Assembly (NCBI GenBank): GCA_037783545.1
Contig: JBBELK010000052.1
Coordinates: forward strand, 496,001 to 560,000
DNA: 64,000 bases
Reading direction: 5' to 3'
From: Henricia sp. BOLD:AAB3569
Taxonomy: Eukaryota > Echinodermata > Asteroidea > Spinulosida > Echinasteridae
Below the pieces are notes generated by a model. The model was not told the origin of the DNA. It did no database searches and worked only from the letters and a program-made list of their open reading frames with translations. The translations under genes and the position numbers were made by a program. Positions 1 through 64,000 of the stretch are shown in pieces (positions within the stretch are counted from its first letter, which is position 1; every line of letters starts with the position of its first letter).

Positions 1-1241
1 CATTATGTATTGCCCGGTGCATAAACCGGTGCATAAACCGGGCATCTTATCAACGTCGGCAACACAATTAATTTTGATGGTAAACTCTGAAAGTAATGCA
101 ACTACCGGTACATGTATGCGCTGCGCCATGTTTGAAATTTTGAAAGGGATGATGAGTATCATGACATCAACCATGCAATATTTGCATGGATGATGTCAAG
201 ATTGATGCCTTGTTCCCCCGACTCCCACACGTTGTGACCTGACCCACGCCCTCTCAAGTCTGAGCGCTGAACTGCAAAAGATGGCGACTTACAGTACATG
301 AAGCGTACAGAGTTAGTCAACCCTTAGCAAGTGTTGTCCCTTCCTTTACGATTGATGTAAGAGTCAATAATTTTGTTGTGCTTGCTTTCCTGGGGAGGTG
401 TGGACTTTTTTCAAATATATTTAAGTTGCAGTCAGTGGCAGTTGTCAGTTATCTCTGGATGACGAGTTGCCGATACTTATTTAAAAAAATTATCCGATTT
501 CTGTGCCGACCACGCACCAAGCATGCAACTTTTCAGCTGATAAGCTGATTAAGTCATTTTGGGTCATTGCAAATATACAGTGGGCTTTTAATTTCAAGAT
601 AAAAAAAGGGTCAAAAGGTCAGTGTTCCATAGCATTCATCTGACTAGTCTTGGCCCAAGAAAATTTGATGTTTCTTGTAAGACGCCTTATATTTTTCAAA
701 CCATTCGAAGCGCGTGCACGCGGTGTATTTGGGTCACTCGCTGCATCCGACGCGTTGTATTTGGGTCGCTCGCTGCATTCCGCTGCGCTGCTGTATTCGG
801 GTAACTCACATTCTGAGATACATGTACATGAGTGTAAGCGGAAATGCCCTTTTTGACAAAACGTTCAGAATTTAGGGTGCCATATCTCTCAAACCACTGC
901 TCTGATTGACCTAAAATGTCAGATTTGGTGCTGTGGGATCCTGATCAATATGTATTAAAAGTTTTATCAAAATCTGAGATAGTCGGGTTTAAAATGGATG
1001 CCTACCTCAATCTCAGGAACTACTGAGCCAATGTTTACACAATTGGTATAGTTGGAAAGGAAATTCCAAATCTGCAGCTAATTCTCAGATAAAAGTATGA
1101 TGTGGTACATGTACACTGACCATTTGACCTTTACTATGACCTTTAAATTTACCTTGTGGATACTGTGAGCTTGAGATTCCCTTAAATTTATTCTCCCCGA
1201 GTATCAAGAATTTACGTGTATATTTTGTTCTGTTTGTACAG
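1..1241 (+). other. last intron of the chondroitin synthase gene (partial)
   Basis: No convincing coding sequence is seen. The stretch ends with a pyrimidine-rich tract and TGTACAG at 1235-1241, which is a good 3' splice acceptor directly before the chondroitin synthase exon. It contains one short tandem repeat at about 724-804 (period roughly 32 bp, core GTATTTGGGTC). Open frames at 622-856 run through that repeat and resemble no protein. Confidence 0.7.
724..804. repeat. short tandem repeat, ~32-bp unit
   Basis: Two and a half imperfect copies of a unit that begins GTATTTGGGTC and continues CTCGCTGCAT. The third copy is truncated and diverged. It lies in the intron upstream of the chondroitin synthase exon. 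Confidence 0.7.
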
Positions 1242-2849
1242 ATGCAGACATTGTTTTACAACAACTACAGAAAGTCGGACGTTGCTTTCACTGGCAGCCT
1301 GGACACAGCAGACGTTCACAACGCAATCACCCTCCATTCCATCAAAAACACACCTTACATGTACCGTCTACACAACTATCTTCAGTCGGTGACAATAATG
1401 GACCTGCAGATGAAGACCACGCAGCTGTACAGACACATCTCAGAGATGAAACGGCTCTTGAATGAAGATGAGAATGAGGGCAGGATGAGTGGAGAAAAAG
1501 ACCCCCAACTGCAAAGTCTTGGGCTGCAGCCTGGCTTGCTCAAGTACACTCCTTACAACCATGATGACCTCATAGCATGGAACTTCTTTGGCAAGCATTG
1601 GTACTCGATAAATGTCAACATGCCAAGACAGGCCATTCCGACTTGCCAGATGGATGCATTTGATAATGTAGCTAGGCAAGTCATGGACATTATCAATGCC
1701 AACTCCATGAAAGTTGGGAGGACGATAGACTTCAAAGAAATTCTGTACGGATACTCGCGGGTTGTGCCACTCTTTGGTGCTGACTATGTGCTAGATTTAC
1801 TTCTTATGTATCACAAACATAGCAAAAGTAAACGATTTCCTGTGAGGCGGCATGCCTATCTACAGCAATCATTTGGTAAAATAGAAATGAGAATTGATGA
1901 CGAGTTTAAACATGCACGGAGAACTATCAAATCCAGTGACCACAGTGGCATGGACAAACTCAAAAGTGGAATTTCAGATGCTCTATTTGGCTCTCGGCAT
2001 AAAAACAGTGTCATTAATAGTAGGCAGCTACATCGCAATATGAACAAAGAGACCATCAACTTCATACTTCCACTTGCAGGAAGACTGGACATTTTTCAGC
2101 GTTTCATGGAAAACTTTGAAAGGATCTGTCTTGCCCCAGGGGAAAATGTCAAAATAATCATAGTGCTATTCAAGCTCCTGGAAAATGATCCTTCAGATGA
2201 AATCGAGAAATTAGTTGCCAAATACACCAGAAAATATCCCAATTCCGGGATGACTATCCTGCATGCAAGTGGGCAGTTTTCTCGAGGCCTCGCATTGGAT
2301 CTTGGTGCTTCCCAGCTCCCTGCAGAAGCACTGCTGTTCTTTGTTGATGTTGATATGCATATTTCACCAGGATTCCTAACACGGTGTCGGCTGAATACAG
2401 GACAAGGCAAACAGGTTTATTACCCAGTGGTGTTTAGCCAGTACAGTCCTGAAGTCACCTATGGTCCTGGGATAAAGCCTGAATCTAAGCTGGCCATCAG
2501 CAAGGAAACTGGCTTCTTCAGGCACTTCGGTTACGGGCTGGTGTGTCTGTACAACAGTGATCTTGCCAGAGTTGGTGGTTTAGAAACATCAATAATTGGT
2601 TGGGGAATGGAAGACGTGGACCTCTACCAGAAATTTGTCAGCAGCAACTTCACAATTCTACGTGCCCCTGAACCTGCACTTATTCACATTTACCACCCTG
2701 TCGTGTGTGACTCAAACCTGGAAGCAAAGCAGTACCAAATGTGCATTGGGTCAAAAATTAACCAGTATGGCAGCAGCCGGCATTTAGTCAGTATTCTTGA
2801 GAAGGAAAAGCTGGACTACAACATAGAAGATGGAAGCAAAAACAGATAA
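1242..2849 (+). CDS. CHSY1: chondroitin sulfate synthase (CHSY1/CHSY3-type), C-terminal exon
   Basis: This open exon encodes 535 residues and ends in TAA at 2847-2849. It matches the C-terminal two thirds of animal chondroitin synthases (about 800 residues in vertebrates), Golgi type II membrane enzymes that polymerise alternating GlcA and GalNAc. The N-terminal anchor and most of the GT31-type GlcA-transferase half must lie in upstream exons outside the window. Visible landmarks are the linker ending NTPYMYRLHNYL (about residue 40), the conserved VRRHAYLQQ (about 200), the start of the GT7-type GalNAc-transferase domain at NFILPLAGRLDIFQRFMENFE (about 275), the metal-binding DVD in FFVDVDM (about 368), GWGMEDVDLY (about 453), and the C-terminal block HPVVCDSNL...YQMCIGSK. 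The acceptor TGTACAG sits just before 1242, so the ATG there is an internal methionine, not the start. An invertebrate gene would predate the vertebrate CHSY1/CHSY3 split. No frameshift is seen. Confidence 0.93.
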   Translation: MQTLFYNNYRKSDVAFTGSLDTADVHNAITLHSIKNTPYMYRLHNYLQSVTIMDLQMKTTQLYRHISEMKRLLNEDENEGRMSGEKDPQLQSLGLQPGLLKYTPYNHDDLIAWNFFGKHWYSINVNMPRQAIPTCQMDAFDNVARQVMDIINANSMKVGRTIDFKEILYGYSRVVPLFGADYVLDLLLMYHKHSKSKRFPVRRHAYLQQSFGKIEMRIDDEFKHARRTIKSSDHSGMDKLKSGISDALFGSRHKNSVINSRQLHRNMNKETINFILPLAGRLDIFQRFMENFERICLAPGENVKIIIVLFKLLENDPSDEIEKLVAKYTRKYPNSGMTILHASGQFSRGLALDLGASQLPAEALLFFVDVDMHISPGFLTRCRLNTGQGKQVYYPVVFSQYSPEVTYGPGIKPESKLAISKETGFFRHFGYGLVCLYNSDLARVGGLETSIIGWGMEDVDLYQKFVSSNFTILRAPEPALIHIYHPVVCDSNLEAKQYQMCIGSKINQYGSSRHLVSILEKEKLDYNIEDGSKNR

Positions 2850-3065
2850 CATCAGCTGAACATTTGTAGAATTAGTATTTATGTGTGTAGTGGAGCATGA
2901 TAGTGTTAGCTTTATTCAGGGTACCCATGATGATCATACATTCTCAATGTCTTGGGCCAAAAGCTATGTACATGTACAAGTACATGTATGTGAGTTTTGA
3001 TATTCATGTACAATGTAATGTATAGGCCTACGAGCAACAAAATAAACGCAACTATTTTCTCCACT
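2850..3065 (+). other. 3' UTR and candidate polyadenylation signal of the chondroitin synthase gene
   Basis: AT-rich noncoding sequence follows the stop codon. The first canonical AATAAA is at 3041-3046, followed by a T-rich stretch, so cleavage near 3060-3070 is plausible. The exact site cannot be read from sequence. Confidence 0.55.
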
Positions 3066-3362
3066 TTTTGATTGAAAAAATTCACTGAATCCCCAGAGTG
3101 GGAATTTTTAGTCCACAGAAGCTTTCTATGCAATCATGCATTTAATGAAGCTGTTATAAATGTAAATATTTTGATGTACAAAAAAATTTACAAAACAAAA
3201 TTGTCAAAGTTTGATTAAACTTACATGTAACTTACATACATGTGTTTAATTGGTTGCTCGATATATATTTTTGGACTAGAACGTTGTGGGGGGTTTTCCA
3301 GCCTCGCACCTGTACCAAAGCAGTTGTGGCAGAATTTGACTATGCAATAAAAGATGTGCATA

Positions 3363-3613
3363 TGGGTCTTTCTATAAATTAGGGGTCCAATGTTGGTGTC
3401 CCCCATTACATTTTACATCTTGTTTTTGTAAATTCAGGACACATTCTTTAAATACTTTCCATCTCAAAGAGTGAGTACATGTACATACAGTACAATTCAT
3501 ACAAAATGGTTTAAAAGCCATTTTAATGATTTTTGTACGAAAAATAACATATCGGGTGTAACGGGGGACACTAAATGTCACACTTTTGGACCCCTAATTT
3601 ATAGAAAGACCCA
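3363..3613. mobile_element. MITE with ~31-bp terminal inverted repeats and TA target duplication
   Basis: The ends TGGGTCTTTCTATAAATTAG and its reverse complement are identical through GGGGTCCA and remain similar further in (GTGTCCCCC). Each end is flanked by TA (3361-3362 and 3614-3615), as expected of Tc1/mariner-type insertion. No transposase is encoded. Confidence 0.75.
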
Positions 3614-3617
3614 TATG

Positions 3618-4486
3618 TAGATGTGTACTTGGCAAAGAAAAAGAAAGAAACACAAGTTGTTGGGACATATTTTTTTAAAAGCTAAGATGTTGTGCACACA
3701 TTATTATTGGCCCTGTAGATTAACTACATGTACATGTACATGTACCGGTAGACACATGTACATGTAACCTGTAATCACTTATTGTGGCTTACATGTTCAA
3801 AACCAATTTACATTTCTACCTTCAGTCTTCATGAGTTATTTTCATCTTTAGATTTCTTCTTGTAGCCCCCTATACCTACAGAGTGTCTTTAGCCTTGTTG
3901 TTGGTCTTTGCAGTCAGGAACCGAATTCATTCAGTAAGTGGACAGCGGGCAACAAAACCGCAACTAAAGCAGTGTTCACATTATCGCAGGGGGAAAATGC
4001 TCTTGCGCTTCACTCACAGCTTGCATGAGCTCAGAGTCGCCAGTCTCTAAAATTAAAAATTCTACTCCGGTGGGTCTGAGCTTCTCTGATACCTAATTGG
4101 CTGCCGTTGGAAAGGTCATCAGGCACATCAAAGACCCTGTTCTCACCAGAGAAATCGCATCGTTTGACGTAGATTCGACAAAGAGATTTCCTAATATGAA
4201 CGTACGCCTCTTCATTCGACGAAGATTATAATTCCTTCATTCGATGTCGCAAATAGCTTCATTTGACGAAGAGATCGCTTCATTTGACGAAGCAAATTTG
4301 AAATGTGAACGCTCCCTTCGTTCGAAGCGATTTGACACGCAACAAGATGGGGGCGTCACACAGCTTCATTCGATCTTCGTTAGCGGTTGTCTAATCATGT
4401 GAACGGTGCTGCTCTTTGTTCGATCTTCGTTAAGTCAGATGTGAATGTATGCTTCATTAACTACATGTAACAATGATTAATTGTGG
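3618..4486. other. intergenic, repeat-derived
   Basis: No gene is seen. Sequence from about 3978 to 4130 resembles the left half of the TIR element at 10387-10672, sharing the GCATGAGCTC region and CTTCTCTGATACCT. Matching right-half sequence resumes at about 4890-5030 (GTCAAAGTTCAACAAATT). The intervening DNA, including the tRNA-derived SINE, therefore looks inserted into an older copy. At 4150-4440 several inverted short motifs related to CTTCATTTGACGAAG occur. Confidence 0.5.
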
Positions 4487-4844
4487 GGTACCGTGGCCGA
4501 GTTGTTTGGGTCATTGACTCACAATCATGGGTGAAAACTTGGGGTTGCAGGTTCGAATCCGGCTGCGGTACCTGTGCCCTTGGGCAAGGCACTCAACCAC
4601 ACTTGCTCCATCCTTCGGAAGGGATGTAAAGCCGTTGGTCCAGTGTGTTAGGTAATGGTAACGCACTCTAAAGATCCCAGAGCATTCTTTCGTAAAGAGC
4701 AGGGGATTCCCCGGTGTCTCTGGCCATTTCAAACAAATTCTAATTCTTCACGGGTTTCCTCACGCTTGCGAGTGACAGTACAATGAGCACTATTGGGGAA
4801 TCCTTGGTATGAATACCAGAAAGAAATAATAATAATAATAATAA
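4487..4844 (+). mobile_element. tRNA-Leu-like SINE
   Basis: The head (4487-4572, 86 nt) starts GGTACCGTGGCCGAG and ends CGGTACC, giving a 7-bp acceptor stem. It has a tRNA-Leu-like A box and a B box GGTTCGAATCC, and its length fits a class II tRNA with a variable arm. The anticodon stem is imperfect, so it is not a working tRNA gene. A tRNA-unrelated body follows (CCCTTGGGCAAGGCACT and onward), ending in an (AAT)n tail at about 4827-4844. Confidence 0.85.
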
Positions 4845-4849
4845 CTAAT

Positions 4850-5528
4850 CTTCGTCTAATGAAGCGATTTCTCTAGTAGGAAGGGGATTTTAGTCAAAGT
4901 TCAACAAATTAGTCCGCATTGTGCGTCACAAAAGACCCACCCATATAAGCAGAAAATCAGTTTGAATGGAAACAAATAGTAGAACCGCGTGCAAAACTGT
5001 ACTATTTTGTGTGATAATGTGAATAACGCTTGAATCAGTGTGATCGGACACGCACAACTGGAATGATTGAAGCTGACATCTGAGCTAGCGGTGTGGCTGT
5101 GCATGAACTAACCATGATTTAATTCATGCACTGGCACAATCCAAAAATTAGTGTGCATCACAACGGAGAGGGAGGGCATACACCGTACTAATCAGTTATT
5201 GAATGTTCAGTTATTTTGTATTTTATTCACAATATTTTCACATGTAGAAACAGTTTTTGCCAAGTACACATGTACATATGTGTACGTCATGCACATTGTA
5301 CCCGAATATTTTTAAAAAAATATTAATAATGCCAAACTTGCCTCCAAAACTTTTGAAGAAATTTTGTATTTTTCTACCGTTGCCTGTTTGTCGAGTGCTA
5401 CATGTACATGTGCCCGTACAAGTACATACATATATGTACTGTTTGCAAGCATTCGTCGCATGTACATGTAATAATAATTGCAAGTTCTTATATAGCGCAT
5501 TTCAGATCCACTGGATCTCTCAGTGCGC
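4850..5528. other. intergenic, no gene seen
   Basis: Contains the resumed right half of a degraded TIR element (to about 5030) and clusters of the palindromic ACATGTACATGT motif (5260-5470). Open frames on both strands at 5238-5532 are caused by this simple sequence. Confidence 0.5.
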
Positions 5529-5667
5529 TTAAAGGCACAGGCTTGTCAGCAATGCGCGCCCGCCAAATTCGTGCCACGAAATACGCAGCTCATCCTTTGC
5601 TATGGAGCTGCGTAATTCGTGGCACGAATTTGGCGCGCGCGTCTTGCTGACGAGCCTGTGCCTTTAA
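5529..5667. mobile_element. near-perfect hairpin, 63-bp arms (MITE-like foldback)
   Basis: Arm 5529-5591 (TTAAAGGCACAGGC onward) is almost the exact reverse complement of arm 5605-5667, with only about 13 bp of loop. The sequence just upstream (TTATATAGCGCATTTC ... AGTGCGCTT) is itself an inverted flank. No coding potential. It is most likely a short foldback transposon; a small-RNA hairpin is possible but has no further support. Confidence 0.8.
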
Positions 5668-5930
5668 CAGTCAAAATTAATGCAAAGGAAAATATAATGG
5701 TTAAAAAAATAGTCTTTGTTTTACTTTTTTGGCCATTGAACATGTTGGAATTATTTTTGGAAATACACGTACAGCAGATGGGCATCTTTGCCCTGAAAAC
5801 AAGGTATAAATCACTGCAGTTTCACCTCGTTTAAAACGAGGTGAAAATTCCATGAAAAAAATCTCATTGTTTGCTCCACAATGTTACAGCAAATGACTGG
5901 TAACATGTACAATGTGGACTTACATGTAAG

Positions 5931-6211
5931 CCCCGTCTACATGTACACATTAACAGACGACATAAACAGCAAACTTCACCAAACAGTGTTTGCCGGTGCT
6001 ATTGGCAACGTCTGTTTGCTCATGTTTTATGTCTGAACCAATCAGGAACGAGTTTCAAGTCATGTGATTAGAGCCAGCCAATCGTGATCACATGACCGTT
6101 CGAGTTGCTTCCGTTTCCCAATGTAGAGACAGAAAAACATCAGCAAACATATCTGTTTGGTGATGTTTGCAAACAAAATGTTTGCAAGTGTTTAGCCAGT
6201 TATAGACGAGG
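5931..6211. mobile_element. MITE copy 1 (CCTCGTCTAC family)
   Basis: The ends CCCCGTCTAC and GTCTATAACTGG (complement strand) match the terminal inverted repeats of the better-preserved copy at 63019-63380. The interior is clearly homologous to that copy and in the same direction (shared ATGTTTTATGTCTGAACCAA and AGAGCCAGCCAATCGTGATC). Noncoding. Confidence 0.75.
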
Positions 6212-8775
6212 CTTTATCTGGGGAAACCTTGATCAGGGCACCTATTTGTATACCCGTAATCCATATAGGGCTCCATTAAAGCACTCATCTGGGGACAGCC
6301 CCGGCTACCTATCAGGCGCTCATCAATGGCCAACCAAACACATACATGTACATGTATCAGCATTCACTACCCTCTCGTATCAGGGTATCTAGTTGAACCT
6401 CGAAATCAACTTTGGCGGAAAGTCTGTGATTCTGTGATTTTCAGGGCGTCGTCTCACACCAAATTACCTCCGATATACGGCACTTTTTCTCAAAGTGATG
6501 ACGTGCATCGAAATTACGCGCGAAAAGGCTAAAAAACGATGGGCATTAATTTTACATGCGCAACGCATGACAAATGTTAAGTGTGGATGCACCCTTATTG
6601 TAGACTATCATATAGTGTTCTGCAGATACATGTATTTCCTTTTGTGCATTACATGCATGTTGATGTGATGTGATTATTAGCATTTTTTTATATCTTTACT
6701 TCAAGTTGAAAATGGGTCAAAGTGTTTTTTTAAAGATTGTACCAACATACGCATTTCCTGGAAGGAAGAATATTAATATAATGTAATTGCCATTTTAATG
6801 CCATATTTGTTTTAATTTCCAAAGTGCAACCTACATTTTACATGTATAGAAATAATCTTATACTTACGGTACATGTATTTAGACAAATTTGTATTTTACT
6901 GCATAGAGAAAAGTGACTCCATTTTATGTCAACGGAAATTAAGGCAACAAATTTAGAAACGTGCAGACTGCGGCTGCGGCACTCTTGCCAATTTTACATT
7001 CCAACCTTTTAAATTCACTTCCTGCAATTTCATTAGAGCTAGTTTTAAACTCTTTGGAAAGCAACTGACAACATGCATTAATGTGCATTTTCATGCATCT
7101 TGTTTCATATCAACATTTAATGGACTCACTTGTTAACGTTGATACTCCAAAATAATTACGTTGCAGTGCTGAAGTGCATGCAAGTTATGGTTTCATGTTT
7201 TAAATGCATTTTGATCAGTCATGAAAGCGTCATTTTTTTTCTTCATAACTCGCAGGTAGATACATTTTTATTATGCATACATTACCTTTTACCTTCCGTT
7301 TTTAGTATTCCCATTCAAGTATATTGTAAATGTAGACCCTTTTGTATTAAGAATTTCGTTTGTACATGATATGTGACGGAGCTTGTAACTCTTCCTTCCA
7401 TTTTCCCTCAAAACAAATTCCATGGAATTTGAAAGGAATTTATTTTTTGGTTGGGGGAGGGGAGGGGGCGGGGGGGGGGGGGGAGCGTGTGTTAACAAAA
7501 TGAATTAGGGGAGTCTCTCTGTCACATTTGCTGGGTATAAATATCATGGAGAAACGTCGGATGATTTTATTCAAATTGATGAAGTCTTGATCCAACATTA
7601 TGTTGCCCTATACTCTGTATTAGGTATCGAACTGAGTTTAATTCCAGTGTTGTAGAGTAGAACATATTTAGGCTGTCGTAAATATTACAATTTTATAGCT
7701 GGAAAAATCACCAAAAATTCAAGTATAGTCCTAATACTGACTCCCTTTGAATGTAAACATTTCTGCTGGACCTTAAACGAAATTGCATCCAGAAAACAAA
7801 GTCTGGACCCTTCAGTAACTTGAGAACCATTGTTGTATTGCACATGTGCATGCGTTTTTAATGCATCATCATCATCGATGCACACTGATATTTGTTCATA
7901 CAAAGATAAATGATATTGTTAGTTCCGGTTCTCAGAACCACAGCTATTTCAAATGGTGCTACTGTATACCTACAGGTTGTATAATGCAATTTCATGTAAG
8001 GTTATGCAGTTCTTCAATTGAAGAATAATGATCAACCTCTATACGTACAGGGTGTCCTAGAAATAAAGGAAACCGATATTAAAATACTAATTACTTAATA
8101 ATTACTGAACATTTTGGAAAACGGTAAGTACCATCCGATTCATCGCCGTGTCCAGGGTACCTTTATAGATGACTGAGCACGGCCGGTTGAAAGCAACCAT
8201 GTCACAAATGGCTTTGTAACCAGATTAAGAATATGTTCACCGAAAATAATAAGGGAAACGGAACAAAAAGACAAATATACAGTAATCACTTTAAACAATA
8301 TGTTACGTGGTGCTCTCTTTGGAAACATACAAGTTTGTTTATTAAGTGATTATTTGTCTTTTTATCCCGTTATCCTTTAACAAATGAACCCGTTTATAAT
8401 CTGGTACAAAGCTATTTTTGGCAGGGTCGCTTTGGACCATCGGTGGACAATCATCCATCAAGGTACATGTACTCTTGTTGTCATAAGAAAGAAGACAAGA
8501 TATTGAAATGGAATGTGATGATCACGTCAGTCACTCGTACATGTACATGTATTTGTGCATAACCGTGCATATAGAGCCCATGTATGTCGGGACCTTTACA
8601 ATTAAGTAATGACTTTCATCCTTGGTGCGAACGACGGTAGCTATATAGGAATATATCAGTATTTGTAATTAGACAAGAGCTAGTATATTGTTATAATTGC
8701 TAGTATATTGTTTGTCATTGCGTGTTAAATGCCAGGTAACTTATTAAATAGATATTTTCCTTATTTGTTTACAAT
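6212..8775. other. intergenic, no gene recognised
   Basis: Both strands show only short open frames without family resemblance. A G-rich tract lies at about 7455-7485 and a short ATC run near 7865. The start of the stretch near 8049 (ACAGGGTGTCCTAGAAAT) resembles a Tc1/mariner-type terminus, but no matching second end was found. Confidence 0.5.
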
Positions 8776-8805
8776 GTGGATTCCTTCATTCTCGTTTCAC
8801 TACCC

Positions 8806-9245
8806 GCCACCACCCTCCTTCGCTACCGCCATCGCCGCCACCACCATCCATTGGCACTGCCACTACCACCTGCCACTCTGTCGCCTCCGCCGCCCCCCTC
8901 CGCCGCCTACACACGCCTCCAACCTCCGCCTGTGTCCGATGCCGACTCCACCGCCACCTCTACCACCTCAATCACCACAACCTGCCACCACCGCCTCCCC
9001 AACCACCACCTCCAATTCAACCTCCATCTCTCACCCTGCCATCGCCATGGGTTTAATTTCATCAAACCAATTAAAAAAAAAAGCCACTACCTCTGCCACC
9101 TGTTCAACCACCTATACCTCTGCCTTCTTAACCTCGATTTACCTGGGGAGAAATATAATTGGTTGACGGCCTCCGCCGCGCCTGCACCACGTATGCCAGC
9201 ACCAGCTCCAGCACCACCTCCGATCCCGGCCGATCACCCAACCCT
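8806..9245. repeat. C-rich low-complexity block (CCACCG/CCGCC-like)
   Basis: A pyrimidine-rich stretch with irregular CCACC and CCGCC repetition. Long open frames on the plus strand (8729-9166 and 8776-9390) translate into proline/histidine/threonine runs typical of simple sequence. No domain, signal or codon pattern supports a gene. Confidence 0.6.
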
Positions 9246-9390
9246 GCAGCCTGGCGACTTTAGCTTGTGCTGGATTTACGCGCACGCTTCCTCACTCAAA
9301 TGCCAGGAGTTTCGCTTTCATAACATTCGCACCCTAGGCCAAATTAAACCAGCCTGCGCCCATGCATACGCTTTGAGCGTGAATCACTAA

Positions 9391-10386
9391 ACAGCCTTCA
9401 ACGTTCTTCGTCGGCCAAGATCGCCTGTTCGGTGTCGGAGGAAGTACAAGGCCCTACGGACCATCGGGAATCGACATTTCGAGCTCATAAGGTACGCCGT
9501 GTATCCAGTGTAATAGAGAAATTGAGCCGCCGCGGCAAAAATCGTAGTTTGCTGGAAGAGCTGCACAGTACATAGTAATCGACTATATGGCCAACAAAAG
9601 TTGCCTTTGATTTTTACAAAAAAGCCACTTTACTAAACAAAATCAAAATGACACGTTTATAGAATTAAGGTAAGTACATTCATACATTATTTCTCAAACT
9701 AACAAGAGATAATGTGAAAAATATGCCGTAAAAAGTATGTTATTGAAACGTCCGACAAATTGACGCTCATTACGAACAAATAATGCATACTATCAATTGT
9801 TCCCCCTCCCAACTCATACAACCCCTACCTTGGTGTTGATGTTGGTCCATGAGATTGCATGAAATCATAAAACTGACACGTACAGGCCAAGTGAATGTTC
9901 GTGGTGTGTTTAAAGGATTATCTTATGTCATTTGCAATGACGATGTAATAACTTGAACTAATCCCCTATCTGGAACGTAATGCAATTTAACACTCCGAGC
10001 AGCCAAGGGACTGTTGTCCTAGTACAACGTTTTTAATTACTAATTGTTTTGGCCGATAAAACTCAAACCTTGGGTATTCCTCTATCAACCCTTCTAGTTT
10101 GGGCCTTTGCAGCTACCTTTAATCCGGGGTTTACCCTTAGGCCACAGCGAACCGCAGAAGGAGCAATCCCCATTGAACTGTGTACAAAACGATCTATTTG
10201 TGATCAATCACCCATGCTTTCTCAGCCCTAGCCTGTTTGCAAACTACAGCTGTGTCGGAGAAGTCCAACGTCCATTTTAGACGATGCAGGGGATCTCCAT
10301 TCAACATTTCCACACCATTATACTGGTATTTCGTCCACTGAAGGCGGCCATATATACGCGTAAAACAAACAGACTAAAGGCGGATA
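9391..10386. other. intergenic, nothing recognised
   Basis: No long open frame or RNA gene was seen. A 25-bp string starting ATGTAATAACTTGAACTAAT near 9944 recurs near 11222, suggesting remnants of a dispersed repeat. Confidence 0.45.
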
Positions 10387-10672
10387 CACACTATCGCGGA
10401 AAAATCACACTTTCGCGCTGCGCTCACCGCATTGCATGAGCTCCCAATCGCCATTTATTCCAAAATAGAAAATTCCACTCTGGTAACTTGGGGCTTCTCT
10501 GATACCTCATTGGCTGCGCGTTGGAAAGGTCAGCGCACCGCGGTCAAAGTTCAACAAATTTGAACTTTAACCCAGCTCAAAACGTTTTGCGCGTCGCGAT
10601 AGGCCGCGCACAAGCGGCAAACCAGTTTGTGTACAAACCAATGGAACAGTGTGATTTTTCCGCGATAGTGTG
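10387..10672. mobile_element. MITE with perfect ~25-bp terminal inverted repeats
   Basis: The left end CACACTATCGCGGAAAAATC is matched exactly by the reverse complement at the right end (about 10648-10672). Noncoding interior. A diverged, interrupted relative lies at about 3978-5030. Confidence 0.8.
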
Positions 10673-10713
10673 AACTTCCCTTAACAGTCGCTAGGATCAA
10701 CCGCGTGTGGCTA

Positions 10714-11059
10714 TTCTTGTGTTTCACTTTCTTGACAACCGGTTGCTATCCGCCATTACTGTGTCCATAATATGGCACGCCAAAGCGAAAATAATTCAAC
10801 ACTGATAATTTAATGTTGACGCATATTTTCAAAAAAGTTGCGCAAGAAATAAAAAGGTCGGCATGACTATTAAATGTTGATAGACTGTTTGAAACTGGCA
10901 TACCATGCTTTTGTTGGCAAGTCTTAAAAATGTTTAGACTTGTTTTTCAGGGTTGATGGCAAAATTATCAGTGTTGAATTATTTCCGCTTTGGCGTGCCA
11001 TAGTATGGACACAGTAATGGCGGATAGCAACCGTTGTCAAGCCAAGTGAAACCCAAGAA
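10714..11059 (+). mobile_element. MITE copy with ~88-bp terminal inverted repeats (copy A)
   Basis: The left arm (GTTTCACTTTCTTGACAACC ... AATAATTCAACACTGATAA) is the reverse complement of the right arm with few mismatches. The internal segment includes ACTGGCATACCATGCTTTTG. A second copy in opposite orientation lies at 11926-12305. The + strand is used only to define relative orientation. Confidence 0.85.
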
Positions 11060-11925
11060 CTGGGAAAGCTGCTCTGAGGGTTAAACATTCTACAGTAAAA
11101 CTCTTAAAAAGAGTAATTAAGACCTATCTACATACTAAATCATGTATAGTAAATAAAGTACATTGTCAAAAACCTTACTCCATAATGTATTGAAAACGCT
11201 AAACAATACAAACATTACAAAATGTAATAACTTGAACTAATCCCCGCAAAATCAAAATAAACGGGACCTACATCTACGTAATAAATGAAAGTACACTTCT
11301 AATCCACGAATCAACGTAAGCTTGTCCTCTTCAAGTGACAGTAAGCACATCACTGCTGCCAAATCTGAACAAATCGAAACAAAACAAGTTTTTATATTAG
11401 CAAAAACTATGGATGCTAGGATAGGGCGACAATTTGTGTGTAAAAAAGGTATATTAGGGCGACACGCTCAATAGGGCGACATTTTGGTGTCGCCCTAATA
11501 TTATTTTTTTTTAAATCATTTTTTAAGGTCAAAAACCATTTGTTTTTTTTAAATCGAGAACCATTTTTATTAGGTCTAGAACCGTCTCTCTTAGGTCTGT
11601 GACCAGCTTTGGGTAGAAAAATAAGCTGTCATTTTGAGTGACTCTTGCCGAAATTTCGGTGGTCCCCGGGGAGTCTCTTCCCGAAATGTCGCCCTATTGC
11701 TGCATCCAGAGTTCTTACAATTAGTATCTCATTGACTGATTGCAACACAGTTTTCCATATTTGTAATGTCACTTGCTTGGCCTTTGGTCAGCGCGCGCAA
11801 TAAATGAAGTTACGAGTGTGTTTAGACTATTAAGAGAAACATTTATCTTGCGAGGATCATAAATATTTGGTGCAGGTACATTTCGCTACGTAGCCAAATT
11901 GTAAGACGTAAGCCCATTTTTGGGT
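11060..11925. other. intergenic; includes an AGGGCGACA inverted-repeat element
   Basis: No gene. At about 11410-11708 the two ends read GGATGCTAGGATAGGGCGACA and, on the other strand, GGATGCAGCAATAGGGCGACA, with more AGGGCGACA/TGTCGCCCT copies between them. This looks like another small inverted-repeat transposon or foldback. Confidence 0.5.
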
Positions 11926-12305
11926 TTCACTTGGCTTGGCAACGGTTGCTTTCCGCCATTACTGTGTCCATAGTATGGACACAGTAACTGGTATGATAGT
12001 TGTTGACGTCACGCGTATGGCACGCCAAAGCGAAAATAATTCAACACTGATAAATTTGCCATCGACCCTGAAAAACAAGTCTCAACATTTTTACAAACTT
12101 GCCAACAAAAGCACGGTATGCCAGTTTCAAACAGTATATCAACATTTAAAAGTCATGCGAACTTTTTTTTTCGTGCGCAACATTTGCGAAAATATGCGTC
12201 AACATTAAATGATCAGTGTTGAATTATTTTCGCTTTGGCGTGCCATAGTATGGACACGGTGATGGCGGATAGCAACTGGTTGTCAAGAAAGTGAAACACA
12301 AGAAT
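11926..12305 (-). mobile_element. MITE copy with ~88-bp terminal inverted repeats (copy B, inverted)
   Basis: Same family as 10714-11059, but the interior runs in the opposite direction (complement of ACTGGCATACCGTGCTTTTG). Near its left end it carries an extra ~36 bp that duplicates part of the terminal repeat (TATGGACACAGTAA). Confidence 0.85.
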
Positions 12306-12483
12306 AGGTTCTGTAAAGTGCAACTATCACAATCCGCTTGTACAATTTTATATAATACATGACTTCTACTATTATATACAGACGGCATATGAAGAAATCA
12401 ACTAAACTGATAAACAGCCAAAGAGCACCACGGACGCTCTTTTTATATGTCACTCTTTCCAGGTCTCCCCTCCCCATAGTGCA

Positions 12484-13270
12484 GTGAAGGGGAAATCCTC
12501 GGTTTCTGACTGGACGCCAATGTTGAGTGGCATACCAAATGGGAGTGTTCGGCACCATGGTTTTTTTTTAGTGAAGTGTTATATGAAATTGTTTGCTGAT
12601 GATGCTAGGTTCTTGTTTGTTAATTTCATGGTATCTTCGGCAACTAAGGTTCTTTATGCCATCGACTATACGGTATTAGCTTTAAGTTTACTTGTACTTT
12701 GTCAGCTTGAGATGAAGAAGGATCGAGATGCAGTTTTGGAAACAGAGGAAACCCGCAGAGAAATCTTCTGGGGGAATCCCACACGGTCGATCGAGTAGGG
12801 ACTGCAAACCCAATCCACATACACGCCCGGAATCGAACCTTGGACGCCAGAGGTGAAAGGCGGGGAAAGAACCACTACGCCAACGCAACCGCCCGTAAGA
12901 TCTGCGGAATACAAACTCGAAAAAAGAGATGAAATGCAACTCCAATATGTATGATATTAGGATGGGAAAACTGATGGTACGGCTACTGCATGGGAGAGTA
13001 AGAAAGACAATAGAGAAAGTGGACGGGCACGATGACCTGGGGTAATTTTCGGCAAGGATCTCAAGTTTGTTAAACATGTCAACAGACATAAAAAGCCAAC
13101 AGGATGACAGAGCTGATCAAAATAACTTAATTGAACGCTTGGACAACGTTATTTTCCGCACCATGAGCAACATCCGACCACACTTGGAGTATAGTACCGA
13201 CTGAAATGCCCCAGTGAGATTCGATCTTTTGATCGAGTGCACAGAAGAGCAACTGCTGCATGTACAGTTG
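12484..13270 (+). pseudogene. non-LTR retrotransposon (LINE) reverse transcriptase remnant
   Basis: At 12505-12545 the frame reads SDWTPMLSGIPNGSV, the conserved GIPQGS region of LINE reverse transcriptases. At 12586-12615 YMKLFADDARF corresponds to the catalytic FADD (YADD-type) motif. The normal stretch between these motifs is deleted. After an inserted SINE, 13020-13260 reads DLGVIFGKDLKF...KHV and later IRPHLEYS, the usual C-terminal block of LINE polymerases. Frameshifts, deletions and stops make it inactive. The clade cannot be fixed. Confidence 0.8.
12700..12895 (-). mobile_element. tRNA-derived SINE inserted in the LINE remnant
   Basis: On the minus strand the element starts GGGCGGTTGCGTTGGCGTAG at about 12895. 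It carries an A box-like TGGCGTAGTGG and a B box GGTTCGATTCC (12829-12839), followed by a tRNA-unrelated tail to about 12700. It interrupts the reverse transcriptase fossil, so it is the younger insertion. Confidence 0.75.
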
Positions 13271-13771
13271 CCCTGAAGAATATGGGAAACCAGGCTACCA
13301 TAGAGTACGAAAGACGTCGGTGAGTTTCATTTACTTTCTATTCGTCTTCGGAAACCGAAGGCCTCCTTCTGCCCTCCGCTGTACGACTCGAGCCCTTTGG
13401 GAAATTGTCACTGGCAGAGAATTTTGGCCCAATCAGAAGTTTCGAAACAGAACACTTCAGTGGCTAGACGAGCCCACGCTGCCTCTTACCGCATGACGTA
13501 GTGCGTAAACTCAGTCCTGTGAAGGTTTCACACTTATTGGCTGCCTAAAGGGGGATATAAAACTGCACAGTTCGGCTCATAAGTAGCAATGTCCCGAACG
13601 GCTCGAGAGCGGCTTGCATCCCGCAGTAAACGTGTTTTCGAATAATGCTCATTATAGGCTAAGGGCCATTGCTCAGCCGCGGTCGCTACGCTTTACATAT
13701 CTCTCAAAAAGAGTTAAAATTGCTTACCCTCAACAAAGATAGGCCACAGGCCTATACATCATCACAACGTC
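13271..13771. other. stretch 3' of the FZ-Ig gene; no gene seen
   Basis: For the minus-strand FZ-Ig gene this is the downstream side. No AATAAA is seen close to the stop codon. A strong-looking donor (GGTAAGC on the minus strand) is present at about 13721-13726, so the 3' UTR could be spliced. The plus-strand frame at 13260-13496 may be the decayed end of the LINE. Confidence 0.4.
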
Positions 13772-13908
13772 CTACAAGTCGACAGTAATACTGTGCTCTC
13801 CAGCAACACATGTGTAGGTGCCGGAATCACTGGCTGGAGAGAAGTCATTAATCAGAAGGCGAGTGACTGCATCAGAAACTTGTACTTTATGGACTCGTGT
13901 CCAGAAAG
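13772..13908 (-). CDS. FZ-Ig protein, final Ig-b exon (second half of Ig domain 4) with stop
   Basis: After an acceptor CCTTGCAG the exon starts in phase 1 (split codon GCT with the preceding exon). It reads AFWTRVHKVQVS...RLLINDF...DSGTYTCVAGEHSITVDL and then TAG at 13772-13774. DSGTYTC is the classic DxGxYxC F-strand motif of Ig domains. It completes the Ig half encoded at 14871-14996. No transmembrane helix or kinase domain follows, so the simplest reading is a secreted protein ending here. An alternative phase 1 donor (A|GTATTA) at 13791 could instead splice to an unseen exon. The gene runs right to left, and this is its last recognisable exon. Confidence 0.75.
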
Positions 13909-14408
13909 CTGCAAGGAATGGACAATTTCAAATGAAAATAAATTTCCATGCGTTGACCAATATTCCCACTCATTATGGGTACTATAGGCCCCGGCGCGGC
14001 CTACGCTTGTAACACAAATATTAACATAACTTCGACACCTTCCCTTCATGGGAATCTTCCAGAAACATCCTCAAGAAATGTTTTAACAATTACATGGTTT
14101 TACAAGTGTGATGTGAGCACGCCATCCCGTATTTTCACCTTTAAAGCCACCCTCGGGTCGACCTTGCGACGACGCAGAATTGTCGGCGGGCCTGGCTTTT
14201 TAGGAACAAGTTGTGCATGAGCTACGCTTGTCGACATCAAATTAGTCGGCGATTATTTTGAGACCTGTGTGTCTCCGACGAAGGTGCTAAAAAAATAAAC
14301 AGACTCACGAGTAGAACAAGTTCAACTTTTGCGACGTGATCCCGACTGTCGCAGCCAATGAACAAAATAGCGTGAACAAAATAGCGCCATGGTATCCTCG
14401 TCACCTGG

Positions 14409-14644
14409 GGCCAATTTCATGGCGCTGTTTCGCACAAATATTTGCTTAGCACAGAATTTCTTTACTTTATTTTGCAAAACTGGGTCGCCAGCCAAAATCG
14501 TAAGTGATTTGTATTTATTGATATTTTGCTCCTGTTCCTAAAAATACAATTTGACATACAATTTTTGCTGGTAACCCATTTTACAGAGCAAAGAAATTCT
14601 GTGCTAAACAAATTTTTGTGCTAAACAGCGCCATGAAATTGGCC
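14409..14644. mobile_element. 236-bp MITE, GGCCAATTTCATGGCGCTG family, 5-bp target duplication
   Basis: Ends GGCCAATTTCATGGCGCTG and its reverse complement. It is flanked by CCTGG on both sides (14404-14408, 14645-14649). A second copy of identical length lies at 62030-62265. Intronic, noncoding. Confidence 0.85.
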
Positions 14645-14870
14645 CCTGGTCACATCGAATCGTGCGTGCATATCCATGAAATGAGTGTTGTTGCGATTAT
14701 TTTGTGTCGAGTTGCCGCTTGTTCATTTTTTTGACCTATTACTTTTTTACTTGATGCCAAGTGTTCCCTTGCGACACAATTACGAGAGTCGTAGGTCGAC
14801 CTGAGGGCGGCGCTAAGAATAAAATCTCACGAGCTGAAGCATAACAAGTTGATAACAATTTGATCCATAC

Positions 14871-14996
14871 CAGCTGGGACATCCCTTCCGTCGGGATAGC
14901 GCCACTTCGGTTGGATAGCTGGCAAGAGGTTGTAGGTGCACTCCACAGAATAATCGGATCCATCCACCTTCACGTCACCAAGAACAAGCTCTTCCA
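14871..14996 (-). CDS. FZ-Ig protein, Ig-a exon (first half of Ig domain 4)
   Basis: A 126-bp exon between acceptor TTTTAACAG and donor G|GTATGG, phase 1 at both ends. It reads VEELVLGDVKVDGSDYSVEC then TYNLLPAIQPKWRYPDG...VPAG. It holds the B-strand cysteine and the core tryptophan (PKW) of an Ig domain. It has the same length and strong similarity to the exons at 18437-18562 and 22195-22320. It joins in frame to the exon at 13772-13908, which supplies the F-strand cysteine. Confidence 0.85.
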
Positions 14997-15935
14997 CTGT
15001 TAAAACAAGGTTTCGGCTGTTATATTCCATGCTCGGAAAGTAACGATTTATTCCATAAAAATCCTAGGCTAATCTGAATAGGAAATATCTCAGTTTGTCG
15101 AACTGATTAGCTTCTGAGCAGTACATCCGCAGACGGAAAGTTATAGAAGAAAAGGACAATTCAAAAAATGACATTTGGTTTTGTAAATTGCGCCTTTCCC
15201 CATTCGAACAAATACTAAGCTCGGCCAACCGAAAACGTTTCACTAAATTTATTTTTCAATTGTAATTCGATTCTGTCCTCAAATAATACACATTAACGTG
15301 CCCCCTAAATGACATGCAAACGGTTTTACTTGACATAATTACTGACTTGTTTGTGGTTATAGTAGTAGCAATAAAGTTAACCGCGATAATAATACATTTT
15401 TGACGGGAGTATTGGTGCTGTTGGCACCAGAGAAAACCACCTTTTTTTCAATACCCAGCACGATTTGGGGCCTTAGGACTCCCCCTTAAAGCCCCTATGA
15501 CTCGGCACACTCTTCTCTTTTGTTAACGCACCAACCCCCTAAAAACTGAAAGGAATTCCTTTGATGTTTAAAACACAATGGGGGACAATGGTGCTGCATA
15601 TGACTTTTGTTTTTTTGTTTTTGAAGAAAAATATTTAGAGTGAAGTCGTCATGTTCACTGACTTTCTATTTTTATGTGGAATGGGTCAGGGAACAATGTA
15701 AAAGGACGGCTGCAGTGAAGTCGAAGCTGCCAGGAAAGTTCCTGGAATTAATGCATTTTAAAACGGCACATTGTTTTGAGTTCAACAACATAGGCGGTTA
15801 CCCCTATAAATATAACAATCTATGACAGCACAAGTCACAACCACTTAGGCCTATAATCTATAACGATATAATTCTTCCATGAATGTGAGGTTAATGTGAA
15901 TAATTTCACTAACTATAAACATTTCAAATATATAC
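14997..15935 (-). other. intron between FZ3 and Ig-a exons
   Basis: No coding sequence or recognisable element was seen. It starts with a GT donor following 15936 and ends with TTTTAACAG before 14996. Confidence 0.5.
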
Positions 15936-16286
15936 CATTATGGCACTCGCTATTGGGATCCGTCTCGCTGGGCATGGAAGTACAGCTTTCCCTCATGCTC
16001 GCCAACTCTTCGGCAGCAAATAAATTACCCAGCGTGGCCGCGCACTGTTCTACAGCAGTAATGCACAGCTCCTGACACGGCAGCACAGCCTGCTCGCGAC
16101 AAGGTGGCACATACAGTGCGCACATGTAAGGACGGAAATATGAGCTGCATGGCTGATCGAAGATGACATCAAGACCGTTGAACACGCTTCCAAGTTGATC
16201 TTGGCTGAGACCGACGAGACTTGGGACATGCGTGGTTGAGTAACCGATGCCAACCGTGCAGGCGGGAACCCGAATCTCCTCGCAAG
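15936..16286 (-). CDS. FZ-Ig protein, third Frizzled-type cysteine-rich domain exon (FZ3)
   Basis: A 351-bp exon (acceptor GATTTCAG, donor G|GTATATA, phase 1-1) that encodes a complete Frizzled CRD. It opens CEEIRVPACTVGIGYSTTHV, continues with QPCSSYFRPYMCALYVPPC and LPCQELC, and ends SECHNG. All ten cysteines of the fold are present in order. FZ domains bind Wnt lipids or related ligands in Frizzled, SFRP, ROR and MuSK proteins. Binding here is an inference. The closest relative in view is FZ2 at 19894-20244, sharing REQAV.PCQELC and ECHNG-like ends. The preceding exon's last T makes the junction codon TCT (Ser), and the last G joins the Ig-a exon as GTG (Val), so the reading frame is continuous. 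Confidence 0.92.
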
Positions 16287-16741
16287 CTGAAATCGAACAC
16301 ACAGGAGCTCGTCAGTTGGCATTCAATGTACACTTTGAAAGAAATGGTTAGTTTGCATAATAATACATTAAAACTGGGTACCCTTCCCCTCGCCTGTTTG
16401 GAGCTTTAGGCATATGGCCGCGGGCTCTTGGGGGAAAAATGACGTCGCGAAGCGCTTTTACAATGTAACCAGCCGTCGTGTACATAATACCACACCAGAC
16501 ATATAAGCTGGTGAAACTTCTTGCAGAAATTGATAGCAGATCTGCTACAAAGAAACAAATAAAACACAGTAAAAAAAAACGTCCAATATCATCTGCAAAC
16601 CTTAACGCGTATTGTCGTATTTTCTCTAAATATCGGCACATTTCTATTACTAAAGTCTACCGTTTTATAAAGTCAATGTGTACTATCGTACAATTAAAAC
16701 AATTTTGTTAAAATAAGTTTTAAACAATATTTAAAAATTAC

Positions 16742-16942
16742 ATGACGCAGACGGTTCGGGGACTTCGACTGTCGGGAGAGTCGTATTTTCCCCGAGATCG
16801 CCGATAACGATAGTTTCAGCAGAAGCGAGGTCTTGTCCGAAGCAGCTGTAGCGCCCTCCGTCGACCACACGTTGGAAATCCTCAAAGTGAAGTGTCGTCA
16901 CACTTTCGGATGTATGGACTACTCGAATCCGAAAACTAGAAT
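16742..16942 (-). CDS. FZ-Ig protein, Ig-b exon (second half of Ig domain 3)
   Basis: A 201-bp exon (acceptor CATTTTGCAG, donor T|GTAATT, phase 1-1). It reads DSSFRIRVVHTSESVTTLHF then EDFQRVVDGGRYSCFGQDL...ETIVI and a linker VPEPSAS. DGGRYSC is the Ig F-strand motif. It pairs with the Ig-a exon at 18437-18562. Its paralogue at 21548-21739 shares the RIRVVHT start and YSCFG.DF/DL pattern. The longer tail after the domain forms the hinge to FZ3. Confidence 0.88.
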
Positions 16943-17056
16943 CTGCAAAATGATTGATTGATACATGTATGTCTTTCAACATCTTGCTCTCGTTAGTTGG
17001 AATTGGTGGATTCATTATACCGTTATTGAAACTATACAGCGAGTACAAAAAACTAT

Positions 17057-17737
17057 GTACACTTTTAAAATTACTTGTGTTTTAGTGTACCAATATTTAT
17101 ATGAGATGTTTTGACATGTATTTTTGATAAGTTGGGCTCTTGTGTCTTTTGGTAGCAGTTTAATTAAATTATGTTTTATGCTTGACCGCACATGAGGCAA
17201 ATAAGGGTGTCAGGTGGAACACAACTTGCGCCAATTCAATATGCCTAGGAAAACGAAAGGATTTGAACCAGTGACTAGGTTGTTGTCAAGAATCAACAGA
17301 GCCTCGTTGAACATACGTACAATGAAACACATCTTGTGTCCGGCTATTCTTCTTCTTAAAACATGGCTCGTCTTCAGCTCACACCCCAGCAAAGGGCCTA
17401 ATGGTAAGCGAATTCCACCGCACACAAAGTGCCACGGCTGTGTCCCGAAGCTTTCGCCAGCAATTTCCTAATGCAAGATGTCTACTCAAATGTTCGTAAA
17501 CCTAAACAAAGGCAAGTTTTTTTTGTTTTTTTTTGGTCTCTTATTTAAATTATGATCAGTTATTATTAAATTATGATAAGTCGTGTTTCACCTGACACCC
17601 TTGTTTGCCCCATGTGCGGTCATGCATGAAACATAACATTAAAATGCTACACAGGAGAACTTATCCAAAATACATGTCAAAACATCTCATATAAATATTG
17701 GTACACTAAAACACAACAGGTGATTTTAAAAGTGTAT
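17057..17737. mobile_element. ~680-bp element with ~155-bp terminal inverted repeats
   Basis: Left arm 17057-17218 (GTACACTTTTAAAATTACTT ... TGTCAGGTGGAAC) and right arm about 17585-17737 are reverse complements with scattered mismatches, for example ATGAGATGTTTTGACATGTA against its complement. The 365-bp centre encodes nothing recognisable. It lies in the intron between Ig-a (18437) and Ig-b (16942). Confidence 0.75.
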
Positions 17738-18436
17738 TTTTTGCTTTACTCTGTATATAAAATTGTGCCTTGCCTTCATTATAAGGCTCCATAATGATGT
17801 CATCCTAATTGGTAAAACATACAATGACGTGGCTACAAATTACTATGTTTGCTGTCACCGGAAGTGCAAATTGCTACTGGCTGCATGGAAAATAAGGAAA
17901 ATGTACCTATTTTAATTTGTGCATTGCAATGGTGTTTCACGCCGCAGAAAGTACGTTTGGTAAAATTGTTTAGTTAGGAAGTCTTAGATTTGCTTTCATT
18001 TGACTCATTTTGTTTTTAAATACCAAGTGCTACTCGTCATCTGTAATATGTTGACATCTGGTCAAATAAATGCTTAGCCGACATGGTTAACGATCGACTC
18101 TTAACACGTCGTCATGGAAACTTGACAACATATGGATCTCTAAATGATTTATGTATATCAATTATGTATGTACAGTGTATCCCCACTCTTATAATGGTGT
18201 TTAATAAGTAGAAAAAAACAATAATGCCTATAAGGTGTAGGCCTAGCATGTAAATAACCCCAACGGTACCAACAAATCCTTAATAATAAATACGACTTTA
18301 GAATGGTCCAAATGGGTAGTCTTAACAGCCCAACGTTGAGTTTTTCCCATTTTCCCATTTTCCCATTTTAAACGAGAGAAGAAATTTGAGGTTCAGAATG
18401 CTGGTTCTGTTGGGCGTGAGGCAAGACTTATCGTAC
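17738..18436 (-). other. intron sequence, nothing recognised
   Basis: Part of the intron between Ig-a and Ig-b of Ig domain 3. AT-rich, with no open frame resembling a protein. A short TTTTCCCAT triplication is present at about 18342-18367. Confidence 0.4.
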
Positions 18437-18562
18437 CGGTTGAGATTTCCTCCCCGCCAGCCGACAGCCACGTCGGTTGTAAAGACGGCAGCAGATTGTA
18501 GGTGCAGTCTACGGCGTAATCTAGTCCAACTATCTGGGGCTCTCCAATTTCAAGCTCGAGGA
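18437..18562 (-). CDS. FZ-Ig protein, Ig-a exon (first half of Ig domain 3)
   Basis: A 126-bp exon bounded by acceptor TTTTAACAG and donor G|GTACGA, phase 1-1. It reads VLELEIGEPQIVGLDYAVDC then TYNLLPSLQPTWLSAGGEEISTG. The B-strand cysteine and core tryptophan (PTW) are visible. It is a clear paralogue of 22195-22320 and 14871-14996, all exactly 126 bp. It joins the upstream FZ2 exon through codon GTC and the next Ig-b exon through GAT. Confidence 0.87.
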
Positions 18563-18845
18563 CTGTTAAAATATATAAAAAATGAAAGCTAACACATTAC
18601 CTTCTTTGCAGTATTGTACGGCTTGAGAAATGACAGAATATTGGATTTTGTTAAGGGTGGACGGTCAATAATACGCGCCATTCATGAAAATACCGAACGT
18701 GTTGAAAGCTAGTTCGGTATTTCCATATAGTTGCATACAAATTTCCATGATCTTGAGCCTCAACTGGCACTTGGCCAACCTGACCGACGCAAAATGGGAG
18801 TCTGCGGCATATAGCTATAACTTGAAAGTATATGTAATCTTGAAC

Positions 18846-19296
18846 CTTAAAGTTGCATTGCCCGTGTTTCGGTGAAAGGATTAAACAAATTAATTTACAC
18901 AAGCGAACGAATTTAGAAAGCTTACGTGTCTCTGTAACGAAAAATATCAAAAACTTAAATTTCCGACGTCGGGAATTGGAGATACAAGCCTTTTTCTTGA
19001 AACGTGCTTCACATGTTGTACATGTGCGCGTACGCTCATATGTACATAGTATGTGTACAATGTACACATGTACGCGCACATGTACATTACGTCATAACCC
19101 TGTCGATTAAATGACCTGCCAGCCTTTTAATCATTTCTTGTTTTTAATCGACTGGCATTAATCCTTGACGGATTTTTACTTTCTTGGTACCAAATGAAAG
19201 CTGATAACTTTTTCTATTCTAGAAAAATACCTATTTAACTTAAAAAAAAAAATTGTACGCCCAAATCGGCCCAAACACGGGCAGTGCAACTTTAAG
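18846..19296. mobile_element. ~450-bp inverted-repeat element (CTTAAAGTTGC ends)
   Basis: The left end CTTAAAGTTGCATTGCCCGTG and the complement of the right end (CTTAAAGTTGCACTGCCCGTG) match. The interior contains a palindromic TACATGTGCGCG/CGCGCACATGTA cluster around 19018-19086. Noncoding. Confidence 0.65.
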
Positions 19297-19406
19297 TCGC
19301 CCACCCCTTGAAATTTAATTTTTGGGACTCATCTCGAGTGCCTAATTATGAATAAGTGATTATTTTTTAGGGTTTATGACCCAGGGACCACCGGGGTGAA
19401 TGAATT

Positions 19407-19737
19407 CGATACAAATGTGGACAAATGTCCATATGAGTTTTGGAAATCTGGATGCAGTGAAAAGCAACTTTGCTCCACCGGGCAGGGGTTTGGGGCGTAT
19501 AAGTGATCTCTGGGAGGGGTGGTTATTTCTCTGTAGGGCTGGCTAAGCTCACGTGATAGCCAATCCCAATCAGTAAAGAACAACTGCACTATCGTGATTC
19601 GAGACCACCAGTTGGCTTCATAGCTCAATTGGTATCGGCTGCACGTTAAGCGGAAGGTCCGAGGTTCGAATCCTGGTGGAGCCAAGTTGCTTTTTACTGC
19701 ATCCAGATTTCCCAAACTCATGTGGACTTTTGTATCG
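19407..19737. mobile_element. head-to-head pair of tRNA-derived SINE copies
   Basis: The right copy has a tRNA-like head at 19614-19684 (GGCTTCATAGCTCAATTGG ... GGTTCGAATCC ... GGAGCC, 7-bp acceptor stem, possible GTT anticodon, weak D stem). Its downstream tail at 19675-19737 is the reverse complement of 19407-19479, where the sequence after GCTCCACC on the other strand is repeated. Thus a truncated copy faces the complete one with tails outward. A 9-bp duplication (about ACAAATGTGG) distinguishes the left arm. Confidence 0.7.
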
Positions 19738-19893
19738 AGTGACTAATTCAACAGAGTCGAGTCGAGTTGACAAAATATTGTGATTTGTCTAATGCTTTTG
19801 TACTTTCTGATTGTCCAATGCGACTGATTACTTGGTGCAGTGACTCAAATGCGTGCACTTCCTCACCATGGCCCCATTCCCAATATCAAATAC

Positions 19894-20244
19894 CATTATG
19901 ACACTGGCTGCTGGCATCCTCGGAACTGGGAAGGTTGGTACAACTCTCTATCATTCTGTCGACCGCTGCATGTGGAATGTACTTTTTAAGCGTCTCCTCG
20001 CACGGATGTAAAGCTTTCGTGCACAACTCCTGGCACGGCTGCACAGCTTGTTCGCGACATGGTGGCAGGAAGATAGAGCACATATACGGGCGGAGATACG
20101 AACTGCATGGAGTCTGAAAGGTGCTTTCCAGAGCGTCAAAAAAGTAGACTACGTCGTTCTGAGTGTGCGCAATTAGATTGGGGACATAAGTGGATGAGTA
20201 GCCGATGCCAACTGAGCAAGCAGGAATTCGAATCTTCTCGCAGG
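19894..20244 (-). CDS. FZ-Ig protein, second Frizzled-type cysteine-rich domain exon (FZ2)
   Basis: A 351-bp exon (acceptor CTTTCAG, donor G|GTATTT, phase 1-1) that encodes a full ten-cysteine Frizzled CRD. It starts CEKIRIPACSVGIGYSSTYV, continues TPCSSYLRPYMCSIFLPPC and QPCQELC, and ends SQCHNG. Length, phase and cysteine spacing equal those of FZ3 (15936-16286), which it resembles closely, so the two arose by cassette duplication. The upstream Ig-b exon (21548-21739) contributes the T of the junction codon TCC (Ser). Wnt or lipid binding is inferred from the family only. Confidence 0.92.
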
Positions 20245-20277
20245 CTGAAAGGAAAATGTTAAATCAGTCATTCTATA

Positions 20278-20482
20278 AGGGGCCGTCCTGATCACAGTTC
20301 TACAGGGAGTAGTATTTTTCAAGACCCCTCCCCTCGAAATAGTATACGATTTTTCTGTCGGTACCATGAAATGTCAACATTTAACAGTGTATGCAAGGTC
20401 CTACGCACCGCATTCGAACCCTCTCCCCCTTCGTACTCTTTGTAGAACTGTAAAAATGATGACAACTTTGGACGGCCCCTAA
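20278..20482. mobile_element. ~205-bp MITE (AAGGGGCCGTCC ends)
   Basis: The left end AAGGGGCCGTCCTGATCACAG and the right end (complement TTAGGGGCCGTCCAAAGTTG) are inverted, with CAGTTCTACA/TGTAGAACTG further inside. It lies 34 bp upstream of the FZ2 acceptor in the intron. Confidence 0.6.
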
Positions 20483-20591
20483 GATTTAATAAGCTGTTAA
20501 TCGATATACAGTAATGAGAGGATATATCGGGCAGAAAAGTATTTAGTTGTTTGACTCATCCGCTTCATAAGCATTGTTATATACCTCATGC

Positions 20592-21295
20592 GTAGATTCC
20601 TGTCATCTGATTGGTTAAAAGTGAGGGCATTGAATCGGCTAGACCCGGCGCGTATGCCAACTGGTCAATAGTCTTTGCCATGCCCCGGGCATAGTCATTT
20701 AGCGGGTTCCGGACGCGCGCATTACATGTGTTAGCATATAGCTAGTTGTGCACCAACTATGCAGCTGGGCATAGTCATTTAGCGGGTTACGGACGCGCGC
20801 ATTACATGTGTTAGCATAGCTATAGCTGTGCACCAACTATGCAGCTGTGCGCTTCACGTAAACATTCATCAGGACGGTAATGGCGGAATCTCGACGTCAT
20901 TTTGTCGTCTGTCGTAGATGATAGTCCTTAAGAAAGTAAGAGAAGTGGCCTACAGTGAAAACTGTGTCAGGTGAAATGTGCTACTAAAGTGCCAGGTGAT
21001 TATGCTACAAATGTTTGCTGTAAATATATACAACTTTTCCGCCGTAGATCAGCTTCCGAAATCGAAACGCGAAGGACCACTGTCATGACTGTATGATGTA
21101 TCGTTACTTTTAACCAACCAGATGACAAAAATCTACACATTCGGTATATAAAACAAATATTGACTGCTGTTTATTCGGGTCATGGTTAAGATTATAGGCC
21201 CTCGGTGATCTCGAAGCCATGACTATGCCCCTCGGCTTCCGCCTCGGGGCATAGTCATGGCTTCGAGATCACCTTGGGCCTATAATCTTAACCAT
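20592..21295. mobile_element. composite inverted-repeat element with terminal 50-bp hairpin
   Basis: The arm GTAGATTCCTGTCATCTGAT at 20592 is mirrored by 21106-21136 (complement GTAGATTTTTGTCATCTGGT). Immediately after, 21181-21231 and 21246-21295 form a nearly perfect 50-bp hairpin (CATGGTTAAGATTATAGGCC ... GACTATGCCCC). Inside, a ~78-bp unit starting CATAGTCATTTAGCGGGTT is tandemly repeated at 20690-20766 and 20769-20846. The CATAGTC motif is shared by the hairpin and the tandem unit. Confidence 0.6.
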
Positions 21296-21348
21296 GCCCC
21301 TCATTGCAGTCAATATTTGTATAATATTTGACTGAACACAACGACTTA

Positions 21349-21543
21349 AGCCCGCCGCACACCTTTGCGATTTACCGGCCCATCGGACACCGGATCATCG
21401 GATCCGGAAAAATCAAACAAGTTTGATTTGCTCCGGTCTATAGCGTACGGTCAGACCGGCCCGAATTGTTTCAGCGCACACCTTTCCGGTAAGTGGTCCG
21501 ATGATCCGATTATCCGGTAAATCGCAAAGGTGTGCGGCGGGCT
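21349..21543. mobile_element. 195-bp Harbinger-like MITE, TTA target duplication, at a splice donor
   Basis: Perfect 30-bp terminal inverted repeats (AGCCCGCCGCACACCTTTGC onward). It is flanked by TTA at 21346-21348 and 21544-21546; a TTA duplication is the mark of PIF/Harbinger insertions. The right-hand duplication supplies the T-A-A of the splice donor of the exon at 21548-21739. Confidence 0.85.
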
Positions 21544-21547
21544 TTAC

Positions 21548-21739
21548 ATGGTTGGTCGACAGGTCCTTCGGTGACGTTGACATGTATTTCCTGAGAATCT
21601 ACCAATACAGTTTGACCAGAGTTGAAGTCCTCTCCAAAGCAGCTATATAGACCCCCATCGGTGGTACTCTGGAAATCTCCAATGTAAAGCGTCGTCAAAG
21701 TTGCTTCAGTGTGAACCACTCGGATTCGAGAACTAGGAT
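21548..21739 (-). CDS. FZ-Ig protein, Ig-b exon (second half of Ig domain 2)
   Basis: A 192-bp exon (acceptor AAATCTGCAG, donor T|GTAAAG, phase 1-1). It reads DPSSRIRVVHTEATLTTLYI then GDFQSTTDGGLYSCFGEDF...GQTVLVD and a linker VTEGPVDQP. DGGLYSC is the Ig F-strand motif. It is a paralogue of 16742-16942. The donor lies within the target duplication of a MITE (21349-21543). It joins FZ2 in frame through TCC. Confidence 0.9.
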
Positions 21740-22194
21740 CTGCAGATTTACATATAATGAATTAATAATGTTCTTTTCAAAAATAATGAGACGAGGCAAA
21801 TACACGATATCACAAAAGGCATTAAAACGATTATAGCGTTTAAAATTCCTGTTTGTAAATCGAATTTCGTAAATTAGTGGACAAACTCTGGTTTCGAAGA
21901 AGGAGATGGAATTGCATGCATGTGAAGGTCAAGCTGGAAATGTTTGTGGCATGTGGTAAATATGTTACAAGTAGGTTACAAGTTTTGACACATTTTTTTG
22001 GGTCAGAAATCACTAAAAGAGCTCACGTAAATGGAAGTTAATGTACATTTCTCGGTGTACGTAATTGTTACGTCCAAAACCTGCCTGCCTGACACTTGAA
22101 ACGGGCTTGTACTGTGATTTGTGACCAAAGTTACATGATTACGGAGAAAGCAGGGACATTTTGAAGAGGATCGGAGTGACAAGATTTAACCTAC
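21740..22194 (-). other. intron between Ig-a and Ig-b of Ig domain 2
   Basis: The donor is G|GTAGGT at 22195/22194 and the acceptor CTGCAG at 21745-21740. No element or coding potential was recognised. Confidence 0.5.
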
Positions 22195-22320
22195 CGGTTG
22201 AAATCTCCCTTCCTCTTGGGGACAGCCATTTGGGTTGCAGAGCTGGATGAAGATTATACGTGCAGTCGATGGAGTAGTCTGATCCAACAATTCGAAGATC
22301 ACCAATCTCAACCTCTCTCG
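22195..22320 (-). CDS. FZ-Ig protein, Ig-a exon (first half of Ig domain 2)
   Basis: A 126-bp exon (acceptor GGAATAATAG, donor G|GTAGGT, phase 1-1). It reads REVEIGDLRIVGSDYSIDC then TYNLHPALQPKWLSPRGREISTG, with the B-strand cysteine and PKW. It is strikingly similar to the other two 126-bp Ig-a exons. Unlike those, no FZ exon is found immediately upstream. The 2.5 kb up to the previous exon (24846) holds a TIR element and a gypsy fossil, so an FZ exon may have been lost or never present. If spliced from 24846 the junction codon is TCG (Ser); if spliced from an FZ exon, GCG (Ala). Confidence 0.86.
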
Positions 22321-22446
22321 CTATTATTCCAGCATTTGAAAAGAAACGGTATGGAAAATTATGTTTGGGCAGGCGGTATTTTGCATATGAAGTCACCAAC
22401 AGTAATTTAAAACCCATATTTCAGCTTAACAAAATAGAAACCTAAG

Positions 22447-22787
22447 CAGGCGCGGATCCAGGGGGCGAGGGGGGGTTGGGGGTCAAAACACCCCCTGCTC
22501 TTAAAAACAAAAAATAATAATAAATAAATTTTTACAAAAATGGACAATGCAAGGAGGTTATTTTCCCCGATATACAAGTCTTCCCCATCATAAGGTAAGT
22601 GCATCACTCAGCAATGTACAAGTGATAGATTGCATACTTTATATATATGTATATATATATATATATATAACAAAATCTGACGGGCCGAAACCCCCCCCCC
22701 CCCCACCCCACCCCACCCCCCCCCCCCCCCCCCCCCCCCCACCCCCCCCCCCCCCCCCACCTGGAAAAAATCCTGGATCCGCCCCTG
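22447..22787. mobile_element. 341-bp TIR element with 5-bp target duplication, TA and poly-C runs
   Basis: Ends CAGGCGCGGATCCAGG and CCTGGATCCGCCCCTG are inverted. CTAAG flanks both sides (22442-22446, 22788-22792). The interior holds a (TA)n run near 22645-22668 and long C tracts at 22691-22758. Noncoding. The superfamily is uncertain. Confidence 0.75.
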
Positions 22788-22899
22788 CTAAGCGAGCTCC
22801 TCAAAGACAAATTGCGGCCTCCGTCGGGGTGTATATCAAGCTATCATTGCCCATAACGCCCTTGTTGGTCAGAAAGAGGGATCTGTGCATGAAAAAGGC

Positions 22900-24290
22900 T
22901 CTCCTTGGAACTGTAGGAAACATCAAAGGATCCAGACAAATGAACCATATCTACAGTGACAGTCTTCCTTGTTCAAATAGGCCATCCACAATCAACATGA
23001 TCAAGATAACCAAGCTTATACAGTCCAGACGATAGACAAACCACTGGTACAGATGCTAGCTATATGGACAAACCACCGAGGCCATGTCAGTATAGAGATG
23101 AGCAAGCTCAGCAGAGTGACCCGAAGGTAGCGAAGAACGGCAAGTCAAAGTTCATACAATTCAAAGGCATACTCTATCGTGAAATTGAACATAGCCATAT
23201 GCTTCGTCAAATAGTGGTTCCGAAATAATACCGCAAGCATGTGAAGAAGTTACGAGCCCAGCATCGGTAGATACCAATTAACGTATTAAGAGGACGACGG
23301 ACAAGATTATCAGCAACTTCTACTGCATGGTCAGAGGTTCAAGCAGATGTGAAAAGGTTCTGCAAATCCTGCGACATCCAAGGACAGGTAAGAGAAGCAT
23401 TAATTGAAAGATGACATCGTGTTATGCTTACTTTCGTTGACTATGCCATAAGATATCCTGAGGCAAATCCACCGGTCAGCATTGAAGCATCACGAGTTTC
23501 AGAAGCTACTGTAGATATTTTCCGTAGGGTAGGAATCCAAGAATGTTCACAATTCACTTCTAGGTCGATGAACGAAATTAGTCGCCTTAAATATCACTGA
23601 GACAATAAGGTAATTACCAGCCAATATCACCCTTCATGCAATGGCCTTGTCGAAAGACTCAATGGCACACTATGCAGATGTTGAAAATAATGTGTTCAGA
23701 ATAACGTAGAGATTGGGACAGGTAACTTGTGCCTATATACAGAGAGGTACACCAAACCAGCACTATATGATTTCCATGACTAATCTTGAGAGTTGTGGAC
23801 AGACGAAGGCACCGGAAGTTGGGACAGTACCGTACATCTTGTATCTAACTGGATGGCACTTGTAAGATGGCTCAAGAGGCATTGCAGAACTCTTCGGAGA
23901 AAATGTAGACGTACTATACGACCACAAGAGCAGGCAGAAAAACTTTAAAGTTGGCGACAAGCTATAGAGAAATTTCAAACTGCCATCGAAAACAAGGGTC
24001 TCAGTGCTTTCTTTTATGACAAAATTTGCAAATGAAAAAACGCGTGACGTATACTACAGAGGCTCAGCATCTGAAACGAGGCTGTCGGTGATAATTTTAA
24101 ATTTGTCAATTACTAAATTCTTCCTACAGATCATCAGAACAAGCTCATATAATACAATGGAAGAGCCCGTGTGAGATTGTTGAGAAGTCCTGTGGACTAC
24201 CGCATTGAAAAGAGTGCATCGAGGAACTAAAACATCCCATGTCAACGCTGACGAATAATACGTTGAGAAGAGTTACCGAGATTTTCTGAC
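22900..24290 (+). pseudogene. Ty3/gypsy retrotransposon pol (integrase) remnant
   Basis: Broken frames read in order as gypsy-type integrase: QADVKRFCKSCDIQ at about 23342-23383 (zinc-binding CxxC), VDYAIRYPEA at about 23437-23466, EATVDIFRRVGIQE at about 23503-23544, YHPSCNGLVERLNGTL at about 23626-23673 with the third catalytic glutamate, DHKSRQKNFKVGDK at about 23920-23961, and a C-terminal QWK..CEIVEKS at about 24157. Multiple stops and frameshifts make it inactive. No LTRs were recognised, so the fossil is truncated. It lies in the intron between Ig-b 1 and Ig-a 2 of the FZ-Ig gene, on the opposite strand. Confidence 0.85.
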
Positions 24291-24845
24291 AATATCGTAC
24301 GTTTATTTAGTAACCGAATAATACGTTTAGAGCGAGAAATGTAGGCTACATTTTGCTTTTTTTAATGAAGAAAACGCGAAATTTATTTGTTCTTCGGGAA
24401 AACTAGTGTACTGTTTGCATTGTACAATAATTATTGAACATTGAGCCCTAGTCTTTTTTAACAACCAACTTGGATCACGAAACCCACTATAGTGCTTTGT
24501 TCCTCCCTATTCTTTTAAAGAAAAGTCCTACTTTGTGCAGTATTTTGGTGCGTTTTCTTTACCCTTAGATTGAAACTCTCTGGACCTCATTTCTGGCTAA
24601 CTGACTTTACCTGGGGTCAAATAAAATATTTTGTTTCGGTTATTAGCTTTAGATCGAAATCTGAGTTTTTCTGTCTTCCCAGTCAAAACGTGAGTTGCAA
24701 CCATGTCATTGTGGACCACTTTTCTGCGTTACTTATGTAACACAAGCTTATGCACATTACATGGGCTACAACGGCGCCCAGTGTTTAAAAGTTAAACTGG
24801 ATGACGTTTTGGATCAGAATTTCGAACAAAATGAAAATTACTTAC
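24291..24845 (-). other. intron sequence, nothing recognised
   Basis: Intron sequence just downstream (minus strand) of the Ig-b exon at 24846. No FZ-like cysteine pattern could be found here on the minus strand. Confidence 0.45.
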
Positions 24846-25010
24846 ATGGTTGATAGATGTTGTCGATGGTGACAGATCGCGAGTATGTGTCACCATCGCT
24901 GCAGGTGTAGATCCCGGCATCTCGAGAATCGATGAAATTATGAATGATGAGTCGGAAGACCGTCCCGTCATCCGAAGGAGCAACCTCAATGTGGTCCGTT
25001 TGTGGAGCGA
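24846..25010 (-). CDS. FZ-Ig protein, Ig-b exon (second half of Ig domain 1)
   Basis: A 165-bp exon (acceptor TATACTCAG, donor T|GTAAGT, phase 1-1). It reads VAPQTDHIEVAPSDDGTVFR then LIIHNFIDSRDAGIYTCSDG...SVTIDNIYQP. DAGIYTC is a canonical Ig F-strand motif. It pairs with the Ig-a exon at 61307-61444, from which it is separated by a ~36.3 kb intron holding the satellite array. It is more diverged from the other Ig-b exons than they are from each other. Confidence 0.88.
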
Positions 25011-26114
25011 CTGAGTATAAAGAAGTAACGTTGACGATTACACACGAGAGTGAAAGTACACACGAGAGTATAAGTCATGACCATGTACATCAGTGATACT
25101 GATTTTTTTTTCCAGACACTGTGGTCTGATTTGAATCAAAGAGTGCGCTACACGTTTCGCTCGTTTCTGTGGTTAACCAAATTAAATTGTAAGGCAATTA
25201 AAGGCATTACACATGATTGGTATCTCGAAGAATCAGAAATGTTCACAGATTTACACACAACTTACACAATATAAACACGATGACGGCAGAAAACGTCCCT
25301 TGAAATGGTTTTGTCTGAAGTGATAGTCTTTGAGAAATGAGCAAAACAATTATAATTCGTCTTGCGAGACGTAAATTCAATTAGTTTTGTCTGAAGTGAT
25401 ATGATTCTTTGAGAAATGAGCAAAACAATTATTTTTCGTCTCGCGAGACGTAAATTCAATTCGCCCCAAAACCATTTCGCCCTGGACCACTTCATCCTGA
25501 ACCACTAGGCCTATCCGCCCAAGTGCCATATCGCCCCAAAACCATGGGGGGTGAAACTATTTGTAACAGTTTACCAATCATGTATACTATCTTTAAACTG
25601 TACGCGCAACTTATTTATTTCTTCAACATTTTCGTAGTGTGGCTTTTCGTAAAAAGCTGGCCATCCTGAAAAAACTAATATGGAAAAGTGGTCCCTTTTG
25701 CTCTACTTTTGTGGTCCCTTTTGCACGACCGCATGGAACTACACGGGTCGAAACAGTTCTATCCGGGCAAAAATTGATTTTATTTTTTTTAAGCCAAAGT
25801 AAAGCATCATGAAATCGGGATGGCTCGGAATTCTAATCTTTGTATATTTATCTAAAACATTCCCACATTTGAATGACATTGGACATTTCGTTTCGTCGGA
25901 CCAGCATTTTAAAAAGGCTTTTGCGACATCCCCGAGTGCCTCTTTTCTGTATAAAACTATAGGGGTGTCAATTACCGATGCGGCTGGGGCAACTTTGCAG
26001 CGCCGTAACTTCCCAGTACATAACTCTATGAAAGCGGGTTTTCCGCGAATCCATGCAGGATGTATCCTTCTATTAATATGTAAAGATGGCTGTGATTGGT
26101 CGGAAAATAAAATA
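25011..26114 (-). other. intron, 3' flank of the satellite array
   Basis: Includes a ~70-bp tandem duplication at about 25308-25460 (TTTTGTCTGAAGTGATA ... CGTCTCGCGAGACGTAAATTC twice). From about 25740 to 26114 both strands stay open, with possible products on plus (from 25809) and minus (to 26305) that run into the array. Neither shows a known domain; I treat the stretch as unidentified. Confidence 0.4.
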
Positions 26115-29100
26115 AAAACTAGAGGTATGTCTGTTGATAACAGAGCATATGGCTTTCCGCTTTTCTTTTTTTGTATGTTTGTATGCATGTAAAACTGCAT
26201 GCTGTATAATACTACTTGTACAATATAAATACATACCGTACATATACATGTACAGTATGCAGTGACAAGATTCAAAAATTCATAATAAATCAACAAATCA
26301 TGCATGTCATACTAATGTAACTTGGTATGTTACATGTTAATGACCAGGTCCAGGCACCTGATAGTTTTCAAGGTCATACGACCAATGAAGAAAGTAAACG
26401 ACCTTGGTTAATGTATACTTGAGGAACTCTTATTTGATTACGTCATCGTGACGTCACAATATTTAGCTGATAATATACATTTGACCAATTCAAAATACGT
26501 TTTGGTCTTTTTTCAACTCGTCACTAGAGGGCGCTGTTTCGTGTGACGACTTAACTTTTTGTATTTTTTGAATGCCCAAGGGGTCCTGAGACTAACACCG
26601 TTGACACGATCTCGGCATCGCTTACCAGTTTTAAATGACAAGGCAGCCTCGTTTTCGACCAATAGGAAACAAGATTCAAGGTCAATGTCTCTGCATGAAA
26701 TTTAGACCTTGGATAGTCATGACCAGTGCCGAAAGAATAAATATTGTATCTCAAACGGTTGAATTTTTACAGATTTTTCAATTTGCAAGGCATTAAATTT
26801 CAGACACATGTAATCTGACACCTGGTGACGTCATCAAGATCTAACCTCTTTGGTATAGTACTTTACTATGGGTTCCTTATTGTGACTAAGTTTGATGATG
26901 ATCCAAGCTTTGCAAGCGACTCTTCTAGCACCGAGACAGACTGTGTGCTTTGTCTATGGGATAGTGCAGATGTATGCATATTGTACATGCTTATGTACAC
27001 TCGTATACATGTATATACTGCACTGTGTGTATGCTGTAGTATAGGTTACCAGATTCAAAAATTCATAACAAATCAACAAATGACGTCACACTAATGTAAC
27101 TTGGTATGTTATATGTTAATGACCAAGTCTACGTCCCTGCTAGGTTTCAAGGTCATACGCCCATTAGAGGAAGTGAACGACCTTGGCAAATTTATGCTGC
27201 ACAAACGGGCTTATTTGATGACGTCATCGTTACGCCACCAAATTTTGCTGCTAATATGCATTAGACCAAGTCACAACAAACCTAAAACACAAAATTTGAC
27301 CTCCATCGGCCTTTTCGTTCTCTAGATATAACCGTTAGAAGAACGCATGTTCAACTGAGTGTAATTTGACACCTGGTGACGTCATCAAACTTTTGAAGGT
27401 ATGGGCGTGTTCACTGACCCTCAGTGAACATATGCACCAATTTTGGGCCAATTTGCAAAAACTTCGCCACAGACATCTCTTCAAAATAGGTTTTGGCCAT
27501 TTTTCAACTTGCCGCTAGAGGGCGCTCTTTCGTGTCACGACTTAACTTTTGGTATTTTTGGAATGCCCAAGAAGTCTTGAGACTAACTATTTTGACCCGA
27601 TCTCTGTATCTGCTACCAGTTTTAAATGACAGGGCAGCCTCGTTTTCGACCAATAGGAAGCAAGATTCAAGGTCAATGTCTGTGTATGAAATTTAGACCT
27701 TGGATAGTCATGACCATTGCCGAAGGAATAAAGTTTGTATCTCAAACGGTTGAATTTTTACAGAAGTTTAAATGTTGAAGGCCATATATTTCAAACGCTT
27801 GTAATCTGACACCTGATGACGTCATCAAAATGTAAACACATTTGTGCAGTACTTCATTATAAGGTGATTGTTGTGACCAAGTTTGATGATGATCCGAGCT
27901 TTGCAAGTGACCATTTTGCCAGGCCGAAAGACCATGCGCTTTGTCTATGGGGTTTTGGGAGAAGAATAAAAAAAGCTAAAAAAACTAGAAGTATGTCTGT
28001 TGATAACAGAGCATATGGCTTTCCGCTTTTCTTTTTTTGTATGTTTGTATGCATGTAAAACTGCATGCTGTATAATACTACATCTACACTTTGTACAATG
28101 TAAATGCATACCGTACATGTACATGTACATGCACAGTGACAAGATTCAAAAATTCATAATAAATCAACAAATCATGCATGTCATACTAATGTAACTTGGT
28201 ATGTCACATGTTAATGACCAGGTCCATGCACCTGCTAGGTTTGAAGGTCATACGACTAATGGAGGAAGTAAACGACCTTTGCTAATGTATGATGCACAAA
28301 CGCGCTTATTTGATGACATCGTGACGCCACAAGATTTTGCTGACAATATGCATTAGAACAAGTCACAACAAACCTAAAACACAAAATTTGACCTTCGTCG
28401 GCCTTTTCGTTCTTCAGATATAACCGTTAGAAGAACGCATGTTCAACCGAGTGTAATTTGACACCTGGTGACGTCATCAAACTGTTGAAGGTATGGACAT
28501 GTTCACTGACCCTCAGTGAACACTTGCACCAATTTTGGGCCAATTAGCAAAAACTTCGCCGCAAACATCTCTTCAAAATACGTTTTGGTTATTTTTAAAC
28601 TCGCCGCTAGAGGGCGCTCTTTTGTGTGACGACTTAACTTTTGCTATTTTTGTAATGCCCAAGGTGTCCCGAGACTAACAACGTTGACCCAATCTCGGTA
28701 TCTGCTACCAGTTTTAAATGACAACGCAGCCTCGTTTTCGACCAATAGGAAGCAAGATTCAAGGTCATTGTCTCTGCATGAAATTTAGACATTGGATAGT
28801 CATGACCATTGCCGAAACAAAAATTTTTAAATCTCAAACGGTTGAATTTTTACAGATTTTTGAATTTTTAAGGCATTAAATTTCAGACACATGTAATCTG
28901 ACCCCTGGTGACGTCATCAATATGTAACCTCTTTGGTATAGTACTTTAATATGGGTTCCTTATTGTGACCAAGTTTGATGATGATCCAAGCTTTGCAAGC
29001 GACCCTTCTAGCAGCGAGATAGACTATGTGCTTTGTCTATGGGAAATGGGGTAGTGCAGATGTATGCATATTGTACATGCTTATGTACACTCGTATATAC

Positions 29101-30058
29101 TGCACTGTGTGTATGCTGTGGTATAGGTTGCCAGATTCAAAAATTCATAACAAATCAACAAATGACGTCACACTAATGTAACTTGATATGTTATATGTTA
29201 ATGACCAAGTCTACGTCTTTGCTAGGTTTCAAGGTCATACGCCCATTAGAGGAAGTGAACGACCTTGGCTAATGTATGCTGCACAAACGGGCTTATTTGA
29301 TGACGTCATCGTTACGCCACCAAATTTTGCTGCTAATATGCATTAGACCAAGTCACAACAAACCTAAAACACAAAATTTGACCTCCATCGGCCTTTTCGT
29401 TCTCTAGATATAACCGTTAGAAGAACGCATGTTCAACTGAGTGTAATTTGACACCTGGTGACGTCATCAAACTTTTGAAGGTATGGGCGTGTTCACTGAC
29501 CCTCAGTGAACATATGCACCAATTTTGGGCCAATTTGCAAAAACTTCGCCACAGACATCTCTTCAAAATAGGTTTTGGCCATTTTTCAACTTGCCGCTAG
29601 AGGGCGCTCTTTCGTGTCACGACTTAACTTTTGGTATTTTTGGAATGCCCAAGAGGTCTTGAGACTAACACTTTTGACCCGATCTCTGTATCTGCTACCA
29701 GTTTTAAATGACAGGGCAGCCTCGTTTTCGACCAATAGGAAGCAAGATTCAAGGTCAATGTCTGTGTATGAAATTTAGACCTTGGATAGTCATGACCATT
29801 GCCGAAAGAATAAAGTTTGTATCTCAAACGGTTGAATTTTTACAGAAGTTTCAATTTGAAGGCCATATATTTCAAACGCTTGTAATCTGACACCTGATGA
29901 CGTCATCAAAATGTAAACACATTTGTGCAGTACTTCATTATGTGGTGATTGTTGTGACCAAGTTTGATGATGATCCGAGCTTTGCAAGTGACCATTTTGC
30001 CAGGCCGAAAGACCATGCGCTTTGTCTATGGGGTTTTGGGAGAAGAATAAAAAAAGCT

Positions 30059-30276
30059 AAAAACTAGAGGTATGTCTGTTGATAACAGAGCATATGGCTT
30101 TCCGCTTTTTGGCTTTCCGCACTCCTGCGGAAAGCCTTTGAAACTGTTCTGATTTTTTTGTTTTTTTTTTTTTTTTTTTTTTTGGCTTTCCGCACTCCTG
30201 CGGAAAGTCCTTGTTTCTGTTCTGATTTTTTTTTTTTGGCTTTCCGCACTCCTGCGGAAAGCCTTTGAAACTGTTC

Positions 30277-30307
<31 letters not shown>

Positions 30308-30346
30308 GGCTTTCCGCACTCCTGCGGAAAGCCTTTGAAACTGTTC

Positions 30347-30380
<34 letters not shown>
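30059..30380. repeat. hairpin/poly(A) minisatellite at first inversion point (4 units)
   Basis: Four copies, on the minus strand, of a 42-bp unit (TCAGAACAGTTTCAAAGG plus hairpin GGCTTTCCGC-aggagt-GCGGAAAGCC), separated by A runs of variable length. The array changes orientation across this block. Confidence 0.88.
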
Positions 30381-30383
<3 letters not shown>

Positions 30384-32455
30384 CTTTTTTTATTCTTCTC
30401 CCAAAACCTCATAGACAAAGCGCATGGTCTTTCGGCCTGGCAAAATGGTCACTTGCAAAGCTCGGATCATCATCAAACTTGGTCACAACAATCACCTCAT
30501 AATGAAGTACTGCACAAATGTGTTTACATTTTGATGACGTCATCAGGTGTCAGATTACAAGCGTTTGAAATATATGGCCTTCAAATTGAAACTTCTGTAA
30601 AAATTCAACCGTTTGAGATACAAACTTTATTCTTTCGGCAATGGTCATGACTATCCAAGGTCTAAATTTCATACACAGACATTGACCTTGAATCTTGCTT
30701 CCTATTGGTCGAAAACGAGGCTGCCCTGTCATTTAAAACTGGTAGCAGATACAGAGATCGGGTCAAAAGTGTTAGTCTCAAGACCTCTTGGGCATTCCAA
30801 AAATACCAAAAGTTAAGTCGTGACACGAAAGAGCGCCCTCTAGCGGCAAGTTGAAAAATGGCCAAAACCTATTTTGAAGAGATGTCTGTGGCGAAGTTTT
30901 TGCAAATTGGCCCAAAATTGGTGCATATGTTCACTGAGGGTCAGTGAACATGCCCATACCTTCAAAAGTTTGATGACGTCACCGGGTGTCAAATTACACT
31001 CAGTTGAACATGCGTTCTTCTAACGGTTATATATAGAGAACGAAAAGGCCGATGGAGGTCAAATTTTGTGTTTTAGGTTTGTTGTGACTTGGTCTAATGC
31101 ATATTAGCAGCAAAATTTGGTGGCGTAACGATGACGTCATCAAATAAGCCTGTTTGTGCAGCATACATTTGCCAAGGTCGTTCACTTCCTCTAATGGGCG
31201 TATGACCTTGAAACCTAGCAGGGACGTAGACGTGGTCATTAACATATAACATACCAAGTTACATTAGTGTGACGTCCTTTGTTGATTTGTTATGAATTTT
31301 TGAATCTGGCAACCTATACTACAGCATACACACAGTGCAGTATATACGAGTGTACATAAGCATGTACAATATGCATACATCTGCACTACCCCATATCCCA
31401 TAGACAAAGCACATAGTCTATCTCGCTGCTAGAAGGGTCGCTTGCAAAGCTTGGATCATCATCAAACTTGGTCACAATAAGGAACCCATAGTAAAGTACT
31501 ATACCAAAGAGGTTACATCTTGATGACGTCACCAGGTGTCAGATTACATGTGTCTGAAATTTAATGCCTTAAAAATTCAAAAATCTGTAAAAATTCAACC
31601 GTTTGAGATACAAAAATTTTTGTTTCGGCAATGGTCATGACTATCCAATGTCTAAATTTCATGCAGAGACAATGACCTTGAATCTTGCTTCCTATTTGTC
31701 GAAAACGAGGCTGCGTCGTCATTTAAAACTGGAAGCAGATACCGAGATTGGGTCAACGTTGTTAGTCTAAAGACCCCTTGGGCATTCAAAAAATACCAAA
31801 AGTTAAGTCGTGACACGAAAGAGCGCCCTCTAGCGGCAAGTTGAAAAATGGCTAAAACGCGTTTTGAACAGATGTCTGTGGCGAAGTTTTTTGAAATTGG
31901 CCCAAAATTGGTGAATATGTTCGCTGAGGGTCAGTGAACATGCCCATACCTTCAAAAGTTTGATGACGTCAACAGGTGTCAAATTACACTCGGTTGAACA
32001 TGCATTCTTTTAACAGCTATATCTAGAGAACGAAAAGGCTGATGAAGGTCAAATTTTGTGTTTTAGGTTTGTTGTGACTTGGTCTAATGCATATTAGCAG
32101 AAAAATTTGGTGGCGTAACGATAACGTAATCAAATAAGAGTTCCTCAAGTATACATTAACCTAGATCGTGTACTTCCTCCATTGGTCGTATGACCTTCAA
32201 ACCTAGCAGGTGCCTGGACCTGGTCATTAACATGTAACATATCAAGTTACATTAGTATGACATGCATGATTTGTTGATTTATTATGAATTTTTGAATCTT
32301 TTCACTGTGCATGTACATGTACATGTAGGGTATGCATTTACATTGTACAAAGTGTACGTAGTATTATACAGCATGCAGTTTTACATGCATACAAACATAC
32401 AAAAAAAGAAAAGCGGAAAGCCATATGCTCTGTTATCAACAGACATACCTCTAGT

Positions 32456-32503
32456 TTTTTTTTTGGCTTTCCGCACTCCTGCGGAAAGCCTTTGAAACTG
32501 TTC

Positions 32504-32534
<31 letters not shown>

Positions 32535-32535
32535 A
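32456..32535 (-). repeat. single hairpin/poly(A) minisatellite unit
   Basis: One 42-bp unit followed by a T run of about 27 (A run on the minus strand) at the same position inside a B-type monomer as the other expansions. Confidence 0.85.
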
Positions 32536-33402
32536 GCTTTTTGTATTCTTCTCCCAAAACCCCATAGACAAAGCGCATGGTCTTTCGGCCTGGCAAAATG
32601 GTCACTTGCAAAGCTCGGATCATCATCAAACTTGGTCACAACAATCACCTCATAATGAAGTACTGCACAAATGTGTTTACATTTTGATGACGTCATCAGG
32701 TGTCAGATTACAAGCGTTTGAAATATATGGCCTTCAAATTGAAACTTCTGTAAAAATTCAACCGTTTGAGATACAAACTTTATTCTTTCGGCAATGGTCA
32801 TGACTATCCAAGGTCTAAATTTCATACACAGACATTGACCTTGAATCTTGCTTCCTATTGGTCGAAAACGAGGCTGCCCTGTCATTTAAAACTGGTAGCA
32901 GATACAGAGATCGGGTCAAAAGTGTTAGTCTCAAGACCTCTTGGGCATTCCAAAAATACCAAAAGTTAAGTCGTGACACGAAAGAGCGCCCTCTAGCGGC
33001 AAGTTGAAAAATGGCCAAAACCTATTTTAAAGAGATGTCTGTGGCGAAGTTTTTGCAAATTGGCCCAAAATTGGTGCATATGTTCACTGAGGGTCAGTGA
33101 ACACGCCCATACCTTCAAAAGTTTGATGACGTCACCAGGTGTCAAATTACACTCAGTTGAACATGCGTTCTTCTAACGGTTATATCTAGAGAACGAAAAG
33201 GCCGATGGAGGTCAAATTTTGTGTTTTAGGTTTGTTGTGACTTGGTTTAATGCATATTAGCAGCAAAATTTGGTGGCGTAACGATGACGTCATCAAATAA
33301 GCCCGTTTGTGCAGCATACATTAGCCAAGGTCGTTCACTTCCTCTAATGGGCGTATGACCTTGAAACCTAGCAGGGACGTAGACTTGGTCATTAACATAT
33401 AA

Positions 33403-36400
33403 CATACCAAATTACATTAGTGTGACGTAATTTGTTGATTTGTTATGAATTTTTGAATCTGGCAACCTATACCACAGCATACACACAGTGCAGTATATAC
33501 GAGTGTACATAAGCATGTACAATATGCATACATCTGCACTACCCCATTTCTCATAGACAAAGCACATAGTCTATCTCGCTGCTAGAAGGGTCGCTTGCAA
33601 AGCTTGGATCATCATCAAACTTGGTCACAATAAGGAACCCATAGTAAAGTACTATACCAAAGAGGTTACATCTTGATGACGTCACCAGGTGTCAGATTAC
33701 ATGTGTCTGAAATTTAATGCCTTAAAAATTCAAAAATCTGTAAAAATTCAACCGTTTGAGATACAAACATTTTTGTTTCGGCAATGGTCATGACTATCCA
33801 ATGTCTAAATTTCATGCAGAGACAATGACCTTGAATCTTGCTTCCTATTGGTCGAAAACGAGGCTGCCCTGTCATTTAAAACTGGTAGCAGATACAGAGA
33901 TTGGGTCAACGTTGTTAGTCTCAAGACCCCTTGGGCATTCAAAAAATACCAAAAATTAAGTCGTGACACGAAAGAGCGCCCTCTAGCGGCAAGTTGAAAA
34001 ATGGCCAAAACGCGTTTTGAACAGATGTCTGTGGCGAAGTTTTTTGAAATTGGCCCAAAATTGGTGAATATGTTCGCCGAGGGTCAGTGAACATGCCCAT
34101 ACCTTCAAAGGTTTGATGACGTCACCAGGTGTCAAATTACCCTCGGTTGAACATGCATTCGTTTAACAGCTATATCTAGAGAACGAAAAGGCCGATGAAG
34201 GTCAAATTTTGTGTTTTAGGTTTGTTGTGACTTGGTCTAATGCATATTAGCAGAAAAAATTGGTGGCGTAACGATGACGTCATCAAATAAGCCCGTTTGT
34301 GCAGCATACATTAGCCAAGGTCGTTCACTTCCTATAATGGGCGTATGACCTTGAAACCTAGCAGGGACGTAGACTTGGTCATTAACATATAACATACCAA
34401 GTTACATCAGTGTGACGTCATTTGTTGATTTGTTATGAATTTTTGAATCTGGCAACCTATACTACAGCATACACACAGTGCAGTAAATACGAGTGTACAT
34501 AAGCATGTACAATATGCATACATCTGCACTACCCCATATCCCATAGACAAAGCACATAGTCTATCTCGCTGCTAGAAGGGTCGCTTGCAAAGCTTGGATC
34601 ATCATCAAACTTGGTCACAATAAGGAACCCATAGTAAAGTACTATACCAAAGAGGTTACATCTTGATGACGTCACCAGGTGTCAGATTACATGTGTCTGA
34701 AATTTAATGCCTTAAAAATTCAAGAATCTGTAAAAATTCAACCGTTTGAGATACAAACATTTTTGTTTCGGCAATGGTCATGACTATCCAATGTCTAAAT
34801 TTCATGCAGAGACAATGACCTTGAATCTTGCTTCCTATTGGTCGAAAACGAGGCTGCGTCGTCATTTAAAACTGGTAGCAGATACCGAGATTGGGTCAAC
34901 GTTGTTAATCTCGGGACCCCTTGGGCATTAACAAAATACAAAAAGTTAAGTCGTCACACGAAACAGCGCCCTCTAGTGACGAGTTGAAAAAAGACCAAAA
35001 CGTATTTTGAATTGGTCAAATGTATATTATCAGCTAAATATTGTGACGTCACGATGACGTAATCAAATAAGAGTTCCTCAAGTATACATTAACCAAGGTC
35101 GTTTACTTTCTCCATTGGTCGTATGACCTTGAAAACTATCAGGTGCCTGGACCTGGTCATTAACATGTAACATACCAAGTTACATTAGTATGACATGCAT
35201 GATTTGTTGATTTATTATGAATTTTTGAATCTTGTCACTGTGCATACTGTACATGTATATGTACGGTATGTATTTATATTGTACAAAGTGTACATGTAGT
35301 ATTATACAGCATGCAGTTTTACATGCATACAAACATACAAAAAAAGAAAAGCGGAAAGCCATATGCTCTGTTATCAACAGACATACCTCTAGTTTTTTTA
35401 GCTTTTTTTATTCTTCTCCCAAAACCCCATAGACAAAGCGCATGGTCTTTCGGCCTGGCAAAATGGTCACTTGCAAAGCTCGGATCATCATCAAACTTGG
35501 TCACAACAATCACCTCATAGTGAAGTACTGCACAAATGTGTTTACATTTTGATGACGTCATCAGGTGTCAGATTACAAGCGTTTGAAATATATGGCCTTC
35601 AAATTGAAACTTCTGTAAAAATTCAACCGTTTGAGATACAAACTTTATTCTTTCGGCAATGGTCATGACTATCCAAGGTCTAAATTTCATACACAGACAT
35701 TGACCTTGAATCTTGCTTCCTATTGGTCGAAAACGAGGCTGCCCTGTCATTTAAAACTGGTAGCAGATACAGAGATCGGGTCAAAAGTGTTAGTCTCAAG
35801 ACCTCTTGGGCATTCCAAAAATACCAAAAGTTAAGTCGTGACACGAAAGAGCGCCCTCTAGCGGCAAGTTGAAAAATGGCCAAAACCTATTTTGAAGAGA
35901 TGTCTGTGGCGAAGTTTTTGCAAATTGGCCCAAAATTGGTGCATATGTTCACTGAGGGTCAGTGAACATGCCCATACCTTCAAAAGTTTGATGACGTCAC
36001 CGGGTGTCAAATTACACTCAGTTGAACATGCGTTCTTCTAACGGTTATATATAGAGAACGAAAAGGCCGATGGAGGTCAAATTTTGTGTTTTAGGTTTGT
36101 TGTGACTTGGTCTAATGCATATTAGCAGCAAAATTTGGTGGCGTAACGATGACGTCATCAAATAAGCCCGTTTGTGCAGCATACATTTGCCAAGGTCGTT
36201 CACTTCCTCTAATGGGCGTATGACCTTGAAACCTAGCAGGGACGTAGACGTGGTCATTAACATATAACATACCAAGTTACATTAGTGTGACGTCCTTTGT
36301 TGATTTGTTATGAATTTTTTAATCTGGCAACCTATACCACAGCATACACACAGTGCAGTATATACGGGTGTACATAAGCATGAACAATCGCCATACATCT

Positions 36401-39130
36401 GCACTACCCCATTTCCCATAGACAAAGCACATAGTCTATCTCGCTGCTAGAAGGGTCGCTTGCAAAGCTTGGATCATCATCAAACTTGGTCACAATAAGG
36501 AACCCATAGTAAAGTACTATACCAAAGAGGTTACATCTTGATGACGTCACCAGGTGTCAGATTACATGTGTCTGAAATTTAATGCCTTAAAAATTCAAAA
36601 ATCTGTTAAAATTCAACCGTTTGAGATACAAAAATTTTTGTTTCGGCAATGGTCATGACTATCCAATGTCTAAATTTCATGCATAGACAATGACCTTGAA
36701 TCTTGCTTCCTATTGGTCGAAAACGAGGCTGTGTCGTCATTTAAAACTGGTAGCAGATACCGAGATTGGGTCAACGTTGTTAGTCTAAAGACCCCTTGGG
36801 CATTCAAAAAATACCAAAAGTTAAGTCGTGACACGAAAGAGCGCCCTCTAGCGGCAAGTTGAAAAATTGCCAAAACGCGTTTTGAACAGATGTCTGTGGC
36901 GAAGTTTTTTGAAATTGGCCCAAAATTGGTGAATATGTTCGCTGAGGGTCAGTGAACATGCCCATACCTTCAAAAGTTTGATGACGTCAACAGGTGTCAA
37001 ATTACACTCGGTTGAACATGCATTCTTTTAACAGCTATATCTAGAGAACGAAAAGGCCGATGAAGGTCAAATTTTGTGTTTTAGGTTTGTTGTGACTTGG
37101 TCTAATGCATATTAGCAGAAATAATTGGTGGCGTAACGATGACGTCATCAAATAAGCCCGTTTGTGCAGCATACATTAGCCAAGGTCGTTCACTTCCTCT
37201 AATGAGCGTATGACCTTGAAACCTAGCAGGGACGTAGACTTGGTCATTAACATATAACATACCAAGTTACATTAGTGTGACGTCATTTGTTGATTTGTTA
37301 TGAATTTTTGAATCTGGCAACCTATACTACAGCATACACACAGTGCAGTATATACGAGTGTACATAAGCATGTACAATATGCATACATCTGCACTACCCC
37401 ATATCCCATAGACAAAGCACATAGTCTATCTCGCTGCTAGAAGGGTCGCTTGCAAAGCTTGGATCATCATCAAACTTGGTCACAATAAGGAACCCATAGT
37501 AAAGTATTATACCAAAGAGGTTACATCTTGATGACGTCACCAGGTGTCAGATTACATGTGTCTGAAATTTAATGCCTTAAACATTCAAAAATCTGTAAAA
37601 ATTCAACCGTTTGAGATACAAAAATTTTTGTTTCGGCAATGGTCATGACTATCCAATGTCTAAATTTCATGCAGAGACAATGACCTTGAATCTTGCTTCC
37701 TATTGGTCGAAAACGAGGCTGCGTCGTCATTTAAAACTGGTAGCAGATACCAAGATTGGGTCAACGTTGTTAGTCTAAAGACCCCTTGGGCACCCCAAAA
37801 ATACAACAGGTTAAGTCGTCACACGAAACAGCGCCCTCTATTGACGAGTTGAAAAAGACCAAAACGTATTTTGAATTGGTCAAATGTATATTATCAGCTA
37901 AATATTGTGACGTCACGATGACGTAATCAAATAAGAGTTCCTCAAGTATACATTAACCAAGGTCGTTTACTTTCTCCATTGGTCGTATGACCTTGAAAAC
38001 TATCAGGTGCCTGGACCTGGTCATTAACATGTAACATACCAAGTTACATTAGTATGACATGCATGATTTGTTGATTTATTATGAATTTTTGAATCTTGTC
38101 ACTGTGCATATTGTACATGTATATGTACAGTATGTATTTATATTGTACAAAGTGTACATGTAGTATTATACAGCATGCAGTTTTACATGCATACAAACAT
38201 ACAAAAAAAGAAAAGCGGAAAGCCATATGCTCTGTTATCAACAGACATACCTCTAGTTTAGCTTTTTTTATTCTTCCGTCAAAACCCCATAGACAAAGCG
38301 CATGGTCTTTCGGCCTGGCAAAATGGTCCCTTGCAAAGCTCGGATCATCATCAAACTTGGTCACAACAATCACCTCATTATGAAGTACTGCACAAATGTG
38401 TTTACATTTTGATGACGTCATCAGGTGTCAGATTACAAGCGTTTGAAATATATGGCCTTCAATATTGAAACATCTGTAAAAATTCAACCGTTTCAGATAC
38501 AAACTTTATTCCTTCGGCAATGGTCATGACTATCCAAGGTCTGAATTCCGTACACAGACATTGACCTTGAATCTTGCTTCCTATTGGTCGAAAACGAGGC
38601 TGCCCTGTCATTTAAAACTGGTAGCAGATACAGAGATCGGGTCAAAGGTGTTAGTCTCAAGACCCCTTGGGCATTCAAAAAATACCAAAAGTTAAGTCGT
38701 CGTACGAAAGAGCGCCCTCTAGCGGCAAGTTGAAAAATGGCCAAAACGCATTTTGAAGAGATGTCTGTGGCGAAGTTTTTGCAAATTGGCCCAAAATTGG
38801 TGCATATGTTCACTGAGGGTCAGTGAACATGCCCATACCTTCAAAAGTTTGATGACGTCAATAGGTGTCAAATTACACTCAGTTGAACATGCGTTCTTCT
38901 AACGGCTATATCTAGAGAACGAAAAGGCCGATGGAGGTCAAATGTTGTGTTTTAGTATTGTTGTGACTTAATCTAATGCATATTATCAGCAAAATTTGGT
39001 AGCGTAACGATGACGTCATCAAATAAGCGCGTTTGTGCAGCATACATTAGCCAAGGTCGTTCACTTCCTCTATTGGTCGTATGACCTTGAAACCTTGCAG
39101 TGACGTAGACTTGGTCATTAACATATAACA
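33403..39130 (-). repeat. two successive A-C-B higher-order repeats (~2.86 kb each)
   Basis: Monomer boundaries at about 33403, 34393, 35172, 36268, 37258, 38035 and 39130 give spacings 990, 779, 1096, 990, 777, 1095. Corresponding monomers three positions apart resemble each other more than neighbours do. Confidence 0.8.
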
Positions 39131-39719
39131 TACCAAGTTACATTAGTGTGACGTCATTTGTTGATTTGTTATTAATTTTTTAATCTAGCAACCTATACTT
39201 CAGCATACACACAGTGCAGTATATATGAGTGTACATAAACATGCATACACTATACCCAAGTCCCATAGACAAACCACAGTCTGTATCGTTGGTCTAAGGG
39301 TCGCTTGCAAAGCTTTGATCATCATCAAACCTGGTCACAATAAGGAACCCATAGTAAAGTACTTTACCAAAGATGTTACATCTTGATGACGTCACCAGGT
39401 GTCCGATTACATGCGCCTGAAATTGAATGCCTTACAAATTCAAAAATCTGTAAAAAATTCAACCGTTTGAGATACGAACTTGTTTCCTTCGATACTGGTA
39501 ATGACTATCCAAGGTCTAAATTTTATGCACAGACATTGACCTTGAATCTTGCTTCCTCTTGGTCAAAAACGAGGCTGCCTTGTCATTTAAAACTGGTAGC
39601 AGAGTGTACAGAGTGTACATGTAGTATTATACAGCATGCAGTTTTACATGCATACAAACATAAACAATACAAAAAGCGGAAAGCCATATGCTCTGTTATC
39701 AACAGACATACCTCTAGTT

Positions 39720-39949
39720 TTTTTGGCTTTCCGCACTCCTGCGGAAAGCCTTTGAAACTGTTCTGATTTTTTTTTTTTTTTTTGGCTTTCCGCACTCCTG
39801 CGGAAAGCCTTTGAAACTGTTCTGATTTTTTTTTTTTTTTTTTGGCTTTCCGCACTCCTGCGGAAAGCCTTTGAAACTGTTCTGATTTTTTTTTTTTTTT
39901 TTTTTTTTTTGGCTTTCCGCACTCCTGCGGAAAGCCTTTGAAACTGTTC

Positions 39950-39990
<41 letters not shown>
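39720..39990 (-). repeat. hairpin/poly(A) minisatellite (4 units)
   Basis: Four more units of the 42-bp hairpin sequence with T runs (A runs on the minus strand) of about 17 to 31, in a truncated B-type monomer. Confidence 0.88.
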
Positions 39991-39991
<1 letters not shown>

Positions 39992-42900
39992 CTTTTTTTA
40001 TTCTTCTCCCAAAACCCCATAGACAAAGCGCATGGTCTTTCTACCTGGCAAAATGGTCACTTGCAAAACTCGGATCATCATCAAACTTGGTCACAACAAT
40101 CACCTCATAATGAAGTGCTGCACAAATGTGTTTACATTTTGATGACGTCATAAGGTGTCAGATTACAAGCGTTTGAAATATATGGCCTTCAACATTCAAA
40201 CATCTGTAAAAATTCAACCGTTTGAGATACAAACTTTATTCCTTCGGCAATGGTCATGACTATCCAAGGTCTAAATTTCATACACAGACATTGACCTTGA
40301 ATCTTGCTTCCTATTGGTCGAAAACGAGGCTGCCCTGTCATTTAAAACTGATAGCAGATACCGAGATCGGGTCAAAAGTGTTAGTCTCAGGACCCCTTGG
40401 GCATCAAAAAAATACCAAAAGTTAGGTCGTCACACGAAAGAGCGCCCTCTAGCGGCAAGTTGAAAAATGGCCAAAACGCGTTTTGAAGAGATGTCTGTGG
40501 CGAAGTTTTTGCAAATTGGCCCAAAATTGGTGCATATGTTCACTGAGGGCCAGTGAACACGCCCATACCTTCAAAAGTTTGATGACGTCACCAGGTGTCA
40601 AATTACACTCAGTTGAACATGCGTTCTTCTAACGGTTATATCTAGAGAACGAAAAGGCCGATGAAGGTCAAATTTTGTGTTTTAGGTTTGTTGTGACTTG
40701 GTCTAATGCATATTAGCAGCAAAATTTGGTGGCGTAACGATGACGTCATCAAATAAGCCCGTTTGTGCAGCATACATTAGCCAAGGTCGTTCACTTCCTC
40801 TAATGGGCGTATGACCTTGAAACCTAGCAGGGACGTAGACTTGGTCATTAACATATAACATACCAAGTTACATTAGTGTGACGTCATTTGTTGATTTGTT
40901 ATGAATTTTTGAATCTGGCAACCTTTACAACAGCATACACACAGTGCAGTATATACGAGTGTACACAAGCATGTACAATATGCATACATCTGCACTACAA
41001 CATATCCCATAGACAAAGCACATAGTCTATCCCGCTGCTAGAAGGGTCGCTTGCAAAGCTTGGATCATCATCAAACTTGGTCAAAATGAGGAACCCAAAG
41101 TAAAGTACTATACCAAAGAGGTTACATATTAACGACGTCACCAGGTGTCAGATTACAAGCGTTTGAAATATATGGCCTTCAATATTGAAACTTCTGTAAA
41201 AATTCAACCGTTTGAGATACAAACTTTATTCCTTCGGCAATGGTCATGACTATCCAAGGTCTAAATTTCATACACAGACATTGACCTTGAATCTTGCTTC
41301 CTATTGGTCGAAAACGAGGCTGCCCTGTCATTTAAAACTGGTAGCAGATACAGAGATTGGGTCAAAAGTGTTAGTCTCAAGACCTCTTGGGCATTCCAAA
41401 AATACCAAAAGTTAAGTCGTGACACGAAAGAGCGCCCTCTAGCGGCAAGTTGAAAAATGGCCAAAACCTATTTTGAAGAGATGTCTGTGGCGAAGTTTTT
41501 GTAAATTGGCCCAAAATTGGTGCATATGTTGACTGAGGGTCAGTGAACATGCCCATACCTTCAAAAGTTTGATGACGTCACCAGGTGTCAAATTACACTC
41601 GGTTGAACATGCATTATTTTAACAGCTATATCTATAGAACGAAAATGCCGATCAAGGTCAAATGTTGTGTTTTAGGTTTGTTATGACTTGGTCTAATGCA
41701 TATTAGCAGCAAAACTTGGTGGCGTAACGATGACGTCATCAAATAAGCCCGTTTGTGCAGCATGCATTAACCAAGGCCGTTTACTTCCTCTAATGGTCGT
41801 ACGACCTTGAAACCTAGCAGGGACGTAGACTTGGTCATTGACATGTAACATACCAAGTTACAATAGTGTGACGTCATTTGTTGATTTGTTATGAATTTTT
41901 GAATCTGGCAACCTATACTACAGCATACACACTGTGCAGTATATTATGAGTATACATAAGCATATATAATATGCATACATCTGCACTGCGCCATATCCCG
42001 TAGACAAAGCAGTTTGATTACGTCGCCAGGTGTCAAATTACACTCGGTTAAACATGCGTTCTTCTAACGGTTATATCTAGAGAACGAAATAGCCGATGGA
42101 GGTCAAATTTTGTGTTTTAGCAGGTACGTAGAGTTTTACATGCATACAAACATACAAAAAAACAAAAGCGGAAAGCCATATGCTCTGTTATCAACAGACA
42201 TACCTCTAGTTTTTAGCTTTTTTTATTCTTCTCCCAAAACCCCATAGACAAAGCGCATGGTCTTTCGGCCTGGCAAAACGGTCACTTGCAAAGCTCGGAT
42301 CATCATCAAACTTGGTCACAACAATCACCTCATAGTGAAGTACTGCACAAATGTGTTTACATTTTGATGACGTCATCAGGTGTCAGATTACAAGCGTTTG
42401 AAATATATGGCCTTCAAATTGAAACTTCTGTAAAAATTCAACCGTTTGAGATACAAACTTTATTCTTTCGGCAATGGTCATGACTATCCAAGGTCTAAAT
42501 TTCATACACAGACATTGACCTTGAATCTTGCTTCCTATTGGTCGAAAACGAGGCTGCCCTGTCATTTAAATCTGGTAGCAGATACAGAGATCGGGTCAAA
42601 AGTGTTAGTCTCAAGACCTCTTGGGCATTCCAAAAATACCAAAAGTTAAGTCGTGACACGAAAGAGCGCCCTCTAGCGGCAAGTTGAAAAATGGCCAAAA
42701 CCTATTTTGAAGAGATGTCTGTGGCGAAGTTTTTGCAAATTGGCCCAAAATTGGTGCATATGTTCACTGAGGGTCAGTGAACATGCCCATACCTTCAAAA
42801 GTTTGATGACGTCACCAGGTGTCAAATTACACTCAGTTGAACATGCGTTCTTCTAACGGTTATATATAGAGAACGAAAAGGCCGATGGAGGTCAAATTTT

Positions 42901-43084
42901 GTGTTTTAGGTTTGTTGTGACTTGGTCTAATGCATATAAGCAGCAAAATTTGGTGGCGTAACGATGACGTCATCAAATAAGCCCGTTTGTGCAGCATACA
43001 TTTGCCAAGGTCGTTCACTTCCTCTAATGGGCGTATGACCTTGAAACCTAGCAGGGACGTAGACGTGGTCATTAACATATAACA

Positions 43085-46000
43085 TACCAAGTTACATTAG
43101 TGTGACGTCCTTTGTTGATTTGTTATGAATTTTTGAATCTGGCAACCTATACTACAGCATACACACAGTGCAGTATATACATATATACGAGTGTACATAA
43201 GCATGTACAATATGCATACATCTGCACTATCCCATAGACAAAGCACACAGTCTGTCTCGGTGCTAGAAGAGTCGCTTGCAAAGCTTGGATCATCATCAAA
43301 CTTAGTCACAATAAGGAACCCATAGTAAAGTACTATACCAAAGAGGTTAGATCTTGATGACGTCACCAGGTGTTAGATTACATGTGTCTGAAATTTAATG
43401 CCTTGCAAATTGAAAAATCTGTAAAAATTGAACCGTTTGAGATACAATCTTTATTCTTTCGGCACTGGTCATGACTATCCAAGGTCTAAATTTCATGCAG
43501 AGACATTGACCTTGAATCTTGTTTCCTATTGGTCGAAAACGAGGCTGCCTTGTCATTTAAAACTGGTAAGCGATGCCGAGATCGTGTCAACGGTGTTAGT
43601 CTCGGGACCCCTTGGGCATTACAAAAATACAAAAAGTTAAGTCGTCACACGAAACAGCGCCCTCTAGCGGCATGTTGAAAAATGGCCAAAACGCATTTTT
43701 AAGAGATGTCTGTGGCGAAGTTTTTGCAAATTGGCCCAAAATTGGTGCATATGTTCACTGAGGGTCAGTGAATATGCCCATACTTTCAAAAGTTTGATGA
43801 CGTCACCAGGTGTCAAATTACACTCGCTTGAACGTGCATCCTTTTAACAGCTATATCTAGAGAACGAAACGGCCGATGAAGGTCAAATATTTTGTTTCAG
43901 GTTTGTTGTGACTTGGTCTAACGCATATTAGCAGCAAAATTTGGTGGCGTAACGATAACGTCATGAAATAAGCCCGTTTGTACAGCATACATTAGCCAAG
44001 GTCGTTCACTTCCTCTAATGGTCGTATGACCTTGAAACCGAGCAGGGACGTAGACTTGGTCATTAACATATAACATACCAAGTTACATTAGTGTGACGTC
44101 ATTTGTTGATTTGTTATGAATTTTTGAATCTGGCAACCTATACTACAGCATACACACAGTGCAGTATATACATGTATACGAGTGTACATAAGCATGTACA
44201 ATATGCATACATCTGCACTATCCCATAGACAAAGCACACAGTCTGTCTCGGTGCTAGAAGAGTCGCTTGCAAAGCTTGGATCATCATCAAACTTAGTCAC
44301 AATAAGGAACCCATAGTAAAGTACTATACCAAAGAGGTTAGATCTTGATGACGTCACCAGGTGTCAGATTACATGTGTCTGAAATTTAATGCCTTACAAA
44401 TTGAAAAATCTGTAAAAATTCAACCGTTTGAGATACAATCTTTATTCTTTCGGCACTGGTCATGACTATCCAAGGTCTAAATTTCATGCAGAGACATTGA
44501 CCTTGAATCTTGTTTCCTATTGGTCGAAAACGAGGCTGCCTTGTCATTTAAAACTGGTAAGCGATGCCGAGATCGTGTCAACGGTGTTAGTCTCAGGACC
44601 CCTTGGGCATTCAAAAAATACAAAAAGTTAAGTCGTCACACGAAACAGCGCCCTCTAGTGACGAGTTGAAAAAAGACCAAAACGTATTTTGAATTGGTCA
44701 AATGTATCAGCTAAATATTGTGACGTCACGATGACGTAATCAAATAAGAGTTCCTCAAGTATACATTAACCAAGGTCGTTTACTTTCTCCATTGGTCGTA
44801 TGACCTTGAAAACTATCAGGTGCCTGGACCTGGTCATTAACATGTAACATACCAAGTTACATTAGTATGACATGCATGATTTGTTGATTTATTATGAATT
44901 TTTGAATCTTGTCACTGTGTATACTGTACATGTATATGTACGGTATGTACTTATATTGTACAAAGTGTACATGTAGTATTATACAGCATGCAGTTTTACA
45001 TGCATACAAACATACAAAAAAAGAAAAGCGGAAAGCCATATGCTCTGTTATCAACAGACATACCTCTAGTTTAGCTTTTTTTATTCTTCTCCCAAAACCT
45101 CATAGACAAAGCGCATGGTCTTTCGGCCTGGCAAAATGGTCACTTGCAAAGCTCGGATCATCATCAAACTTGGTCACAACAATCACCTCATAATGAAGTA
45201 CTGCACAAATGTGTTTACATTTTGATGACGTCATCAGGTGTCGGATTACAAGCGTTTGAAATATATGGCCTTCAAATTGAAACTTCTGTAAAAATTCAAC
45301 CGTTTGAGATACAAACTTTATTCTTTCGGCAATGGTCATGACTATCCAAGGTCTAAATTTCATACACAGACATTGACCTTGAATCTTGCTTCCTATTGGT
45401 CGAAAACGAGGCTGCCCTGTCATTTAAAACTGGTAGCAGATACAGAGATCGGGTCAAAAGTGTTAGTCTCAAGACCTCTTGGGCATTCCAAAAATACCAA
45501 AAGTTAAGTCGTGACACGAAAGAGCGCCCTCTAGCGGCAAGTTGAAAAATGGCCAAAACCTATTTTGAAGAGATGTCTGTGGCGAAGTTTTTGCAAATTG
45601 GCCCAAAATTGGTGCATATGTTCACTGAGGGTCAGTGAACACGCCCATACCTTCAAAAGTTTGATGACGTCACCAGGTGTCAAATTACACTCAGTTGAAC
45701 ATGCGTTCTTCTAACGGTTATATCTAGAGAACGAAAAGGCCGATGGAGGTCAAATTTTGTGTTTTAGGTTTGTTGTGACTTGGTCTAATGCATATTAGCA
45801 GCAAAATTTGGTGGCGTAACGATGACGTCATCAAATAAGCCCGTTTGTGCAGCATAAATTAGCCAAGGTCGTTCACTTCCTCTATTGGTCGTATGACCTT
45901 GAAACCTTGCAGGGACGTAGACTTGGTCATTGACATGTAACATACCAAGTTACATTAGTGTGACGGCATTTGTTGATTTGTTATGAATTTTTTAATCTGG

Positions 46001-48808
46001 CAACCTATACTACAGCATACACACTGTGCAGTATATTATGAGTATACATAAGCATGTACAATATGCATACATCTGCACTACGCCATATCCCATAGACAAA
46101 GCACATAGTCTGTCTCACTGGTAGAAGGGTGGCTTGCAAAGCTTGGATCATCATCAAACTTGGTCACAATAAGGAACCCATACTAAAGTACTATACCAAA
46201 GAGGTTACATCTTGATGACGTCATCAGGTGTCCAATTACAAGCGTTTGAAATTTAATGCCTTACATATTCAAAAATCTGTAAAAATTCAACCGTTTGAGA
46301 TACAAACTTGATTCATTCGGCAATGGTCATGACTATCCAAGGTCTAAATTTCATACTAAGACATTGACCTTGAATCTTGCTTCCTATTGGTCGAAAACGA
46401 GGCTGCCCTGTCATTTAAAACTGGTAGCAGATACCGAGATTGGGTCAACGTTGTTAGTCTCGGGACCCCTTGGGCATTTCTAAAATACCAAATGTTAAGT
46501 CGTCACACGAAACAGCGCCCTCTAGCGGCAAGTTGAAAAATGGCCAAAACGCATTTTGAAGAGATGTCTGTGGCGAAGTTTTTGCAAATTGGCCCAAAAT
46601 TGGTGCATATGTTCACTGAGGGTCAGTGAATATGCCCATACTTTCAAAAGTTTGATGACGTCACCAGGTGTCAAATTACACTCGCTTGAACGTGCATCAT
46701 TTTAACAGCTATATCTAGAGAACGAAACGGCCGATGAAGGTCAAATATTTTGTTTCAGGTTTGTTGTGACTTGGTCTAACGCATATTAGCAGCAAAATTT
46801 GGTGGCGTAACGATGACGTCATGAAATAAGCCCGTTTGTACAGCATACATTAGCCAAGGTCGTTCACTTCCTCTAATGGTCGTATGACCTTGAAACCGAG
46901 CAGGGACGTAGACTTGGTCATTAACATATAACATACCAAGTTACATTAGTGTGACGTCATTTGTTGATTTGTTATGAATTTTTGAATCTGGCAACCTATA
47001 CTACAGCATACACACAGTGCAGTATATACATGTATACGAGTGTACATAAGCATGTACAATATGCATACATCTGCACTATCCCATAGACAAAGCACACAGT
47101 CTGTCTCGGTGCTAGAAGAGTCGCTTGCAAAGCTTGGATCATCATCAAACTTAGTCACAATAAGGAACCCATAGTAAAGTACTATACCAAAGAGGTTAGA
47201 TCTTGATGACGTCACCAGGTGTCATATTACATGTGTCTGAAATTTAATGCCTTACAAATTGAAAAATCTGTAAAAATTCAACCGTTTGAGATACAATCTT
47301 TATTCTTTCGGCACTGGTCATGACTATCCAAGGTCTAAATTTCATGCAGAGACATTGACCTTGAATCTTGTTTCCTATTGGTCGAAAACGAGGCTGCCTT
47401 GTCATTTAAAACTGGTAAGCGATGCCGAGATCGTGTCAACGGTGTTAGTCTCAGGACCCCTTGGGCATTCAAAAAATACAAAAAGTTAAGTCGTCACACG
47501 AAACAGCGCCCTCTAGTGACAAGTTGAAAAAAGACCAAAACGTATTTTGAATTGGTCAAATGTATATTATCAGCTAAATATTGTGACGTCACGATGACGT
47601 AATCAAATAAGAGTTCCTCAAGTATACATTAACCAAGGTCGTTTACTTTCTCCATTGGTCGTATGACCTTGAAAACTATCAGGTGCCTGGACCTGGTCAT
47701 TAACATGTAACATACCAAGTTACATTAGTATGACATGCATGATTTGTTGATTTATTATGAATTTTTGAATCTTGTCACTGTGCATACTGTACATGTATAT
47801 GTACGGTATGTATTTATATTGTACAAAGTGTACATGTAGTATTATACAGCATGCAGTTTTACATGCATACAAACATACAAAAAAAGAAAAGCGGAAAGCC
47901 ATATGCTCTGTTATCAACAGACATACCTCTAGTTTTTTTAGCTTTTTTTATTCTTCCGTCAAAACCCCATAGACAAAGCGCATGGTCTTTCGGCCTGGCA
48001 AAATGGTCACTTGCAAAGCTCGGATCATCATCAAACTTGGTCACAACAATCACCTCATAGTGAAGTACTGCACAAATGTGTTTACATCTTGATGACGTCA
48101 CCAGGTGTCAGATTACAAGCGTTTGAAATATATGGCCTTCAATATTGAAACATCTGTAAAAATTCAACCGTTTGAGATACAAACTTTATTCCTTCGGCAA
48201 TGTTCATGACTATCCAAGGTCTAACTTTCGTACACAGACATTGACCTTGAATCTTGCTTTCTATTGGTCGAAAACGAGGCTGGCTTGTCATTTAAAACTG
48301 GTAGCAGATACCAAGATGGAATCAACGGTGTTAGTCTCAAGACCCCTTGGGCATTCAAACAATACCAAAAGTTAAGTCGTGACACGAAAGAGCGCCCTCT
48401 AGCGGCAAGTTGAAAAATGGCCAAAACGCGTTTTGAACAGATGTCTGTGGCGAAGTTTTTGCAAATTGGCCCAAAATTGGTGCATATGTTGACTGAGGGT
48501 CAGTGAACATGCCCATACCTTCAAAAGTTTGATGACGTCACCAGGTGTCAAATTACACTCAGTTGAACATGCGTTCTTATAACGGTTATATCTAGAGAAC
48601 GAAAAGGCCGATGGAGGTCAACTTGTGTGTTTTAGGTTTGTTGTGACTTGGTCTAATGCATATTAGCAGCAAAATTTGGTGGCGTAACGATGACGTCATG
48701 AAATGAGCCCGTTTGTACAGCATACATTAGCCAAGGTCGTTCACTTCCTCTAATGGTCGTATGACCTTGAAACCGAGCAGGGACGTAGACTTGGTCATTA
48801 ACATATAA
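43085..48808 (-). repeat. two further A-C-B higher-order repeats (~2.86 kb each)
   Basis: Boundaries at about 43085, 44070, 44850, 45950, 46935, 47713 and 48808 repeat the spacing pattern 985, 780, 1100, 985, 778, 1095. Same order and orientation as 33403-39130. Confidence 0.8.
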
Positions 48809-50576
48809 CATACCAAGTTACATTAGTGTGACGTAATTTGTTGATTTGTTATGAATTTTTGAATCTGGCAACCTATACCACAGCATACACACAGTGCAGT
48901 ATATACGAGTGTACATAAGCATGTACAATATGCATACATCTCTGCACTTCCCCCATATCCCATAGACAAAGCACACAGTCTGTCTCGCTGCTAGAAGGGT
49001 CGCTTGCAAAGCTTGGATCATCATCAAACTTGGTCACAATAAGGAACCCATAGTAAAGTACTATACCAAAGAGGTTACATCTTGATGACGTCACCAGGTG
49101 TCAGATTACATGTGTCTGAAATTTAATGACTTAAACATTCAAAAATTTGTAAAAATTCAACCGTTTGAGATACAAACTTTATTCTTTCGGCAATGGTCAT
49201 GACTATCGAAGGTCTAAATTTCATACACAGACATTGACCTTGAATCTTGCTTCCTATTGGTCGAAAACGAGGCTGCGTTGTCATTTAAAACTGGTAGCAG
49301 ATACCGAAATTGGGTCAACGTTGTTAGTCTCGGGACCCCTTGGGCATTACAAAAATACCAAAAGTTAAGTCGTCACACAAAAGAGCGCCCTCTAGCGGCA
49401 AGTTGAAAAATGGCCAAAACGCATTTTGAAGAGGTGTCTGTGGCGAAGTTTTTGCAAATTGGCCCAAAATTGGTGCATATGTTCACTGAGGGTCAGTGAA
49501 TATGCCCATACTTTCAAAAGTTTGATGACGTCACCAGGTGTCAAATTACACTCGGTTGAACATGCGTTCTTCTAACGGCTATATCTAGAGAACGAAAAGA
49601 CCGATGGGGGTAACATTTTGTGTTTTAGGCTTGTTGTGACTTGCTCTAATGCATATTGTCAGCAACATTTGGTGGCGTTAAGATGACGTCATCAAAAAAG
49701 CGCGCTTGTGCAGCATACATTATAGCCAAGGTTGTTTGACTTGGTGCAATGTGTATTATCAGCTAAATATTGTGATGTCACGATGACGTAATTAAATAAG
49801 AGTTCCTCAAGTATACATTAACCTAGGTTGTTTACTTCTTCCATTGGTCGTATGACCTTGAAACCTAGCAGGTGACTGGACCTGGTCATTAACAGGCATA
49901 TTACATGCGTGATTTGTTGATTTATTATGAATTTTGGAATTTTGTCACTGTGCATGTACATGTACATGTACATGTACGTATGTATTTACATTGTACAAAG
50001 TGTACATGTACGTATGTATTTACATTGTACAAAGTGTACATGTAGTATTATACAGCATGCAGTTTTACATGCATACAAACATACAAAAAAAGAAAAGCGG
50101 AAAGCCATATGCTCTGTTATCAACAGACATACTTCTAGTTTAGCTTTTTTTATTCTTCTCCCAAAACCCCATAGACAAAGCGCATGGTCTTTCTACCTGG
50201 CAAAATGGTCACTTGCAAAACTCGGATCATCATCAAACTTGGTCACAACAATCACCTCATAATGAAGTACTGCACAAATGTGTTTACATTTTGATGACGT
50301 AATCAGGTGTCAGATTACAAGCGTTTGAAATATATGGCCTTCAATATTAAAACTTCTGTAAAAATTCAACCGTTTGAGATACAAACTTTATTCCTTCGGC
50401 AATGGTCATGACTATCTAAGGTCTAAATTTCATACACAGACATTGACCTTGAATCTTGCTTCCTATTGGTCGAAAACGAGGCTGCCCTGTCATTTAAAAC
50501 TGGTAGCAGATACAGAGATCGGGTCAAAAGTGTTAGTCTCAAGACCTCTTGGGCATTCCAAAAATACCAAAAGTTA

Positions 50577-52540
50577 AGTTGTGACACGAAAGAGCGCCCT
50601 CTAGCGGCAAGTTGAAAAATGGCCAAAACCTATTTTGAAGAGATGTCTGTGGCGAAGTTTTTGCAAATTGGCCCAAAATTGGTGCATATGTTCACTGAGG
50701 GTCAGTGAACACGACCATACCTTCAAAAGTTTGATGACGTCACCAGGTGTCAAATTACACTCAGTTGAACATGCGTTCTTCTAACGGTTATATCTAGAGA
50801 ACGAAAAGGCCGATGGAGGTCAAATTTTGTGTTTTACGTTTGTTGTGACTTAGTCTAATGCATATAAGCAGCAAAATTTGGTGGCGTAACGATGACGTCA
50901 TCAAATAAGCCTGTTTGTGCAGCATACATTCGCCAAGGTCGTTCACTTTCTCTAATGGTCGTATGACCTTGAAACTTGGCAGGGACGTAGACTTGGTCAT
51001 TAATATATAACATACCAAGTTACATTAGTGTGACGTCCTTTGTTGATTTGTTATGATTTTTTAAATCTGGCAACCTATACCACAGCATACACACAGTGCA
51101 GTATATACGAGTGTACATAAGCATGTACAATATGCATACATCTGCACTACCCCATTTCCCATAGACAAAGCACCTAGTCTATCTCACTGCTAGAAGGGTC
51201 GCTTGCAAAGCTTGGATCATCATCAAACTTGGTCACAATAAGGAACCAATACTAAAGTACTATACAAAAGAGGTTACATCTTGATGACGTCACCAGGGGT
51301 CAGATTACATGTGTCTGAAATTTAATGCCTTAAAAATTCAAAAATCTGTAAAAATTCAACCGTTTGAGATACAAACATTTTTGTTTCGTCAATGGTCATG
51401 ACTATCCAAGGTCTAAATTTCATGCACAGACATCGACCTTGAATATTGCTTCCTATTGGTCGAAAACGAGGCTGCCCTGTCATTTAAAACTGATAGCAGA
51501 TACAGAGATCGGGTCAAAAGTGTTAGTCTCAAGACCTCTTGGGCATTCCAAAAATACCAAAAGTTAAGTTGTGACACGAAAGAGCGCCCTCTAGCGGCAA
51601 GTGGAAAAATGGCCAAAACCTATTTTGAAGAGATGTCTGTGGCGAAGTTTTTGCAAATTGGCCCAAAATTGGTGCATATGTTCACTGAGGGTCAGTCAAC
51701 ACGACCATACCTTCAAAAGTTTGATGACGTCACCAGGTGTCAAATTACACTCAGTTGAACATGCGTTCTTCTAACGGTTATATCTAGAGAACGAAAAGGC
51801 CGATGGAGGTCAAATTTTGTGTTTTACGTTTGTTGTGACTTAGTCTAATGCATATAAGCAGCAAAATTTGGTGGCGTAACGATGACGTCATCAAATAAGC
51901 CTGTTTGTGCAGCATACATTCGCCAAGGTCGTTCACTTTCTCTAATGGTCGTATGACCTTGAAACTTGGCAGGGACGTAGACTTGGTCATTAATATATAA
52001 CATACCAAGTTACATTAGTGTGACGTCCTTTGTTGATTTGTTATGATTTTTTAAATCTGGCAACCTATACCACAGCATACACACAGTGCAGTATATACGA
52101 GTGTACATAAGCATGTACAATATGCATACATCTGCACTACCCCATTTCCCATAGACAAAGCACCTAGTCTATCTCACTGCTAGAAGGGTCGCTTGCAAAG
52201 CTTGGATCATCATCAAACTTGGTCACAATAAGGAACCAATACTAAAGTACTATACCAAAGAGGTTACATCTTGATGACGTCACCAGGGGTCAGATTACAT
52301 GTGTCTGAAATTTAATGCCTTAAAAATTCAAAAATCTGTAAAAATTCAACCGTTTGAGATACAAACATTTTTGTTTCGTCAATGGTCATGACTATCCAAG
52401 GTCTAAATTTCATGCACAGACATCGACCTTGAATATTGCTTCCTATTGGTCGAAAACGAGGCTGCCCTGTCATTTAAAACTGATAGCAGATACAGAGATC
52501 GGGTCAAAAGTGTTAGTCTCAAGACCCCTTGGGCATTCCA
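50577..52540 (-). repeat. recent exact 990-bp monomer duplication
   Basis: The A-type monomer starting around 50.58 kb and the one 990 bp later are almost identical, including private variants such as GTTTTACGTTTG, CATTCGCCAAGG, AGCACCTAGTC and CATCGACC. Confidence 0.85.
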
Positions 52541-53039
52541 AAAATACCAAAAGTTAAGTCGTCACACGAAAGAGCGCCCTCTAGCGGCGAGTTGAAAGAT
52601 GGCCAAAACTTATTTTGAAGAGATGTTTGCGGCGAAGTTTTTGCTAATTGGCCCAAAATTGGTGTATATGGTCACTGAGGGTCAGTGAACATGCCCATAC
52701 CTTCAAAAGTTTGATGACGTCACCAGGTGTCAAATTACACTCAGTTGAACATTCGTTCTTCTAACGGTTATATCTAGACTACGAAAAGGCCGATAGAGGT
52801 CAAATTTTGTGTTTTAGGTTTGTAGTGACTTGTTCCAATGCATATTTTCAGCAAAATCTTGTGACGTCACGATGACGTCAACAAATAAGCGCGTTTGTGC
52901 AGCATAAATTAGCCAAGGTCGTTCACTTTCTGTATTGGTCGTATGACCTTGAAACCTAGCAGGTACGTAGACCTGGTCATTAACATGTAACATACCAAGT
53001 TACATTAGTATGACATGCATATTTTGTTGATTTATTATG

Positions 53040-53345
53040 AATTTTTAAATCTTGTCACTGTGCATGTACATGTACGGTATGCATTTACATTGTACAAAGT
53101 ATACATGTAGTATTATACAGCATGCAGTTTTCCATGCATACAAACATACAAAAAAAGAAAAGCGGAAAGCCATATGCTCTGTTATCAACAGACATACTTC
53201 TAGTCTTTTTTTATATGTTTGATGCATTTAAAACTGCATGCTGTATAATACTACATGTACACTTTGTACAATATAAATACATACCGTACATGTACATGTA
53301 CAGTATGCACAGTGACAAGATTCAAAAATTCATAATAAATCAACA
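53040..53345. repeat. second inversion point of the array (palindrome)
   Basis: About 53040-53150 (ATGAATTTTTAAATCTTGTC ... TTCCATGCATA) and 53221-53345 are reverse complements (TGATGCATTTAAAACTGC ... ATTCATAATAAATC). A spacer of about 70 bp, itself B-monomer sequence, separates them. The array is reversed to the left and forward to the right. Confidence 0.85.
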
Positions 53346-56300
53346 AATCATGCATGTAATACTAATGTAACTTGGTATGTTATATGTTAATGACCAAGTG
53401 TACGTCCCTGCTCGGTTTCAAGGTCATACGACCATTAGAGGAAGTGAACGACCTTGGCTAATGTATGCTGTACAAACGGGCTTATTTGATGACGTCATCG
53501 TTACGCCACCAAATTTTGCTGCTAATATGCGTTAGACCAAGTCACAACAAACCTGAAACAAAATATTTTACCTTCATCGGCCGTTTCGTTCTCTAGATAT
53601 AGCTGTTAAAAGGATGCACGTTCAAGCGAGTGTAATTTGACACATGGTGACGTCATCAAACTTTTGAAAGTATGGGCATATTCACTGACCCTCAGTGAAC
53701 ATATGCACCAATTTTGGGCCAATTTGCAAAAACTTCGCCACAGACATCTCTTCAAAATAGGTTTTGGCCATTTTTCAACTTGCCGCTAGAGGGCGCTCTT
53801 TCGTGTGACGACTTAACTTTTGGTATTTTTGTAATGCCCAAAGGGTCCCGAGACTAACAACGTTGACCCAATTTCGGTATCTGCTACCAATTTTAAATGA
53901 CAACGCAGCCTCGTTTTCGACCAATAGGAAGCAAGATTCAAGGTCATTGTCTCTGCATGAAATTTAGACATTGGATAGTCATGACCATTGCCGAAACAAA
54001 AATGTTTGTATCTCAAACGGTTGAATTTTTACAGATTTTTGAATTTGTAAGGCATTAAATTTCAGACACATGTAATCTGACCCCTGGTGACGTCATCAAG
54101 ATGTAACCTCTTTGGTATAGTACTTTAGTATGGGTTCCTTATTGTGACCAAGTTTGATGATGATCCAAGCTTTGCAAGCGACCCTTCTAGCAGCGAGATA
54201 GACTATGTGCTTTGTCTATGGGAAATTGGGTAGTGCAGATGTATGCATATTGTTCATGCTTATGTACACCCGTATATACTGCACTGTGTGTATGCTGTGG
54301 TATAGGTTGCCAGATTCAAAAATTCATAACAAATCAACAAAGGACGTCACACTAATGTAACTTGGTATGTTATATGTTAATGACCACGTCTACGTCCCTG
54401 CTCGGTTTCAAGGTCGTACGACCATTAGAGGAAGTGAACGACCTTGGCAAATGTATGCTGCACAAACGGGCTTATTTGATGACGTCATCGTTACGCCACC
54501 AAATTTTGCTGCTAATATGCATTAGACTAAGTCACAACAAACCTAAAACACAAAATTTAACCTCTATCGGCCTTTTCGTTCTCTATATTTAACCGTTAGA
54601 AGAACGCATGTTCAACTGAGTGTAATTTGACACCTGGTGACGTCATCAAACTTTTGAAGGTATGGGCATGTTCACTGACCCTCAGTGAACATATGCACCA
54701 ATTTTTGGCCAATTTGCAAAAACTTCGCCACAGACATCTCTTCAAAATAGGTTTTGGCCATTTTTCAACTTGCCGCTAGAGGGCGCTCTTTTGTGTCACG
54801 AATTAAATTTTGGTATTTTTGGAATGCCCAAGAGGTCTTGAGACTAACACTTTTGACCCGATCTCTGTATCTGCTACCAGTTTTAAATGACAGGGCAGCC
54901 TCGTTTTCGACCAATAGGAAGCAAGATTCAAGGTCAATGTCTGTGTATGAAATTTAGACCTTGGATAGTCATGACCATTGCCGAAAGAATAAAGTTTGTA
55001 TCTCAAACGGTTGAATTTTTACAGAAGTTTCAATTTGAAGGCCATATATTTCAAACGCTTGTAATCTGACACCTGATGACGTCATCAAAATGTAAACACA
55101 TTTGTGCAGTACTTCATTATGAGGTGATTGTTGTGACCAAGTTTGATGATGATCCGAGCTTTGCAAGTGACTATTTTGCCAGGCCGAAAGACCATGCGCT
55201 TTGTCTATGGGGTTTTGGGAGAAGAATAAAAAAAGCTAAACTAGAAGTATGTCTGTTGATAACAGAGCATATGGCTTTCCGCTTTTTGTATTGTTTATGT
55301 TTGTATGCATGTAAAACTGCATGTTGTATAATACTACATGTACACTCTGTACACTCTGCTACCAGTTTTAAATGATAAGGCAGCCTCGTTTTCGACTAAG
55401 AGGAAGCAAGATTCAAGGTCATTGTCTGTGCATAAAATTTAGACCTTGGATAGTCATGACCAGTATCGAAGGAAACAAGTTCGTATCTCAAACGGTTAAA
55501 TATTTACAGATTTTTGAATTTGTAAGGCATTAAATTTCAGGCGCATTTAATCTGACACCTGGTGACGTCATCAAGATGTAACAACTTTGGTAAAGTACTT
55601 TACTATGGGTTCCTTATTGTGACCAAGTTTGATGATGATCCAAGCTTTGCAAGCGACCCTTCTAGCAGCGAGATAGACTATGTGCTTTGTCTATGGGATA
55701 TGGGGTAGTGCAGATGTATGCATATTGTACATGCTTATGTACATGAATATATACTGCACTGTGTGTATGCTGTAGTATAGGTTGCCAGATTCAAAAATTC
55801 ATAACAAATCAACAAATGACGTCACACTAATGTAACTTGGTATGTTATATGTTAATGACCAAGTCTACGTCCCTGCAAGGTTTCAAGGTCATACGACCAA
55901 TAGAGGAAGTGAACGACCTTGGCTAATATATGCTGCACAAACGCGCTTATTTGATGACGTCATCGTTACGCTAACAAATTTTTTCTGATAATATGCATTA
56001 TATTAAGTCACAACAATACTAAAACACAAAATTTGACCTCCATCGGCCTTTTCGTTCTCTAGATATAGCCGTTAGAAGAACGCATGTTCAACTGAGTGTA
56101 ATTTGACACCTGGTGACGTCATCAAACTTTTGAAGGTATGGGCATGTTCACTGACCCTCAGTCAACATATCCACCAATTTTGGGCCAACTTGCAAAAACT
56201 TCGCCACAGACATCTCTTGAAAACGCGTTTTGGCCATTTTTCAACTTGCCGCTAGAGGGCGCTCTTTCGTGTGACGACCTAACTTTTGGTATTTTTTGTA

Positions 56301-59300
56301 TGCCCAAGGGGTCCTGAGACTAACACTTTTGACCGGATCTCGGTATCTGCTACCAATTTTAAATGACAACGCAGCCTCGTTTTCGACCAATAGGAAGCAA
56401 GATTCAAGGTCATTGTCTCTGCATGAAATTTAGACATTGGATAGTCATGACCATTGCCGAAACAAAAATGTTTGTATCTCAAACGGTTGAATTTTTACAG
56501 ATTTTTGAATTTTTAAGGCATTAAATTTCAGACACATGTAATCTGACCCCTGGTGACGTCATCAAGATGTAACCTCTTTGGTATAGTACTTTAGTATGTG
56601 TTCCTTATTGTGACCAAGTTTAATGATGATCCAAGCTTTGCAAGCGACCCTTCTAGCAGCGAGACAGACTATGTGCTTTGTCTATGGGATATGGGGAAGT
56701 GCAGATGTATGCATATTGTACATGCTTATGTACACGCATATATACTGCACTGTGTGTATGCTTTAGTATAGGTTGCCAGATTCAAAAATTCATAACAAAT
56801 CAACAAAGGACGTCACACTAATGTAACTTGGTATGTTATATGTCAATGACCAAGTCTACGTCCCTGCTAGGTTTCAAGGTCATATGCCCATTAGAGGAAG
56901 TGAACGACCTTGGCAAATGTATGCTGCACAAACGGGCTTATTTGATGACGTCATCGTTACGCCACCAAATTTTGCTGCTAATATGCATTAGATCAAGTCA
57001 CAACAAACCTAAAACACAAAATTTGACCTCCATCGGCCTTTTCGTTCTCTAGATATAACCGTTAGAAGAACACATGTTCAACTGAGTGTAATTTGACACC
57101 TGGTGACGTCATCAAACTTTTGAAGGTATGGGCATGTTCACTGACCCTCAGTGAACATATGCACCAATTTTGGGCCAATTTGCAAAAACTTCGCCACAGA
57201 CATATCTTCAAAATAGGTTTTGGCCATTTTTCAACTTGCCGCTAGAGGGCGCTCTTTCGTGTCACGACTTAACTTTTGGTATTTTTGGAATGCCCAAGAG
57301 GTCTTGAGACTAACACTTTTGACCCGATCTCTGTATCTGCTACCAGTTTTAAATGACAGGGCAGCCTCGTTTTCGACCAATAGGAAGCAAGATTCAAGGT
57401 CAATGTCTGTGTATGAAATTTAGACCTTGGATAGTCATGACCATTGCCGAAAGAATAAAGTTTGTATCTCAAACGGTTGAATTTTTACAGAAGTTTCAAT
57501 TTGAAGGCCATATATTTCAAACGCTTGTAATCTGACACCTGATGACGTCATCAAAATGTAAACACATTTGTGCAGTACTTCATTATGAGGTGATTGTTGT
57601 GACCAAGTTTGATGATGATCCGAGCTTTGCAAGTGACCATTTTGCCAGGCCGAAAGACCATGCGCTTTGTCTATGAGGTTTTGGGAGAAGAATAAAAAAA
57701 GCTAAAAACTAGAGGTATGTCTGTTGATAACAGAGCATATGGCTTTCCGCTTTTGTTTTTATGTATGTTTGTATGCATGTAGGACTGCATGCTGTATAAT
57801 ACTACATGTACACTTTGTACAATGTAAATGCATACCGTACATGTACATGTACATGTACAGTGACAAGATCCTCAGACTAACACTTTTGACCCGATCTCGG
57901 TATCTGCTACCAATTTTAAATGACAGGGCAGCCTCGATTTCGACCAATAGGAAGCAAGATTCAAGGTCAATGTCGGTGTATGAAATTTAAACCTTAGATA
58001 GTCATGACCATTGCCGAAAGAATAAAGTTTGTATCTCAAACGGTTGAATTTGTACAGATTTTTGAATTTTTAAGTCATTAAATTTCAGACACATGTAATC
58101 TGACACCTGGTGACGTCATCAAGATGTAACCTCTTTGGTATAGTACTTTACTATGGGTTCCTTATTGTGACCAAGTTTGAAGATGATCCAAGCTTTGCAA
58201 GCGACCCTTCTAGCAGCGAGACAGACTATGTGCTTTGTCTATGGGATATGGCGTAGTGCAGATGTATGCATATTGTATATGCTGATGTATACTCAATATG
58301 CTGCACAGTGTGTATGCTGTAGTATAGGTTGCCAGATTAAAAAATTCATAACAAATCAACAAATGACGTCACACTAATGTAACTTGGTATGTTACATGTC
58401 AATGACCTAGTCTGCGTCCCTGCTAGGTTTCAAGGTCATACGACCATTAGAGGAAGTGAACGACCTTGGCTAATGCATGCTGCACAAACGGGCTTATTTG
58501 ATGACGTCATCGTTACGCCACCAAATTTTGCTGCTAATATGCATTAGAACAAGTCACAACAAACCTAAAACACAAAATTTGACCTCCATCGGCCTTTTCG
58601 TTCTCTAGATATAACCGTTAAAAGAACGCATGTTCAACTGAGTGTAATTTGACACCTGGTGACGTCATCAAACTTTTGAAGGTATGGGCGTGTTCACTGA
58701 CCCTCAGTGAACATATGCACCGATTTTGGGCCAATTTGCAAAAACTTCGCCACAGACATCTCTTCAAAATAGGTTTTGGCCATTTTTCAACTTGCCGCTA
58801 GAGGGCGCTCTTTCGTGTCACGACTTAACTTTTGGTATTTTTGGAATGCCCAAGAGGTCTTGAGACTAACACTTTTGACCCAATCTCGGTATCTGCTACC
58901 AGTTTTAAATGACGACGCAGCCTCGTTTTCGACCAATAGGAAGCAAGATTCAAGGTCATTGTCTGTGCATGAAAATTAGACATTGGATAGTCATGACCAT
59001 TGCCGAAACAAAAATGTTTGTTTCTCAAACGGTTGAATTTTTACAGATTTTTGAATTTTTAAGGCATTAAATTTCAGACACATGTAATCTGACACCTGGT
59101 GACGTCATCAAGATGTAACCTCTTTGGTATAGTACTTTACTATGAGTTCCTTATTGTGACCAAGTTTGATGATGATCCAAGCTTTGCAAGCGACCCTTCT
59201 AGCAGCGAGATAGACTATGTGCTTTGTCTATGGGATATGGGTAGTGCAGATGTATGCAGATTGTACATGCTTATGTACACTCGTATATACTGCACTGTGT

Positions 59301-60246
59301 GTATGCTGTAGTATAGGTTGCCAGATTCAAAAATTCATAACAAATCAACAAATGACGTCACACTAATGTAACTTGGTATGTTATATGTTAATGACCAAGT
59401 CTACGTCCCTGCTAGGTTTCAAGGTCATACGCCCATTAGAGGAAGTGAACGACCTTGGCTAATGTATGCTGCACAAACGGGATTATTTGATGACGTCATC
59501 GTTACGCCACCAAATTTTGCTGCTAATATGCATTAGACCAAGTCACAACAAACCTAAAACACAAAATTTGACCTTCATCGGCCTTTTCGTTCTCTAGATA
59601 TAACCGTTAGAAGAACGCATGTTCAACTGAGTGTAATTTGACACCTGGTGACGTCATCAAACTTTTGAAGGTATGGGCGTGTTCACTGACCCTCAGTGAA
59701 CATATGCACCAATTTTGGGCCAATTTGCCAAAACTTCGCCACAGACATCTCTTCAAAATAGGTTTTGGCCATTTTTCAACTTGCCGCTAGAGGGCGCCCT
59801 TTCGTGTCACGACTTAACTTTTGGTATTTTTGGAATGCCCAAGAGGTCTTGAGACTAACACTTTTGACCCGATCTCTGTATCTGCTACCAGTTTTAAATG
59901 ACAGGGCAGCCTCGTTTTCGACCAATAGGAAGCAAGATTCAAGGTCAATGTCTGTGTATGAAATTTAGACCTTGGATAGTCATGACCATTGCCGAAGGAA
60001 TAAAGTTTGTATCTCAAACGGTTGAATTTTTACAGAAGTTTCAATTTGAAGGCCATATATTTCAAACGCTTGTAATCTGACACCTGATGACGTCATCAAA
60101 ATGTAAACACATTTGTGCAGTACTTCACTATGAGGTGATTGTTGTGACCAAGTTTGATGATGATCCGAGCTTTGCAAGTGACCATTTTGCCAGGCCGAAA
60201 GACCATGCGCTTTGTCTATGGGGTTTTGGGAGAAGAATAAAAAAAG

Positions 60247-60247
<1 letters not shown>

Positions 60248-60289
<42 letters not shown>

Positions 60290-60738
60290 GAACAGTTTCA
60301 AAGGCTTTCCGCAGGAGTGCGGAAAGCCAAAAAAAAAAAAAAAAAAATCAGAACAGTTTCAAAGGCTTTCCGCAGGAGTGCGGAAAGCCAAAAAAAAAAA
60401 AAAAAATCAGAACAGTTTCAAAGGCTTTCCGCAGGAGTGCGGAAAGCCAAAAAAAAAAAAAAAAAAAAATCAGAACAGTTTCAAAGGCTTCCGCAGGAGT
60501 GCGGAAAGCCAAAAAAAAATCAGAACAGTTTCAAAGGCTTTCCGCAGGAGTGCGGAAAGCCAAAAAAAAAAAAAAAAAAAAAAAAATCAGAACAGTTTCA
60601 AAGGCTTTCCGCAGAAGTGCGGAAAGCCAAAAATCAGAACAGTTTCAAAGGCTTTCCGCAGAAGTGCGGAAAGCCAAAAAAAAAAAAAAAAAATCAGAAC
60701 AGTTTCAAAGGCTTTCCGCAGGAGTGCGGAAAGCCAAT
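60248..60738 (+). repeat. hairpin/poly(A) minisatellite at the right edge of the array (8 units)
   Basis: Eight units of the 42-bp sequence (starts near 60287, 60347, 60407, 60469, 60519, 60587, 60634, 60692) separated by A runs of 3 to about 40. Two units carry GCAGAAGTGC instead of GCAGGAGTGC in the loop, and one lacks a T. The apparent long lysine-rich frame across it is an artefact of the A runs. The array stops directly after the last unit. Confidence 0.9.
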
Positions 60739-61306
60739 AAAAGAAACAACGACGCCCTCCGTTTTCCAGTCCAATGCATGGTATTCGTCATGACCTGAAA
60801 AGCTTGGTACACAATGTTGGCTGTGCCATTCCCGTACGCAGGGATCTCATTTTCACACACACAGCGTGACCCACACACGGTATATACATGCACAATTCCC
60901 AGTTAGCGATACTGTTTCCGTACACATACCACACATATTAGGGCTGTATTCTTCTGATAAATTTATATTAATTCAGTTGTCCGTCTGCGTTGTTTACATG
61001 ATTTCATTATTATTCTACATATAACTCCTTTCATAGCCAAGCAGTACATGTATACATAAATTTGTGAAGTGATTTGCCCACATGCCAAAAGGACGTGTTC
61101 CAACTGACCGCTGTGTACTTTTCCTTGACCAGTTGAGTCGTACACACACACAAGTGATTTTATGGGACTTTTGCCGTGAAACTTTTCCATACCAACAAGA
61201 CTATTTAATAGGTGCTGGGTGCACACTTAAATGTCATGCACTTCGTCGTTTCTGTAACTGTGCTAACTACTACAATGTTTTATTGTGGATGGCTGATGAC
61301 AATTAC
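60739..61306 (-). other. intron between array and Ig-a exon 1
   Basis: No coding sequence or repeat family was recognised. The donor of the Ig-a exon (G|GTAATT) lies at 61307/61306. Confidence 0.45.
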
Positions 61307-61444
61307 CAGATGATTTTGTGAGGGTTGCAGTGGGTGTGATCCAAGCGGGACTGAAGTTTGCGGCATGACGACATTCTACCTCCACACGCTTTGCTGTGGC
61401 TGAATCCAGAGCATCAACAACACTGACAGGTCCAATCTCTACGC
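61307..61444 (-). CDS. FZ-Ig protein, Ig-a exon (first half of Ig domain 1)
   Basis: A 138-bp exon (acceptor TACTTATAG, donor G|GTAATT, phase 1-1). It reads GVEIGPVSVVDALDSATAKR then VEVECRHAANFSPAWITPTATLTKSSG. The B-strand cysteine (VEC) and core tryptophan (PAW) fit the first half of an Ig domain. It is 12 bp longer than the other three Ig-a exons and more diverged. It splices across a 36.3 kb intron to 24846-25010. Confidence 0.82.
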
Positions 61445-61602
61445 CTATAAGTACAAACAATGGGAAACACAATGTTCAACTTCAAACAAGAGAGAACCAT
61501 TTTAGTTTAAATTCGCCGTCATGTCCTGAGATTACACAACTAACACGGAAATTGAAGAAACATTACGGGTGTTCAGCGGAGAGATTATAGTGTAAGTTAC
61601 AA

Positions 61603-62352
61603 TAGACAGCCGAAGTGTGACGTGGTTGCCATGGCAATTGGCTCTAAACTATCATGGCCATCGCCAAAGTACCATAGGAAAAGCACAGGGAGACACGGTT
61701 CAGTGATTTTTAGTTTAGAGCCAATTGCCTAGGCAACCAACAAAAGGTGACGTATTCACTTTGGCAGTCTATACACGAATCCGGTTGCTATGGACTCCTT
61801 CCCTGCAAGTCCGCCATTACTGGGGGCCATCCACTGCCTAAACTGGGCGCTTTGTCTTGTTGTTAAATCGAACAGAGCAAAACGCGTACGCGTACACAGG
61901 CTTCACAAGCAAATAAACGCGCAAACTTGTTCGAAGTGACAACATAATGTAACAGCATATCATCAACACAAAACCCACAGTTCATGGCACTGGATGGCCC
62001 CCAGCTATGGCGGACGTACACGGACCATGGGCCAATTTCATGGCGCTGCTAAGCACACAAATTTGCTTAGCACAGGATTTGTTTGCTTCATTTTGCAAAA
62101 ATTGATTGCCAGCCATAATCCTAAGTGATGTGTATTGAAAGGTATTATCCTACTCTTGCGAAGAACACAAGTTGGCGTATAATTTTGGCTTGTAATCCAT
62201 TTTATAAAGCAGATACATTATGTGCTAAGCAAATTTTTGTGCTTAGCAGCGCCGTGAAATTGGCCCCATGACTTTCCAGCTCGGATTGGTGTATAGACCT
62301 TATCCAATAGCCGCCAATTGCCATGGCAACCACGTCACACTTCGGCTGTCTA
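61603..62352. mobile_element. nested TIR elements (TAGACAGCCGAAGTG ends)
   Basis: Arm 61603-61641 (TAGACAGCCGAAGTGTGACG ... GCCATGGCAATTGGC) is the perfect reverse complement of 62313-62352. A second related inverted arm at about 61706-61772 makes 61603-61772 a complete short hairpin element. The 236-bp MITE at 62030-62265 lies inside the outer pair. Intronic, between FZ1 and Ig-a 1. Confidence 0.75.
62030..62265. mobile_element. 236-bp MITE, second copy, CCATG target duplication
   Basis: Same ends as 14409-14644 (GGCCAATTTCATGGCGCTG) and same length. It is flanked by CCATG at 62025-62029 and 62266-62270, confirming 5-bp target duplications for this family. Confidence 0.88.
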
Positions 62353-62554
62353 CTTCGGCAAATACCTTTACTCATGCGTGACCGCTTATGGCAGAAGATT
62401 TTCAACATGACGTTGAGTATATACAGAGGTTCCACCTTTTGCTATACATTCGCATTATTGATATTTTTCTGCTCTTGACTTTCGAGGCATCTGTTCAAAT
62501 TTCTAGGGAAGAATAGTTTCCGTAAAAATAAATGGTTATAACACAGGGACATAC

Positions 62555-62905
62555 CATTATAGCAGTCCCCCTCAGCTTCTGACTCCAAGTCTTCACACGG
62601 TAGTGGCTGAATACCAGTGGCTTCAAATACCTCGGTACAATCTGCTTGGATACGCAAACAGACTTCCCGACATACCCAAAACTTGTTGGTGCTGCTAGCG
62701 TTGCACCGGGGCAAAGCAAGACCGCAGAGCAGCGTTCCGAGGTAGGGGGAACAATCGGTCATCGCCACGGGTTCAAATCTCTGCAGCATAACGTGAACCT
62801 CACTCTGGGAAAACATCCCGAATGCATTAGGAAGCCGGGTGTGGGTGTAGCCAACCCTGTTTTTGCAAAACGAGGAATCTTGGATTGGCTCACACGAACC
62901 CGGAT
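62555..62905 (-). CDS. FZ-Ig protein, first Frizzled-type cysteine-rich domain exon (FZ1)
   Basis: A 351-bp exon (acceptor TCACTATAG, donor G|GTATGT, phase 1-1). After a split first codon it reads PGSCEPIQDSSFCKNRVGYT, then HTRLPNAFGMFSQSEVH, TDCSPYLGTLLCGLALPRC, FWVCREVC and ends GDCYNG. The ten cysteines are in Frizzled CRD order, but with longer spacing between the first two and an N-glycosylation site NAS. It is more diverged than FZ2 and FZ3 are from each other, yet exactly as long. It is the most upstream exon visible; signal peptide exons must lie beyond the window. The next exon in frame is 61307-61444 (junction codon GGC). Confidence 0.9.
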
Positions 62906-63018
62906 CTATAGTGAATAAAGGAAATCAATAAAAATGTCATAATTTAATAAAATCGACAGCTGCTTGTCTAAGTCTCTTCTTAGAATCCAGATAGTACATG
63001 ACAAAAACAACGGAATAT
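62906..63018 (-). other. intron upstream of FZ1
   Basis: Polypyrimidine-containing intron end leading into the CACTATAG acceptor. No coding sequence is seen. Confidence 0.5.
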
Positions 63019-63380
63019 CCTCGTCTACACTGGCAAACATTTCACATAAAACATGACCAAACTTAATTGTCATGTTTTTTAGAAAAGTTTGCAGGTGTGG
63101 ACGGCACATAAAACATTTAGCAAACAACAGCAAACTTCACCAAACTGTGTTTGCTCGTGTTTGGACATGCTGCTATTGGAAAACATTTGTTTGCTTATGT
63201 TTTATGTCTGAACCAATCAGGAACCAGTTTCAGGTCATGTGATTAGAGCCAGCCAATCGTGATCACATGATTGTTCCAGAAGTTTGCCAATGTAAGCACA
63301 CAGAAAAACATCAGCAAACATACCTGTTTGGTGATGTTTGCAAACAAAAAGTTTGCAAGTGTTTGCCAGTGTAGACGAGG
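63019..63380. mobile_element. MITE copy 2 (CCTCGTCTACACTGGCAAAC family)
   Basis: Ends CCTCGTCTACACTGGCAAAC and the reverse complement are perfect over about 21 bp. The interior is homologous to 5931-6211 in the same direction, with about 80 bp more. Confidence 0.85.
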
Positions 63381-64000
63381 CTTTAAAGGAACACACCGGC
63401 TTTGTTGGGCTATTTTGGGCTCGAAATAGACCCATACATTATTCTGAAGCGCCTTCGAGAGTAAATTAGATATATCCTGAAAAGACGCCGTCAAATTTGG
63501 CCGTTTTTGAGCACTTTTGAAAAATTCAAGGTCACGTGACCTTTCGGAACCAAATTCACGTGGTCTTGTGAGTTAGTTGTATTTCCAGCCGTATAAAAGT
63601 TTGTTACTGCAGAACTGCACCAAATTCAACTCTGATTTCCCCCCAATATTTATAAGTAATTGACAAAAGAGAGACTATTTATACAGGTATGAAACAAAGT
63701 TAAACAAAAGTATGAAAATTCGAACATAATTGTTTGTTTCGAGAGTCTGGAGAACGGGAGCGAGCGCGTGCTGGCAGGCTACCGTGGAGTGTGGGATATT
63801 TGCCACGCGCAGCACGGCAAATAGCCTGAGTGCACACACATGTAGGCGTGTTTCTCCGGTGTACGTTCGTGAAGAAAAAACATGATGCCAACTCCTCAAA
63901 AGAAAACGGAAATTCCTATTCGGTCGTCCGGGCTGTCCAGTGAAATCGTGAGCAGAAAATTGGAGATATCCTGAGCAGGAGAAGAGCGAATCGTTTGTGA
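63381..64000. other. sequence upstream of FZ1, nothing recognised
   Basis: No exon of the FZ-Ig gene with splice sites could be found on the minus strand, and no signal-peptide-like frame. Short open frames at 63675-63899 have no family resemblance. Confidence 0.4.

Follow-up and report, generated by a model that had tools for sequence, protein, structure and literature searches.

A starfish gene for a probably secreted protein of alternating Frizzled and Ig domains, with a multivalent recognition or matrix role favoured over Wnt capture

We analyzed a window of 64,000 nucleotides from the starfish Henricia sp. (assembly GCA_037783545.1, contig JBBELK010000052.1, positions 496,001 to 560,000; the contig is called C52 below). 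The window contains 11 minus-strand exons, encoding Frizzled (FZ) and immunoglobulin (Ig) domains in the order FZ-Ig-Ig-FZ-Ig-FZ-Ig, and a satellite array within one of their introns. The features are listed in the order of the gene, with domains numbered along its full length; relatives, given as P numbers, are database predictions.

62555 to 62905, minus strand: FZ2 exon, a ten-cysteine Frizzled cysteine-rich domain (CRD), phase 1-1, 44% identity with FZ2 of Acanthaster P0001
61307 to 61444, minus strand: Ig2 first-half exon, aligning with P0001 residues 356-393
26268 to 60846 (ends approximate), no strand: satellite array of 34 kb in the intron splitting Ig2, with a unit of ~990 bp in both orientations
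24846 to 25010, minus strand: Ig2 second-half exon, aligning with P0001 residues 391-452, which adjoin the first-half match
22195 to 22320, minus strand: Ig3 first-half exon
21548 to 21739, minus strand: Ig3 second-half exon
19894 to 20244, minus strand: FZ3 exon
18437 to 18562, minus strand: Ig4 first-half exon
16742 to 16942, minus strand: Ig4 second-half exon
15936 to 16286, minus strand: FZ4 exon, 70-71% identity with the last FZ of Patiria P0003; AlphaFold2 model with pLDDT 89.6
14871 to 14996, minus strand: Ig5 first-half exon
13772 to 13908, minus strand: Ig5 second-half and terminal exon, ending in ITVDL and then TAG, the end of the starfish relatives to within one residue

An earlier note on this DNA had proposed eleven minus-strand exons that join in frame, and all of them are present, with AG acceptors, GT donors and phase 1 joins. 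The gene continues past the window edge, where three further exons (FZ, Ig-a and Ig-b) lie just upstream at C52:562540-560348. The note's count of three FZ and four Ig domains is therefore correct for the window exons, but the whole gene encodes four FZ and five Ig domains in the order FZ-Ig-FZ-Ig-Ig-FZ-Ig-FZ-Ig. Its 14 exons are separated by 13 introns, every one of them GT-AG and phase 1, and each FZ domain occupies one exon and each Ig domain two. The encoded protein has 976 aa, excluding a signal exon that was not placed (the window genome offers candidates only, for example at C52:566178-566109), and its 50 cysteines equal 4 × 10 plus 5 × 2. Because every intron is phase 1, in-frame joining is weak evidence when taken alone, and the claim of a single gene draws on the starfish relatives. 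A Pfam scan of eight other open reading frames in the window found nothing above cut-off.

The three FZ exons of the window match Pfam Fz above its curated cut-off (E = 6.3e-19, 2.8e-16 and 5.7e-14). The four in-window Ig domains, scored as joined half-exons, fall under the Pfam cut-offs (best E = 0.045, 0.0043, 0.0083 and 1.4e-4), but the Ig core Cys-Trp-(D.G.Y.C) is present in each, and whole starfish relatives clear the cut-offs (Ig_3 at 5.1e-25 in P0001, summed over several Igs; one stretch clears alone). Ig1, outside the window, clears the Pfam family 'ig' by 0.1 bit. Our own HMMs were trained on the relatives analyzed, and their E-values serve to place domain borders only; summed tblastn scores include the repeats many times over. 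Four starfish protein queries give minus-strand matches at E<1e-3 to 11 of 11 exons. When the window was reversed, the same queries gave 11 alignments, none at E<1e-3 (best E 0.28), which rejects a chance origin of the exon matches; in the window outside the exons they gave no alignment at E<0.05. A full-length AlphaFold2 model of Patiria P0007 (mean pLDDT 59.8, pTM 0.30) reveals nothing beyond helical stretches that alternate with strand-rich ones.

A search with the joined protein found 13 relatives (10 starfish proteins, one crinoid multi-FZ protein and two corins), and a profile search, in which the best 7994 candidates were scored, found four (three starfish proteins and one metagenome protein). 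The architecture, which the earlier note did not recognize, is thus not unique to the window, though the starfish relatives carry the database label 'uncharacterized'. The family has database entries only under that label, and no description of a starfish tandem FZ-Ig family was found among open-access papers, as judged by title or by the start of the abstract. The closest group comprises Acanthaster planci LOC110989943 (P0001), Patiria miniata LOC119745886 (P0003-P0007), Asterias rubens LOC117295337 (P0014) and an Asterias amurensis protein (P0002). The Acanthaster and Patiria proteins have the front FZ-Ig-FZ-Ig in common with the window gene, and their FZ1 domains are 57-61% identical to its own. 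All of these species share the terminal FZ-Ig and the same C-terminal end, which lies within one residue of the window's in five of five aligned relatives; in contrast to the window protein, those of Asterias start with an extra FZ. The numbers of FZ and Ig domains differ: 4 and 5 in the window gene, 4 and 9 in Acanthaster, 3 and 8 in Patiria P0003, and 9 and 8 plus two LDLa in A. rubens, with 7 FZ plus two LDLa in A. amurensis. Acanthaster LOC110988813 (P0008) begins with an FZ of the FZ1 type and ends with an Ig. The starfish FZ-SRCR-LDLa-fn3-Ig proteins LOC110984704 (P0015), LOC119740207 (P0010) and LOC119740235 (P0011) have the window's terminal FZ-Ig, but SRCR, LDLa and fn3 domains intervene. 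The first FZ of P0008, P0010 and P0015 groups with the FZ1 type (7 rows, SH-aLRT 99; P0011 is absent from the tree).

Quick trees and a groove count covered 37 FZ and 42 Ig domains from eight proteins, leaving out P0002, P0004-P0007 and P0011. FZ1 of the window gene groups with those of Acanthaster and Patiria (SH-aLRT 89), as does Ig2 (89, or 97 with P0008 included), so that these two domains give tree support to the front order FZ-Ig-FZ-Ig shared with the LOC110989943/LOC119745886 group. A grouping of FZ2 across species appears only with P0008 added (SH-aLRT 85), Ig1 has no clean cross-species pairing, and 18 of the 34 and 15 of the 39 internal branches stay open; consequently, the trees do not establish domain-by-domain pairing for the front part as a whole. 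Other domains cluster within species: Acanthaster F3/F4 (SH-aLRT 100) and I5/I6 (98), Patiria I3-I7 (98), A. rubens F3-F8 (96) and the window's I3/I4 (92). In the A. rubens protein a 344-residue block recurs at 97%, and four Patiria isoform models fall short of P0003 by one or two Igs. Judged from these sequences, each lineage has expanded its internal units independently; cross-species pairing is seen for FZ1 and Ig2. In the Patiria isoforms P0005 and P0007, one unit matches the nearest P0003 Ig at 95% and 91%, respectively; these deviating units are perhaps hybrids of Ig halves.

We scored 11 positions lining the Wnt acyl groove, taken from a published study (PMC6333880). Both Frizzleds used from the same genome match at 11 of 11 positions. 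In the window gene, FZ1 matches at 5 (borderline), FZ2 at 3, FZ3 at 1 and FZ4 at none, with the alignment around helix 3 of FZ3 and FZ4 uncertain; in Acanthaster, Patiria and A. rubens the later FZ domains reach 1-2. The crinoid protein P0009 matches at 6-11 positions in F2-F7 and at 2-3 in F1, F8 and F9. At the level of the aligned residues, then, the later FZ domains have lost most of the Wnt-acyl groove. Several lost positions in FZ3 and FZ4 are still hydrophobic. The Wnt or lipid binding suggested earlier is accordingly weakened for FZ3 and FZ4, and the hydrophobic substitutions leave lipid binding possible.

The protein ends at its last Ig without a kinase or a membrane segment, as the earlier note had it, and the stop is common to the starfish relatives. 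N-termini that look signal-like by eye occur in P0003, P0008, P0010 and P0014, and none is clear in P0001, P0002 and P0015. Since some relatives have signal-like N-termini and the C-terminal stop is shared, the window protein is probably secreted, and of the two options offered before, secreted or surface, membrane anchoring is the less likely. The stop after Ig5, and the absence of any 7TM family from the relatives' Pfam scans, set the protein apart from the Frizzled receptors (GPCRs).

Several known systems resemble parts of this protein. ROR and MuSK, which are membrane-bound receptor kinases whose single FZ follows the Igs, had been taken as the animal FZ+Ig proteins, but others exist, including the starfish FZ/SRCR/LDLa/Ig proteins and the 'hemicentin-like' FZ-Ig proteins of starfish and crinoids (P0042-P0049; P0042, P0044, P0046 and P0047 were looked at). 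Like the window protein, the latter combine FZ and Ig with no kinase in precomputed Pfam lists; unlike it, they have a single N-terminal FZ, many Ig models, a Kunitz domain in several and a different C-terminus. The multi-FZ proteins of crinoid (P0009/P0019), sea cucumber (P0020), sea urchin (P0037), amphioxus (P0038) and medaka (P0017) share tandem FZ domains with the window, but their precomputed Pfam lists give only Fz, with no alternating Ig series. Our own Ig model places one Ig, absent from the precomputed list, between FZ domains in P0020, P0037 and Acanthaster P0039, and the mixing of FZ and Ig is therefore not strictly asteroid. The multivalent alternating protein proposed earlier is supported, in an echinoderm form.

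We lean, on balance, toward a single gene whose starfish FZ-Ig product is probably secreted and has a multivalent recognition or matrix role, favoured over a Wnt decoy because the later FZ domains retain few groove residues. The disulphide-closed FZ and Ig domains would build a long multivalent extracellular chain. Its front part (FZ1, FZ2 and Ig2) and last FZ-Ig unit, which recur across species, would keep a shared role, and the middle units, freely duplicated or skipped, would supply a binding surface particular to each species. With all introns in phase 1, such units could be duplicated or skipped without a frame break, and this gene design would explain their free addition. The product would be a soluble recognition or matrix protein, not a Wnt decoy.

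Alternatively, the protein may be a structural component of matrix, skeleton or adhesive secretion, its unit number varying since length outweighs sequence. The repeat-like architecture, the differences in unit number between species and isoform models, and the combination of FZ and Ig with SRCR, LDLa and fn3 in relatives are consistent with this proposal; unit turnover is found in structural proteins too, which counts against the recognition reading. An 'IG/Fugu/Scavenger Receptor Domains' protein is listed among Patiria skeletal proteins (PMC5460417). However, 'frizzled' is absent from the main text of that paper, and 'frizzled' and 'FZ domain' are absent from the main text of a sea-star footprint paper (PMC9382459); we consider a structural role unlikely.

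There is likewise only a small chance that the protein is a secreted, sFRP-like decoy, whose several FZ domains would bind Wnt acyl chains together and so sequester the ligand, with Igs as spacers. The groove counts of FZ2-4, and of the later FZ domains in the other three starfish, speak against it. The sFRPs and Sizzled consist of one FZ and a Netrin-like (NTR) domain; the window protein has four FZ and five Ig, and no NTR family was found in Pfam scans of P0001-P0004, P0008, P0010, P0014, P0015 and the scanned window domains. Membership among the sFRPs is rejected on this ground.

A more doubtful proposal is that the sea-star FZ CRD without its Wnt-acyl groove has become a repeated variable recognition module. 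The soluble family, with rapid internal-unit turnover and phase-1 splice shuffling, would then form an immune-type or self-recognition repertoire, in principle like other splice-diversified Ig proteins. FZ domains are mostly taken as Wnt-binding. A repeated FZ that alternates with Igs, keeps its ten cysteines and mostly loses the groove would suggest that the CRD is a general extracellular binding scaffold. The all-phase-1 gene design would also make the binding partners of the shared and variable parts directly testable.

Satellite unit matches cover 26268-60222, and A/T-hairpin repeats then run to ~60.75 kb. The 34 kb of this array, together with all-phase-1 introns that let unrelated exons join in frame too, could point to two genes, one per side, or to a decayed gene. 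Both are very improbable. The exons on either side of the array supply the two complementary halves of a single Ig, and their matches in P0001 (residues 356-393 and 391-452) adjoin; the splice sites are canonical and the exon frames open. Moreover, a DNA search with 61250-62950 gave the exon pair at a single place among the best 40 of 8045 candidates, which argues against two genes and, within the same scope, against another allele or copy that lacks the satellite. Comparison with the uncharacterized proteins of Acanthaster, Patiria and Asterias indicates that the window exons form most of one gene. Among those best 40, the remaining matches are mostly a dispersed intronic repeat.

A standard ROR/MuSK receptor with overlooked kinase exons, suggested by the joint occurrence of FZ and Ig domains, can be set aside almost entirely, given the shared stop after Ig5, the outcome of a capped kinase-family search, the absence of an HRD motif from C52:478-596 kb, where the earlier note had raised the prospect of kinase exons nearby, and an AlphaFold2-predicted FZ4 fold closer to Frizzled receptors than to MuSK/ROR. 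A ROR-like gene is present elsewhere in the genome. A multi-FZ gene lies head-to-head with the window gene as its neighbour, at C52:572-587 kb.

The window corresponds to C52:496001-560000 of a 740.7-Mb assembly, for which a Pfam Fz search lists 46 matches genome-wide. Three fall inside the window, at the three FZ exons of the earlier note, and a fourth lies just upstream (C52:562176-562538, on the contig carrying the gene), on the same strand. From exon-to-exon homology and splice-site reading, we built a 14-exon model in which the eleven minus-strand exons proposed earlier are present and three exons outside the window are added:

C52:562540-562148, minus, FZ1 exon
C52:561237-561133, minus, Ig1a half-exon
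C52:560515-560348, minus, Ig1b half-exon

All introns (13/13) are GT-AG and phase 1, with an ambiguity of a few codons at the acceptor of the FZ1 exon. The 3′ exon ends in ITVDL followed by TAG; within the next 1.27 kb, neither AATAAA nor ATTAAA was found.

A satellite fills approximately window positions 26268-60846 (~34 kb) within an intron. Its ~990-bp unit occurs in both orientations, with 26 matching places longer than 600 bp, itself included (17 in one orientation, 9 in the other; 88-100% identity), and A/T homopolymers adjoin the hairpin GGCTTTCCGCACTCCTGCGGAAAGCC. Residues 356-393 of the Acanthaster relative P0001 (LOC110989943) match the Ig half-exon above the array and residues 391-452 match the half-exon below it; the array therefore lies in an intron within a single Ig, which supports the earlier joining of both sides into one gene. 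Four starfish proteins used as queries matched 11/11 window exons at E<1e-3; of 11 alignments to the reversed window, none reached that level. A separate ~260-bp interspersed intronic repeat (61769-62029) is probably a small mobile element; among the genome places scored (the best 40 of 8045 candidates), most carry it, largely at 93-98% identity.

Used as a query against 5.8 billion proteins (E<=0.001), the joined protein matched 13: ten from starfish, one from a crinoid, and two corins. A profile search (E<=1e-8) returned four (three starfish, two of them new, and an unnamed metagenome protein). Among the matches listed, the named relatives with an alternating FZ-Ig series are all asteroids, and the window genome is therefore very probably asteroid too; this does not imply absence from other classes, as candidates were picked by shared exact words, length-limited and capped in number. 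FZ4 is 70% identical to the last Patiria FZ, and FZ1 is 61% identical to Acanthaster FZ1. These sequences are already public, annotated ‘uncharacterized’, and we found no description of the family in the open-access PMC literature; we see it as a novel form within an established group, the secreted FZ-domain proteins. With the crinoid protein P0009 as query, multi-FZ proteins came up from further echinoderms, from amphioxus and fish, and from one lobster and one octocoral. By our own Ig model, sea cucumber P0020, sea urchin P0037 and Acanthaster P0039 each have a single Ig lying between FZ domains. Uncharacterized multi-FZ proteins related to the echinoderm multi-FZ family also occur in teleosts (medaka, killifish, live-bearers: P0017, P0018, P0025, P0028-P0031); the two scanned carry 12 (P0017) and 6 (P0025) tandem FZ domains.

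Domain order in starfish FZ-Ig proteins
Window gene: FZ-Ig-FZ-Ig-Ig-FZ-Ig-FZ-Ig
Acanthaster P0001: FZ-Ig-FZ-Ig-Igx5-FZ-Ig-FZ-Ig
Patiria P0003: FZ-Ig-FZ-Ig-Igx5-FZ-Ig
A. rubens P0014: 9 FZ, 8 Ig, 2 LDLa (LDLa by Pfam)
A. amurensis P0002: 7 FZ

In quick trees built from 37 FZ domains and from 42 Ig domains, 18/34 and 15/39 inner branches, respectively, stayed open. Across the window gene, Acanthaster and Patiria, FZ1 (SH-aLRT 89) and Ig2 (89) each group together, FZ2 groups only with Acanthaster P0008 (LOC110988813) added (85), and Ig1 forms no resolved group in the Ig tree. The last FZ is common to the species (window FZ4, Patiria F3, Acanthaster F3/F4; 83); the last Ig domains of Acanthaster and Patiria pair (100), with window Ig5 placed elsewhere. 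Internal units group by species: Patiria I3-I7 (98), A. rubens F3-F8 (96), Acanthaster F3/F4 (100) and I5/I6 (98), and window Ig3/Ig4 (92), which are 59% identical to each other. A 344-residue FZ-FZ-Ig block recurs in A. rubens at 97% identity (334/344). Relative to P0003, Patiria isoform models P0004-P0006 have one Ig fewer and P0007 two fewer, differences that phase-1 exons permit.

According to PMC6333880, a named set of residues lines the acyl groove in FZD2, 5 and 7. Using FZD8 numbering, we mapped 10 of these by motif onto two of the genome's own Frizzleds and added one tryptophan, giving 11 positions. The matches per FZ domain are as follows:

Window FZ1-FZ4: 5, 3, 1, 0
Acanthaster P0001: 4, 1, 1, 1
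Patiria: 4, 1, 1
A. rubens: F1 7, F2 4, F3-F9 1-2
P0008: 5, 1, 1, 3
P0010 and P0015 (starfish FZ-SRCR-LDLa-fn3-Ig proteins): 5, 1 each
Crinoid P0009: F2-F7 6-11; F1, F8 and F9 2-3

The ten cysteines are complete in 37/37 family FZ domains. Judged by these residues, the canonical acyl site is not conserved in the repeated part of the FZ-Ig protein. For this reason our favored, inferred reading is a secreted, multivalent protein of recognition or matrix type rather than a Wnt decoy. Of the multivalent secreted or surface Wnt/lipid binder proposed earlier, the multivalent and probably secreted character would stand; the FZ domains may still bind lipid, because several lost groove positions remain hydrophobic.

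Neighboring genes and other FZ loci are as follows:

Window 1140-2849, plus, chondroitin N-acetylgalactosaminyltransferase open frame (Pfam CHGN, E 5.5e-155)
C52:572186-586740, plus, multi-FZ gene (L012, L013), in head-to-head orientation to the FZ-Ig gene
C105:75282-92016, minus, ROR-like receptor kinase gene (L028, L029; FZ and kinase are Pfam matches)
C981:27395-95051, another multi-FZ gene or cluster (L015-L023)

In the neighboring multi-FZ gene, each FZ domain is divided between two exons, and the C-terminal motif GWVDVQGQGAANDYCR is shared with crinoid P0009. Two FZ pieces have a stop inside the match, which may be intronic. Its top summed score is to A. rubens LOC117296064 (P0024; 2572 bits); medaka P0017 sums to 2514, inflated by its 12 repeats. 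Patiria LOC119745889 (P0035) scores 1731 here, its best among the three regions compared. The contigs of the multi-FZ genes P0024, P0035 and P0033 have the same listed lengths as those carrying each species' own FZ-Ig gene, which suggests that the linkage may be conserved.

Besides its kinase, the ROR-like gene contains two FZ exons (80573, 83613), so that its FZ appears duplicated, together with one Ig exon, Kringle-like exons and a membrane segment; these Ig, Kringle and membrane parts were identified by eye. Further copies of this gene lie on contigs C204 and C216. For Acanthaster LOC110984961 (P0039), the C981 region outscores the other two, in sums that are larger for longer repeat proteins.
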